IMG/VR virus record: IMGVR_UViG_3300008107_000472
Coordinates: 1-48,833 of that record
From: a virus
Strand: one strand, 5' to 3'
Length of the DNA: 48,833 nt
Below the pieces are notes generated by a model. It saw nothing but the letters and a program-made list of their open reading frames with translations, searched no databases and was not told the origin of the DNA. The position numbers and the translations under genes were made by a program. Of this stretch, positions 1 through 48,833 are shown piece after piece; position 1 is the first letter of the stretch, and each line of letters starts with the position of its first letter.

Positions 1-1
1 T

Positions 2-3000
2 CAAAGCAATCCTGGTACTCCTTTTCAAACAGTAACATCAGCCACAAGTTTTGAATTAAGCTATACCTTTCCACAAACTCTTTTACTTAATATCGGTTCT
101 GGAAACGATTGGTTTTCTGCTTCTTCAGATAATGTGTTTGTTAGAGTTGAATCTGATACTTCCCCTGGTAATCTTTGTTTGGGATATGTTATTCCTGGTG
201 GGTATGACACCGCTACTGGTTTAATAACTATTCAGGTAATAAGCACCAGAGGATCAGGAAGCTATTCGAGCTGGAATGTTAGTCCTACCAATTTGACTTT
301 CTCTTCCTATAGTTTTACTTACTTCCAAAACTATGTAAATTCGGGAGGATTTTACTCTTGGTCAAGGTTACCTTACTTAGATTTTTATGAAATTGAGTGG
401 ACAATTTACAAAGAAGATGATAGACCTTATTATTTCCAAATTAGAGGGGGTCTTCCTGAATTAGAAACAATAGTTCACTTTCTTCCTTATACTGGAGATT
501 ATAATGTCAAGTGTAGAGTTTGGGACACTTTAAATTCCATTTCGTTAGGCATTAAAAGAAGCGTAATCACTGTCGGAAAAAGAGAGATTGAATTGAACAC
601 CATAACTAGGTTTAGACAATCTGAAAAGTACGATTGGGAAAATATGCCTTTGAAATGGGAAAGTTATCCATCACAATGGATCTGGCCTGTTGAAAACACG
701 GACGAAACAAGTCTTATTTCTGACTTTATCCAAAATTTCCCTGAATATTCAAATAACTTCAATGAGGGTCAAAGTTGTGAGGTACTTTCTAAAATAGCAG
801 AAGTTAAAGCCACAACAACTTTTGAGATGGGAGTGGATTCAGTTGCTGTTTCAACAATCGAAAGCACATTAGTTGATGGAGGTTACTCCCTTGCAGTTGT
901 TACAACAACATCTGCTCATGGATACACAACAGGTGACACTGTTTGGATTTTAGATTCTTCAGATGATCCCTATGGACAGTTTGTAATCAATGTTCTTTCA
1001 TCAACAACTTTCCAGATTCCAGAAATTGTAATAACTCCCATTAGTGGTGGCTCTGCTTTTGGTCCAGGAAATATAAAAATATTTGCTGATTCAATTAAGA
1101 TTGCTGATTGTAATTTTCAAGGAGATATTGAATCAACATCCAGTGTAATATACAGTGCCATTAATAATTCTGTATTACAGCCCAAATACAAGATCATTAG
1201 CTTAACTGATTCAATAATCACTTCAGGTGATAAAACATTCGTTATACAAGCTCCTAATGACTCAGGATCACTATGGAATGGTAAGAGCTTAGTAGTGCAG
1301 GTCTCTGGATCAATCCATGCATCTCCATTATCAACAACATTCTCTGGAGGTTCTAATCAAACTGAAGAGTATGTTGAATATGATTTCGGGGCACTTCCGA
1401 AAGCAGAAATGAAATATTGGGGAACGAAAAAACTTTGCTGGGACACCTTCGAAGATTTCGAGTTTGCAAAAGCATATGCCCACACTTGGGACATGTATGA
1501 TTATCACAACGACTGGTTGGGCGGATTCGATCTCTATTCTCTGCAATATGGAGATAGAGTAAGAGTTTCTGAACAAACCAATGGTATTGTCTTTACTGAG
1601 ACTGATTCGCCCGGAAATTCATACCTAGATCTTTTCGAAGCTGCTAATCAATTGAATTTGTCAGAAGACGAAAACATACAAAGATTTGATTATGTGGTAA
1701 GAGGATATTCTGAATTACCAGAAGATCCTGAAGGAAACCTCATTTCTCCTGATATCACTACAACTCCAGGGCCAAGAAATGTGACATCGAACTTCTGGGC
1801 TATTCCTTCATATTCACCAGTTATAATTGAACCAACAGGAATTGCTTGGGACGGTGATGGGGATATTTGGGTTACGGGAGAGGATTTAATCAGATTTGAT
1901 GGTGCCAATTTCGAAACATACAATAGTACTAACAGTCCTATTCCTGGAATAGCGGTACAAACTAATTGCATCAAAATCGATAGCAATGATGTTAAATGGA
2001 TAGGTGTTGAGAACACTGACAAACCTCTGGTTAAAATAAATGACAATGCTCCAGAAGAAAATTATGCTTATGATTTAACAGAATTCATAGACAATCAGGG
2101 GAATATGGTTTGTCCAGATGCTAACTCAAGTATTAAAGTTATTGAGATTAATCCACAATCAGGGGATATTTTTGCAGCTTTTATTTCAAATACATCACCT
2201 TCCTATAATGGACTTCTTTACTATGATGGATTTGGAAAATCTTGGAAACTCTTTACTCCTTCCAATTCAGATCTTGGTGATGATATTATTAGAGATTTAC
2301 GACTGGAATATTATTCATTCACTAAATGGTATTTATGGATAGCTACTGAAAATGCTGGACTTATTAGATTTGATGGGGTTAACTTCAGAAACTTCAATAC
2401 ATCCAGTTCTGGTATTCCTTCTAATGATGTTTATTCAATTGAACTCGATTCACTAAATCATAAATGGATAGGAACTGATAACGGATTAGCTTATTGGGAC
2501 GAGGAAAGATGGGCAGTTTGGAACAATTCAACTAATCCTGAGATTTCTGTTGGTAACTTTACAAACATAGTTGAAACAGGCAACGGAAATATCTGGTTTG
2601 CTATTGAAACAGCACCTTCTTCATCTGAGCTTTATTTCTTTGATGGTTACTTCTTCACTCAGGTTCTATATAGAAACGATGGATCAACTCCTATTGATCC
2701 TTGTCCAAATGTTTACGGAAAATCTGCTCTTTCAGCACCCTGGAAAACTATTAAGAATGGAGAAACAACTTTCCCTAGAAATTTAATATTTACAACTTTA
2801 GCTGGAGAAATAGGTAAGTTAGATTATATTATTCCTCACATTCACGCTACATCTAAGTTTAGTGGAACAAATGGTTGGGATTTTGTTTATCACGAAACAT
2901 CGACGCCCCTTCCTAAAATAAAATATGTTTACAATTCTGCTATAGGAAACAACCAAATAGGATTCAATTTCTTAGTTGGTCCGTTCTATGACAACATCAC

Positions 3001-3556
3001 TTTAGATTCCAATATAGTTAGACCAGAAATTCCTTCTGTTGACAGATATTCTTGGTATAAACCAACTTGGCAGAGGTATTCATTAGAAAGTTTGAAAAAC
3101 CAATTCCCTTCTCTAAATTTAAATGATACCTTCTTATATGCACCACTTAGAGATATTATTAGCGGAAAAGCGACTAAGGAAAGTTACTGGAGAAACGCTC
3201 AAATAGAAAGAATTCTGCAGAAAAAATCAAATGATTTATTCCAAAATTTCGAATGGGTAGTAACACTTGGAAGTAATTTTAATGACCAGGGAGTTAAACT
3301 TACAGTTGATTCTGAAGGCTTTATTATAGGCATAGGAGATTTCAGAGGAACAATAACTTTGGGAGAAAAAAGCAATATTTCCACAGTCACTCTTACTGAA
3401 TCCTCGCAAAGTGTTTACGTCACTAAGTATAATAAGGTAGGGGTTTTACAATGGGCAATTTCTCTTAATAGCCCAGGAAACTTAATAACCTCTAGATCTG
3501 TAACAACAGATGCTTACAACAATTTGTATGTTGTATATGAGGATCAACTATCATAA
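2..3556 (+). CDS. Large beta-propeller adhesin-like structural protein, N-terminal part (5' truncated, frameshifted at the end)
   Basis: The reading frame is open from base 2, so the gene starts before the window; the GTG at 134 is only the first start-like codon inside it. The middle (about 1830-2800) carries repeats with a pattern of aspartate-rich turn, then W-IG, then LIRFDG or LAYWDE, as in two-component-regulator propeller (Reg_prop) blades. From about 3240 a second repeat type begins, with the SBBP-like pattern D-x-x-G-N-x-Y-V. Beta-rich, Ser/Thr/Asn-rich composition and position beside other fibre genes suggest a virion surface or receptor-binding role; this is inference. The frame stops at 3556, but homologous-looking sequence continues in another frame from 3541, so this and the next entry are almost certainly one gene. 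Confidence 0.75.
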   Translation, partial: QSNPGTPFQTVTSATSFELSYTFPQTLLLNIGSGNDWFSASSDNVFVRVESDTSPGNLCLGYVIPGGYDTATGLITIQVISTRGSGSYSSWNVSPTNLTFSSYSFTYFQNYVNSGGFYSWSRLPYLDFYEIEWTIYKEDDRPYYFQIRGGLPELETIVHFLPYTGDYNVKCRVWDTLNSISLGIKRSVITVGKREIELNTITRFRQSEKYDWENMPLKWESYPSQWIWPVENTDETSLISDFIQNFPEYSNNFNEGQSCEVLSKIAEVKATTTFEMGVDSVAVSTIESTLVDGGYSLAVVTTTSAHGYTTGDTVWILDSSDDPYGQFVINVLSSTTFQIPEIVITPISGGSAFGPGNIKIFADSIKIADCNFQGDIESTSSVIYSAINNSVLQPKYKIISLTDSIITSGDKTFVIQAPNDSGSLWNGKSLVVQVSGSIHASPLSTTFSGGSNQTEEYVEYDFGALPKAEMKYWGTKKLCWDTFEDFEFAKAYAHTWDMYDYHNDWLGGFDLYSLQYGDRVRVSEQTNGIVFTETDSPGNSYLDLFEAANQLNLSEDENIQRFDYVVRGYSELPEDPEGNLISPDITTTPGPRNVTSNFWAIPSYSPVIIEPTGIAWDGDGDIWVTGEDLIRFDGANFETYNSTNSPIPGIAVQTNCIKIDSNDVKWIGVENTDKPLVKINDNAPEENYAYDLTEFIDNQGNMVCPDANSSIKVIEINPQSGDIFAAFISNTSPSYNGLLYYDGFGKSWKLFTPSNSDLGDDIIRDLRLEYYSFTKWYLWIATENAGLIRFDGVNFRNFNTSSSGIPSNDVYSIELDSLNHKWIGTDNGLAYWDEERWAVWNNSTNPEISVGNFTNIVETGNGNIWFAIETAPSSSELYFFDGYFFTQVLYRNDGSTPIDPCPNVYGKSALSAPWKTIKNGETTFPRNLIFTTLAGEIGKLDYIIPHIHATSKFSGTNGWDFVYHETSTPLPKIKYVYNSAIGNNQIGFNFLVGPFYDNITLDSNIVRPEIPSVDRYSWYKPTWQRYSLESLKNQFPSLNLNDTFLYAPLRDIISGKATKESYWRNAQIERILQKKSNDLFQNFEWVVTLGSNFNDQGVKLTVDSEGFIIGIGDFRGTITLGEKSNISTVTLTESSQSVYVTKYNKVGVLQWAISLNSPGNLITSRSVTTDAYNNLYVVYEDQLS

Positions 3557-5004
3557 CCTTAGAATTAGTTAAGATAAGTCCGGATGGTGTACAGCTTAAT
3601 TCTTTAACAATATCAGTTCCTAGCACAAGATTTATTTTCGATGTTAAAACTGACAAATATGAGAACGTTTATATATGTGGTAGCTTTAGAGGTACAGTTA
3701 ACTTTGGGCCATTTACATTAACTGCAACCAATTCTAATGGATTCATCGCTAAACTTGACTTCAATTTTGATTATGTCTGGGTCAAGCAAATTGAGTCATC
3801 AAGTATATCAAGAGTTTTTGAAATCGCAGTACTTAACGAAGAATACGTTTATTGCTCAGGAATATTTTCAGGAATTATAGACTTAGGTGGAATCGAACTT
3901 ACAAATGTTGGATCTACTGATATGTTCCTTGCAAAATTTGATGCAGGAAGTGGAACGTGTCTTTGGGCCGAGTCTTTGGCTGCAACACCAACCACATCGA
4001 TTTCTACAAATTCAATCACATTAGATCCAAATGGACATCTTTTGGTAACTGGAGCATTTACAGGAACACTTGAATTGGAAGGTCAATCTATTTCTTCTTT
4101 CTCTTCTTCATCAGATATTTTTGTCATTAAGCTTCTATCAACTGGTAAATTGATTTGGATGAAAATGTGTGGAGGAGCTTCTGGGGATTTTGCTTTTGAC
4201 ATAGAAAGTGATTCCCAAGAGAATGTTTATATTACTGGCTCCTTCACAACTACAGCATATTTTTCACCGGATATTGTTGTTTCTAGGGGTGGATCTGATA
4301 TTTACTTGACCAAATTCAACAAGGATGGATTATTGATAGACATTGTAACTGCAGGTGGGGTCAATAGTGATTCTGGAGCAGATCTTATTCTTGACGACGA
4401 AGAAAATGTTTACATCACTGGACTATTTAGAGGCAATGCGGATTTCTCCCCCTACCTCGCAACTCCTCCAGGAACACTTAACGATGCTTTCATTGGGAAA
4501 ATACCTAAAGAAAGGTTTGATCCAGGTCTTAGCATAGGATCTGTACAAAGCTGGTTAGGTTCACATTCTTGGTCTTGGAAAGAGGAAAGATTCTATCAAG
4601 AAGAATTCGAAATCCCTTTGGCTTCAACCATTTTCATAAATCCAATTGATTCTTTAATTCCTGGAAAGAAAAACCACACATGGGTTTTAACTGACACTGA
4701 CACTGGTGAAGAAATAGTAAAGGTTAGAAGAACTCCATATTTCATTTGGACATTCACAACTCCTGGTTTTTATTCCATTTCTTGTCAATTACAAGACGCA
4801 AACGGAAACACTTATGAAACACAACACAAAGGAAAAGTTCGTGTTATAGACCACAAAGAAGCTTTTGCGGGAGACTTAATTCCTGAAGTTGTAAATCCAG
4901 ACGACTATCTAATTCGTACAATCTACGACAACAGAAAGACATTAGGATTTCCACCTTTATCAAAGTTCGATCTTGAACAAGAATCTCAGGAATTAGAGGT
5001 TTAA
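3541..5004 (+). CDS. C-terminal part of the propeller adhesin (out of frame with the N-terminal part)
   Basis: This frame is open from 3541 and has no convincing start of its own; the first ATG is at 3922, inside the fold. It contains several successive SBBP-type blades, each with an NVYI(T/C)G-(S/L)F segment, followed by a beta-strand and then a (D/S)xFxxK segment (about 3650-4500). A C-terminal region of about 130 residues resembles a PKD or Ig-like sandwich (strands around 4660-4860). The blades continue those of the upstream frame, so one missing base near 3539-3543 (gag-gat where gag-gga is expected) explains the break. The stop overlaps the stop of the opposing phoH gene in a shared TTAA. 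Likely a tail-fibre or adhesin component; exact role unknown. Confidence 0.7.
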   Translation, partial: GSTIITLELVKISPDGVQLNSLTISVPSTRFIFDVKTDKYENVYICGSFRGTVNFGPFTLTATNSNGFIAKLDFNFDYVWVKQIESSSISRVFEIAVLNEEYVYCSGIFSGIIDLGGIELTNVGSTDMFLAKFDAGSGTCLWAESLAATPTTSISTNSITLDPNGHLLVTGAFTGTLELEGQSISSFSSSSDIFVIKLLSTGKLIWMKMCGGASGDFAFDIESDSQENVYITGSFTTTAYFSPDIVVSRGGSDIYLTKFNKDGLLIDIVTAGGVNSDSGADLILDDEENVYITGLFRGNADFSPYLATPPGTLNDAFIGKIPKERFDPGLSIGSVQSWLGSHSWSWKEERFYQEEFEIPLASTIFINPIDSLIPGKKNHTWVLTDTDTGEEIVKVRRTPYFIWTFTTPGFYSISCQLQDANGNTYETQHKGKVRVIDHKEAFAGDLIPEVVNPDDYLIRTIYDNRKTLGFPPLSKFDLEQESQELEV

Positions 5005-5711
5005 ACTGTATACTCCCTGTAAACGTCTAAGATAGAAGGAACGATTGGATGTCTATGGTTTTGCTTGAGTGAAATAACCTTAACTCCTTCTACTCTTGCA
5101 GAGATGGTGTTCATGAAATCTAATCCCGATTCCTTCTTGTTTTTAAGATCTATCTGAGAAGTGTCCCCACAAATCATGATCTTAGAACCGACTCCTAATC
5201 TACCTAGAACCATTTCCATCTGGTTCATTGTGACGTTTTGTGCTTCATCAACTACCACACATGAATTAACAAGGGTTCTACCTCTCATGAAAGGAAATGG
5301 CAATATTTCAATTATCCCTTCAGCTAGGAGTTTTTGGATTTTCTCCTTTTCGTATAGCATCTCTAAATTTGAATAAATTGGAGCCAACCACGGATCCATT
5401 TTTTCCTTTAAATCGCCGGGCAAAAAACCTATATCCTCCTTGGCTACAGTTGGTCTGGTGATTACAATTCTTTCTACCTCTCTAGTAAATAACAAGTCTA
5501 AAGCTATCTGAACAGCCAAAAGTGTCTTACCAGATCCTGCTGCTCCCTTAAGAACATTTACAGGATTTTCTAGAATAATTCTTTTTGCTTCTTTCTGTTC
5601 GTCGTTTAGAGTGATCTTGAATTTAATAGGATTTTTAGGTTTTCTTTTCTGGGTCCAGTTGTTTTCAGTTGTCATAAAGAAACTCTTTTTTTCTAAGAAA
5701 CTACTTAGCAT
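5001..5711 (-). CDS. phoH: PhoH-like ATPase
   Basis: A 236-residue P-loop protein of the PhoH family, common in large phages; in phages its biochemical role is unsettled (ATPase, possibly RNA helicase or nuclease-associated). Walker A GAAGSGKT is at residues 56-63 and Walker B VVVDEAQN near 152-159. The family signature ITRP and a GFLPGD segment lie between, and an LKQNHRH segment is near the C-terminus. It is the only minus-strand gene in the first 40 kb, sitting between two structural genes and converging with the adhesin by a 4-base overlap. The annotated start gives MLSSFLEKK; an alternative ATG 36 bases downstream (5675, MTTENNW) fits the usual start of the family about as well. An AT-rich palindrome at 5760-5769 lies upstream of it and of the divergent gene. 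Confidence 0.93.
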   Translation of the reverse strand: MLSSFLEKKSFFMTTENNWTQKRKPKNPIKFKITLNDEQKEAKRIILENPVNVLKGAAGSGKTLLAVQIALDLLFTREVERIVITRPTVAKEDIGFLPGDLKEKMDPWLAPIYSNLEMLYEKEKIQKLLAEGIIEILPFPFMRGRTLVNSCVVVDEAQNVTMNQMEMVLGRLGVGSKIMICGDTSQIDLKNKKESGLDFMNTISARVEGVKVISLKQNHRHPIVPSILDVYREYTV

Positions 5712-5759
5712 TTTGCTGTTTAATAAAATGCCTGTCTTTTCCTATCTTGATTAGTACAG

Positions 5760-5769
5760 GATATATATC
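5760..5769. promoter_or_regulatory. Palindromic GATATATATC element between divergent phoH and fibre gene
   Basis: A perfect 10-base palindrome in the 75-base gap between phoH (minus) and the gene at 5787 (plus). It belongs to the GATATATAAA-like set found before many genes here, and because it is symmetric it could serve both directions. It lies 17 bases before the plus start codon and about 48 bases before the minus start. Promoter function is inferred from recurrence. Confidence 0.5.
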
Positions 5770-5786
5770 AAAAAAAGAAATCCCAA

Positions 5787-6704
5787 ATGGCAGTAACAAT
5801 CAATGAAATCCTTGGAACCGATTCTATTTCGGGTTCAAGACTTACAATTAATGCTAATTTTTTACTATTAGAGAACGCTTATAATGATTTAGAAGACACT
5901 TTTAACATTAATGTTTTAACTGGATCGATAGACGTTTCTTCAGCTTCCAGCGGTCAAATCAAGGCTAAGTCCTTCCTTTCCAATAGTATGGTCATGCCTT
6001 CAGCAGGATCTCCAACTATTCAAATTTATGGAACTGGAGCAAGTGCTGGTTTTATGGTAGCTTCTAATACGATTGCTGGTGCCACTGGTATTTTCTCAAA
6101 TGTGCTTCAATCGAATGCCTTTTCAGCAACAGGTTCTGCTACGTTTGGTGCAACTGCTACCTTCCAGGCAAAAGCAATTATGGACGGAGCACTAACTTTC
6201 GGAGCTTCTGGTAGCGTAGTAAACACAAACAGAAAAGCTTCAGTTGGATCTACAACAGTATTCCCAGCTGCTCCCGGAGCAGGCGTAACAGGAACATACT
6301 CAAATCCTTATCAGTTAACATTGACTGAAAATGTGATTTATATTCAATCCGATTATGTTTCATCTGCACCGGGTGATGCAGGATTTACCACTGGATTTTT
6401 CTTTTATGCAACAACAGGATCAGGAGCTACAGCTTCCGATATTCCTGCAGGATTTACTGTTACTTTAATAGACACAGCAACCTCAAGTGGCTCAATAGCA
6501 ACTGGAGTTACTGGACCAGGTTTACAATACTATACTGGATTCAATACTGCTGATGGACAATATACATCGCCAGAATTCACAACCACTGCAAATCAGTACA
6601 AATCTGCACTTACCCTCATGTGGGAACCTAGAATAGCTCAATCTGATGCCTCTGAAAAGGGATCATGGGTCGTTCTATCAGCCACATCAAACTGGAACTT
6701 CTAA
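5787..6704 (+). CDS. Putative tail-fibre protein
   Basis: A 305-residue protein of unknown family. The N-terminal 40 residues look helical (LTINANFLLLENAYNDLED) and parallel the N-terminus of the collagen-like fibre at 18892 (VDKINYNFDQIL), as if both were an attachment segment. The middle is rich in Gly, Ala, Ser and Thr with alternating short strands, and the C-terminal 100 residues form a probable beta-sandwich. Such an architecture fits a trimeric fibre with a C-terminal head domain. It opens the long plus-strand structural operon and is preceded by the GATATATATC element. Confidence 0.6.
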   Translation: MAVTINEILGTDSISGSRLTINANFLLLENAYNDLEDTFNINVLTGSIDVSSASSGQIKAKSFLSNSMVMPSAGSPTIQIYGTGASAGFMVASNTIAGATGIFSNVLQSNAFSATGSATFGATATFQAKAIMDGALTFGASGSVVNTNRKASVGSTTVFPAAPGAGVTGTYSNPYQLTLTENVIYIQSDYVSSAPGDAGFTTGFFFYATTGSGATASDIPAGFTVTLIDTATSSGSIATGVTGPGLQYYTGFNTADGQYTSPEFTTTANQYKSALTLMWEPRIAQSDASEKGSWVVLSATSNWNF

Positions 6705-6717
6705 TTAATAGCATTTA

Positions 6718-8901
6718 ATGGCAAAAACCCCTTTTATAAGACCCATATCAGTTCAGGGAGGTACATTTTATACCTTCTCTTCTGCTGCAGAGGATTTATC
6801 ACTTACCTTTAATAATTCATTAAAGAAATTTAAGTTCTCAAAATATGCTCTTCTTAAACTTCCTGAATTCGGAAGTCCAACTTATGGGGAAAACTCGTTT
6901 CAGTTCGATGCTATTGATACGACATTCTTAGATGCTGCTTATGGAGATTTTATTCTGTCAAACCCGAATAATTTAAGTCCGTCTGCAGAAATTTCTTTCC
7001 AAAACTATTGTTTGAATTTAGAAAGCACTGTTATTTCTGATGCAAATTATAATGCGGAGTTAAAAAGAAACGTTTCGGAAAGAGTTTTTTGGAAATGGGT
7101 AAAAGAATTAGGAGGAATCCGTTATAGAGCAGCCAATTCTAATGAAGTGGTTTCCACTCTTGACCAAGTAACAACAAGTACAGTTAATGGTTTTCCATAC
7201 TCAGACAAAAGATGGGTAGAAGAAGACACATATTTAACTGGTAATGGAACTCCTACTCCAAGATATGAAAGATTAGTCCAATATATCGGAGAAATTGACG
7301 TTGTAAATTCTGTACAAAATTCAGAAAACGCATATTCTGAGGTTTATATTCACGTTCCAACTAGTGATGGTGCAACTCCTTATGTTCTTTTCAAAACCGT
7401 AGCTGATGAAAATTACTATCCGGATAGAACATGGACTCACAATCCTTCTGACCCTTTAGATACAGAGTATATTCAAGGAAGAGATTCTGCTTCTGGAGTT
7501 TATGGTCCAAACGGGCTACCAAAATTAGCTATTTTCGACCAGGACGTTTTAGGAGAACCTGGAGTAAGTGGCACATCAGCAACAGGTACATTCAGTTCGA
7601 ATTGGTACTCTCCAAGAGATGAGGCTAATTCTTATTTCAGTGATCCTTCTTTCTTCGATGCCTCAAACTATGAACTTGAAAAATATGTAGCAGCTACAGG
7701 TTTAGGCGGATTTACAGTTAGTTACAAAAGAAGCAACTTAGATGGTGTACAAATTGATTTTGAACCATCATCTTACAAGGCAGTACAAAACTACGTTGGA
7801 ATTACAACTATTGAAGAATGGAATTCAACACCAAGTACAGTTTCTTTTGAATTTAATGCAGCACTGATTTATTATGATGTGTATGATCCTAATAATCCTA
7901 CCGATTCAGAAACAAATCTTTACGGAATCTTATTCTTTAATGATCCTGAGCCAGTTTCTGGAAATGCTGCTAAACTTCCAAGTTTCAATAAGTTCAAGCC
8001 TGATCCAATAACCAAACTCAATGGAAATTCCTATGGTTTCAAGATCAATTTAAAGTTTGACACTGATGTTGAAAGTACTGGTGTAGAACAAGCAATTAAC
8101 GATTACTCTTCTTTCTCTCTTTCTATATTCATGGATGCTGCAACTGTGTTACAGGATGCTGCCAAGAATTTGAACGACAGAACTTTGGAGATCATGAATC
8201 TCCAAGATGAAGTTGCTGCCTTAAAGGACCTTATCATCAATACTGATGACAGTAATGAAATAAAAAATAGACTAACTATTGTTGAGAATTCATTACAGGC
8301 AAATCAGGCACTGTTTGAGAACACTCAAGATATCTTATTCCTCATTGAGAAAAATAGCGATGATATTCAGGACATTTTGCAAAATCAAACATCAATTAAT
8401 ATGTCCTATAATTTGGATCTATTGAAAGATGGAAAGGGAACGCAAGTAGATAGAACAATTCCTAATATCTTAAGAGTTGATGTCACACAACAGGATTATA
8501 ATATAGGACCTAATTCCATATTTACAATCAATCCTGTAGCTGGTAACACAGTAGGATTAGAAATCTATACAAATTATCTTAAGCATAAGAATAACGGAAT
8601 TTCAATAACTGCAACCAATGATATAGTTATCAAAATCGATGACTCAATTACCAAATGGAAAAAAGGACAGGTTATGAGATTGGTGATAAGTGATGAGATT
8701 GATTTAGGAAATTATTCCTTAGTAGTATTAACAGATGCTCTTGGAGAATATCCTAAAAATGCACCTTCTGGAGTTCCTTATTCTGTAGTAGTAGCAGGAT
8801 TCTTAAATACACAATTCAGTACTTCTTCTTATAAGCCTATCTTTGATATAGTTTGTACTGACGATGTGAATTTAACATTCGAAGTTGATCAAATAAAATA
8901 A
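6718..8901 (+). CDS. Structural protein with central coiled coil, probably baseplate or fibre
   Basis: A 727-residue protein with no recognised family. The N-terminal 450 residues are beta-rich with many aromatic residues. A heptad-like helical region follows at about 475-565 (LNDRTLEIMNLQDEVAALKD, then LTIVENSLQANQALFENTQ). A C-terminal beta domain of about 150 residues ends the protein. The order beta domain, coiled coil, beta domain is typical of trimeric fibre or baseplate-wedge components. It starts 14 bases after the preceding gene and is followed after 5 bases by the 1177-residue gene, so the set is surely co-transcribed. Function is inferred from context only. Confidence 0.6.
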   Translation: MAKTPFIRPISVQGGTFYTFSSAAEDLSLTFNNSLKKFKFSKYALLKLPEFGSPTYGENSFQFDAIDTTFLDAAYGDFILSNPNNLSPSAEISFQNYCLNLESTVISDANYNAELKRNVSERVFWKWVKELGGIRYRAANSNEVVSTLDQVTTSTVNGFPYSDKRWVEEDTYLTGNGTPTPRYERLVQYIGEIDVVNSVQNSENAYSEVYIHVPTSDGATPYVLFKTVADENYYPDRTWTHNPSDPLDTEYIQGRDSASGVYGPNGLPKLAIFDQDVLGEPGVSGTSATGTFSSNWYSPRDEANSYFSDPSFFDASNYELEKYVAATGLGGFTVSYKRSNLDGVQIDFEPSSYKAVQNYVGITTIEEWNSTPSTVSFEFNAALIYYDVYDPNNPTDSETNLYGILFFNDPEPVSGNAAKLPSFNKFKPDPITKLNGNSYGFKINLKFDTDVESTGVEQAINDYSSFSLSIFMDAATVLQDAAKNLNDRTLEIMNLQDEVAALKDLIINTDDSNEIKNRLTIVENSLQANQALFENTQDILFLIEKNSDDIQDILQNQTSINMSYNLDLLKDGKGTQVDRTIPNILRVDVTQQDYNIGPNSIFTINPVAGNTVGLEIYTNYLKHKNNGISITATNDIVIKIDDSITKWKKGQVMRLVISDEIDLGNYSLVVLTDALGEYPKNAPSGVPYSVVVAGFLNTQFSTSSYKPIFDIVCTDDVNLTFEVDQIK

Positions 8902-8906
8902 TTTAA

Positions 8907-11900
8907 ATGTCGAGTACCAAAAATTCGTTTGCATCTTTAATAGCTCAATTTCTAAGATTACAGAAAAATTCTCTGGAAATTATTAATAAGCTTAACGATG
9001 TTGCAACTTCTCCTAATGACTCAGTAGAGATTGAATTTCTGAAGGATGATAACACTTCAGAAAATATTCAAATTCCATCTTATGGATTTTTGAAATCTGA
9101 GATTAATAGACTGGATCAGAATATTTTAGCTCTTTCAGGACTTGAGGATAACACTGCAAATATTAGAAAATCTGATGGTACTGTTTCTAAAATTTATCAA
9201 GCTTCTGTTTTAAAAGATCCTTCTTCACCAACTAGTCTTCAAGTTCCAGCAACATTCAGAGCAAGAAATAATTGGTTTTTTGAATCTTTCTTAAATCCTT
9301 TACTCTATATTACAGTTGATGTTGAAAATCAAATTCCTGACAATTCTGAAAGCGTTCAGCTAAAAAGAATAATTGCAAACACTCAGACTGACATACAAAG
9401 ACAATACTTCGACACAAACATTAAAGGCAGAAATGATCTTACTGATGCAGATTTTATTGCAGCTCTAGAAGGTCAAGGCATACAATATTTTGTTGATGAA
9501 CAAGTTAATGACTTAGAATTAAGAACGCTAAGATACAAAGGTTCATTCGGTGTACTTAGAATATTTGATGAAGAAACTCAAACAACACAAAACGGAGTCA
9601 CTTCAACTAATACTGTAAGGAAATATAAACTTACCACTTTAAGATATACAGATACTCTTTCAACAACTACAGATTCGAGAACCCTTACAAAAGGTGATCA
9701 ACTTATCACAACAGGTGGTACCAAATACGAGATTACCTCGATTGATAACTCAGATTCGACAGTTGTATTAAGAAGACTATTTGGATTTGAACCGATTAGA
9801 ATTGGAAATGATTCACTTGCTATTTCATCGAATGTCTTATCAAACAGAAGAGTGGAAGTAAATGTTGGATTTGATGAAAGACAGGCTATTTTTCTCAAAT
9901 CGATTGATGGTGACTTCAATGTAGCTTCAAGCACTTACAGTCCTGGTATCACATTTTGGTCAAATGAGCTTCAGATCAATACCAGCGATGGTGTGAAGAC
10001 TTTAGCAGAATTTTACAATTCCCAAGTTTCTGATTTTGGACAAACATTCATAGCAGCTGCAAAAGAAAAAACGATTCCTGCAGTTTTTGGATTATCTCCT
10101 GCTGCACCTGTTGTTGCACAGGAAAATTTCAAAGTTGTACAGGTTAATACACAGATCACAGACTCTAAAGAAAATAAACTTTTCAAAGAGAAAGTACAGG
10201 TAAAAACCTCTTTAAAAAATGAAATCTCTTCTATTGACAAAGCAATAGATCAAACAAGAAAACAGATTTCAGATCTTACAACAACTGCCACTAAGAAAGC
10301 ACCAACTGCTGAATTCAAAAAGTTGAGCGACAAAATATCAACTTTAACTAAAGAAAAGGCAACAAAAACTGATCTCTTAGCCACAACAATAACTGACTTA
10401 AATAATTTAACCACTACAACTCCGGAGCTTAAGGAAGCTCCTAAATATAGAGTTAGAGGTTTTTGGCCAATTCCAGAACCCCTTTCTGATCCTAAAACAG
10501 GAGAACAAAACATAGTTCAATTCAATATCAGATATCGATATCTTTCTCTTACAGGAAACAGTAACGGTACAACTCAAATTGACTTTGTTGACAATGATGG
10601 AGTAAGCAAACCTGGTCAATTCTCGAACTGGACACAAACTAAGAGCGATCTTAGAAAGAAAGTTTATGACCAAAAAAGAGGTACATATGTGTGGAAGCTT
10701 GAAGATGTTAGCGATGCCAACACAGTAAACATCAACCAATTGGACGTTGCAATCTCAAAAGGCGAAAAAGTAGAAATACAGGTTCAAGCAATTTCTGAAG
10801 CAGGCTGGCCAACTAATCCTTTAACGTCTGATTGGTCAACCTCAATAGTGGTTGAGTTTCCACCAGATCTTGCTGTACAGATTGATAACTCTCCATTTAT
10901 TGAGCAGAATGTAAGTGACCAAACTTTGGTTCAGGTTCAAGCTGATTTACAAGCAAAAGGTTTAGACCAACACTTGTCTACTTCATTTACATCCGGTGAT
11001 AAGTACTATGCTCACAATTCAACAGTAATTTCTTCTGGATTTTTCGATCCAAATGGAGTGGCAATAGATTTATTCCAGAAGCTTACTCAAATAGACAATG
11101 AACTCCAGAACTTAAGATCGTTAATTGCTAAAGCAAAAGGAACTCTTGGAGTTTATATCACAAATGGGAACACTTCTACGAAGATTAAACCAGGAAGCAC
11201 TGTTAACTTCTTCGCAGGTTATTATAATGAGCTTATAGACCTTTCTAATCCGAATAATAAGGGTAAGATAGCCACTGTTACTTATTATGTTGAATTAAGA
11301 AATGAAGCAGCTACTCCTCTTGAACTAACTTCATTAATTCCTGGAGGTCAGGGTGTTAAAGCGCCTAACTCTGCTATCTCACCACCCCCATTTGCAGTTA
11401 GTAGTGATTATGATACTAATAGAAAATATGGAGAAACCCCTGTACAATTATCCGGTGTGGTTGCTTCACAAGTTGATACCACAACACCCGGTGATTTCAT
11501 TCAAGCTCTTGGATACCAAAGTGGAAATGCTTATTCGCAATTCATTTATCCAAGGTATAAGAGTGTAGGCCTAGACCAGAATCTTTATTTTACCCCTAGT
11601 ACAACTTTAGGCTGGACTATTTCAAACGGGTCATCTTCTGGAGGTGCGAATTATCCGATCAACAACTATGGTATACTAATGCCTTTTGATCCTGATACAA
11701 CAGCAGTCGGTGGTGCGGGAGCAAACTCAGGAGTTTGGAGCGGAACCTATTCTGGAACAACACCAGTAGGGGGAGGAAACTTAAATGAATTCTGTATTCA
11801 TATTTCTCACCCTCAAATCAATGATGGATCTGCCCTAAGTTTTACTGATTTAGAAAGACCCTCTGTTACTTCTTCTGGTCCAATGATATATCCAGCATTT

Positions 11901-12440
11901 AGACATGCTTTAGGATTTGAAGTTGATACAAACATCACTTCTGAACCAGTTGGATACGACACTGCAAATCCTCAAAATCTTTCAATTCAGCAATTGGAAT
12001 TTTATGGAGCTAACTCGGGATCAACATTCGGAACCGATGATAATTCTTATCCTAATAAGCTAGGATTTGTAGAATTTGATGAATACTTATGTGGTAAGTT
12101 CTCATGTGGAGCTTATTTATTTTTAGCTCCTACAGATCACACGGCAGTACAAGTTGAAGGTTCAACACAGTTAGCAAAAAAGACACTCGAATTTGGACAA
12201 GAAAACGCGATTACAGTTCCAATTATATTCCAACTTAGAGCACAGGACAAATTAGGATATATTGGAGGTTGGAGATCTGCTGGTAACCTTAAGAATATCA
12301 CTTATACCAAAAAGATAGGTATAGATATTCAAGTAAAGAACGAGGATCTTTTTTCCTTTGACGTTTTAGTTTCTGGAAGCTACACTAAGACATCCTTGGT
12401 TTCTCCAGCTTACTCACAAAATGTTATCACAAATAAATAA
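8907..12440 (+). CDS. Large structural protein with coiled coil and FN3-like region
   Basis: A 1177-residue protein without a recognised family name. The N-terminus is helical (FASLIAQFLRLQKNSLEIIN). Residues about 430-500 form a Lys/Thr-rich coiled coil. Residues about 515-650 look like a fibronectin-III-type sandwich: a PxxLSDP turn, then VQFNIRYRYL, then a Trp-rich strand and an EIQVQAISEAG strand as in tail-tip proteins. The last 400 residues are Gly/Asn-rich beta sequence. Size and position between two other very large beta-rich proteins suggest a baseplate or tail-tip component, comparable in size to T4 gp7, but no homology to gp7 is claimed. Confidence 0.6.
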   Translation: MSSTKNSFASLIAQFLRLQKNSLEIINKLNDVATSPNDSVEIEFLKDDNTSENIQIPSYGFLKSEINRLDQNILALSGLEDNTANIRKSDGTVSKIYQASVLKDPSSPTSLQVPATFRARNNWFFESFLNPLLYITVDVENQIPDNSESVQLKRIIANTQTDIQRQYFDTNIKGRNDLTDADFIAALEGQGIQYFVDEQVNDLELRTLRYKGSFGVLRIFDEETQTTQNGVTSTNTVRKYKLTTLRYTDTLSTTTDSRTLTKGDQLITTGGTKYEITSIDNSDSTVVLRRLFGFEPIRIGNDSLAISSNVLSNRRVEVNVGFDERQAIFLKSIDGDFNVASSTYSPGITFWSNELQINTSDGVKTLAEFYNSQVSDFGQTFIAAAKEKTIPAVFGLSPAAPVVAQENFKVVQVNTQITDSKENKLFKEKVQVKTSLKNEISSIDKAIDQTRKQISDLTTTATKKAPTAEFKKLSDKISTLTKEKATKTDLLATTITDLNNLTTTTPELKEAPKYRVRGFWPIPEPLSDPKTGEQNIVQFNIRYRYLSLTGNSNGTTQIDFVDNDGVSKPGQFSNWTQTKSDLRKKVYDQKRGTYVWKLEDVSDANTVNINQLDVAISKGEKVEIQVQAISEAGWPTNPLTSDWSTSIVVEFPPDLAVQIDNSPFIEQNVSDQTLVQVQADLQAKGLDQHLSTSFTSGDKYYAHNSTVISSGFFDPNGVAIDLFQKLTQIDNELQNLRSLIAKAKGTLGVYITNGNTSTKIKPGSTVNFFAGYYNELIDLSNPNNKGKIATVTYYVELRNEAATPLELTSLIPGGQGVKAPNSAISPPPFAVSSDYDTNRKYGETPVQLSGVVASQVDTTTPGDFIQALGYQSGNAYSQFIYPRYKSVGLDQNLYFTPSTTLGWTISNGSSSGGANYPINNYGILMPFDPDTTAVGGAGANSGVWSGTYSGTTPVGGGNLNEFCIHISHPQINDGSALSFTDLERPSVTSSGPMIYPAFRHALGFEVDTNITSEPVGYDTANPQNLSIQQLEFYGANSGSTFGTDDNSYPNKLGFVEFDEYLCGKFSCGAYLFLAPTDHTAVQVEGSTQLAKKTLEFGQENAITVPIIFQLRAQDKLGYIGGWRSAGNLKNITYTKKIGIDIQVKNEDLFSFDVLVSGSYTKTSLVSPAYSQNVITNK

Positions 12441-12456
12441 TAACTAGTTACAGATT

Positions 12457-15400
12457 GTGGCAAGGAAAATAATCAAACAGACGGCTTCTTTTGGAGTTTT
12501 AAGAGCTAACCCAAGAATCAGTGGTAATGTTAAAATCACTGTTGATTCAAAAGATGATATTTGGCTTAATTCTATAGATTCTAATGCGGAAATGTCTAAT
12601 CGAGCATATAAAGCTTTTAGAATTTCTCCCGAGTCATCGTTTGATCGTGATCTTTACACATTCTTTGATAACGGACAAACGCCTTCGCAATTTGTTTTTG
12701 GACTTTCCGGTGAAGGAACCCCTGTACAAAACCAGATCGAAAACCTTTCTGGCCAATATAATTTCACATACAGTGCAGGTGTTACTCCATTAGTTTCTGA
12801 TCGTTATCCTGAGGATTTCTCATATTTAGCTCCTTTTTGGCTTGGCGAAGATATTCCCGATTACTTTGTTATTTTCAAAGTTAATGATCCTATTGATTAT
12901 CCATATCAGGTTCCAGTTTCTGCTTTAGAAGCTGGTAAAAATTATAAAATTCTTGAAGATCCATCAGTAGATGTGGACTCTCCAGGTTACTTGCCTTTCA
13001 TTGTTCAATATCTTGGACAGAATTATACTGATGGAAACATTTTAACTGGACAGATTAGTCCATTTTTTACTGTACTGCAAGGACAAGGAAGTGTTATTCT
13101 TCTTGATCCCTTGTACAATCTTAATAATGTTGAGAACACTGCATCACACTTTACAGAAAAAATTCTTCCTAAATCCACAGTTGTTGCAACTTATGATATG
13201 GGAGAATCTTCTAAGATAGGAAAATATCTTAGAAAAATTAAACAAACGCCAGGTTTTACTGATTCCCTTATAGACGTTAGATTTGAAGAGAATCAGCTTA
13301 CAACCTATAATGGTGTTAACTATTCAGTTGGTGTCTTTGATAAGAAAGGGGATTATTTATTAGATTTCTTTTCAGATCCCAGTTCACAGATAGGATTCGA
13401 AGAATCTATGACAGATGGATTCAGAAGAAATGGGATTATTAGTTATAAACTGCTTAATCTTGAATTTTTATTCGATGACAAAGATTCTGAAAACTACACA
13501 ATTAATAGATATTTTGGACTTTATGTGAATGCAGCAGAAATGGCTTCATTCCAGTTGGACGGAAATGCTCTATATCTTGATCAAGGACAATCTGGAAACA
13601 CTCCTGTTCCTCAAAGAAATGACAAAGGGTATTATTACCAAGATTTTCCTTATTACCAATACAATAATGATGGTGTTAGAATTTTCATTGATTCAGAAAA
13701 AATAGAGGGAATAATTCCAGATTCAACGGATGTTAATGTCAATGAATTTAATAAGGTTTTCTGGATTCAGGACAAAAATGGAGATTTCTTATCTCTAAAG
13801 AGATCTGATACCTATGATACTTCACCTGGATTAGAAAAATATAGATACGGTCTTTCGGGATCTGAAAATCAATTAGTTCTTCAGAATATCTCATTGGACC
13901 TTTCAGTTCTGACCGGAAGTGATGTCACGACAAAAAAGCAATACGGAGCAACTTCGACTGGTGAGAAGGGAAGAGCTTATCAGGTAATTAGATTAACCGA
14001 TGAGCTTACCAACACTAATCAAGATAGTTTTATATTCTATAATCCTTTAGGATTTTATGGAACCCCTGGTGCAAAATACGACATTATTAGTGCTTCTGAT
14101 ATGTCCTCTGTTATTGATGAATGGGGACCAGGAAGCTATTATGCACAGGACAACGCTTATTATTTTCATCCATTCGGAACGCCAGAAGATATTATTAGTG
14201 CCTTAACCGGAATTTTTAATTCTTTCACCTACAATTCATTTGAAGCTTTCCAATCTGGTGACGAACTCGTAATCAGGACAAGAGCAACAGGTGCTCAAGA
14301 AAATAATAAGTATTATCTGGATTTCTTCCAGAATTTTTCCACACAAACTAGAATGCCGGATTCTAGAAGAGGAATATTATTCATTAATGATATTGATGCT
14401 TGCGATATAAATCAAAAGCAATCTTTTGTAGGAGGATCTAACTATTCAAATACAAGGGTTAAAGTACTGCTTGAAGATGCCAACAAAATAGAGGTAGGAA
14501 CAACTTTCCTAGATACAGTTAAGAACACTTCAACTGATACGTATAAAGGATTTCCAGAATATTCAAACAAGGGAGCTTCAGTAGTTGTCGGCAAGTTCAG
14601 ATTTGTTGACCAGTATGCTAAAGATTCTGGAGGTGAAATTTTAGGTTTAAAAGATTTTGAAACACATGCTACTATTGAAGTTGAAGATTTTACTTCAAAA
14701 GTATCTCTTGGATCTATTAACAGAATTTCCACTTTTAACCCATATAGAATTCCACTTGGAATCTTTTCATTCTACGGTCTTAGAGAACTTGATATGGACT
14801 TCTGGCAAAGTCAATATGGATATACACCAACTAAGGAGTACTACAAGTATTTAGATGTGCAACCGGAAGGAGAAACACAAATAGTTAATGGTAAGACTTA
14901 TTTTGTATCGTCTGGAGCAGTTATCACGTATGACGGAAACAACATTACAGGACCAGATTTCTTTGAGGGGGTCGTAGACGAAACAGCTTACACACTGGTA
15001 ACATCTTCTACTGGTGCAGAGGCCAACATTTATCCCACGATTTCCTCAAGAGGAAACGTTACAAGTGGAATTACAGGTTCCAACTTTGATACTGCATATT
15101 ATCCAGACTTGGATGCTTTTCCTGGATTTTACGGAGTTCAAGCTCTTAAATTTGTGAATGATGAAGTTGGATCACAAACAAAGTTAGCCCAATTAAACTT
15201 TGGAAAATTGTCCTCCGAATATGATTACACTCAGGATAACTATAATCCAGATTTTGCAACTATCAGTAGAGTTAGTCCGTATATTACAAAGTGGTCTTAC
15301 AAGAGAGGAACAGATGTTAGAGGAAATCCTTACAGCTTAAATGCAAATATTGCTTTTAGCCCTCTGAACTTCTCTCCTAGCTTTTTTAGAAATTCACAGG

Positions 15401-18078
15401 ACCCACAATACTTTACTCATGAGTGGTACCAACTTCAGAAACCTCCATATTCAATACCTGAGGAAACTCTTAAAGAAGATAAAAACTATTTAGCAGATGA
15501 ATTAGATCAAGCTAAACTTATAAATGCTAATCCTTCTCTTAGAGATTATTTCTTGGACTATTTTTCAATAGAGGGTGAAGATCTTCTACAATATTATGTT
15601 GATAGCACAACTATTGAAAATATAAACCTATCAGAAAGATACAGTGTTTTTGATTTCAATTCAGCTAATGGATTTTCTGAAACATTATTCAGGGGAGCAA
15701 AAGTTAGAATTAAAAGAACCTTTACAAATTTCGGGCAACAAGAATCAATCAAATATCTGACTGATGACAGATTTTATGATGAATATAAATTCTCTTGTGT
15801 CATTGTTCCTGTTGAAAACATTGAGGATGAGATTCAACCACCTATTAAAATAAAGGTAATTGAAAACAGAACTTTCAAAAATATAACCTTCGTAATTGAA
15901 TTACTGATCGATGATGTAAGAGTTTATGATTTTGAGCCTACAATAGTTAGTCCACCACAGCAATACTTGGATTTGGATTATTTCCTTCTTTATTCATTGA
16001 AAGATAAATTGGAAAGACAAGAAGGACCGGTTTCTTCACCTCCTACTTGGCTTCCAGGAGGAACAATCGAACTTCCTGCAGTTGGTGATATTAAACTTTC
16101 ATCTGCTTTAAACGTAACTTCAACTGCAAATGCTGCGGGTGTTGTATCTGTAGTTAACTCAGGAACTCCAGGAGATGATGGAACTGTTTATATCATACCA
16201 AATCCAGAATATGAATCGGATTTAAGAGAAGAAATTAATTTCACATACCCAATAAGTACTGTTCCTGGACCAACCAGTTCAACTGGACCTGGTTCATTCT
16301 ACGGTGTGATTGGAACAACTGCTGGAGGTCCTTCTGGACAATACACCTTACCATTCCCAACAGGAGTTGGTGAGGGATTCATCAATTTCACTAACACTCA
16401 AACTGATTACATCTTTGACTTTGCAGATGTTGGAGCACCTGGACCAACTGATATTCCATCAATTGTATCTTATGACCAAGCTTTGGCCATACCAATTTAC
16501 CAAAGAGAAGGTGGTATAGGATACTGGGAAAACATACTTGCTAAAATATCTTTTGCTAATATCTCTTTGTTGGTAAACACAGAAAGCCCGTACATTGAGT
16601 ACAAAACTTACATCTGGAATTCTACTACTAAAGCAACAGAGGTTTTAAACAACCAATTTGTTGTGGAATTTTTAAAGCCATCTGCTTTTGAACAAAATTC
16701 AATAGTGGTAGCAACAGAAGATCTAGATAAGCCACAAGAACTTGACGTTTTCAATGTGGGATATGTGCTGAATGAAATACCAGGAGAAAGTGAGCTTTAC
16801 AGATATAGTGGTGAATATATTCCAACTTTCCGAGAAGTTTTAGGTTTTGAAAATGTAAAATTTGATTTGCCATATTGGACTATTCCTTCGGTTTACACTT
16901 TTGATGTAAAGGTTGTGACGAAGCCTGAATCTTCGTCAAATTATGAGCTAGGATCAACCTTGTGTTACTCGATCGACGGAATCATTGAAAACAAAATTAC
17001 TCTTATTAAGGGTGTTACTTATCAGTTTGATCTAAGTGATCCAAGTAATACTGGTTATCAAATCTACTTCTCAACATCGAACAGAGGAAACGGATTAACA
17101 ACTGATGCTTTGACCCAAGGTTATACCCTTGTAGGAACACCAGGATCATCGGGGTCTTACGTTGAATTAGAAGTGCCATATGATTTTCCAAGCTCTGTTT
17201 ATTACGTTGCTCAAGGAGGAAAATACATGGGACAAAAAATCAATCTTGTTGATGCTATAGAATATTCTTATTGCAGTTTTGGCCCGAATAAAAATAATTT
17301 TGGAGTTTCCAAAAATGTAAATTATTACAAATACGCAACTGAGTGGATATTCAGAATTAGCATAGATTCTCCTTATGATCCAGTTTACAATTTAATAGGG
17401 GAAACCCCTATTGATAAGAGAAATTTATCAATCTTTGAAAGCTCATGGGATCCAGGGTTCTATAGACAATATACGGATCCAACAACATTTGAAAGTTTGC
17501 CAGGTACTAAAAGCATGCTTGAAGAGAAATCCTTCTTTGGAAGTAAAGTCATGCAAACACCTGATTCTATCAATAGCCAGAAGCAACTTGTCTATCCAAG
17601 TTCTTTAACTAATGTTTTGGAATTAAACTATGATAATTATCCAGATTATGAAATTCTTTGGGAAGAAACCTCTACAGAAATTAGAGGGATTCTTCTTATG
17701 GACAGGATGTTGATTAGGTATTTCTTAAATGACGGTGCCAAGCAAACTTTCCAAGAATTTATAGTACCAGAATTTGGATTCGGAACTGAAAGTGATATTA
17801 ATGACGATTTCATAGAATATATGGAATTGAACATTGTGCCTATCTTCCAATCGCAAAATAATGGAACATATCTTAAGAAAATTCCTCTTGCAGATCCTCT
17901 TGATTTGGTTTCTGTAGTTGGAGATTATGCAGATTATCAAAAACTTTCAAATGGGTATTTACCCTCACAAGAGGTCAAATACACTAAAGTCAATGAACTC
18001 AGATATGAGTTTAGATTACCAAAAGATCCATCTTTTGACTACTCAATTGCATTCTCAATTCAGATAGCAAAAATATAA
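12457..18078 (+). CDS. Giant structural protein (1873 residues)
   Basis: The largest gene in the window. The likely start is GTG at 12457 (product begins MARKIIKQ), 16 bases after the preceding stop. The sequence is rich in Tyr, Phe, Asp, Ser and Gly with many short beta-strands and almost no long helices; no transmembrane segment, catalytic motif or obvious repeat was recognised. Co-linearity with the 727- and 1177-residue genes and the absence of enzymatic signatures point to a baseplate-wedge, tail-spike or long-fibre protein. No family name can be given from sequence alone. Confidence 0.6.
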   Translation: MARKIIKQTASFGVLRANPRISGNVKITVDSKDDIWLNSIDSNAEMSNRAYKAFRISPESSFDRDLYTFFDNGQTPSQFVFGLSGEGTPVQNQIENLSGQYNFTYSAGVTPLVSDRYPEDFSYLAPFWLGEDIPDYFVIFKVNDPIDYPYQVPVSALEAGKNYKILEDPSVDVDSPGYLPFIVQYLGQNYTDGNILTGQISPFFTVLQGQGSVILLDPLYNLNNVENTASHFTEKILPKSTVVATYDMGESSKIGKYLRKIKQTPGFTDSLIDVRFEENQLTTYNGVNYSVGVFDKKGDYLLDFFSDPSSQIGFEESMTDGFRRNGIISYKLLNLEFLFDDKDSENYTINRYFGLYVNAAEMASFQLDGNALYLDQGQSGNTPVPQRNDKGYYYQDFPYYQYNNDGVRIFIDSEKIEGIIPDSTDVNVNEFNKVFWIQDKNGDFLSLKRSDTYDTSPGLEKYRYGLSGSENQLVLQNISLDLSVLTGSDVTTKKQYGATSTGEKGRAYQVIRLTDELTNTNQDSFIFYNPLGFYGTPGAKYDIISASDMSSVIDEWGPGSYYAQDNAYYFHPFGTPEDIISALTGIFNSFTYNSFEAFQSGDELVIRTRATGAQENNKYYLDFFQNFSTQTRMPDSRRGILFINDIDACDINQKQSFVGGSNYSNTRVKVLLEDANKIEVGTTFLDTVKNTSTDTYKGFPEYSNKGASVVVGKFRFVDQYAKDSGGEILGLKDFETHATIEVEDFTSKVSLGSINRISTFNPYRIPLGIFSFYGLRELDMDFWQSQYGYTPTKEYYKYLDVQPEGETQIVNGKTYFVSSGAVITYDGNNITGPDFFEGVVDETAYTLVTSSTGAEANIYPTISSRGNVTSGITGSNFDTAYYPDLDAFPGFYGVQALKFVNDEVGSQTKLAQLNFGKLSSEYDYTQDNYNPDFATISRVSPYITKWSYKRGTDVRGNPYSLNANIAFSPLNFSPSFFRNSQDPQYFTHEWYQLQKPPYSIPEETLKEDKNYLADELDQAKLINANPSLRDYFLDYFSIEGEDLLQYYVDSTTIENINLSERYSVFDFNSANGFSETLFRGAKVRIKRTFTNFGQQESIKYLTDDRFYDEYKFSCVIVPVENIEDEIQPPIKIKVIENRTFKNITFVIELLIDDVRVYDFEPTIVSPPQQYLDLDYFLLYSLKDKLERQEGPVSSPPTWLPGGTIELPAVGDIKLSSALNVTSTANAAGVVSVVNSGTPGDDGTVYIIPNPEYESDLREEINFTYPISTVPGPTSSTGPGSFYGVIGTTAGGPSGQYTLPFPTGVGEGFINFTNTQTDYIFDFADVGAPGPTDIPSIVSYDQALAIPIYQREGGIGYWENILAKISFANISLLVNTESPYIEYKTYIWNSTTKATEVLNNQFVVEFLKPSAFEQNSIVVATEDLDKPQELDVFNVGYVLNEIPGESELYRYSGEYIPTFREVLGFENVKFDLPYWTIPSVYTFDVKVVTKPESSSNYELGSTLCYSIDGIIENKITLIKGVTYQFDLSDPSNTGYQIYFSTSNRGNGLTTDALTQGYTLVGTPGSSGSYVELEVPYDFPSSVYYVAQGGKYMGQKINLVDAIEYSYCSFGPNKNNFGVSKNVNYYKYATEWIFRISIDSPYDPVYNLIGETPIDKRNLSIFESSWDPGFYRQYTDPTTFESLPGTKSMLEEKSFFGSKVMQTPDSINSQKQLVYPSSLTNVLELNYDNYPDYEILWEETSTEIRGILLMDRMLIRYFLNDGAKQTFQEFIVPEFGFGTESDINDDFIEYMELNIVPIFQSQNNGTYLKKIPLADPLDLVSVVGDYADYQKLSNGYLPSQEVKYTKVNELRYEFRLPKDPSFDYSIAFSIQIAKI

Positions 18079-18094
18079 GGAGATGAAATTTTTT

Positions 18095-18104
18095 GATATA
18101 TAAA
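18095..18104 (+). promoter_or_regulatory. GATATATAAA late-promoter-like element before the CHAP gene
   Basis: An exact GATATATAAA whose last base is only two bases before the ATG at 18107. If it acts like the T4 late TATAAATA box, transcription would start at or just after the ATG. Inferred from recurrence at nine other gene starts. Confidence 0.5.
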
Positions 18105-18106
18105 CC

Positions 18107-18883
18107 ATGAGGAAGATTAAAGATTACTATGATTTTCTTAATGAAGGTGTACCTTACTCAGTTGAATTTATTAAAGGTCTAATCAAGTCATTTGTTGACA
18201 CTTTGAAAATTTCACAAAAGGCCGAGGAATCCCCGAGAGGTAGCAATAAAGGGAAAGAAGTTGAAGCAATGCAAAAAGCTGCTGGAACAACTCCTGGAAA
18301 CCCTTGGTGTGCAGCTTTCGTTTATGATGTGTTTAGTAAGTCTGGGATAGGTTCTTATGAGAAAAATAAAATTCCAGTTACTCCTTCAGTTAGGATTCAC
18401 TGGGAAAAATCAAAAGGAGCAAAAATTACAGCAGAACAAGCTCTTAAAAATCCAAACCTAATTAAGCCAGGGATGGCTTTTTTCTATCTCACAAGAAATG
18501 AAAAGGGTGAATATCCCGGTTCAGGCCACACTGGAATCGTTCTTTCAGTTAATCCACAGGAGAAAAATTTTAGTTCGCTAGAAGGGAATACCAATCCAGT
18601 GGATGGAGCTAGAGAAGGATATGGATCTTTCTTGGTAACAAGAAATCTAAATGATCCTAGCATTTCAACCAAAAAATCAGATCACCCTGCTAAACTACTT
18701 GGATTCATAGATTACTTCGCTCCATACAGAGGAAGTTCTTTCGATTCATCTTTAAAAGATGAAATTGAGAAAGCTATTTCTAATGTTTTCAAAACTAAAA
18801 CAGAGAGGGAGAAAAGTTTTTTGTCAAGCAATCCTTGGGTGCTAAAGGATTACGAAAAAAATTACAAGGAAAGGTTTAAATAA
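18107..18883 (+). CDS. CHAP-domain peptidoglycan hydrolase with T4-type capsid-targeting-like N-terminus
   Basis: A 258-residue protein with an NlpC/P60-superfamily CHAP-type core (amidase or endopeptidase cutting peptidoglycan). The candidate nucleophile is Cys68 in NPWCAAFV, the general base His141 in GSGHTGIVL, and the third polar residue lies in EGNTN (159-163). The N-terminus MRKIKDYYDFLNEG precedes the enzyme domain and matches the aromatic-x-x-F-aliphatic-x-E peptide shared by about ten proteins here and by T4 internal proteins. No signal peptide is visible, so an endolysin role would need a holin. The tag instead allows a virion-packaged or tail-associated role. It lies between the giant structural gene and a collagen-like fibre. 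Confidence 0.8.
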   Translation: MRKIKDYYDFLNEGVPYSVEFIKGLIKSFVDTLKISQKAEESPRGSNKGKEVEAMQKAAGTTPGNPWCAAFVYDVFSKSGIGSYEKNKIPVTPSVRIHWEKSKGAKITAEQALKNPNLIKPGMAFFYLTRNEKGEYPGSGHTGIVLSVNPQEKNFSSLEGNTNPVDGAREGYGSFLVTRNLNDPSISTKKSDHPAKLLGFIDYFAPYRGSSFDSSLKDEIEKAISNVFKTKTEREKSFLSSNPWVLKDYEKNYKERFK

Positions 18884-18891
18884 TTAAAAAG

Positions 18892-21822
18892 ATGCCCCAA
18901 ATAAACGTATTAAATATATTACAAGGCGATAATCAATCAACCATAGTTGATAAGATTAATTACAACTTTGATCAGATACTAAGTGCAGGTGGAGGCCCTC
19001 AGGGACAAAAAGGATCTGCTGGAGCCACTGGTCCAGTTGGACCACAGGGACCGCAAGGGGTTCAAGGCCTCCAAGGACCATCTGGAAGCAAATGGTTTGT
19101 TCAAGATGTCACACCAGCCCTTGGATCAATATCAGGTTCTAATCCTTTCCTTTTCCCAACATTAGGGGATTATTGGCTCGATCCAGCATCTTCTGACCAA
19201 GACATATATGTTTACACTTCCACCGGGTGGGCAGATACTGGATTTGGATTAGCAGCAGGGGATATTTTTCAGAATCTTGCTCCGATCTCAATAGCAGGGG
19301 GAGGCACACAGAATGCTATAATGATAGCAGGTGCTTCAAATGATTCAACAGTGGTTTTATCGGATTCTACTATTTCTGACTATACTCCTGCAGGAACGCC
19401 TATACAAAATTTAAATTTCGAGAATTCTAAACTTAAAATTTCAACTAAGGATAGTAGAACAAAACTTATAAGTTTTAGTCACGCAGAATTCGATGTCGAT
19501 CCAGGGGGATCTGCAAGTTCAAATAGCAATTATAATCCATATTTCCAATGGAGAACTTCAGTTCCTGGACCCAAGGGATACTGGGATATAGAATTCACAA
19601 ATCCTACAGGATCTATTTTAATAAAATCTCCGGGTACTGTTCTAAATAGTGGAATTAATTTAAGTTCAAGTGCTGAAATTTCTGCTGTTTCATCTGCTGA
19701 TAATGTACTTCTAAGCACAGCATCTTCAAACAAAGGAACTTTAGTAGATGCTTCCTCAGGAACATATGGATTCTTCGAGGTCAGTGATAATGGGGGGACT
19801 AACCAGTCATATCCTTTCCTGTACGTAAACTCTACTGGATTAGGACTTGGTATAGGTACGGGGGGATTTAAGCTCACAGGTGATGATCGTAGAAGACTAT
19901 CAGTACTTGGTAATGTAAGTGTTTCCACAACAGTTTCTGAACACAATGCAGCTTTATTTACGGGGAACGTGAATTTCCCTTTAAATCACAATAAAGGATC
20001 TTTTTATGTCCAAGGTCATGCAGGATTTGGCAGATTAAATCCTACTGGATACGAGGGTGGTTCTGTTAATATAACAGGGCCTAATGAATTACTTGGTTTA
20101 TATCCGCAACTTTGGGTCACATCTCCTAATTATGGACCAGCTTTACAAATAAAAACATTAGGGGGATCAACTTTCACCAGCAGATCAGTTATTGGTGACG
20201 GAACAATAGATTTTAATTTTATCACATCCTCCACTCAAAGAGTTTCTGGAACTGGTCCTGATTTTACACAGGAATTCTTTTCTAGCGGACACACTTTTAC
20301 TGCAGGACCTCTTTTAAGTTTTCAACATAAGATTACAGATTCTTCAAACACAACAGGAACTGCGAACGTTTTTGCCATAACAACAAACATGAATGCTGGC
20401 GTTTACAATAACGCCAATTCTGTTAACAATACAACAATTCAAACTAGGAATTCTAATCCGCGTTTGATTTTAGAAGCTAATTCTACTGGACAATATGACA
20501 GCAACAGAATATCTCTGGGATTTTCTGGTAACAGAACGATTGCAACTTATCCTGGACCACAATCACCGGATCCTTGGTATGGAACTACTGTTATTGGTGC
20601 AATGTCTGGTTCGGTTCAACCTAAGGGTCTTACTGGTAATTTAAGTACTTTTGCTACTTTTCCTAGTCTTTCGCTTATTTCTTTTCAAGGAACATCCGGA
20701 GGATGGAACGAGCCAAACCATGCTTTATCAATAGTAGGAGTCCAAACTATTGGTACTACTGATCCAGTTTCTCTTTTGGGGGGAGCTAAATCAAGTACAG
20801 GTCAATTTGGAGCAATTTCTATGCTTAAGATTCACAGAAATTTAGGAAACTCCGTTTATGTACCTCCATCTTCTGCTTACTGGCAGGGAATAACTGGAGC
20901 GTATCCATTTAACTACCCGAATGGTTTAGAAATTACATCATTTAAAAGTCAGGCTGCTGTTCCTGGAAAGGGCAACGAAAACAAAAGCGTTGCGTTGGCA
21001 ATTGGAGCTACTAAATACACAGCAGCTGAGGATAATGAACGAGTAACGTGTCCTGCTACAGGATTCTATGTCTCTGATACTGGAGAAAACGTAGCCATAG
21101 GGACTACTATTGATAATGATGCTGTACTTGCAGTTTCTGGAGCAGCTGCTATTAGCAATGCTATATTAGCTTATGGAGATGTAAATGTAACCGGTGGTAA
21201 TTTAAATGTTACTAATGGTGATGTGAATGTTACTGGAGGTGATTTAAATGTAACTGGGAGCATTTCATTTAATATAGACCAAGCTTTCAATTCTACGGCT
21301 GAGGGTCCAACAGGATATACTCTGTTTAGACAAAGATCGAATGATATTTATTTATATTCTGAGCAGGCTAAAGGTGCAACAACTATAATAAACAGTACGT
21401 ACATCAGTAGTGGTGGACTGTCTATGTTTAATAACCAAAACATTACATTAGCAGGACCTCTCAAAATGATAAGAGATTCACTCGGTTTTAATTGTACTGT
21501 TACTGGCATGCCTAGTTCTGTTAGATATCTATCTTCTTTTAGTAGCGGATCATATACTACTAACACTACTTCTTCGATAACATACCTTGGTCCTTATCAA
21601 CGGGATGTGATAATTTATGGAATGACTAGTAGCGGAACGTCTCCATCGACAGACATATATGTAGAGGATATTGATGCTTCCAATTTCTATATCCTAGGCA
21701 GAGCAAATGGCGGTGGCAATTCATGGACAGCAATTGTTCCGGCGGATTGTCAGTTTTACATATTATTGGAGGGTACTGGAAATTACTCATTTAGGGTATG
21801 TGAGTTTGGACGTGTATCATGA
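18892..21822 (+). CDS. Collagen-like tail fibre protein
   Basis: A 976-residue fibre. The N-terminal 30 residues form a helical attachment segment (VDKINYNFDQIL). Eleven Gly-x-y collagen-like triplets follow (residues 35-67), then a WxxDP-type small domain, and a long Ser/Thr/Gly/Asn-rich beta region. Four seven-residue repeats of the form (D/N)-(V/L)-N-V-T-x-G lie at about 763-790, typical of a triple beta-helix. A C-terminal beta domain of about 150 residues probably forms the receptor-binding tip. The stop overlaps the next ATG (ATGA, 21819-21822), indicating translational coupling. Role in host recognition is inferred. Confidence 0.8.
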   Translation: MPQINVLNILQGDNQSTIVDKINYNFDQILSAGGGPQGQKGSAGATGPVGPQGPQGVQGLQGPSGSKWFVQDVTPALGSISGSNPFLFPTLGDYWLDPASSDQDIYVYTSTGWADTGFGLAAGDIFQNLAPISIAGGGTQNAIMIAGASNDSTVVLSDSTISDYTPAGTPIQNLNFENSKLKISTKDSRTKLISFSHAEFDVDPGGSASSNSNYNPYFQWRTSVPGPKGYWDIEFTNPTGSILIKSPGTVLNSGINLSSSAEISAVSSADNVLLSTASSNKGTLVDASSGTYGFFEVSDNGGTNQSYPFLYVNSTGLGLGIGTGGFKLTGDDRRRLSVLGNVSVSTTVSEHNAALFTGNVNFPLNHNKGSFYVQGHAGFGRLNPTGYEGGSVNITGPNELLGLYPQLWVTSPNYGPALQIKTLGGSTFTSRSVIGDGTIDFNFITSSTQRVSGTGPDFTQEFFSSGHTFTAGPLLSFQHKITDSSNTTGTANVFAITTNMNAGVYNNANSVNNTTIQTRNSNPRLILEANSTGQYDSNRISLGFSGNRTIATYPGPQSPDPWYGTTVIGAMSGSVQPKGLTGNLSTFATFPSLSLISFQGTSGGWNEPNHALSIVGVQTIGTTDPVSLLGGAKSSTGQFGAISMLKIHRNLGNSVYVPPSSAYWQGITGAYPFNYPNGLEITSFKSQAAVPGKGNENKSVALAIGATKYTAAEDNERVTCPATGFYVSDTGENVAIGTTIDNDAVLAVSGAAAISNAILAYGDVNVTGGNLNVTNGDVNVTGGDLNVTGSISFNIDQAFNSTAEGPTGYTLFRQRSNDIYLYSEQAKGATTIINSTYISSGGLSMFNNQNITLAGPLKMIRDSLGFNCTVTGMPSSVRYLSSFSSGSYTTNTTSSITYLGPYQRDVIIYGMTSSGTSPSTDIYVEDIDASNFYILGRANGGGNSWTAIVPADCQFYILLEGTGNYSFRVCEFGRVS
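18994..19092 (+). repeat. Collagen-like Gly-x-y coding repeat
   Basis: Eleven consecutive codon triplets encoding Gly-x-y, rich in Pro, Gln and Ala, within the fibre gene. Such repeats form a collagen-type triple helix in phage fibres and are recombination-prone, so copy number may vary among relatives. Confidence 0.85.
21178..21261 (+). repeat. Four 21-base repeats coding for (D/N)(V/L)NVTxG heptapeptides
   Basis: Four tandem 21-base units encode DVNVTGG, NLNVTNG, DVNVTGG and DLNVTGS. The codons differ between units (gtaaat/gtgaat, accggt/actgga), so the repetition has been kept at protein level rather than by recent duplication. It likely forms a short beta-helix stem in the fibre. Confidence 0.75.
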
Positions 21823-22037
21823 ATAAAAACTGGTTTATACAGCAATACAATGAGGTGCACAACAACCTTTCCAATTTGGAAAAAGAGATCGAGCACTACA
21901 CTCAGCACAGGATGTCTATGCTATCTGATGATTCTGCGCTTGAAAACTTAAAACAAAGGGTAAAGCTTGAAATTGAGCGACTAAATAAAACAAGAGAATA
22001 TGAAAGAAGATTCTTCAACTATGAAGAGCGAAAATAA
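21819..22037 (+). CDS. Small coiled-coil protein
   Basis: A 72-residue, highly charged and almost wholly helical protein (heptads in LSNLEKEIEHYTQ and LKQRVKLEIERLNKTREY). No family recognised. Its ATG overlaps the stop of the fibre gene, and its own end overlaps the next ATG at 22021 by 17 bases, so the three are translationally coupled. It could be a fibre chaperone or a partner of the following membrane protein; both are guesses. Confidence 0.65.
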   Translation: MNKNWFIQQYNEVHNNLSNLEKEIEHYTQHRMSMLSDDSALENLKQRVKLEIERLNKTREYERRFFNYEERK

Positions 22038-22666
22038 AAGAAAGGATCTATTTTACTTGACAATTATTGTCATAATTATCCTTTTATTGCTCAAACAATG
22101 CAATGGCAACAGAGATCTCCAAGCCAAAATAGAAGTTATATGATGAGCTTAAAAAAGTTGAAGGTGATGTCATAACCATTCATGATGTTGAGACTGTAGT
22201 TAAAGTTGACACGCAGTATGTAGACAATACTGTAACAGTCTATGCGGATGGAAATTACAGTCTTGATTTCAAGTTAGATACTGTTTTCTCAGAGGGTAAT
22301 TATAGAAAATTATCAGGGAATAGTTTTTTTGCTATAGATTCAACTTCACACAACGTAATTCCAGGTAAGACTAGAATAAACGAGGATGAAATGGGATTTT
22401 CTTTCGTTACTGGACTTAGAGAAAAAGACGGGTCTTTGGAAATCTTTGTAACTCCAAAATATCCCGATATGAAAATCACAAACATAGAAGGTGCTATAGT
22501 TGATCCTCACAAATCTGATGTTTTAAAAAATATGTTTCCTGAAAAGAAATGGAGTGTTGGGCCTTATCTAGGAGTTGGTTTAGGTGCCAAAGTTTTGGGG
22601 GAACCCGCATTTGGTCCAGTAATTAATATTGGTATTGGTGTCCAGTATTCCTGGTGGAAATTCTAA
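22021..22666 (+). CDS. Membrane-anchored protein interrupted by a single-base frameshift
   Basis: The ATG at 22021 opens a 40-residue frame with a cytoplasmic KSENKRKD segment, one hydrophobic transmembrane helix (about residues 11-25, FYLTIIVIIILLLL) and a following CNGN turn, then stops at 22143. The frame one base over is open from 22133 to 22666 and has no start of its own before 22391. Joined at about 22133-22136 (dropping one A gives ...AKIELYDELKK...), the product would be about 214 residues: TM anchor, short coiled coil, beta-rich middle, and a Gly-rich amphipathic C-terminus (GPYLGVGLGAK to VQYSWWKF). That architecture is frequent in Bacteroidota phage genes near fibre and lysis genes. 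A spanin-like or envelope role is possible but unproven. Confidence 0.6.
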
Positions 22667-22681
22667 GCCTAAATAAAAGGG

Positions 22682-22691
22682 AATATATAAA
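22682..22691 (+). promoter_or_regulatory. AATATATAAA late-promoter-like element
   Basis: AATATATAAA in the 27-base gap before the 785-residue structural gene, ending two bases before its ATG. Same spacing as the element at 18095. Confidence 0.45.
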
Positions 22692-22693
22692 GC

Positions 22694-25051
22694 ATGTCTT
22701 ATACATCTACACAAAGGTTTGTAAAGCTTACGGATTATCTCTTGTTGGAGTACAATTATACTTCATCACCTAATCCTGAGCAATATTTTGTCAACACCGG
22801 AACTCCTGCAGTTGGGTTTGAAAAAATAGTAAACGGTTATTTTGATAACGCCGTTCAAATTTTAAATAAACCTGTAGATCAAAGTGTAACCAATAATGTC
22901 AGAGATCTTAGTGTTGTTAGAACTGCTAAGAATAGATTCGTTTCTTTAGATGAGGACTATTTAGTTCAATATTTAAATTTTGATCCCAAATTAACATCTG
23001 TAGCAAATCTTCCTGTAGTATTTCCTTCTAATATAGGAGTTTATTATGACACTGTAAAGTTTCACATTGTTGCTGGTTACAACTTCGACAATATTGATGG
23101 AATTATATTACAGATACAGTTCCAAGAAAGAACAGGCAAAAAGGCTACGATTTTACAGCTTCTTGTGACCAAGTCAGATGTAACTTTACCTATCTTAAAT
23201 CCAAATCCTATTTATTTAGGAGGTGCTCTCTATGACCACTATGTTGAGGTTAAGATTCCTGCTTATGCTAACATGGTTTATGAGTATGATATTCTGGCTG
23301 GAACATCATCTCAGGCAAACACTTTAGCTGCCAAGATTTCTTCAGATGGTAATGGATTTAAAAAAGATGCACCAGTCGAGTTTGCTTTGTATGAGATATC
23401 ACAAACTGTATTAAAAGACGGCTACGACAATTATATTGCCCAGGTTAAGGCAGAACTTGGAATTTTTCCAAGAGATGTTTATTCAAGCTTAGCAGCTGTA
23501 ATACAGCAGAATTCTTTCTATAACTATTTGGAATATTATCCAACATGGGAAGGTAACTTCTTGGAAGACTTTGTCAATGCAGAAGGTAGAGTTGGTAATT
23601 CATATTATGTTGTTCATGAGATCGAGGTTAAGGAACAAGTTGGATTGACTTATATCACGACTTATAATTTCACAACCACACAAACACAGGATTATAATGC
23701 TCCTTACATCTTTAGACCTGTGCTTCAAAATCCATTAACCACTTCTTTTCTTGTGAACTATACTATGAGACTGGTTAACAGATCCAACCAGAACCAAATA
23801 ATCAGAAGATCCTCTTTTAGTTCGTTTGATACTACAAAGTATGGAAGAGAGGTTAATAAGATAACTTTGACTACTGGAGCATACTCTCAAAAAGTCTACA
23901 ACAAGATAGTTCAAGCACCAAATGTTCTTTCGCCTTATGGTGTTAATACAAATGTTGGTTCCCCAAAGGAAAAGAAGGTACCTGTTTTTTATAAGGACAA
24001 TAATATTTCGGTCACTCAAGAAACTATAGTTATTGGAAAGGATGGTGCACTGGTATCTGAATCTTCTGTACCAAATGCCTCAACAGTTTATGGTCAGGGC
24101 AAGGCAAAAATAGTGGTTGATCCGTTTGACAATTTTTACAAGTTTACCGTTTACAATTTGACTGGAGGACAAACCCCTGAAATATTGGATTTAGGAAATT
24201 CTTTAACTTACTATCTAGTTTTCTTAGATGCGAGTGGACAAACAGTGAGAGTTGAGAATATTAAAAACAAGACGACGATTTCAAATCCATCTACTGGACA
24301 AATTTCATTCAAGTTAGTTGATACCAATTCCAAAAAAGTGCTAGGATTCACTAACAGAGAATTTTATATTATATCAAAGACACCAGATGGAATAGAAACG
24401 AAGTTATATTCAGGATCTTGGCAAACACAAGCAGAATTTACTTCATCAACTGCATCAGCTACTGGAACAACACAGAGTTCATCTGCAACTACTTCTACCA
24501 CTACTACCTCAACAACAGTAGCAAGTTCAACAACAACTGCTGCTAATAAACCAGCAACAGGATCTGCAAATACCACAACTGGTTCACAGATAGTCAATGG
24601 AGTTCCTCAAAGCAGTAATCCAGAAACTAGTGATACTTACGTTTTAGGCAGTAGTGCAATTTTAAGTACTGTTCCTTCATCGACTTTGAACACAACAGGA
24701 GGACTGCTTGGCTCAAATTCCGCAGTTCCTCCTCCAATTCAAAGTGCAAATCAAGCATCGAATATTAATATCACTGCTCTTGCTAACTCAATAGCAGGAT
24801 TAGAAGCTATGGGTTATATTGTCGCTAGAGTGGTCAACTACCATTTTAATCCCGGATCACCAGGAGCAAGTTTGTTTAATGGATTAAAAGCATCCCAGTT
24901 TTTAACTGCAGCTTTGGAAGTGCACCCTAAACTTGCCAATGGAAAATTTGATGCTAAATATATTCAATACTGCAATGCCTTAAATCTTCCTGTAGCTGAT
25001 CCAAACTCACCTGTGACTTCTTCTAATACAAATAACACTGCTTCAAGATGA
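22694..25051 (+). CDS. Structural protein with Ser/Thr-rich linker
   Basis: A 785-residue protein, family not recognised. The first 580 residues are beta-rich with many Tyr and Asn. Residues about 580-650 are a low-complexity Ser/Thr/Ala linker (coded at about 24430-24600), and a helical, Ala-rich C-terminal domain of about 100 residues follows (ALANSIAGLEAMGYIVARVV, then FLTAALEVHP). The linker suggests a flexible hinge between a virion-bound part and a distal domain. The stop overlaps the next start as ATGA (25048-25051). Probably a tail or baseplate component. Confidence 0.6.
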   Translation: MSYTSTQRFVKLTDYLLLEYNYTSSPNPEQYFVNTGTPAVGFEKIVNGYFDNAVQILNKPVDQSVTNNVRDLSVVRTAKNRFVSLDEDYLVQYLNFDPKLTSVANLPVVFPSNIGVYYDTVKFHIVAGYNFDNIDGIILQIQFQERTGKKATILQLLVTKSDVTLPILNPNPIYLGGALYDHYVEVKIPAYANMVYEYDILAGTSSQANTLAAKISSDGNGFKKDAPVEFALYEISQTVLKDGYDNYIAQVKAELGIFPRDVYSSLAAVIQQNSFYNYLEYYPTWEGNFLEDFVNAEGRVGNSYYVVHEIEVKEQVGLTYITTYNFTTTQTQDYNAPYIFRPVLQNPLTTSFLVNYTMRLVNRSNQNQIIRRSSFSSFDTTKYGREVNKITLTTGAYSQKVYNKIVQAPNVLSPYGVNTNVGSPKEKKVPVFYKDNNISVTQETIVIGKDGALVSESSVPNASTVYGQGKAKIVVDPFDNFYKFTVYNLTGGQTPEILDLGNSLTYYLVFLDASGQTVRVENIKNKTTISNPSTGQISFKLVDTNSKKVLGFTNREFYIISKTPDGIETKLYSGSWQTQAEFTSSTASATGTTQSSSATTSTTTTSTTVASSTTTAANKPATGSANTTTGSQIVNGVPQSSNPETSDTYVLGSSAILSTVPSSTLNTTGGLLGSNSAVPPPIQSANQASNINITALANSIAGLEAMGYIVARVVNYHFNPGSPGASLFNGLKASQFLTAALEVHPKLANGKFDAKYIQYCNALNLPVADPNSPVTSSNTNNTASR

Positions 25052-25599
25052 TCCTGAACGCAAGGCAAAACGGGTTTATTTTTAATTTTCCAAAAGGATT
25101 TATATACCCGGAAGTTGTAGAGAAGTATGAGGGGTACATTAAAAGAATGCCTATTCCTTATGACACGGTTAATGATTTTATTAATGCAACTATACAATCT
25201 GTTAATTTTCCAACAATTAGAAGCATAGATAATGTTGAACAGATAAGACCCGGTGGTTACAAGCAGAATTACAAAAGCTCAACAACGCTACAGAATCTAA
25301 TCCAAAGGGATTTCACAGTTAGTTTTAAACTAGGTGAGGGATTCATCAATTATTGGGTTCTCTATGAAAATATAGTTAGATTCTTAGACTTCCAAAATCC
25401 TGAACAATATCTTCCAGATTTCAGGCTACTTCTTTTAGATAATGAGGGTATTATTATGGCTTCTGTTATTTTACAGCAGCCGATAGTAACTAGTATTTCA
25501 GATCTTCAGCTTAACTATGCTAGTACCACTCCACAATTTTCCACTTTTAGTATCGGTTTCAGGTGTAACTATGTAAACGTTAAACTTGAAATTGGCTAA
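25048..25599 (+). CDS. Probable tail structural protein, possibly tail-tube fold
   Basis: A 183-residue beta-rich protein. The pattern FTVSFKLGEGFINYWVLYEN, then a long loop and LLLLDNEGIIMASVILQQP, then strands ending in FRCNYVNVKLE, resembles the two-sheet tail-tube/gp19-type fold used by tube, tube-initiator and some baseplate proteins. This is a pattern-level resemblance only. It is translationally coupled to the preceding structural gene and is the last structural gene before the replication block, which begins two bases after its stop. Confidence 0.5.
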   Translation: MILNARQNGFIFNFPKGFIYPEVVEKYEGYIKRMPIPYDTVNDFINATIQSVNFPTIRSIDNVEQIRPGGYKQNYKSSTTLQNLIQRDFTVSFKLGEGFINYWVLYENIVRFLDFQNPEQYLPDFRLLLLDNEGIIMASVILQQPIVTSISDLQLNYASTTPQFSTFSIGFRCNYVNVKLEIG

Positions 25600-25600
25600 T

Positions 25601-26290
25601 ATGAATAATGAGACCAAATATGTAGGTGTGGACTTTTCTTTAAATAGTCCTGGATTCTGTATTTTGACATCTTCTGGATGTAGTTGGATCAGTCTTCATC
25701 GTACATCTAATATCATCGACAAAATGTATAAGAAGGAGGGATCTCCTTTTAAGATTCTCAATGATAGCAGTTTTGTAGATGTGAATATCATAGCAAGAAA
25801 AGAATTTAGTGACGATTATCATTTAAAAGAAAGACAAAAAATTTTAAATGCAATTTACTTTTCTGATCTTGCAATTGACCTTTTAACTCCCTATTTGGAC
25901 GAAAATACTGTGGTTGCAATGGAGGGACTTTCATTTGGCTCTTCTGGTAACTCGCTTATTGATATTTCTATGACCACTGCTCTTATCAGATCAGCTATTG
26001 TCAAAAAGATTAATCCAGATAACTTCTTTGTCTTTTCACCAACAACTATTAAAAAATTTGCACTTAAGGGAAATTCGAAAAAAGATGAACTCTACGAAGC
26101 ATTGATCGAAAAAAGAAAAGATGATCTTAGACTTAAACCTTTCATTGATTTACTAAAAGAGTACAAGTCACAGTGGGTAAAGGGAGCAAACAAAGTTGAG
26201 AACCCGTGTTCTGATCTTGTGGATGCCACTTGGATAGCATTATTTATTGAGGAAAACAAAGAGAAACTTTCGAAAGAGCAAGCGGTATAA
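25601..26290 (+). CDS. RuvC-like resolvase/nuclease (RNase H fold)
   Basis: A 229-residue protein starting at the ATG at 25601, just after the upstream stop; a TTG 15 bases earlier is in frame but would overlap. The first strand GVDFSLNSPG carries Asp11, the second acidic site is Glu108 in VAMEGLSFG, and the C-terminal helix has Asp205 and Asp208 in CSDLVDATW. This D-E-D-D layout, with a Lys-rich KGNSKKDE segment between, is that of RuvC/YqgF-type Holliday-junction resolvases. A role in resolving recombination or branched replication DNA before packaging is likely, given its position beside gp32, UvsY and UvsW homologues. Substrate is not determinable from sequence. Confidence 0.8.
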   Translation: MNNETKYVGVDFSLNSPGFCILTSSGCSWISLHRTSNIIDKMYKKEGSPFKILNDSSFVDVNIIARKEFSDDYHLKERQKILNAIYFSDLAIDLLTPYLDENTVVAMEGLSFGSSGNSLIDISMTTALIRSAIVKKINPDNFFVFSPTTIKKFALKGNSKKDELYEALIEKRKDDLRLKPFIDLLKEYKSQWVKGANKVENPCSDLVDATWIALFIEENKEKLSKEQAV

Positions 26291-26325
26291 TTTGAATAAA
26301 ACAATTTTAAAAAATTTAAAGAATT

Positions 26326-27297
26326 ATGGAAAATCAGGATTTTGACATTTTTAATTTAGACAATGAGGCTTTCGTAAAACAGGAAGTTAAAAGAGACGAG
26401 GACGAGTCCCTTTACAAACCTTATCCAGAACTTGGAAAAGACGGGGTTTACAAATCTCTTATTAGATTTCTTCCCAATGTTACCAACCCAAAGAAATCTA
26501 AAATTCATCAGTACTATGTGTGGTTGAAAGACCCAGTTGATGGAACAAACATGAAGGCACTTTGTCCTTCTACAGTTGGTAAAAAATCTATTCTCAAAGA
26601 CATCTTCTGGAAGCTTAAGAATTCACCATCAGCTAAAGACCAAGAGATTTCTAAATCTTTCTCAAGAAAAGAAGATTTCTATTCTCTTATTCAAATAGTT
26701 AAGGATCCAAACAGACCTGATCTCGAGGGTAAAATCATGGTATTGAAGTTCGGTAGAAAAGTAAATGATCTAATCGAGCAACAAATTAAGCCTGAATTTG
26801 GAAATCCTTCAAATCCATACGATCTTTTTGAAGGTAAAAACTTCGGTTTACATGTTAGAAAGGTTGGAGAATGGAACAACTATGATCTTTGTCAATTTGT
26901 TGGAGATAAAACTCCACTCTTAGTCGAAGGCAATGCAGTTGAAAAAACTGAAAAGAGCAGAGACATCATCACAAAATATCTCCAATCTGGTCCATTAGAT
27001 CTCGAAAAATACGATTTCAAAGATTGGTCAGAAGAGGAGAATGAAAAGATAATGAGAATTGTAAGAAACACTATTCCTGACGGAAGAATGGTTTCTGAAA
27101 TTATTGGAGGTGGTTCGGATTCTAAAAGTTCATCTGCACCTTCATCGTCTTCAGATAATTTCTTTGATCAAGTTCCTACTAAACAATCTTCTGCAGACTC
27201 AGAATTCTTTGGTGATGAAGAAGAAAAGGCAAAAGCTTCAAAACCAGCAGGTAAGAAATCTTCACCATCTCTAGACGATCTTTATAACGATCTATAA
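26326..27297 (+). CDS. 32: gp32-like single-stranded DNA-binding protein lacking the zinc ribbon
   Basis: A 323-residue homologue of T4 gp32. It has an N-terminal basic/acidic segment, a core OB-fold (ALCPSTVG, then FYSLIQIVKDPNRPDLEG and KIMVLKFGRKVNDLI), and a Ser-rich, strongly acidic C-terminal tail (about 265-323) of the kind that recruits replication proteins. T4 gp32 has CPST..CPVC zinc ligands; here the first CPST is kept but the second Cys pair is absent, so zinc binding is probably lost. It coats ssDNA for replication, recombination and repair. The gap before it contains TATAATTTG (26286-26294), a possible promoter -10. The primase gene follows 18 bases later. Confidence 0.9.
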   Translation: MENQDFDIFNLDNEAFVKQEVKRDEDESLYKPYPELGKDGVYKSLIRFLPNVTNPKKSKIHQYYVWLKDPVDGTNMKALCPSTVGKKSILKDIFWKLKNSPSAKDQEISKSFSRKEDFYSLIQIVKDPNRPDLEGKIMVLKFGRKVNDLIEQQIKPEFGNPSNPYDLFEGKNFGLHVRKVGEWNNYDLCQFVGDKTPLLVEGNAVEKTEKSRDIITKYLQSGPLDLEKYDFKDWSEEENEKIMRIVRNTIPDGRMVSEIIGGGSDSKSSSAPSSSSDNFFDQVPTKQSSADSEFFGDEEEKAKASKPAGKKSSPSLDDLYNDL

Positions 27298-27315
27298 CCT
27301 TAATAATGGATCGGA

Positions 27316-27552
27316 ATGGAAACAAGAGAAGTCAGTGGTTTGTCTGTTGACAGAGTAAAAGCTGTCGTACAAGCATCTCTTCAAAAGTTTTTTGGAAACG
27401 ATCCACAAAGGTTAAAAATATACCAAGCGGGCAGTAGATTAAATTTCTGCTGCCCGTTTTGTGGAGATTCCAAAGACGCCAGAAAAAAGAGAGGTAACCT
27501 ATATCTAGACACTCTCACTTATAAGTGTTACAATGGAGGTTGTGGCAATTGA
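27316..27552 (+). CDS. 61: DNA primase, zinc-binding N-terminal part (gp61-like; frameshifted)
   Basis: A 78-residue frame holding a CHC2/gp61-type zinc ribbon: CPFCGD at about 51-56, a strand-turn with basic residues, then KCYNGGC at 70-76, giving two Cys pairs. It recognises the priming site in DnaG/gp61-type primases. The frame stops at TGA (27550-27552) exactly where the TOPRIM part should follow; the +1 frame is open across this point and encodes the rest. Removing one T from aattgat would give an uninterrupted primase of about 314 residues. GGAGG lies 10 bases before the TGA. Functional either by frameshift, as two subunits, or broken. Confidence 0.8.
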   Translation: METREVSGLSVDRVKAVVQASLQKFFGNDPQRLKIYQAGSRLNFCCPFCGDSKDARKKRGNLYLDTLTYKCYNGGCGN

Positions 27553-28261
27553 TTTCTTCTTTACCGTAAACTATAAAGATGTACTCATTCCAAGAGATCT
27601 TTTCAAAGAAAGACTTGAGCTACAAGAAGTTAAGGGAACTTTTGCAGAGAAATGGATTCTAAACAGAAATCACTCTCCAGATTCTAAATTCTTGTGGGAT
27701 CCAAAAAGAAAAAATCTATATCTTTTAAATTTAACTGGTGATGACAATTTCATTCTTGGAATTCAGATAAGACCTATTGTAAAAAAAAGCAGCAGTAAAT
27801 ACTTCACATACAAACTTAGTGGTATTTACAAAAATCTGTTCAATGAAAAAAATCCAGATATAATTTCTAAGGCAGAGGAAGTAGACCCGATATCCAGTGT
27901 GTTCGGATTTTCAACTGTTGACTTGGATGCTATGATCACCACTTTTGAAGGACCAATGGATGCTTGGCTTTGTCCTAACTCTATTGCACTTTGTTCTATC
28001 AACAACCAGTTTCCTTTTGATGTTACTAACAAGAGATGGTTTTTAGATGGAGATGAGGCAGGTAGAAGAAAATCTAGAGAACTCTTAGATAAGGGTGAAC
28101 AGGTTTTTCTTTGGGGAAAATTTCTTAAAGAAAACTCTTTTCCAGAAAGGGACAAATGGGACTTAAATGACGTGGTGAATTATCTTAGATCTACTGGTAA
28201 TAAAATTAAAAGATTGGATAACTATTTTTCAGCTGACAAATGGGATATTATAGAAATATGA
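27533..28261 (+). CDS. 61: DNA primase, TOPRIM catalytic part (gp61-like)
   Basis: A 242-residue frame overlapping the zinc-ribbon frame by 20 bases in the +1 frame. It contains an N-terminal primase core strand set (LYLLNLTGDDNFILGIQIRP), then TOPRIM motifs: the acidic TTFEGPMDAW near 140-149 and the DxD motif FLDGDEAGRR near 166-175. RNA primer synthesis for lagging-strand replication, normally with a gp41-type helicase that is not in this window. The ATG at 27533 lies inside the zinc-finger codons, so this ORF's first residues (MEVVAI) are probably not the natural N-terminus unless reinitiation occurs. It ends in an ATGA overlap with the next gene. Confidence 0.85.
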   Translation: MEVVAIDFFFTVNYKDVLIPRDLFKERLELQEVKGTFAEKWILNRNHSPDSKFLWDPKRKNLYLLNLTGDDNFILGIQIRPIVKKSSSKYFTYKLSGIYKNLFNEKNPDIISKAEEVDPISSVFGFSTVDLDAMITTFEGPMDAWLCPNSIALCSINNQFPFDVTNKRWFLDGDEAGRRKSRELLDKGEQVFLWGKFLKENSFPERDKWDLNDVVNYLRSTGNKIKRLDNYFSADKWDIIEI

Positions 28262-28449
28262 AAGCTAAAACTAATGATGGAAAGGTTAAATTTCCATTGG
28301 ACATCAAAGGCGATACGGATTTCCCAGATCTAGATCTTTCTATGAATTACCAAAGTCCGCCTCTGAAAGCTAAGATTAGCTCCGAAGTGAAAGAGGTAGA
28401 ATCAATTAAAAGAAAAAAACAAAAATGTCAGAGCAACAAACTAATATAG
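28258..28449 (+). CDS. Small hypothetical protein coupled to primase
   Basis: A 63-residue basic protein starting at the ATG of the ATGA overlap with the primase stop (28258). It is Lys/Asp/Pro-rich and probably disordered at the N-terminus, with a KRKKQK cluster near the end. Its last 25 bases overlap the start of the UvsY-like gene. No family recognised. The tight coupling suggests an accessory of the primase or the recombination mediator. Confidence 0.55.
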   Translation: MKAKTNDGKVKFPLDIKGDTDFPDLDLSMNYQSPPLKAKISSEVKEVESIKRKKQKCQSNKLI

Positions 28450-28895
28450 AAAGCAAAATAGATTTCGACAAAAAATTCAGTGAAGAGCGATCTGAGTGGA
28501 CTGAAAAAATAAGAACGCTTTCTATCCGAATGAAAAATATCAGGGAACTGAGTGAGGTTCAGGTTGAGCTTTATTCTAGTAGACAAATTCTGTTGGAATA
28601 TTCTGCTAAACTTGGACAAGTAATGACGAAGTTGAATTCTAAGCACAGAAAAGATAGAGGCGATAGGTTAAAATTTTATTCTGAAAACAGCCAGATAAAA
28701 TATGGTGCTAATGAAAAAACCCCACTTATTGAAGGAGACCTTTCTGACCTCAAAGAAAGAATGGATATAGTTGAAAATCAGATTTCATTTGTAAATGAGA
28801 CAATTAAAACTGTTGACCACTGCCTTTATGGTATAAAGAGCCGCATAGCTTTGGAGGAGTATTTAAGATCAGGAGCTGTTAAAAATAACTATTAA
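28425..28895 (+). CDS. uvsY: UvsY-like recombination mediator
   Basis: A 156-residue helical protein, close to the 137 residues of T4 UvsY. A central helix (VELYSSRQILLEYSAKLGQV) is followed by a basic stretch (KHRKDRGDRLKFYSE), and the C-terminal helix CLYGIKSRIALEEYLRSG parallels the T4 UvsY C-terminus, which has the same IKSR and a similar length. In T4, uvsY neighbours uvsW, as here (3 bases apart). Role: loads the RecA-like UvsX onto gp32-coated ssDNA. UvsX itself is not in the window. Similarity is modest, so a profile search would be needed for certainty. Confidence 0.65.
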   Translation: MSEQQTNIESKIDFDKKFSEERSEWTEKIRTLSIRMKNIRELSEVQVELYSSRQILLEYSAKLGQVMTKLNSKHRKDRGDRLKFYSENSQIKYGANEKTPLIEGDLSDLKERMDIVENQISFVNETIKTVDHCLYGIKSRIALEEYLRSGAVKNNY

Positions 28896-28898
28896 TGG

Positions 28899-30425
28899 AT
28901 GATAAAGTTCGTAGTAAGTGATGATAATAATTGGCTGACTTTAGTGGATCATGATGAGGAGTTTGAAAAAAAGCAAATTGAAATATCATTAACTAAAAAA
29001 ATTCATAATCACTTCTTCCATCCCTTAGTCAAGAAAAAAGTGTGGGATGGATCTATATGTTTTATAGATAAAAGACTTCCAATTTGGAGAGTCCCAATTG
29101 GTCTTTGGTCTGAGCTTTATCAAATAGGGCAAAAATACAAAATTGAGGTCAGAATAGAGGGACTTGAAAGAATAATAGATTCTGGCTTTACTCTTGAAGA
29201 ATTTACAAAATGGTGTGATGATTTTTTTGAAAACAAATCTTTTAAGCCGAGGGATTACCAAATAGAAACTGCATGGAAAATCATCAGGTTTAAACTTTCA
29301 GTTTCTGAAGTTGCTACAAGTTCTGGTAAAACCCTTATTGCTTTCATAGTCTTAGCATATCTGAAGAAAGTTCACAACGTCCAGAAATTCTTGATGGTTG
29401 TTCCTAATAGTAATCTAGTTCTTCAAGGATCTGAGGATTTCGAGGAGTATGGTTTAGAAGAATTAGAAAACTGTGAGCTTCAGCAAATCCATGGATCTAA
29501 TAAGAAGAAAATTTCTAGTGGGCTAATGATAGGGACATACCAATCTTTAGTGAAGATGGAGCCTGAATTTTTTGATGGGGTAGAAGCGGTTTTTGTTGAT
29601 GAATGCCATCAAGGATCAAGTGCTTCCATCAAAAAGGTTGTCTCTTTGTGTCGGGATTCTAGATGGAGGTTCGGACTTTCTGGAACATTGACAAACAAAA
29701 GCAGCGCTGAATATCTTACTATCCAGCAATTTCTTGGACCTTTGATAATGGAGATATCTCCTAAGTTTTTGTTTGATAACAAATATGCTACACCGGTTTC
29801 TATTAAGATAGTCAAAATGGATTGGCTTGATGAGGAGGTCAAAGAAAAACTTTCAAATCTAAAAGAGAACAAGAAAGAGATAGAAGGAAATGAGATTTTC
29901 AATATAGAAAGGAAGCTTGTAATTAACTCAGATAAAAGACTTGATTATGTGATTAATTTCATTCTGAAAACTTCTAAAAATTCGTTGGTACTATTCCAGT
30001 CAGTAGGAGAGGGATACGGAAAAAGAATCTACGATGGAATCAGAGAAAAGAGTTCTGAACACGAGGTATACTATATAGACGGTGATACTGATCCTGAGAA
30101 GCGAGATATTTTCACTAAGAGAATGGAAGAGGGAACCAATAAGATTTTAGTAGCTTCTTTCGGTACTCTTTCAACAGGAGTAAGCATAAAAAATATTCAT
30201 AATATCTTTTTAACCGAGTCCTATAAATCCGAGGTTTTGATCAAACAAAGTCTTGGGAGAGGAATGAGACTTTTTGAAGGTAAGGAGAAAGTTAACATAA
30301 TAGACTTTGTTGATGATTTCAGTTGCAATAGCAAAGACAATTATCTTATGAAACACTCCAAAGAAAGAATAGAAATCTACAAAAGAGAACACTTCGATTA
30401 CAAGGTCTATGAGATCAAATTTTAG
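28899..30425 (+). CDS. uvsW: UvsW-like superfamily 2 DNA helicase
   Basis: A 508-residue SF2 helicase closely resembling T4 UvsW in length and order. An N-terminal substrate-binding domain of about 110 residues precedes the Q-like segment FKPRDYQIETAW (116-127), Walker A ATSSGKT (139-145), Walker B VFVDECHQ (231-238, DECH instead of DEAH), motif III GLSGTL, and the second RecA lobe ending with QSLGRGMRLF (motif VI). It unwinds and branch-migrates recombination intermediates, R-loops and stalled forks, and in T4 controls the switch to recombination-dependent replication. It ends the replication block; the next promoter-like element is at 30432. Confidence 0.93.
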   Translation: MIKFVVSDDNNWLTLVDHDEEFEKKQIEISLTKKIHNHFFHPLVKKKVWDGSICFIDKRLPIWRVPIGLWSELYQIGQKYKIEVRIEGLERIIDSGFTLEEFTKWCDDFFENKSFKPRDYQIETAWKIIRFKLSVSEVATSSGKTLIAFIVLAYLKKVHNVQKFLMVVPNSNLVLQGSEDFEEYGLEELENCELQQIHGSNKKKISSGLMIGTYQSLVKMEPEFFDGVEAVFVDECHQGSSASIKKVVSLCRDSRWRFGLSGTLTNKSSAEYLTIQQFLGPLIMEISPKFLFDNKYATPVSIKIVKMDWLDEEVKEKLSNLKENKKEIEGNEIFNIERKLVINSDKRLDYVINFILKTSKNSLVLFQSVGEGYGKRIYDGIREKSSEHEVYYIDGDTDPEKRDIFTKRMEEGTNKILVASFGTLSTGVSIKNIHNIFLTESYKSEVLIKQSLGRGMRLFEGKEKVNIIDFVDDFSCNSKDNYLMKHSKERIEIYKREHFDYKVYEIKF

Positions 30426-30431
30426 ATTTTG

Positions 30432-30441
30432 GATATATAAA
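30432..30441 (+). promoter_or_regulatory. GATATATAAA late-promoter-like element opening the accessory block
   Basis: Exact GATATATAAA, 19 bases before the ATG at 30461, followed by an A/G-rich leader (aagaaagaaaggaaagg) that contains an AGGAAAGG ribosome-binding-like stretch. Confidence 0.55.
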
Positions 30442-30460
30442 AAGAAAGAAAGGAAAGGTA

Positions 30461-31039
30461 ATGAAAAATCTTCAAGTATACGAATCTTTTTGTATTAACG
30501 AGAGTGAAAAATTGTTTTTTAAAAGACACAATCAGGGAGATACGTACAAAAAAAGATCTAAAGAAAGCTACGGACTTTCAGATGATCCAACAATTCTCCA
30601 AAAAACCCGTGACTTCTTCCAAAAAGTTGAAACTAGAATCAACAACATGGCAAGAGAGGGATCAAGCTTGGTTAAATCAAACAGAGCTTCAAGAGGTGGA
30701 GGTCCAGACACTGGTGTAGAAACACTCTTTGGAGTTTTCTCTGTTGTTCCAAATGTTCTTAAAAGGGTATTCGGTCCAACAAATTACTCCTTTTCTAAAA
30801 GTACTCCAAAGGACGATTCTGTTGATTTGGAGTTTATGAGACACACTAATGAGGAGTTCGCCAAAAAAGATCTTCCTAATATTAGAAGTGAAAAGCAATT
30901 GGAAGATAACGTAGCAGATCTTTATCAAAAAGGTGGAGTTAAAAGAGGACAAAGTCCGGTTTTAGATGATATAGCTAGAAACCGTGCTAATCTTTACTAT
31001 ACCAGAGAAAAGAATCCTAATCAACCGATTTTTAAATAA
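30461..31039 (+). CDS. Hypothetical protein with capsid-targeting-like N-terminus
   Basis: A 192-residue basic protein of unknown family. The N-terminus MKNLQVYESFCINESEK has the aromatic-x-x-F pattern followed by I-N-E, an (I/L)-x-E site of the T4 prohead-protease type. The rest is rich in Lys, Arg, Asn and Ser with a Gly-rich turn (SRGGGPDTG) and a hydrophobic stretch (LFGVFSVVPNVLKRVFG, about 89-105). A basic, tagged protein from a late-type promoter fits an internal head protein. No catalytic motif seen. Confidence 0.65.
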   Translation: MKNLQVYESFCINESEKLFFKRHNQGDTYKKRSKESYGLSDDPTILQKTRDFFQKVETRINNMAREGSSLVKSNRASRGGGPDTGVETLFGVFSVVPNVLKRVFGPTNYSFSKSTPKDDSVDLEFMRHTNEEFAKKDLPNIRSEKQLEDNVADLYQKGGVKRGQSPVLDDIARNRANLYYTREKNPNQPIFK

Positions 31040-31053
31040 AATAAATTAATAAA

Positions 31054-31776
31054 ATGAAAAAGTTTTCTTCTATTGTAGAAAAGAAAAAACAAGAGCTAGC
31101 AGAAAGCCAGTTGGTTAGTGAAAGAAATCTTTATTTAGATTTTTCTAAGAAGTATCACAAAGAGCATGGTGTTTCTGGTCCTTTTGATAAGAAGTTTAAA
31201 GGAGACAAGAAAGCTCAACAAGATTATATGGAAGGTCTTTCTAAGGCTTGGGAAGAGCACAAAGAAAAGAAGGGAATTAAAATCAAGCAAGATAAGAAGT
31301 TTGATTTCAAAAAGAAGGTTAATGAGTCTAAAGCATTAGAACTTGCCAAGCAGATGGTTGGTGATGGTGGTGAGCCTAATTACTTCTTTGTTAGTATGTG
31401 CGATGACTACTTCTTCGAGAAGGATGGCCAAATGGTGAAATATTCTACAGATATGGCTTCTGCCCCTTTGAAGATTAAAACCACACCAGATTTAGGTTCT
31501 TACACTTTCGGTCCTTTTATGAACCTTGAGGAATCAAAACTATTCATTGAGAGTATAGAATTGGATGAGATCAATGGTCCTAGAATGGCTAAGATTGAGG
31601 ATAGAAAAGAGGGTGAAGTTTTTGTAAAGTATCTTTCTTGTAAACTACAGCCAGTTTGGGACGAGCACTATGAGGATACTGAAGAATCTGATGATTTTGA
31701 GGACGAAGATGAATATGAAGATCCAAATTCTGAATACACCTACGGTGACGAAATAGAAGACGAAGACGAGGAATAA
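31054..31776 (+). CDS. Hypothetical protein with acidic C-terminal tail
   Basis: A 240-residue protein: MKKFSSIVEKKKQELAES at the N-terminus (F-x-x-I-V-E, a short form of the shared peptide), a Lys-rich helical half (about 20-110), a compact domain (YFFVSMCDDYFFEKDGQMV onward) and a very acidic last 40 residues with over 20 Asp or Glu. Bipolar charge of this type is seen in nucleic-acid mimics and assembly factors, but no family is recognised. Starts 14 bases after the previous gene; the next gene starts three bases after its stop. Confidence 0.65.
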   Translation: MKKFSSIVEKKKQELAESQLVSERNLYLDFSKKYHKEHGVSGPFDKKFKGDKKAQQDYMEGLSKAWEEHKEKKGIKIKQDKKFDFKKKVNESKALELAKQMVGDGGEPNYFFVSMCDDYFFEKDGQMVKYSTDMASAPLKIKTTPDLGSYTFGPFMNLEESKLFIESIELDEINGPRMAKIEDRKEGEVFVKYLSCKLQPVWDEHYEDTEESDDFEDEDEYEDPNSEYTYGDEIEDEDEE

Positions 31777-31779
31777 AAA

Positions 31780-32226
31780 ATGCTTTTAAACCAATCTCAA
31801 AATACTGCACTGCATCATGTGTTGCAACATTATATCGGAGGACAAATCACTTCAATTTTTCCGATAGGAGATTCCGTTAAATTCAACACACTATTAGGAC
31901 AAAAAGGGGAATTTTATAAGAACGAGCAGGGAGATTGGAGCATTGTTATAGATAATCAGGAAATTGAAAAGATTGAAAACGAAGTTTTCAAAGCCTTGAT
32001 TACACCGGAAAGTAAAAACAACTTAGAAGATTATCTAGGTATTTTATACTCTCTGGTTTCAGATACAAATTTGAGATATAGATCTGCTATTTTAGTGAAG
32101 CAAATTCTTAAGATTTTAGAATCATATGCTATTTTATCAGATTTTGTTCCTGAAAAAAGTTTGAAAGTTGGATCTTTTACAATTTTCAGATATAAAAAAG
32201 ATAAATTCGTTTATTCATTAAATTAA
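31780..32226 (+). CDS. Hypothetical protein
   Basis: A 148-residue protein with a helix-strand-helix pattern, no Cys and no known motif. The N-terminus (LLNQSQNTALHHVLQHYIGG) lacks the shared targeting peptide, unlike both upstream neighbours. A C-terminal helix pair (LRYRSAILVKQILKILESYAIL) could mediate dimerisation. Tightly packed between neighbours (3-4 base gaps). Confidence 0.6.
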   Translation: MLLNQSQNTALHHVLQHYIGGQITSIFPIGDSVKFNTLLGQKGEFYKNEQGDWSIVIDNQEIEKIENEVFKALITPESKNNLEDYLGILYSLVSDTNLRYRSAILVKQILKILESYAILSDFVPEKSLKVGSFTIFRYKKDKFVYSLN

Positions 32227-32230
32227 AGAG

Positions 32231-34234
32231 ATGTCAGGAATAAAAAATCTAGCAGATATTTACGAAAAACAGGGCAAGGACTTTGTGGAAAAGCTTTTCA
32301 AGGATGATGTGACTATCACAGAAAATCTTGATGGTTCTGCTTTTTCGTTTGAAAAGGATTTCATAGGTGATAACATTTCTTTCTATAAAAAAGATCAAGA
32401 CAATCCTATCACAAGAGTGGACAGGATTTTAATGACCTATTATGAAAAACCTATTACTTATATAGAATCCCTTCCTGAAAGTATAAAACAAGAAATTCCT
32501 CAAGGCTGGAGATTTGGTATGGTTTATTTTCCAAATTCGAAACCAGTCAGAATTCAATACGATAGAATTCCTAGAAATCACCTTATTCTGACTCATATCA
32601 CAGTTAGGGACGAGTTTGGTGAGAATATTAGATCTATACAAGATAAGGAGGAGTTAGATTCTTGGGCTGATAAACTTGGTGTTGAAAAAGCACCGATTCT
32701 TTTTCAAGGTAAATTAGACCAGGATCAAAAGATTTCAATATTGGAGTTTATTTCCACTCCAATAATGGATTTAAAGGACAAATTCAGAACGCAAAGCTTT
32801 ACCAAATACATTATATCATTAATCGATCCTAAAGCCTCTAAAAGTGCTTTAGGGGAAGATTTACAAGGGACAGTCGATTCGATAGTATTTAGATTTGTTG
32901 GTAAAGAAGGAGAACAGGAAGTTTTAGCTAAAGTTGTTGATCCAATAATTTCTGAGCTAAATAAAGATAGAAAGGTTGCTGCTTCAACATATTTTCCTAG
33001 TGATGTCTATTCGTTGTGTTTGATAGACATTATGAATTTTATCCTTGAGGAAAATATGGAGAGTTTCCCTGCTACAGGGGAAGAGCCAGAAGAAAGATAT
33101 ATTAACTTTGTTTTTTCTGTTTTTAAAAGATTCATTGAAAAGAATGGACAGAAATACATTGGGACGGATTTTAACAAACCAGAATACCTTAAATCTGAAA
33201 ATTTTGCGATAAACAAAGAGTTTATCCAAGATCCTGATGTTCTCTTACTTATAGAACAGGATGATGCTTATCCTGAAATTCTGCAAATGATTTTGAATTC
33301 ATTTAGAAAGTTAAAGAGAAAACCTCATGGATTCTTTACTGAAGGATTAATTCAACAATTCAATAAAGTTGTGGAAGAGATTGCTGCTTATATTAATGCT
33401 AAGAGAAAAGAGAGACTTCAGGAATCACTTGGAGTACCTTCTTTCATGTGGTTTAAAAAAGTAGCAACCACATTTAAAGTTTCCCAAGAAGCTGATGAAG
33501 AAATAGAAGTGGTAGAAGTGATTGAAGAAGCAGTAGAAAACAACAATATTCCAGTAGAAGAACAAATTAATGAAAGCTCTGTCGATACACAAGAACAACC
33601 AAGTGAAAAAGAAGAGGAGAAAAAAGAGGACACTTCTGAATTCTTCTCGTTTAAGGACTTCAAAAAAGTTATCTCTACAAACAAGGAGAAGAAAAAGATT
33701 AAGATCATTAACGAAGAGAAGCAAAAAGTCAATTTAGTAATTGGTAAGTTTCAGCCATTTAATAATGGACACCTAAAGATGTGTACAAGACTTAAGAAGG
33801 AAAACGGAAATCCAATTTTCCTGTGTGTTGTTCATCCAGATGAAAAACTGCTTAAATTTCCATTCTCTAAAGATTTAATTAAAAAATCTATTGGATCTCT
33901 GATCTCAGAAAACAACGATTTGTTTGTTGGTTATAAAATCATCCCTGAGTCACTTCTAGAGTTAGCAATCAATTCTATTATTGATGAGGTTAATCCGGTA
34001 TCTGTTTGTGTTGGAGAACAAGATTTCGAAAACACAATTCTCCAGAGAGAATGGATGAGAAAAAAATACGACTTTGGAGGTCAGGAATTGGAAATCTTTA
34101 AAACCCCAAGATGGTCAGAAAACAGTCAAGTGAGATCACATATTCAGAATTCAGATTTCCAAAAATTCAAATCAAGTGTGCCTAAACCTATAGCAGTTCT
34201 TTTCAACGAATTCGTAAGAGAGTTAAACGATTAA
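32231..34234 (+). CDS. Degenerate ligase-like domain fused to an NMN adenylyltransferase-like domain
   Basis: A 667-residue fusion. Residues about 1-245 follow the motif order of RNA/DNA ligase nucleotidyltransferases: motif I ENLDGS at 31-36 (expected EKxDGS, so the nucleophilic Lys is Asn), a motif III-like WRFGMVYF (expected Gly-Glu, here Gly-Met), motif IV LQGTV at 211-215 (expected EG, here QG), and motif V AKVVDP at 233-238. The middle is helical, then an acidic Glu-rich linker (about 420-475). Residues 501-667 form a Rossmann-type nucleotidyltransferase with GKFQPFNNGH (505-514) and SENSQVRS (629-636), the counterparts of the HxGH and ISTxxR motifs of NMNAT/CTP-transferases. NAD synthesis is the likely output of the C-terminal domain; the N-terminal domain is probably a non-catalytic nucleic-acid or nucleotide binder. 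Confidence 0.75.
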   Translation: MSGIKNLADIYEKQGKDFVEKLFKDDVTITENLDGSAFSFEKDFIGDNISFYKKDQDNPITRVDRILMTYYEKPITYIESLPESIKQEIPQGWRFGMVYFPNSKPVRIQYDRIPRNHLILTHITVRDEFGENIRSIQDKEELDSWADKLGVEKAPILFQGKLDQDQKISILEFISTPIMDLKDKFRTQSFTKYIISLIDPKASKSALGEDLQGTVDSIVFRFVGKEGEQEVLAKVVDPIISELNKDRKVAASTYFPSDVYSLCLIDIMNFILEENMESFPATGEEPEERYINFVFSVFKRFIEKNGQKYIGTDFNKPEYLKSENFAINKEFIQDPDVLLLIEQDDAYPEILQMILNSFRKLKRKPHGFFTEGLIQQFNKVVEEIAAYINAKRKERLQESLGVPSFMWFKKVATTFKVSQEADEEIEVVEVIEEAVENNNIPVEEQINESSVDTQEQPSEKEEEKKEDTSEFFSFKDFKKVISTNKEKKKIKIINEEKQKVNLVIGKFQPFNNGHLKMCTRLKKENGNPIFLCVVHPDEKLLKFPFSKDLIKKSIGSLISENNDLFVGYKIIPESLLELAINSIIDEVNPVSVCVGEQDFENTILQREWMRKKYDFGGQELEIFKTPRWSENSQVRSHIQNSDFQKFKSSVPKPIAVLFNEFVRELND

Positions 34235-34235
34235 G

Positions 34236-34245
34236 GATATATAAA
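34236..34245 (+). promoter_or_regulatory. GATATATAAA late-promoter-like element before the peptidase/VWA/MoxR module
   Basis: Exact GATATATAAA directly after the preceding stop codon and 11 bases before the ATG at 34257. Confidence 0.55.
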
Positions 34246-34256
34246 ATAAAAATCTG

Positions 34257-34949
34257 ATGAAAAGACTCCTCGGATGGCAAGAATTTCAACTCTTTGAGCA
34301 AAACTACGCTGATATAGACGACCCAAAAGGCAAACAAATTTCAGAGGATGCCTTTAAAAAGATGAGGCTTTGTTGTTTTGATATTGTCACTAAATATCCA
34401 TTCTTTAGAAAGCTTCTTTCAGAATTAACAATAAGGGAAAATAGAAACCTAAGATTTAGAACCATGGCAACTGATGGATCTAGTATTCACTATGATCCAG
34501 GGTTTGTTCTTGAAAAATCTGAAGATGAAATTATATTCGTGATTTGTCATGAAATAATGCACAACGTTTTATTTCACTTTGCTAGAAAAATGCCAGATCC
34601 AGATCTTTGGAATGTTGCTGCTGACTATGCTTTGAATCAATTACTCGATGGAGTTGGAAAGATGCCTGAAGAGGCACTTTATCCAGGATGTAAATATCAT
34701 CCTGATGATGCTAAGTTTGTTAATCTTTCAGCAGAGCAAATATACGAATGGCTTGAAAAATCAGCTAAAACACCACCCCCTCCAACTCCTCCACAATCAG
34801 GACAAGCTCCTGATGCTGAAATTGGAATTGGTGATGTGATTAGAGATACTAAGTCTGGATCTTATGGTGTTGTTAAATCAATAGATCCAGCATCTGGTGA
34901 GATAGAATATGACCCAATTCCAGAATCTGAAGTTTCTAAATATTTGTAA
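34257..34949 (+). CDS. Putative metallopeptidase domain protein (DUF2201 N-terminal type) with capsid-targeting-like N-terminus
   Basis: A 230-residue protein. A zinc-peptidase HEIMH motif at residues 98-102, within VICHEIMHNVLFHFAR, is followed by NVAADYALNQLL, the usual third-ligand region of the VWA-associated DUF2201 metallopeptidase domain. The C-terminus is a Pro-rich linker and a small beta domain. The N-terminus MKRLLGWQEFQLFEQ carries the aromatic-x-x-F peptide ending in L-F-E. In bacteria this domain is usually fused to a VWA-like domain; here the VWA part is the next gene, 6 bases downstream. Proteolytic activity is probable from the motif, not shown. Confidence 0.8.
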   Translation: MKRLLGWQEFQLFEQNYADIDDPKGKQISEDAFKKMRLCCFDIVTKYPFFRKLLSELTIRENRNLRFRTMATDGSSIHYDPGFVLEKSEDEIIFVICHEIMHNVLFHFARKMPDPDLWNVAADYALNQLLDGVGKMPEEALYPGCKYHPDDAKFVNLSAEQIYEWLEKSAKTPPPPTPPQSGQAPDAEIGIGDVIRDTKSGSYGVVKSIDPASGEIEYDPIPESEVSKYL

Positions 34950-34955
34950 TAAAAG

Positions 34956-36065
34956 ATGAAAGCAAAAATAACAGAGGTTAAAAAAATAGTTCCTAAGCAA
35001 GGTGGCCAAGGCGGTGGCCAAGGCGGAGAACCTCCAAAAAATATTGAACAATTTGGTGAAGGACCTGACGAACCAGGAACAGAAGATCAGCCTGGACAAG
35101 AAGGACCAGAAAAACCAGGTGATGACAAAAAGCAAGATAAAAAATCTGGGAAGGGAAAGAAAGGTGAGCAGGGTCAAGACGACCAAGGAAAACCTTCTAA
35201 GGGATCAGGATCAGGTTCAGGAACAGATAAAGGACAGGGATGGGAAGAAGTCGATCCAGAAGTTCCTGGGGCCAGTTATGAGGTTACACCTTGGCAAAAG
35301 CCAGCAGGAAAAACAGTCATAGGTGAAGTATTGCCTGCTGGAACTTTAGGTGAAGGACCAACTGATAATGAGAAGATGAAAGAGGAATGGAAGCAAATCA
35401 CAACTGCTGCAGAGTCCCAATCACAAGGAAAAATTCCAGGAGGAATCAGAGCAGCTCTTGATAGAATGAGAGCTCCTGTTATTGATTGGAAAAGAGAACT
35501 CGAAACCTTTATTGATAATGCTATCTCTAAAACAAGATACGCTTTACCCGCTAGAAGATTCTTAGCACAAGGTAAAGCACAATATGGTTACAAAAGATAC
35601 AAGGAAGATTTTGAATGTGTTGTTATTGCAATTGACACATCAGGTTCTATATCTGATAAAATGGTAGCTCAATTCCTTGCTGAAGCAAAAGCAATAGTTG
35701 ATGCTTATTCTCCACAGGATCTTTATGTTATTTTCTGTCACACTAGCATTTATAGAGTAGATCATATCCAACCCGGAGATCCTATAGAAGTTGGTAAATT
35801 ACAATCGGGGGGTACCGAGTTTTATCCTCCATTTAAATGGACTCAAGAAAATCTTTTAGATAAAGGAATCAATCCTTCTTGTTTCATTTATTTCACAGAT
35901 GGTGAAGCAACTTTCCCAAAAGCTTCTGAATATGGTATAGGAGAATACGAAGATCGATGTCTTTGGGTACTTCTTACCTGGAACGGAAGACCATTCCCAG
36001 ACGAAATTCCTTTTGGTGGAAGAATTGATATTACATTACCTAATAAGGACGTAAATACTATCTAA
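34956..36065 (+). CDS. VWA-like domain protein (DUF2201 C-terminal type)
   Basis: A 369-residue protein with a low-complexity Gly/Gln/Pro/Lys N-terminus (about 10-110, including a GGQGGGQGG repeat) and a C-terminal von Willebrand A-like domain. The MIDAS sequence DTSGS is at 227-231, the conserved Thr in GGTEFYPP near 286-293, and the TDGEA segment in the fourth strand region. Upstream helices (WKRELETFIDNAISK) are those seen in the DUF2201/VWA family. It is the metal-dependent adaptor partner of the preceding metallopeptidase and of the MoxR ATPase that follows. It lacks the targeting-like N-terminus of both partners. Confidence 0.85.
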   Translation: MKAKITEVKKIVPKQGGQGGGQGGEPPKNIEQFGEGPDEPGTEDQPGQEGPEKPGDDKKQDKKSGKGKKGEQGQDDQGKPSKGSGSGSGTDKGQGWEEVDPEVPGASYEVTPWQKPAGKTVIGEVLPAGTLGEGPTDNEKMKEEWKQITTAAESQSQGKIPGGIRAALDRMRAPVIDWKRELETFIDNAISKTRYALPARRFLAQGKAQYGYKRYKEDFECVVIAIDTSGSISDKMVAQFLAEAKAIVDAYSPQDLYVIFCHTSIYRVDHIQPGDPIEVGKLQSGGTEFYPPFKWTQENLLDKGINPSCFIYFTDGEATFPKASEYGIGEYEDRCLWVLLTWNGRPFPDEIPFGGRIDITLPNKDVNTI

Positions 36066-36068
36066 AAA

Positions 36069-36077
36069 GATATATAC
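36069..36077 (+). promoter_or_regulatory. GATATATAC late-promoter-like element before the MoxR gene
   Basis: GATATATAC with a following ATAAATAAA stretch in the 31-base gap before the ATG at 36097. A variant of the element; the AATAAATA just downstream could also serve. Confidence 0.4.
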
Positions 36078-36096
36078 AATAAATAAAAAACAATAG

Positions 36097-37665
36097 ATGA
36101 AAAGGATCTACAATTTTAATGAATTCGTAAACGAGGGATATTTTTCGGAACTCGGATCTAAAATCTCTGGTTGGATCGATTCCATAAAGAGTGCGTTGAA
36201 ATCTGGAATTATGAAAATGATTCCTTCCGGTCCAAAGGCTGGAAAACCAATGGCTATGGCTTTTGATCCAGATAAAGGTTCAATTGAATCACAGCTTTTA
36301 GATTTTTTCTCAGGCACTCCGTATGCTGAAGCAAGTAACGAAGCAAAAGTTCCTTTGGAATTTCCAAGATCACAAGATATTCTTGATGTTAAAGAACAGG
36401 AATTGAAAAAGATGATTAAAACCCGTCTTAAGGACATCTTGAAAAATGGTGAAAAATTCGATGCTGGTGATATTAGTCCAGAAGCAGCTGCTCAAGGAGC
36501 AAGAGATGTTAAACCAATCTTCATCTTTGGAGCACCTGGTATTGGTAAAACCCAAATCGTTGCACAAGTTTGTGACGAACTTGGAAAAGAATTATACGGT
36601 AAACCATTAAACCTTGCTTTTGTAGATGGTGAATTTGCAGAGCCTGTTGACTTTGCTGGTGTGCCTTCTGTTGTAGATATTGCACAACCTTCAGAAACTG
36701 ATCCTTATGGAAAAGGTATTACTAGAGCAAACGTTTCTGTAAACCTTCTTCCGAATGATAATGGTAGAGACAATATGGGTGGTATACTCTTTATTGACGA
36801 ATTAAATCGTATGCCTCAAGAAGTAATCAAAGTTTTCATGAAGCTTGCTCAATCTAGAAGACTTGGTCAGAATTACGAGATTCCTTTGAAATGGTATATT
36901 GTTGCAGCAGGTAACAGACCAGAAGATGATCCAAGAGAAGTTAAACCAATGGGTACAGCTTTAAGAGATAGATTCTCTGTTGTTAACTTTGTTACTTCTC
37001 CTGCTTCTTATAGAAAATTCATTGAAGGTAGCAGATTGAAAGATATTGTATTACCTGAACTTTTAGATTTCTTGGATTTCCAACAGGATTATTTCCACAA
37101 CTTAGATCCTTCTAAACAGATGATCAAATACCCAACGCCAAGAGCTTGGACTGATGCTGCTGTGGGATTGGAAAGAACAATGAGAGAATTAGAAAGTGAA
37201 GGTGTAAAAGAGATTTCTGATAAGGATCTTCTCAATGCTTTCCAAATTGAAGTTGGTTATGAAGCAGCAGCTGCTTTTGTTGATTTCTATAAAGTTGCTA
37301 AAGAAATTCCTGTTAAGGATTTACTTCTTCCTTTCAGCGATCCTGAAAAAGCTCCTCTTCCTGACAAAACAGATTCTAAAGGAAAAACTAGAGCAGACTA
37401 TGCTCACGCTCTCCTTTCAGGAATCATCAGAATGAGTAGAGAAAAGATCCTTACTCCAACAGAGGTTTGCAACTTTGCAACATATCTTCAAAGAGTAGGT
37501 TCACCTGAATGGGGAGGAGCAGCTTTAAGTAATTTAACTGCTAATCACCCTTACTTATTCGATAAAAACCAAAGAGATTACGATCCAGAAAGAGCAACTA
37601 AGATAGTAACATGTCTTGGTCCTTTGGTAAGAAAATGGAACGTTACTCTTGGAACTGAACTTTAA
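36097..37665 (+). CDS. MoxR-type AAA+ ATPase with capsid-targeting-like N-terminus
   Basis: A 522-residue AAA+ ATPase. Walker A GAPGIGKT at 145-152, Walker B GILFIDELNR at 229-238, sensor 1 VAAGNRPEDD, and the arginine-finger helix ALRDRF. The Walker B/ELNR wording and a following helical lid of about 200 residues are those of the MoxR/RavA clade, which acts as a chaperone-like remodeller with VWA partners. The first 16 residues (MKRIYNFNEFVNEG) carry the shared peptide, followed by a 110-residue N-terminal extension that is not part of the AAA+ fold. With the peptidase and VWA genes it forms a three-gene module. Confidence 0.9.
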   Translation: MKRIYNFNEFVNEGYFSELGSKISGWIDSIKSALKSGIMKMIPSGPKAGKPMAMAFDPDKGSIESQLLDFFSGTPYAEASNEAKVPLEFPRSQDILDVKEQELKKMIKTRLKDILKNGEKFDAGDISPEAAAQGARDVKPIFIFGAPGIGKTQIVAQVCDELGKELYGKPLNLAFVDGEFAEPVDFAGVPSVVDIAQPSETDPYGKGITRANVSVNLLPNDNGRDNMGGILFIDELNRMPQEVIKVFMKLAQSRRLGQNYEIPLKWYIVAAGNRPEDDPREVKPMGTALRDRFSVVNFVTSPASYRKFIEGSRLKDIVLPELLDFLDFQQDYFHNLDPSKQMIKYPTPRAWTDAAVGLERTMRELESEGVKEISDKDLLNAFQIEVGYEAAAAFVDFYKVAKEIPVKDLLLPFSDPEKAPLPDKTDSKGKTRADYAHALLSGIIRMSREKILTPTEVCNFATYLQRVGSPEWGGAALSNLTANHPYLFDKNQRDYDPERATKIVTCLGPLVRKWNVTLGTEL

Positions 37666-37667
37666 GA

Positions 37668-37937
37668 ATGCAAAAATTCAGTAATATAAAGGAAGGTCAT
37701 ACATTCAAGTATGACCTTTCTCCTAGTAAAAAGGTATTAGAAGAAGCCATGTCAAAACTTAAACAAGTTATTGACGAGTATTCTAAGCTTGAAGATGCTG
37801 ATATTACTGATTTACAAGAGGGATGGAATTTGATAGATAAATACTACGGAAACGTTGTTAGAGGAGAAATATTCAAAAGGAAAAACAATAAGTATATTCC
37901 AAATATCTCTGCAACTTTTCCAAAAAAAGGTAACTAA
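37668..37937 (+). CDS. Small hypothetical protein
   Basis: An 89-residue protein starting three bases after the MoxR stop. It begins MQKFSNIKEG (F-x-x-I-K-E, a short form of the shared peptide), followed by a central amphipathic helix pair (VLEEAMSKLKQVIDEYSKL) and a basic C-terminus. Co-transcribed with the MoxR module; could be a cofactor of it. Family not recognised. Confidence 0.6.
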   Translation: MQKFSNIKEGHTFKYDLSPSKKVLEEAMSKLKQVIDEYSKLEDADITDLQEGWNLIDKYYGNVVRGEIFKRKNNKYIPNISATFPKKGN

Positions 37938-37940
37938 ATT

Positions 37941-38474
37941 ATGAAACACTTAACATTGTACGAGAATTTCCTCAATGAGGATGGATATGGAAGAGATTAC
38001 TTCATAAGAAAAAAAGAGGGAAAAGTTTATAATTATTTCTTCAAAGTAGACGGTGAAGAGGATGAACTCGGATTCATAGTTAGTTTAGGTAAATTATCTA
38101 GAAATATAACAATAGAAGCTGCTGAGAATAGCTACGCAGTTATTTCAGTTCAACCAATGTCTCCAAATATTATGGATGATTACTTGGTAAGTGATTCTGA
38201 TTACAGATCAAGAGAAAACGATTCTTTCTCATTAACTAAGTCTGAGTTTATGAGGTTCTATAAAATAGTTGGTGAAGCTATAAAGGACTACTTGCAAAAT
38301 AATCCAAAGGTTTCCACTATTTATGATGAGATGCCTTTGAATTTAAAAGGGGATTTTAAAGTTTACATGTCTTTTGTTAAAAATTTAATGGATTCTTGGA
38401 GCTATAACAAATGGAGTATTCAAGAAGGACCATCTTCAAAAATTGTTATCTATAAGAGAAGAGATCATGAATAA
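37941..38474 (+). CDS. Hypothetical protein with capsid-targeting-like N-terminus
   Basis: A 177-residue alpha/beta protein beginning MKHLTLYENFLNEDG, one of the clearest copies of the Y-x-x-F-L-N-E peptide. The body has a beta-rich first half and two helices (FMRFYKIVGEAIKDYL and FVKNLMDSWSYN). No catalytic motif. Overlaps the next gene by 8 bases. Confidence 0.65.
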   Translation: MKHLTLYENFLNEDGYGRDYFIRKKEGKVYNYFFKVDGEEDELGFIVSLGKLSRNITIEAAENSYAVISVQPMSPNIMDDYLVSDSDYRSRENDSFSLTKSEFMRFYKIVGEAIKDYLQNNPKVSTIYDEMPLNLKGDFKVYMSFVKNLMDSWSYNKWSIQEGPSSKIVIYKRRDHE

Positions 38475-38820
38475 TAGTTTTATTCTTAAATACGATGATT
38501 TTGTCAACGAATCAAGAATAGCTATTGCTTGGGCAAAACCTTCTCAAGTAACGACCACTATTTTGTCTTTTATAGAGGAAAAACAAAGAGTGTCTAAAAA
38601 AGAACTTTTAGAATTCTTAGAATCTATGGAGGAGGATTCATCTGGTAAAAAACCAACAATGTCTTGGGTTAGGAATCATAAGAAGTATATCCAATACAAA
38701 ATCCAAGAGGAAGAAGCCAATTATTTTTGTTTGACTACATTAGGAAAAAGAATATTAAGATCTGTAAGGATAAATGAAACATCTGGTAAAAATTCAACTA
38801 AAAAGGATATAAAATCATAA
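38467..38820 (+). CDS. Small, probably winged-helix-like protein with targeting-like N-terminus
   Basis: A 117-residue protein. The ATG at 38467 is preferred over the in-frame upstream ATG because it restores the N-terminal peptide (MNNSFILKYDDFVNES) and gives a short coupled overlap. The body, with a helix (TTILSFIEEKQRVSKKELLEF), a second helix (SWVRNHKKYIQYK) and a strand-turn (FCLTTLGKRIL), is compatible with a winged-helix DNA-binding fold, but this is only a secondary-structure impression. Confidence 0.6.
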   Translation: MNNSFILKYDDFVNESRIAIAWAKPSQVTTTILSFIEEKQRVSKKELLEFLESMEEDSSGKKPTMSWVRNHKKYIQYKIQEEEANYFCLTTLGKRILRSVRINETSGKNSTKKDIKS

Positions 38821-38824
38821 AAAA

Positions 38825-39004
38825 ATGGAAAATTACACCAAGATGAAAGATTTGATTGAAAGCATGAGCAAGGATGTTGATGCTTTCTACGTAAAGGGTA
38901 ACAAGTCAGCAGGAACACGAGTTCGTTCTGCTTGTCAAGACCTTAAAAAATTAGCTCAAGATTTGAGAATTGATGTTCAGTCAGTTAAAAACACTCAAGC
39001 CTAA
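38825..39004 (+). CDS. Hc1/histone-H1-like small DNA-binding protein
   Basis: A 59-residue protein. The pattern is LIESMSKDVDAFYVKGNKSA, then GTRVRSACQDLKKLAQDLR, two helices with the conserved KGNK-(S/A)AGTR(V/A)R core of Bacteroidota histone H1-like (Hc1 family) proteins. It would bind and compact DNA. Phage genomes seldom carry it, so it was probably taken from the host; a role in condensing phage DNA or reshaping the host nucleoid is inference. Its ATG follows an A-run four bases after the preceding stop, and the next gene starts six bases downstream. Confidence 0.75.
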   Translation: MENYTKMKDLIESMSKDVDAFYVKGNKSAGTRVRSACQDLKKLAQDLRIDVQSVKNTQA

Positions 39005-39009
39005 TTTCA

Positions 39010-39237
39010 ATGAGTTATTACATTTGTAAAGTGAGTTTTTTTACCGGTGAGGTTTCAAAGAGCACCGGAAAAGCCAAGGCTTCAAAATCTGAAATCTTGG
39101 TAGAAGCCGAAAGTGTGACCGAAGCAGAAGCTAATCTGCATAAACACCTTGCAGGCGAAAGCACTACTGCCCATTTAGATTTTGAAGTTACTTCAGTAGC
39201 TCAATCTAAAATTGAGTCTGTAGTGGGAATTAACTAA
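39010..39237 (+). CDS. DUF4494-like protein
   Basis: A 75-residue protein with an N-terminal strand YYICKVSFFTG, a Lys-rich turn, then SEILVEAESVTEAEANLHKHL, matching the layout of the short Bacteroidota family DUF4494 (aromatic strand, then E-x-x-L-V-(D/E)-A-x-S-x-T-E-A-E). Function of the family is unknown. Supports a Bacteroidota host. Part of the run of small genes ending at 40324. Confidence 0.6.
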   Translation: MSYYICKVSFFTGEVSKSTGKAKASKSEILVEAESVTEAEANLHKHLAGESTTAHLDFEVTSVAQSKIESVVGIN

Positions 39238-39242
39238 AAAAA

Positions 39243-39434
39243 ATGTCTAAGAAAAAACCCGTATCTTCTTCTGATAATCAATACCCAGAAACAGGAGCTT
39301 ATAAGCCACCAGTTTCACCAGTAAAGATTCAGAAAGGAGATACGGGTTTTAATTTGACAAAAGACAAGTACCGTAGGTTTATTTGGACTTTCAAAGAATA
39401 TATAGGTAAGAAACCTAAATTCACTGATAGTTAA
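39243..39434 (+). CDS. Small hypothetical protein
   Basis: A 63-residue basic, Pro/Lys-rich protein, disordered at the N-terminus, with one aromatic C-terminal helix (YRRFIWTFKEYIGKK). No family recognised. The spacing (5 bases before, 1 base after) supports a real coupled gene. Confidence 0.5.
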   Translation: MSKKKPVSSSDNQYPETGAYKPPVSPVKIQKGDTGFNLTKDKYRRFIWTFKEYIGKKPKFTDS

Positions 39435-39435
39435 T

Positions 39436-39798
39436 ATGCCAAGCGTAACAAAAAGTCAACAAAGATTAATGGGACAGGCTTACGGAGTACGTAAGTGGAT
39501 GGACTCAGACGGAAAAACTGGTATTGATCCAAATACTATTGAATCCGAATACAGAAAAGAAATCATGGACATTGCAAAAAATATGTCCAAAAAATCTCTT
39601 AAAGATTTTGCTTCAACCAAACATAAGGGATTAAAAGAAGAGGAAATGTCATCTTCTACAGAGGAAGGAAATCCTGGAGACGTTCCAACCCTATATCCTT
39701 ACTTGAAGCCTGAATCTAACAAGCCAAAAAAACAATCTGGCTTATCTAAGCTTCAAAATCTTTCGGATTACAGAGAATTTATTAGCAAGAAAAAATAA
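39436..39798 (+). CDS. DUF3008-like protein with a C-terminal copy of the shared peptide
   Basis: A 120-residue protein. The N-terminal half fits the phage/bacterial DUF3008 family: VTKSQQRLMGQAYG at the start, then IAKNMSKKSLKDFASTKHKGL. Function of the family is unknown. After a Ser/Pro-rich linker the last 16 residues (KLQNLSDYREFISKKK) resemble the aromatic-x-x-F-aliphatic peptide found at the N-termini of other proteins here. Confidence 0.7.
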   Translation: MPSVTKSQQRLMGQAYGVRKWMDSDGKTGIDPNTIESEYRKEIMDIAKNMSKKSLKDFASTKHKGLKEEEMSSSTEEGNPGDVPTLYPYLKPESNKPKKQSGLSKLQNLSDYREFISKKK

Positions 39799-39805
39799 CT
39801 TAGTT

Positions 39806-40324
39806 ATGGAAGAAGAATTAAACGAAGACTGTGGATGCTCATCCACTGCAGATAATATTAGAAGTTTCTCAGCTCCTCAAGTCTCAAGATACAGTTCCGA
39901 TCCGCTCGTTGGCAAACGTGTTAATCTTGTTGATGGTAGATCCGGTCTAGTTGATGATTCTATTAGAAACAATGTTGGTGAGGTTATTGGATACGTTATC
40001 GAAGGGGACAGAGGATCTTATAGAGTTTTCAAAAACAAAATATCAGGAGTTATTGATGAAAGTGGTGGTGCTTTTGCTTCATTGGCTGCAACGCCTGGTA
40101 TGGGCAATGTAGTGCCTCCAACTCCAGGCAAAGAAGGATCTGGTGATCAATTTCCGACATTAACAGCAGGAACCCCTGCAGCAGGAAAAGGCAAAAAGAA
40201 AAAGTACAAAAACATCATGCTTGGATCTGATACAGAGGACACAACTAAAAGAGAAAAAGATCCCTTAGATACTTCCCTTTTAAATTTCGATGCCTTTGTT
40301 AAAAGATCAAAGAAGAACCAATAA
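39806..40324 (+). CDS. Hypothetical protein with C-terminal targeting-like peptide
   Basis: A 172-residue protein. An acidic N-terminus with a Cys pair (DCGCSS) is followed by a small beta domain (VGKRVNLVDGRSGLVDD, then VIGYVIEGDRGSYRVF) of SH3- or KOW-like look, a Pro/Gly-rich linker, a KGKKKKYK basic patch, and a C-terminal segment LLNFDAFVKRSKKNQ resembling the shared peptide. It is the last gene before the terminator at 40346. Family not recognised. Confidence 0.6.
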   Translation: MEEELNEDCGCSSTADNIRSFSAPQVSRYSSDPLVGKRVNLVDGRSGLVDDSIRNNVGEVIGYVIEGDRGSYRVFKNKISGVIDESGGAFASLAATPGMGNVVPPTPGKEGSGDQFPTLTAGTPAAGKGKKKKYKNIMLGSDTEDTTKREKDPLDTSLLNFDAFVKRSKKNQ

Positions 40325-40345
40325 GAAATTTTGACATATTTTTTT

Positions 40346-40377
40346 AAATCCAAGTGACAAAATCACTTGGATTTTTT
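40346..40377 (+). terminator. Rho-independent terminator
   Basis: A perfect 12-base-pair stem (aaatccaagtga / tcacttggattt, arms 40346-40357 and 40363-40374) with a 5-base loop, followed by a T-run. It ends the operon of small genes and sits 21 bases after their last stop. The best terminator seen in the window. Confidence 0.9.
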
Positions 40378-40404
40378 GTTTTTCTTGGAACGGAATTCAT
40401 TTTG
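40375..40404 (+). promoter_or_regulatory. Possible Bacteroidota-type host promoter before hsp20
   Basis: TTTG at 40375-40378, then an 18-base spacer, then TCATTTTG (40397-40404), close to the Bacteroidota consensus TTTG...TAnnTTTG apart from one mismatch. Start would fall near 40411, leaving about a 20-base leader to the ATG at 40431. This gene lacks the GATATATAAA element, which fits a host-polymerase (early) promoter. Weak, single-instance evidence. Confidence 0.35.
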
Positions 40405-40430
40405 ATATTATGGTGAAAAAATAACAAACT

Positions 40431-40760
40431 ATGATAACAACAGAATTTGAATTGCCTTTCTTTATGAAGAACTTTAAAAGTTCCTACGGCACCTACACTC
40501 ACAAATCGGGAGTGATTGTTTTAGAAGTTCCTGGATTTTCAAAAGAGGATCTTAGAATTTCCTTAGAAAATCGAGTAGTTCATGTGGAAGGAAAAAAAGA
40601 AATTTTAGGTACTAATTATGAAATTGACAAGAAGTTCGTTTTACCGAATGAAAGCCTTAATTCGGAAGAACCTATTACAGCAAAGATTGAAAACGGCTTA
40701 TTATTCCTCAATCTCAATAAAAATAAAAAAGAAAAGAAAAAAGAGATAGAGATTTTGTAA
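40431..40760 (+). CDS. Small heat-shock protein (Hsp20/alpha-crystallin family)
   Basis: A 109-residue protein covering the alpha-crystallin domain: GVIVLEVPGFSKEDLRISLE, then VVHVEGKKE, and the closing (I/V)-x-N-G-L-L segment (IENGLLFLNL), with a short N-terminal arm and a Lys-rich tail that lacks a clear I-x-I motif except IEIL at the end. ATP-independent holdase that prevents aggregation. Related proteins occur in T4-like marine phages, where an assembly or stress role is suspected. First gene after the terminator. Confidence 0.9.
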   Translation: MITTEFELPFFMKNFKSSYGTYTHKSGVIVLEVPGFSKEDLRISLENRVVHVEGKKEILGTNYEIDKKFVLPNESLNSEEPITAKIENGLLFLNLNKNKKEKKKEIEIL

Positions 40761-40769
40761 TTTAGCCTT

Positions 40770-41150
40770 ATGGCTATTTCAATCATTCAGGAGGAGTATA
40801 AAAACGATCCTTGGAAAGTTTTAGTTTGTTGCATCCTTTTAAATCAAACAAACAACAAGCAGGTTAGGCCACTAATAGAAAGTTTCTTTCTTAAGTGGCC
40901 TAATTCTTTTGAACTTATGAAAGAGGACGCAGAAGTCATAAGCGACTTTATTAAAGCAACTGGATTCCAAAATGTTAAAGCCAAAAGATTAAAGTCATTT
41001 TCTCTTGAGTGGTCCGATGGACTGAGAGATCCCAAGCTCTTCACAGGAGTTGGTAAATATGGTAAAGAGGCATGGAGAATATTTGTTCAAAATGATCTAG
41101 ATTTTATACCATCAGATAAGAAGCTTAAAATGTATTTGGATGCTCTATAA
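40770..41150 (+). CDS. MBD4-like helix-hairpin-helix DNA glycosylase
   Basis: A 126-residue protein, shorter than endonuclease III and without an iron-sulphur cluster. The N-terminal NDPWKVLVCCILLNQT matches the start of the HhH-GPD domain of MBD4/DEMETER-type mismatch glycosylases; the hairpin is FTGVGKYGKEAWRIF (91-105). Asp116 in IPSDKKLKMY aligns with the catalytic Asp of MBD4 (PEDHKLNKY). It would remove T or U (or a modified base) opposite G. In a phage this suggests repair or editing of deaminated or modified bases, possibly the phage's own DNA chemistry. Follows hsp20 by 9 bases. Confidence 0.85.
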   Translation: MAISIIQEEYKNDPWKVLVCCILLNQTNNKQVRPLIESFFLKWPNSFELMKEDAEVISDFIKATGFQNVKAKRLKSFSLEWSDGLRDPKLFTGVGKYGKEAWRIFVQNDLDFIPSDKKLKMYLDAL

Positions 41151-41159
41151 ATATATAGA
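41146..41159 (+). promoter_or_regulatory. TATAAATA/ATATATAGA late-promoter-like element
   Basis: Contains an exact T4 late consensus TATAAATA (41146-41153) overlapping the glycosylase stop, running into AATATATAGA, nine bases before the ATG at 41162. Confidence 0.5.
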
Positions 41160-41161
41160 GT

Positions 41162-41758
41162 ATGAAGCATATACTGGAATTTAAAAAATACCAAAATCTA
41201 TTTGAAAAGATAGAAATGGTTACTGCAAATTGGTCTCTTGTTTATGATGAGGGATCTTTTGATAAAAAGCCAGGATATGGTTTTTTCATTTTTAATCAAA
41301 ATGGAAATTTTTCGATTAGCTATTCAAAATTAGAAAAGGTTGAAGAAGAGGAATCAAGAATAGATTTTTATCCTTCAGCAGAATCAGCCCCTGATAAAAA
41401 ATCTGTCTGTGTAGTTAAAATTGTTGGCAAAGACGGAAAAAGCAGAACAGAAAAGGGTTTTAATGAAATAACTTCCAATAATATTTGGGATATTATTTCA
41501 CTGTTTTTCGATTACTCGGATCTAGAAAAAGTAGATAAAACAGAGGTGGATAGATTCCTAATGGGATTTTCCAAAGGAATCAAACAAATTAGTAAGAGCG
41601 ATAAATCTGATGAAGTGCCTTCTTCTTATAAAGCTCTTTCTAAATTACTTAAAAATACTGTGAGCAATTCTCCGAATTTCGATTTAGGATCTGACGAACA
41701 AAGTAATAAATTGGAAGAGCTACTGAAGTCATTTATCCAATATTTTAAAAAGAATTAA
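41162..41758 (+). CDS. Hypothetical protein with targeting-like N-terminus
   Basis: A 198-residue protein. It begins MKHILEFKKYQNLFEK, a looser version of the shared peptide ending in L-F-E. The body starts with a WSLVYDEGSFDKKPGYGFFIF beta-hairpin region and ends in Ser-rich helices. No family recognised. Its stop overlaps that of the opposing gene in a shared TTAA (41755-41758). Preceded by its own TATAAATA element. Confidence 0.6.
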   Translation: MKHILEFKKYQNLFEKIEMVTANWSLVYDEGSFDKKPGYGFFIFNQNGNFSISYSKLEKVEEEESRIDFYPSAESAPDKKSVCVVKIVGKDGKSRTEKGFNEITSNNIWDIISLFFDYSDLEKVDKTEVDRFLMGFSKGIKQISKSDKSDEVPSSYKALSKLLKNTVSNSPNFDLGSDEQSNKLEELLKSFIQYFKKN

Positions 41759-42093
41759 GACTCTTCATCTTTCTTTTCTTCGTTATTGAATATCTCTCCA
41801 AATCTTTTAGGTACAAGATCTATTTTGTCTTTGGTCAACTTCTTTAATGAATTCATTATTACCAAGTAACCAATAGAACTTCCAGGAATAGGTGCAGCTA
41901 AAATGATTGCTACCAGAGGGGCTATTTTAGGAATATCTGAAAGATCTTTTAATGCTTTATTGATTTCTTCATCTGATGGAGGTTCATTTCCGTTAAATTT
42001 TGAAGACAATAAATTGCTTAAAACACTTGATGAATTTTTCAAATCTCCAAATTCGTTTTTCCAAGCCCGTATTACCTTTTTATGTAGATCCAA
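41755..42093 (-). CDS. Hypothetical protein with hydrophobic, LETM1-like segment
   Basis: A 112-residue protein with the apparent start TTG at 42093; no ATG is available before the upstream stop. It has N-terminal charged helices, then a hydrophobic stretch (APLVAIILAAPIPGSSIGYLVIM, quoted in parts: IILAAPIPGSS near 75-85) followed by LVPKRFGEIF, a layout reminiscent of short LETM1-like domains in phage and bacterial proteins. Membrane association is plausible. It is co-transcribed with the minus gene upstream and converges with the plus gene. Confidence 0.5.
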   Translation of the reverse strand: MDLHKKVIRAWKNEFGDLKNSSSVLSNLLSSKFNGNEPPSDEEINKALKDLSDIPKIAPLVAIILAAPIPGSSIGYLVIMNSLKKLTKDKIDLVPKRFGEIFNNEEKKDEES

Positions 42094-42109
42094 TCTAGAG
42101 GAAGTTTAA

Positions 42110-42421
42110 TTATGATAGATCCTCTTTATTTTTAAGTTCCGATAAATAATTCTTCCAGATTTCTCCACCCTCTTTAATTCCTTTATTTTGGAACTTGTGG
42201 AATTCTGCTCTTTGTGACATGATATAGCAAGCTATGATTGCATCTTTGATTTTGATTTGACCTTTGGTTATCATGTCTTGTAACCTTCTAATAGATTTCA
42301 AAGCTTCCTCCTTATTGACAAATCTAAGTCCCTTAGGATGACTATTTTCCTTTGCGAAAGGATTAACATCATTCAGGTAAACTTGTTCGAATAATTTAAA
42401 GCTAATGAGGTTTTTCACCAA
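42110..42421 (-). CDS. Hypothetical protein with targeting-like N-terminus (TTG or GTG start)
   Basis: A 103-residue protein. The first codon of the open frame is TTG (42421); the next codon, GTG at 42418, is an equally good start and would give VKNLISFKLFEQ. Either way the N-terminus has an (I/L)-x-E peptide ending L-F-E. The rest is a helical, Lys-rich domain (EALKSIRRLQDMITKGQIK, DAIIACYIMSQRAEF). Divergent from the DNA polymerase gene, with an AATATATAA element immediately upstream. Confidence 0.6.
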   Translation of the reverse strand: MVKNLISFKLFEQVYLNDVNPFAKENSHPKGLRFVNKEEALKSIRRLQDMITKGQIKIKDAIIACYIMSQRAEFHKFQNKGIKEGGEIWKNYLSELKNKEDLS

Positions 42422-42431
42422 TTATATATTC
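42422..42431 (-). promoter_or_regulatory. GAATATATAA late-promoter-like element (minus strand)
   Basis: On the minus strand the sequence reads gaatatataa directly before the TTG/GTG start of the minus-strand gene pair. Third instance of the element abutting a start codon. Confidence 0.4.
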
Positions 42432-42481
42432 CTTTCTTTTCGAAAATTTGAAACCTTGTTAGCATAGAATGTAAAAAAGAC

Positions 42482-43888
42482 ATGATCATTGATATTGAAA
42501 GTTCAGGATCTTCCCTTTCCGTTTCGCACTACACAGAAGAAGGAGAAGTTAACATCATTAAAATACCAATTCCAAAATCCCAGCAGTTCGTTTGGCAAAA
42601 AACTTCTGCATCAGATAAAAACAGAGATAAAGAATGGGAATCATGGGACGGATATCCAGTTAAGAAACACGGAACATATAAATTGGATCGACTTAGAATA
42701 ATGGAGATCCTGGAATCTTTTGACCCCCAGGTCACAAAACCTTTTTGGGATTACCAAACTCCCAAGAAGTACTTTGTGGATATTGAGGTTGAAATCACAG
42801 ATAATCGGGCGGATTCATTAGACACAGAGAATGCTAAAAATAGAATCCTATCAGTTGGTATGGCTTCGTCGCATGGAAAAATTTTGGTCATGGGACTTGA
42901 GGACATGAGCCCAGACAGGATCCTTACTATCGAAAAAAGAATCAAAGACCACTTTAACGGTCAAAAAGGGGATTGGACTTTCAACTACAGGAAATTCGAA
43001 TCTGAATTTGACATGCTTTACACTTTCCTGTCAAAGCTAGTCCCAAAAATGCCTTTGATTACTGGATGGAACTGGTTTGGATATGACTGGCCTTACATAA
43101 TCAATCGATGTAAAAGGTTAGGTATTGATCCAAAAATCTGTTCACCTAGTTCTGTTTTGCTTGGTAAAAACCAAGTTCCTCAGCACATTCTAATGGTCGA
43201 CTACCTTGAGATCTATAAAAAGTGGGACAGGGTCATTAAGATCAGAGAATCAAACTCTTTGGATTACGTTGCAACCCAAGCAATTGGAATTAAAAAGATT
43301 CACTACCAGGGTTCATTAAAAGATCTTTATGAATCAGATTTTGAAACGTTTATTTTTTACAACGCAGTTGACTGTGCTCTTGTCCACTATATCGATCAAA
43401 GACTTGATACTCTTTCAACATTTTTTAAAATAGCTGGAGTAAGTAGAGTGGAAATAAGTCGAGCCCTTTCTCCCGTTTGGACTACCGAAGTACTCATGTT
43501 GAGAAAATTTCTGGAAAGGAAAAAGGTAATTGTATCGGAAAAGAAGGAAGAATCACACGTAAAGTTTGAAGGTGCATATGTTAAAAAGCCAGACAAGGGT
43601 TTATACGAATGGATTGCATGCTTTGACTTTGCTTCTCTTTATCCCAACACTATGATTCAATGGGGAATATCTCCTGAAATTTATTTGGGAAAGAATCTAC
43701 AAAATATCCCGGAGGGAGCTATCAAAACCTCATCAGGAGCAGTTTTCTTTTCTAAAGAGGGTAAAGAACCAGTTCTAAGAGAAATTCTCCAAGGACTCTA
43801 CAACCAAAGGAAATCAACAAAGAAGAAATATTTCGAGTGCGAAAAAGAAATAGAAAAAATTAAAAAATTAATTAAACAAAAATCATAA
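42482..43888 (+). CDS. 43: Family B DNA polymerase, N-terminal half (gp43-like; exonuclease plus palm motif A only)
   Basis: A 468-residue protein matching the N-terminal half of T4 gp43. The 3'-5' exonuclease is complete: Asp100 and Glu102 in VDIEVEI (Exo I), Asn197 and Asp202 in GWNWFGYDW (Exo II), Tyr293 and Asp297 in YNAVD (Exo III). Polymerase motif A DFASLYP is at 382-388. The protein then ends in a charged helix (KKKYFECEKEIEKIKKLI), before motif B (KxxxNSxYG) and motif C (DTD). T4 gp43 is about 900 residues. The next gene starts two bases after the stop and is unrelated, so the catalytic C-terminal half must be encoded elsewhere or be absent. Split gp43 genes are known in T4-like Aeromonas phages. 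Confidence 0.9.
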   Translation: MIIDIESSGSSLSVSHYTEEGEVNIIKIPIPKSQQFVWQKTSASDKNRDKEWESWDGYPVKKHGTYKLDRLRIMEILESFDPQVTKPFWDYQTPKKYFVDIEVEITDNRADSLDTENAKNRILSVGMASSHGKILVMGLEDMSPDRILTIEKRIKDHFNGQKGDWTFNYRKFESEFDMLYTFLSKLVPKMPLITGWNWFGYDWPYIINRCKRLGIDPKICSPSSVLLGKNQVPQHILMVDYLEIYKKWDRVIKIRESNSLDYVATQAIGIKKIHYQGSLKDLYESDFETFIFYNAVDCALVHYIDQRLDTLSTFFKIAGVSRVEISRALSPVWTTEVLMLRKFLERKKVIVSEKKEESHVKFEGAYVKKPDKGLYEWIACFDFASLYPNTMIQWGISPEIYLGKNLQNIPEGAIKTSSGAVFFSKEGKEPVLREILQGLYNQRKSTKKKYFECEKEIEKIKKLIKQKS

Positions 43889-43889
43889 A

Positions 43890-44366
43890 ATGGCAAACAC
43901 AGATAATACTTGCGCTAAATTAGAAATTGAAAACCTATGGGCTGAAAGATCTGGTGTTAACCAAGACACTCTTGGTGATATCTTGAATTTACAGGCAGAC
44001 ACACAAAAAAATGTGTACGGATATGACTTTGAAAAAATGTCCCTTCGGGAAGTTATGGAGTTCTGGTCTATGAACACACACGCAATGATCGATGAAATTC
44101 ATGAAGCAACTGATGCTCTAGGAGGAATCAGTTCTGGAGGAAGCGCAATATGGAAAAAGTGGAAAAAAGCATACACAAGCTATTCTGATAAAAAATTCTC
44201 TGATTTATCTCCGGAAGATCAATTGGAGTGCAAATTCGAGATCATAGATATGCTCCATTTCTTCATGAACTATGCTATTTCTGTTGGTATGACTCCTCAA
44301 GAAATGTACAATATGTACATGAGTAAGAACAAAGAAAATAGAGATAGACAGCAAAGAGGTTACTAA
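43890..44366 (+). CDS. dUTPase_2/MazG-like nucleotide pyrophosphatase
   Basis: A 158-residue all-alpha NTP pyrophosphohydrolase of the dUTPase_2 type. It has the metal-binding MIDEIHEATDAL (E-x-x-E), the WKKWKKAY turn, the second acidic helix FEIIDMLHFFMNYAISVG, and the hallmark C-terminus KNKENRDRQQRGY. It removes dUTP or related nucleotides and supplies dUMP for dTMP synthesis. Begins two bases after the polymerase stop and precedes nrdB, so it sits in the replication and nucleotide block. Confidence 0.9.
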   Translation: MANTDNTCAKLEIENLWAERSGVNQDTLGDILNLQADTQKNVYGYDFEKMSLREVMEFWSMNTHAMIDEIHEATDALGGISSGGSAIWKKWKKAYTSYSDKKFSDLSPEDQLECKFEIIDMLHFFMNYAISVGMTPQEMYNMYMSKNKENRDRQQRGY

Positions 44367-44430
44367 AAATTATTTTGCCTTTTGATGTGAAATTTTTCTA
44401 CTAACCGGGGGGCATTATCAACACATTTCA

Positions 44431-44439
44431 ATATATAAA
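44431..44439 (+). promoter_or_regulatory. ATATATAAA promoter-like element before nrdB
   Basis: CAATATATAAAC in an 88-base gap, ending 14 bases before the ATG of nrdB. The gap also holds a run of six G (ccggggggc). The element before a nucleotide-metabolism gene shows it is not restricted to virion genes. Confidence 0.45.
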
Positions 44440-44453
44440 CTAAATAAGATTTC

Positions 44454-45434
44454 ATGGAAAAAATACTAGAATTGAATCCTCAAAGATTCTCATTATTACC
44501 TGTTCAACATCATGATTTATGGAAAATGTACAAAACTGCTGAAGCTAGTTTCTGGACAGCAGAAGAGATTGACCTTGCTCAAGATGTTGCTCATTGGAGA
44601 GATAAACTAAATGATAATGAGAGATACTTTATCAAGCACGTTCTAGCATTCTTTAATAATTCAGATGGAATCGTAAATGAAAACTTAGCAGCTAATTTCT
44701 TCAACCAGGTTCAATACCCTGAAGCAAGATGTTTTTATGGTTTTCAGTTGATGATGGAAAATATACACGGAGAAACCTATTCTCTGTTGATTGACACTTA
44801 TATCACTGACAAGCAAGAAAAAGAACATCTCTTTAATGCTATTGAAACAGTACCTTCAGTTAAGAAAAAAGCAGATTGGGCTTTTAAATGGATAGAGAAA
44901 GGTTCTTTTGTAGAAAAGCTAATTGCTTTTGCTGCAGTAGAAGGAATATTCTTTTCCGGTTCATTCTGTTCTATATTCTGGCTTAAGAAAAGAGGACTAA
45001 TGCCGGGACTTTGTTTCTCAAACGAGTTAATCTCTAGGGACGAGGGTCTTCATTGTGATTTTGCATGTCTATTGTACACAGACCATGTTCAAAATAAACT
45101 TTCAGAAGACAAAGTAAAACAAATTATCTCTGAGGCTGTTGAAATTGAAAAGGAATTCATCACATCTTCTCTTCCTGTTAGACTGATAGGAATGAATTCA
45201 GATTTGATGAGCCAATATATTGAATTTGTAGCTGATAGATTGCTTGTTTCTTTGGGTCTTTCTAAGATTTGGAATACCAAATGTCCATTTGATTTCATGA
45301 CCAACATTGCTTTAGAAAACAAAGGCAATTTCTTTGAAGGTAGAGTGGGATCATATCAGAAAAATGGAGTAATGGATAGTACAAAAGAAGGCACACAAAG
45401 CACGAAGGAATTCACAATGAATGCTGATTTCTAA
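44454..45434 (+). CDS. nrdB: Ribonucleotide reductase class Ia, beta subunit
   Basis: A 326-residue R2 protein. Di-iron ligands are visible: Asp40 in TAEEIDL, Glu102 and His105 in MENIHGE, Glu163 in AVEGIFF, Glu197 and His200 in ISRDEGLH. The radical Tyr is Tyr109 in GETYSLL. The wording is closer to eukaryotic/Bacteroidota NrdB than to E. coli NrdB. With NrdA it converts NDPs to dNDPs to feed phage DNA synthesis. The last helices and the Phe-rich C-terminus (TMNADF) bind NrdA. A fibre gene separates it from nrdA. Confidence 0.95.
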
Positions 45435-45457
45435 TTTGTCAATCTGAGACCTCTTTC

Positions 45458-45469
45458 GATATATAAATA
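45458..45469 (+). promoter_or_regulatory. GATATATAAATA late-promoter-like element before a fibre gene
   Basis: GATATATAAATA contains both the local consensus GATATATAAA and the exact T4 late box TATAAATA (45462-45469), 11 bases before the GTG at 45481. The best match in the window to the T4 late promoter, before a virion gene. Confidence 0.6.
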
Positions 45470-45480
45470 AAAGCAAACGA

Positions 45481-46095
45481 GTGTCTCAGAAAACCAGAAC
45501 CCAGCTAAAACAATTATTTGCGCAAGGAAATATTGTTTCCCAGGATGATTTTTCCGATCTTATAGACAGTTTTTGGAATCTTTCCGATAATGGATCAGTC
45601 GAAGGAGCTACAGGTGCAACTGGAGCTACCGGAGCAACTGGCCCTTTTCTTGGCGGGAACTACGGAGAATTATTCTCCAATGCTTCCACTGGTGCATTCA
45701 GCTCTTCTTTGACACCCGGTGCTAATCAAACTTGGACAACCGGTAGGGTTGGAAATGTAAATGGTATCACGGGTGTTAATGGTGTTTTTGGAGCGACCAA
45801 TGCTTCGCTTACTATTGGTAATACTGGTATGTATATGATTACAGTTTCTGCCAATTTTGTGATGACAATCAATAGTCCAGGAAATGCCTATGATCCAGTC
45901 AGGATCTCTCTGATTGTTAACTCGAGCGTTGTTCCAAAACTTATCTTTGATGTCTCTTATGAAAAAGCTTCCTGGACTTGCTTCTGTGGTTTTACTGCAG
46001 GCGATTTAGTCGAAGTGAGATTTACCAACAGATCTTCCGGAACAATCAACATTAGTACTGGATCTTTCTTCGTGAACGTTTTACAAATCCAGTAA
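45481..46095 (+). CDS. Collagen-like short fibre protein with C1q/TNF-like head
   Basis: A 204-residue protein with a GTG start. The N-terminal helix (TRTQLKQLFAQGNIVSQDDF) resembles attachment segments of Bacteroidota phage fibres; then four Gly-Ala-Thr triplets and GPF (about 42-56); then a C-terminal beta-sandwich of about 145 residues with the Tyr/Val/Phe pattern of C1q/TNF-like trimeric heads. It is inserted between nrdB and nrdA and carries its own late-type promoter. A fibre, tip or decoration role is likely. Confidence 0.75.
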   Translation: MSQKTRTQLKQLFAQGNIVSQDDFSDLIDSFWNLSDNGSVEGATGATGATGATGPFLGGNYGELFSNASTGAFSSSLTPGANQTWTTGRVGNVNGITGVNGVFGATNASLTIGNTGMYMITVSANFVMTINSPGNAYDPVRISLIVNSSVVPKLIFDVSYEKASWTCFCGFTAGDLVEVRFTNRSSGTINISTGSFFVNVLQIQ

Positions 46096-46167
46096 TTCTG
46101 ATTTATTTTTTAATGAATTTAGAAACTGTAGGAAAAAAGTCGATAAAACAAAAATAAAGTATAAAGA

Positions 46168-48540
46168 ATGGAAGTAATTAAAAGAAATGGATCTAAGGAA
46201 AAAGTAAAATTAGATAAGATCTTAAATCGTGTTAAAAAGCAATGCTATGGTTTGAATATGGACTATATCGAGCCAATGGAGATTGCAAAAAAAGTAATAC
46301 ACGGTTTATATGATGGAATATCTTCCGTTGAATTAGACGTCTTAGCAGCAGAAACAGCTGCAGCTTTAACTCCTACACATCCTGATTATTCCATTTTAGC
46401 TGCAAGAATTTCCATTACTTCCCTTCATAAAAGAACGCCTAAAAGTTTTTCTCAGGTTATAGAGCAGCTTTATAGTTATGTGGATCCAAAAACAGGAAAT
46501 AAAGCTCCTATGATAGCGGATGATGTCTATAAAATAATTATGGACAACTCACAAGCTATTGACTCACAGATTATAACTGATAGAGATTTGGACTATGATT
46601 ATTTTGGTTTTAAAACTCTTGAGAAATCTTATCTTTTAAAAATAGACGGACTTCCAGCTGAAAGACCTCAACAAATGATAATGAGAGTTGCTATCGGAAT
46701 CCACAAAGAAGATTTAGCATCAGCATTCAAAACTTATGACTTAATGAGTCAAGGATTTTTCACACACGCTACCCCTACTCTTTTCAATTCTGGAACTAGA
46801 AGACCCCAATTATCTTCTTGTTTTTTAATCTCCATGCACGAGGATTCAATTCAGGGAATTTATAAAACACTTTCAGATGTTGCTCAGATATCTAAAAATG
46901 CTGGAGGAATTGGACTTCATATTCATGACATTAGAGGAACAGGTTCTTATATCAAAGGAACAAACGGAAATTCTAATGGGATAATCCCAATGCTTAAAGT
47001 CTTTAATGAAACTGCTAGGTATGTTGACCAAGGAGGCGGGCGTAGAAAGGGGTCTTTCGCAGTGTACCTAGAACCATGGCACTGTGATGTTGAAGATTTT
47101 TTGAATTTGAGAAAAAATCACGGTAAAGAGGAATTAAGAGCAAGAGATTTATTTTTAGCTTTATGGATTCCAGACTTATTCATGGAGAGGGTTAAAGAAA
47201 ACAGTGATTGGACGTTATTTTCTCCAGATGAAGCTCCTGGCTTATCTGATGTTTATGGTGACGATTTCAAAAAGCTTTATACTAGATATGAATCAGAAGG
47301 CAAGGGAAGAAAAACTTTTAAAGCTCAGGATCTTTGGTATAAGATTATAGAAGCTCAGATAGAAACTGGAGTTCCATATATGCTTTATAAGGATGCTGCT
47401 AACCAGAAATCAAATCAAAAGAATTTAGGTACCATTAAATCCTCGAATTTATGTACTGAAATTATTGAATATTCTAATTCTGAAGAAACAGCAGTTTGTA
47501 ATCTTGCATCGATAGCTCTTCCTAAATTTATTATTCCTGGCAAAAAACCAAAGTATGATTTTAACGCTCTTAAAGATATAGCCTACACTGTTACATTTAA
47601 TTTAAATAGGGTTATAGATGTAAATTATTATCCTACCAGAGAGACTAAGAAATCTAATTTAAGACATAGACCCATAGGAATAGGAGTTCAAGGATTAGCA
47701 GACACTTTTGCTATTATGAAAATAGCCTTTGACTCTGAAGAAGCCAAACAATTAGATAGAGAAATTTTCGAAACAATTTATTATGGAGCAATGGAAGCTT
47801 CTGCTGACCTTGCCCAAACAGAAGGTGCATACGAATCTTTCCCAGGATCACCATTGTCAGAAGGTAATTTCCAATTCGATCTTTGGGGTCAAACACCATC
47901 AGATCGTTGGGATTGGGAAACTCTTAGATCTAAAATCCTAAAGAGCGGAGCTAGAAATTCTTTACTTCTTGCTCCAATGCCAACAGCATCAACAAGTCAA
48001 ATCTTAGGCAATACCGAATGTTTTGAACCATTCACTTCTAACATTTATATAAGAAAAACCCTGTCGGGAGAATTTCCAGTAGTTAATAAACACTTAGTGA
48101 AGGATCTTGTTAAGCTTGGTCTTTGGAATGATAACCTTAGGGACAAAATTATCATTAACAACGGATCTGTTCAGGACATAGATGAAATACCAAGTGATAT
48201 CAAAGCTATTTATAAAACAGCTTGGGAGATGAGTCAAAAAATTATAATCGACCATGCTGCAGCTAGAGCACCATTTATTTGTCAAAGTCAGAGCATGAAC
48301 TTGTTTGTACAAGATGCTAATTTCGCTAAGCTATCTTCAGCACATTTTTATTCTTGGAGTGCAGGTTTAAAAACTGGAAGTTATTATATCAGGACTAAAG
48401 CAGCTACCACAGCTATTAAAGGTTTAGGAATTGATATGTCTAAAGTACAAGAAGTTCAGATCAAAACTGAAGAAGAAAATTTAAGTGATTTAACTTGCAG
48501 TATTGATAATCCTGATGATTGTATTGCTTGTGGATCTTAA
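46168..48540 (+). CDS. nrdA: Ribonucleotide reductase class Ia, alpha subunit
   Basis: A 790-residue R1 protein. An N-terminal ATP-cone (about 1-90, [19 protein letters not shown]) indicates allosteric activity control. Active-site residues are Cys218 in SSCF, Asn427, Cys429 and Glu431 in NLCTE, and the C-terminal redox pair CIAC (785-788), which is re-reduced by thioredoxin or glutaredoxin. Full length. Makes dNDPs with NrdB. The start is 72 bases after the fibre gene, with an A-rich leader containing TATAAAG but no clear GATATATAAA element. Adenylate kinase follows 15 bases later. Confidence 0.96.
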
Positions 48541-48555
48541 GAAATAATTATTGGT

Positions 48556-48833
48556 ATGAAGATTAAAAAATTCGGTGAATTTTCCGGGAAGTCTAAACCG
48601 TGCATTTTGTTTGTTGGACCTCCTGGGTGTGGTAAAGGAACTCAGTCCGAAATTTTATCAAATAAAACCGGATACTTACATGTTTCAACTGGTGAAATAT
48701 TGAGAGATTCTCAAAGTTCCAAAATTAAAAGCATGATGAAGACCGGGGAATTACTTCCAGATGATATTGTTGCAGAAGAGCTTAGCAAATTTATAAGTTC
48801 TAATCAAGATTCAAGTGGATTCATTTTCGATGG
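48556..48833 (+). CDS. adk: Adenylate kinase, N-terminal part (3' truncated by window end)
   Basis: Start at ATG 48556; runs off the window after about 92 codons. P-loop GPPGCGKGTQ at about 20-29, STGEILRD (nucleotide-monophosphate-binding), then GELLPDDIV and GFIFDG, all in the Adk order. Converts AMP plus ATP to 2 ADP and balances nucleotide pools for the RNR. Compared with ordinary Adk, which begins almost directly with the P-loop strand, there is an extra 13-residue leader (MKIKKFGEFSGKS) similar to the shared targeting peptide but lacking the final Glu. Confidence 0.9.
   Translation, partial: MKIKKFGEFSGKSKPCILFVGPPGCGKGTQSEILSNKTGYLHVSTGEILRDSQSSKIKSMMKTGELLPDDIVAEELSKFISSNQDSSGFIFD

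Follow-up and report, generated by a model that had tools for sequence, protein, structure and literature searches.

A T4-type capsid-targeting-like peptide at the N-termini of unrelated proteins in a virus fragment and its relatives

Tagged proteins in the window

The window, the whole stretch of DNA analyzed here, is a fragment of 48,833 bases from an uncultivated T4-related phage, with about 44 genes. Its gene content includes gp32, UvsW, NrdA/B and primase-like genes (named from the sequence and the original prediction, and profile-tested in part). The original prediction had listed ten proteins with a common N-terminal peptide (referred to here as the tag), and all ten peptides are found in the translations at their assigned starts (Table 1). 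The start at 38467 is an internal ATG within an open reading frame listed from the TTG at 38443, and the start at 42421 on the minus strand is a TTG codon, replaced by GTG in the orthologues. The full tag pattern, [ILVF]xx[FYW]xx[FY]-(0-2)-[LIVFC]xE, is fitted well by eight of the ten peptides. The remaining two, at 31054 and 37668, are weak variants, conserved in relatives despite having a single aromatic residue each. Three further features were absent from the list: the partial adenylate kinase at 48556 has a tag-like N-terminus, and the proteins encoded at 39436-39798 and 39806-40324 carry copies of the aromatic ladder at their C-termini. The gp32 protein (26326), which had been described as lacking the tag, has a loose regex match to it that is treated here as chance.

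Table 1. Tags, ladder copies and promoter-like elements in the window.
Feature	Position	Strand	Evidence
Tag MRKIKDYYDFLNE, CHAP-domain hydrolase (gene 18107-18883)	18107..18145	+	PF05257 E=2.8e-6; ladder kept in homologue
Tag MKNLQVYESFCINE, protein without assigned function (gene 30461-31039)	30461..30502	+	Conserved in G001-G005
Weak variant MKKFSSIVE, acidic-tailed protein (gene 31054-31776)	31054..31080	+	Conserved; one aromatic
Tag MKRLLGWQEFQLFE, DUF2201_N metallopeptidase domain (gene 34257-34949)	34257..34298	+	PF13203 E=2e-23; conserved
Tag MKRIYNFNEFVNE, MoxR-type AAA ATPase (gene 36097-37665)	36097..36135	+	PF07728 E=3e-10; tag core identical in five relatives
Weak variant MQKFSNIKE (gene 37668-37937)	37668..37694	+	Conserved; one aromatic
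Tag MKHLTLYENFLNE, protein without assigned function (gene 37941-38474)	37941..37979	+	Conserved in relatives; predicted structure
Tag MNNSFILKYDDFVNE, protein without assigned function (gene 38467-38820)	38467..38511	+	Translation; relatives
Tag MKHILEFKKYQNLFE, protein without assigned function (gene 41162-41758)	41162..41206	+	Translation; relatives
Tag MVKNLISFKLFE, protein without assigned function (gene 42110-42421, TTG start)	42386..42421	-	Translation; relatives
C-terminal ladder NLSDYREFISKKK, DUF3008-like protein (gene 39436-39798)	39757..39795	+	Conserved in relatives
C-terminal ladder LLNFDAFVKRSKKNQ (gene 39806-40324)	40277..40321	+	Conserved in relatives
Tag-like N-terminus MKIKKFGEFSGKS, partial adenylate kinase; ladder without Glu	48556..48594	+	PF00406 E=2.7e-17
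Protein with C-terminal cytidylyltransferase-like domain, internal ladder FFSFKDFKKV, within tag cluster	32231..34234	+	phrog_395 E=8.9e-5
Promoter-like GATATATAA directly upstream of tagged gene (18107)	18095..18103	+	
Promoter-like GATATATAA upstream of tagged gene	30432..30440	+	
Promoter-like GATATATAA upstream of tagged gene	34236..34244	+	

The tag is conserved for nine of the ten proteins in five related contigs, with the orthologues sharing 44-78% overall identity. Substitutions within it mostly preserve the aromatic, aromatic, aliphatic and Glu positions. For the protein at 18107, the sole homologue found in these contigs is 49% identical; it preserves the aromatic ladder (MKHILFFENF) with an altered spacing to the Glu.

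In the predicted structure of the protein at 37941, residues 1-17 have low confidence and lie beside a folded domain (mean pLDDT of 30 for the first 10 residues, mostly 60-77 for the rest), placing the tag outside the predicted fold. A fold search with this protein gave no match at E<=0.001.

Two genes of the window appear divided relative to their families. The DUF2201 metallopeptidase/vWA protein is encoded by one gene in PHROG 1314 and by two here (34257-34949 and 34956-36065), with the tag on the N-terminal half only. A family-B DNA polymerase-like protein (42482-43888; family named from its sequence, without profile confirmation) stops after 468 residues, and its likely C-terminal part is found far away in a relative (G003:196605-198230), which suggests that this polymerase may be split.

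Enrichment of the tag and its flanking signals in relatives

A gapped motif model was trained on N-termini of the relative G003 only, with a 1% false-positive threshold set on internal windows. Six of 45 window genes pass this model, compared to 0.45 expected (P=6e-6), and five of the ten listed peptides rank as the top five of all 45. In other relatives the model passes 19/154, 9/108 and 23/158 genes; since orthologues are shared among the contigs, these counts show position-specific enrichment and conservation rather than full independence. In an unseeded EM search of 471 non-redundant proteins from four relatives, about 30% of the N-termini contain [HRK][IL]xx[FY]xx[FY]; the log-likelihood gain is 395, and two internal control windows reach 163 and 185. 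The profile search that had been proposed across relatives thus shows enrichment of the peptide at N-termini over internal windows, also without a seed.

In the 348-kb relative G014, 48 of the 419 genes are tagged (8.5 expected), as are 37 of 312 in G003 (7.0 expected). The motif rules used throughout were fixed after part of the data had been inspected. The tagged proteins were claimed to share nothing else, and 47 of them, selected for mutual dissimilarity, align only as xxxIxxFxxFxNE, with F10 present in at least 90%. Among the domains annotated in tagged proteins are OmpA, adenylate kinase, CHAP, DUF2201 metallopeptidase and MoxR. One tagged protein of a relative, with an LYRG motif, was considered as an ADP-ribosyltransferase; this assignment was rejected, as PDB and Pfam searches returned nothing.

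Of 46 tags, 23 (50%) have Gly, Ala or Ser directly behind the Glu (P1′), compared to 19% of internal matches (p=2e-4). A terminal [I/L]xE followed by a small residue is therefore a feature of these peptides; two of the ten in the window are weak variants, and numerous tag-like N-termini have no Glu at the correct distance.

Of 144 tagged genes, 50 have a TATATAA-like element in the 45 nt upstream, as do 47 of 633 untagged genes; the p value of 1e-15 is too small, because orthologous genes of related contigs are counted repeatedly. In the 348-kb relative alone, the element precedes 14 of 48 tagged and 24 of 371 untagged genes (p=1e-5). In the relative G004 (see below), it is also located before the gene for the protease-scaffold and before several probable virion genes, and by analogy to T4 it is read as a putative late promoter.

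A second motif, KG[AGS]x[ML][LMI]x[RK]F(G), is found at the C-termini of unrelated proteins (L017:12617-13633, L022:1165-2061 and eight more G003 genes, with four in G001). It occurs 10 times at the C-termini and once elsewhere in G003 proteins. Several proteins with this motif bear the N-terminal tag as well.

Protease, scaffold and capsid genes of the relatives

The original prediction called for a gp21-like (S77) prohead protease. None is located in the window, which is a fragment, and the enzyme is found in relatives on contigs that also bear tagged genes. The contig of G004 carries the tagged cluster, with a MoxR orthologue of about 52% identity, and encodes an S77 protease joined to a scaffold in one protein; a gp23-type capsid gene comes next. 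The profile scores in the relatives are 40.3 bits for PF03420 (cut-off 27) and 131.9 bits for PF07068 (cut-off 24.4). Searches of G001, G002, G003 and G005 for S77 gave no match; these contigs may be incomplete at the protease locus, and our guess is that tandem repeats may break the assembly there. Elsewhere in G004, a UvsW-like gene (L011:3464-6252; G004:83464-86252) is interrupted by a stretch with HNYIANGILVS, which suggests an intein or homing element.

Similar cleavage sites in the scaffold and capsid proteins had also been named as a check, and a conserved LNE/SAG (the slash marking the candidate site) is present in the gp23 gene beside the G004 protease. Most capsid proteins adjoining S77 proteases share the N-terminal HSLNE/SAGAY or a close form, and the S77 protease probably cuts the capsid protein at this position, judging from the sequences. 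The P1′ bias, the capsid site and the position of the tag at 37941 outside the predicted fold would fit a removable propeptide that is cut after [LIV]xE.

The fused scaffold of G004 contains 15 tandem 14-residue repeats, I-x-Y-S-E-Y-L-A-E-N-L-D-x-x. Among 70 protease loci, the protease ORF contains the repeat core (a tag-regex match) in 68, usually in 11-15 copies in register. This core, aromatic-x-x-aromatic-aliphatic-x-E, is the same as that in the tag, with Y-x-x-Y in the repeats and F-x-x-F in the tag. The tag-trained model finds no enrichment in the repeats, because the tags favor F and the repeats Y. A random 14-residue stretch holds the tag regex about 1% of the time (the internal-window rate), and the repeats count as one observation, so that the resemblance is suggestive only. 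AlphaFold predicts the repeats of the protease-scaffold to be helical, with low confidence (pLDDT of about 40).

Two huge phages have a tag excess in 50-kb samples: LR756502, with 11-12 repeats, and LR756500, whose repeats are degenerate. No such excess is found in samples of the same size from four phages that possess the protease and lack these repeats (Lak-A1, Flavobacterium MaF61, PA5oct and Pelagibacter Mosig). Tags are few in T4 and the cyanophages, and repeats are absent. This contrast is a correlation across a handful of lineages with partial genomes. Two stand-alone gp21 proteases of cyanophages/pelagiphages (L146:2707-3357 and L126:27731-28375) end in an FxxFL ladder (LFNDFLNSL and VFKNFLEKL), possibly a C-terminal tail for docking to the core.

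Comparison with known head cargo and interpretation

The tag closely resembles the capsid targeting sequence (CTS) of the T4 internal proteins IPI, IPII and IPIII (Mullaney and Black 1996, reviewed in PMC9026906). T4 IPII and IPIII begin with MKTYQEFIAE. Residues 4 and 7 were mapped by genetics to targeting and residues 8 and 10 to processing, and the first 10 residues of IPIII sufficed for incorporation (PMC9026906). Both the CTS and the tag are short N-terminal peptides (about 10-15 residues) common to otherwise unrelated proteins, with two aromatics three apart followed by I/L-x-E, an S77 protease (here in relatives) and diverse, here putative, cargo. The conserved columns of the tag (aromatic, aromatic, aliphatic and Glu) are the T4 targeting and processing residues, and the equivalents of T4 Tyr4 and Phe7 are F/Y at columns 5 and 8 of the unseeded motif. 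The proposed likeness to T4 therefore holds at the residue level, in the same four columns. There are differences as well. T4 has three such internal proteins, whereas the relatives examined here have tens. The tag here is usually shifted by three residues, with another hydrophobic residue before it. Moreover, apparent C-terminal copies of the ladder are present here, and the scaffold of the relatives is fused to the protease and contains tandem repeats.

Three cultured cyanophages provide a comparison with virion proteomes, from the accessible parts of the published data. The Synechococcus phage S-CREM2 has 52 virion proteins out of 219 (PMC10665884); of its six strictly tagged ORFs, five belong to this set (p=0.003). 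The four non-lysis enzymes detected in the virion (ORFs 6, 12, 14 and 154) are all tagged; the tagged virion proteins include a SAM hydrolase (MKDFDSFLEE), a kinase (MKRFDAFLTE), a cytidylyltransferase (MKNFSSFLTE) and a Cas9-like protein (RFASFMAEA). In the last of these, a nuclease (L112:7704-10313), the tag is located at residue 18, and TFRDFLN is found at the C-terminus. The sole virion enzyme of S-SZBM1 (PMC9146016), an NMNAT/cytidylyltransferase, is tagged (MRFRQFIIE), as is the virion NMNAT of S-SCSM1 (MKSFLQFLKE). The tag has the form F4-F7-[LF]8-E10 in S-CREM2 and S-SCSM1, and is one residue earlier in S-SZBM1. In the available data for S-SZBM1, the genome-wide association between tag and virion is not significant (p=0.45), and a pair of small proteins with clear tags are undetected in the virion; one tagged protein is undetected in that of S-SCSM1. 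For the three phages combined, tagged proteins are over-represented in virions (p=0.002 with a positional rule and 0.008 with the strict rule); the authors of the S-CREM2 (PMC10665884) and S-SCSM1 studies caution that proteins with high expression may be carried along when virions are purified.

These cyanophages share the tag with the present group, and have tagged proteins detected in their virions and a separate gp21 protease; they differ in having few tagged proteins and a non-repeat scaffold. The window protein at 39436 shares 44% identity over 68 residues with the virion-annotated S-SCSM1_93, and both end in an aromatic ladder (TFKEFLEYIE in the latter). The cytidylyltransferase-domain protein of the window (32231-34234), on the other hand, has no similarity detectable by BLASTP to the S-CREM2 virion cytidylyltransferase.

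Other phages have comparable systems. DarB of P1 (PMC9024508) likewise has an N-terminal signal, sufficient to send a reporter to the capsid, in a different phage that is described as having no separate scaffold system. The ejection proteins of SPN3US/phiKZ, as described in the accessible literature, are a large protein head cargo of big phages that is processed by the prohead protease. CTSs have been proposed as a possible route for T4-like phages to incorporate various proteins (PMC9026906), so the idea itself is not new; novelty appears to lie in the extent of tagging and in the repeat scaffold. Judged by titles, the accessible literature using the term capsid targeting sequence contains nothing on this phage group or on cyanophages, and the accessible text of the cyanophage virion papers does not mention the tag.

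The shared peptide is in all likelihood a prohead-core targeting propeptide of the T4 CTS type, greatly expanded. By analogy to T4, the window proteins would be packaged in the head and cut after the Glu. The enzyme cargo suggested by the original prediction gains support from the T4 residue match, the protease and capsid site of G004 and the cyanophage virion proteomes, and for this phage we infer such a cargo.

Three other explanations were weighed. The peptide could be a general docking helix for another site, such as a membrane initiation complex, the tail or a replication compartment, with the Glu being incidental. Some tags do lack the Glu, and the functions of the tagged proteins are diverse; we consider this improbable, as the Glu, the P3 aliphatic residue and the P1′ bias fit the logo of a prohead protease, and the available cyanophage virion data and the T4 genetics on the same residues (PMC9026906) point to the head. 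It is more doubtful still that the peptide is cut by the prohead protease and acts only in inhibition or timing, with the folded domains responsible for targeting. The conserved cleavage-type residues speak for this reading, but conservation is strongest in the aromatic ladder that precedes the site, and in T4 residues 4 and 7 act in targeting, with the initial 10 residues of IPIII being enough for incorporation (PMC9026906).

The least probable explanation, to which we give almost no weight, is an effect of translation start or mRNA, or a chance N-terminal composition. Phage ORFs often begin with MK and AT-rich codons, as is also seen here. Such an effect is at odds with the internal-window controls and the unseeded discovery, the downstream Glu and P1′ bias, the conserved C-terminal ladder copies, and the lack of excess in the 50-kb samples of the four phages without repeats.

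For the targeting propeptide, the following sequence of events can be envisaged. The tagged proteins would be made late, many from their own TATATAA element. The helix-like ladder [IL]xx[FY]xx[FY] would dock on the scaffold core inside the forming prohead, where the protease-fused scaffold, usually with 11-15 tandem 14-residue repeats, may act as a multivalent docking rod. The S77 protease would then cut after the tag-terminal [LIV]xE and free the cargo from the core. The cargo would remain in the head beside the DNA and be injected into the host. Docking on the repeats is the weakest link, because of the F-x-x-F and Y-x-x-Y difference and the low scores of the repeats with the tag model. A cargo code for T4-related and huge phages of this group, in which one repeat-like helix at either the N- or the C-terminus loads any protein through the repeat scaffold, such that tens of proteins (at least 10% of the genes) are carried and injected, is put forward tentatively, its chances being a little short of even.

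As a rule, head cargo can be identified only in phages that are cultured, by virion proteomics. Should the tag mark such cargo, sequence would suffice to list the proteins that uncultivated phages inject, and each genome would offer a testable location and time of action for tens of hypothetical proteins. The arrangement also suggests how a single scaffold could load many different proteins.
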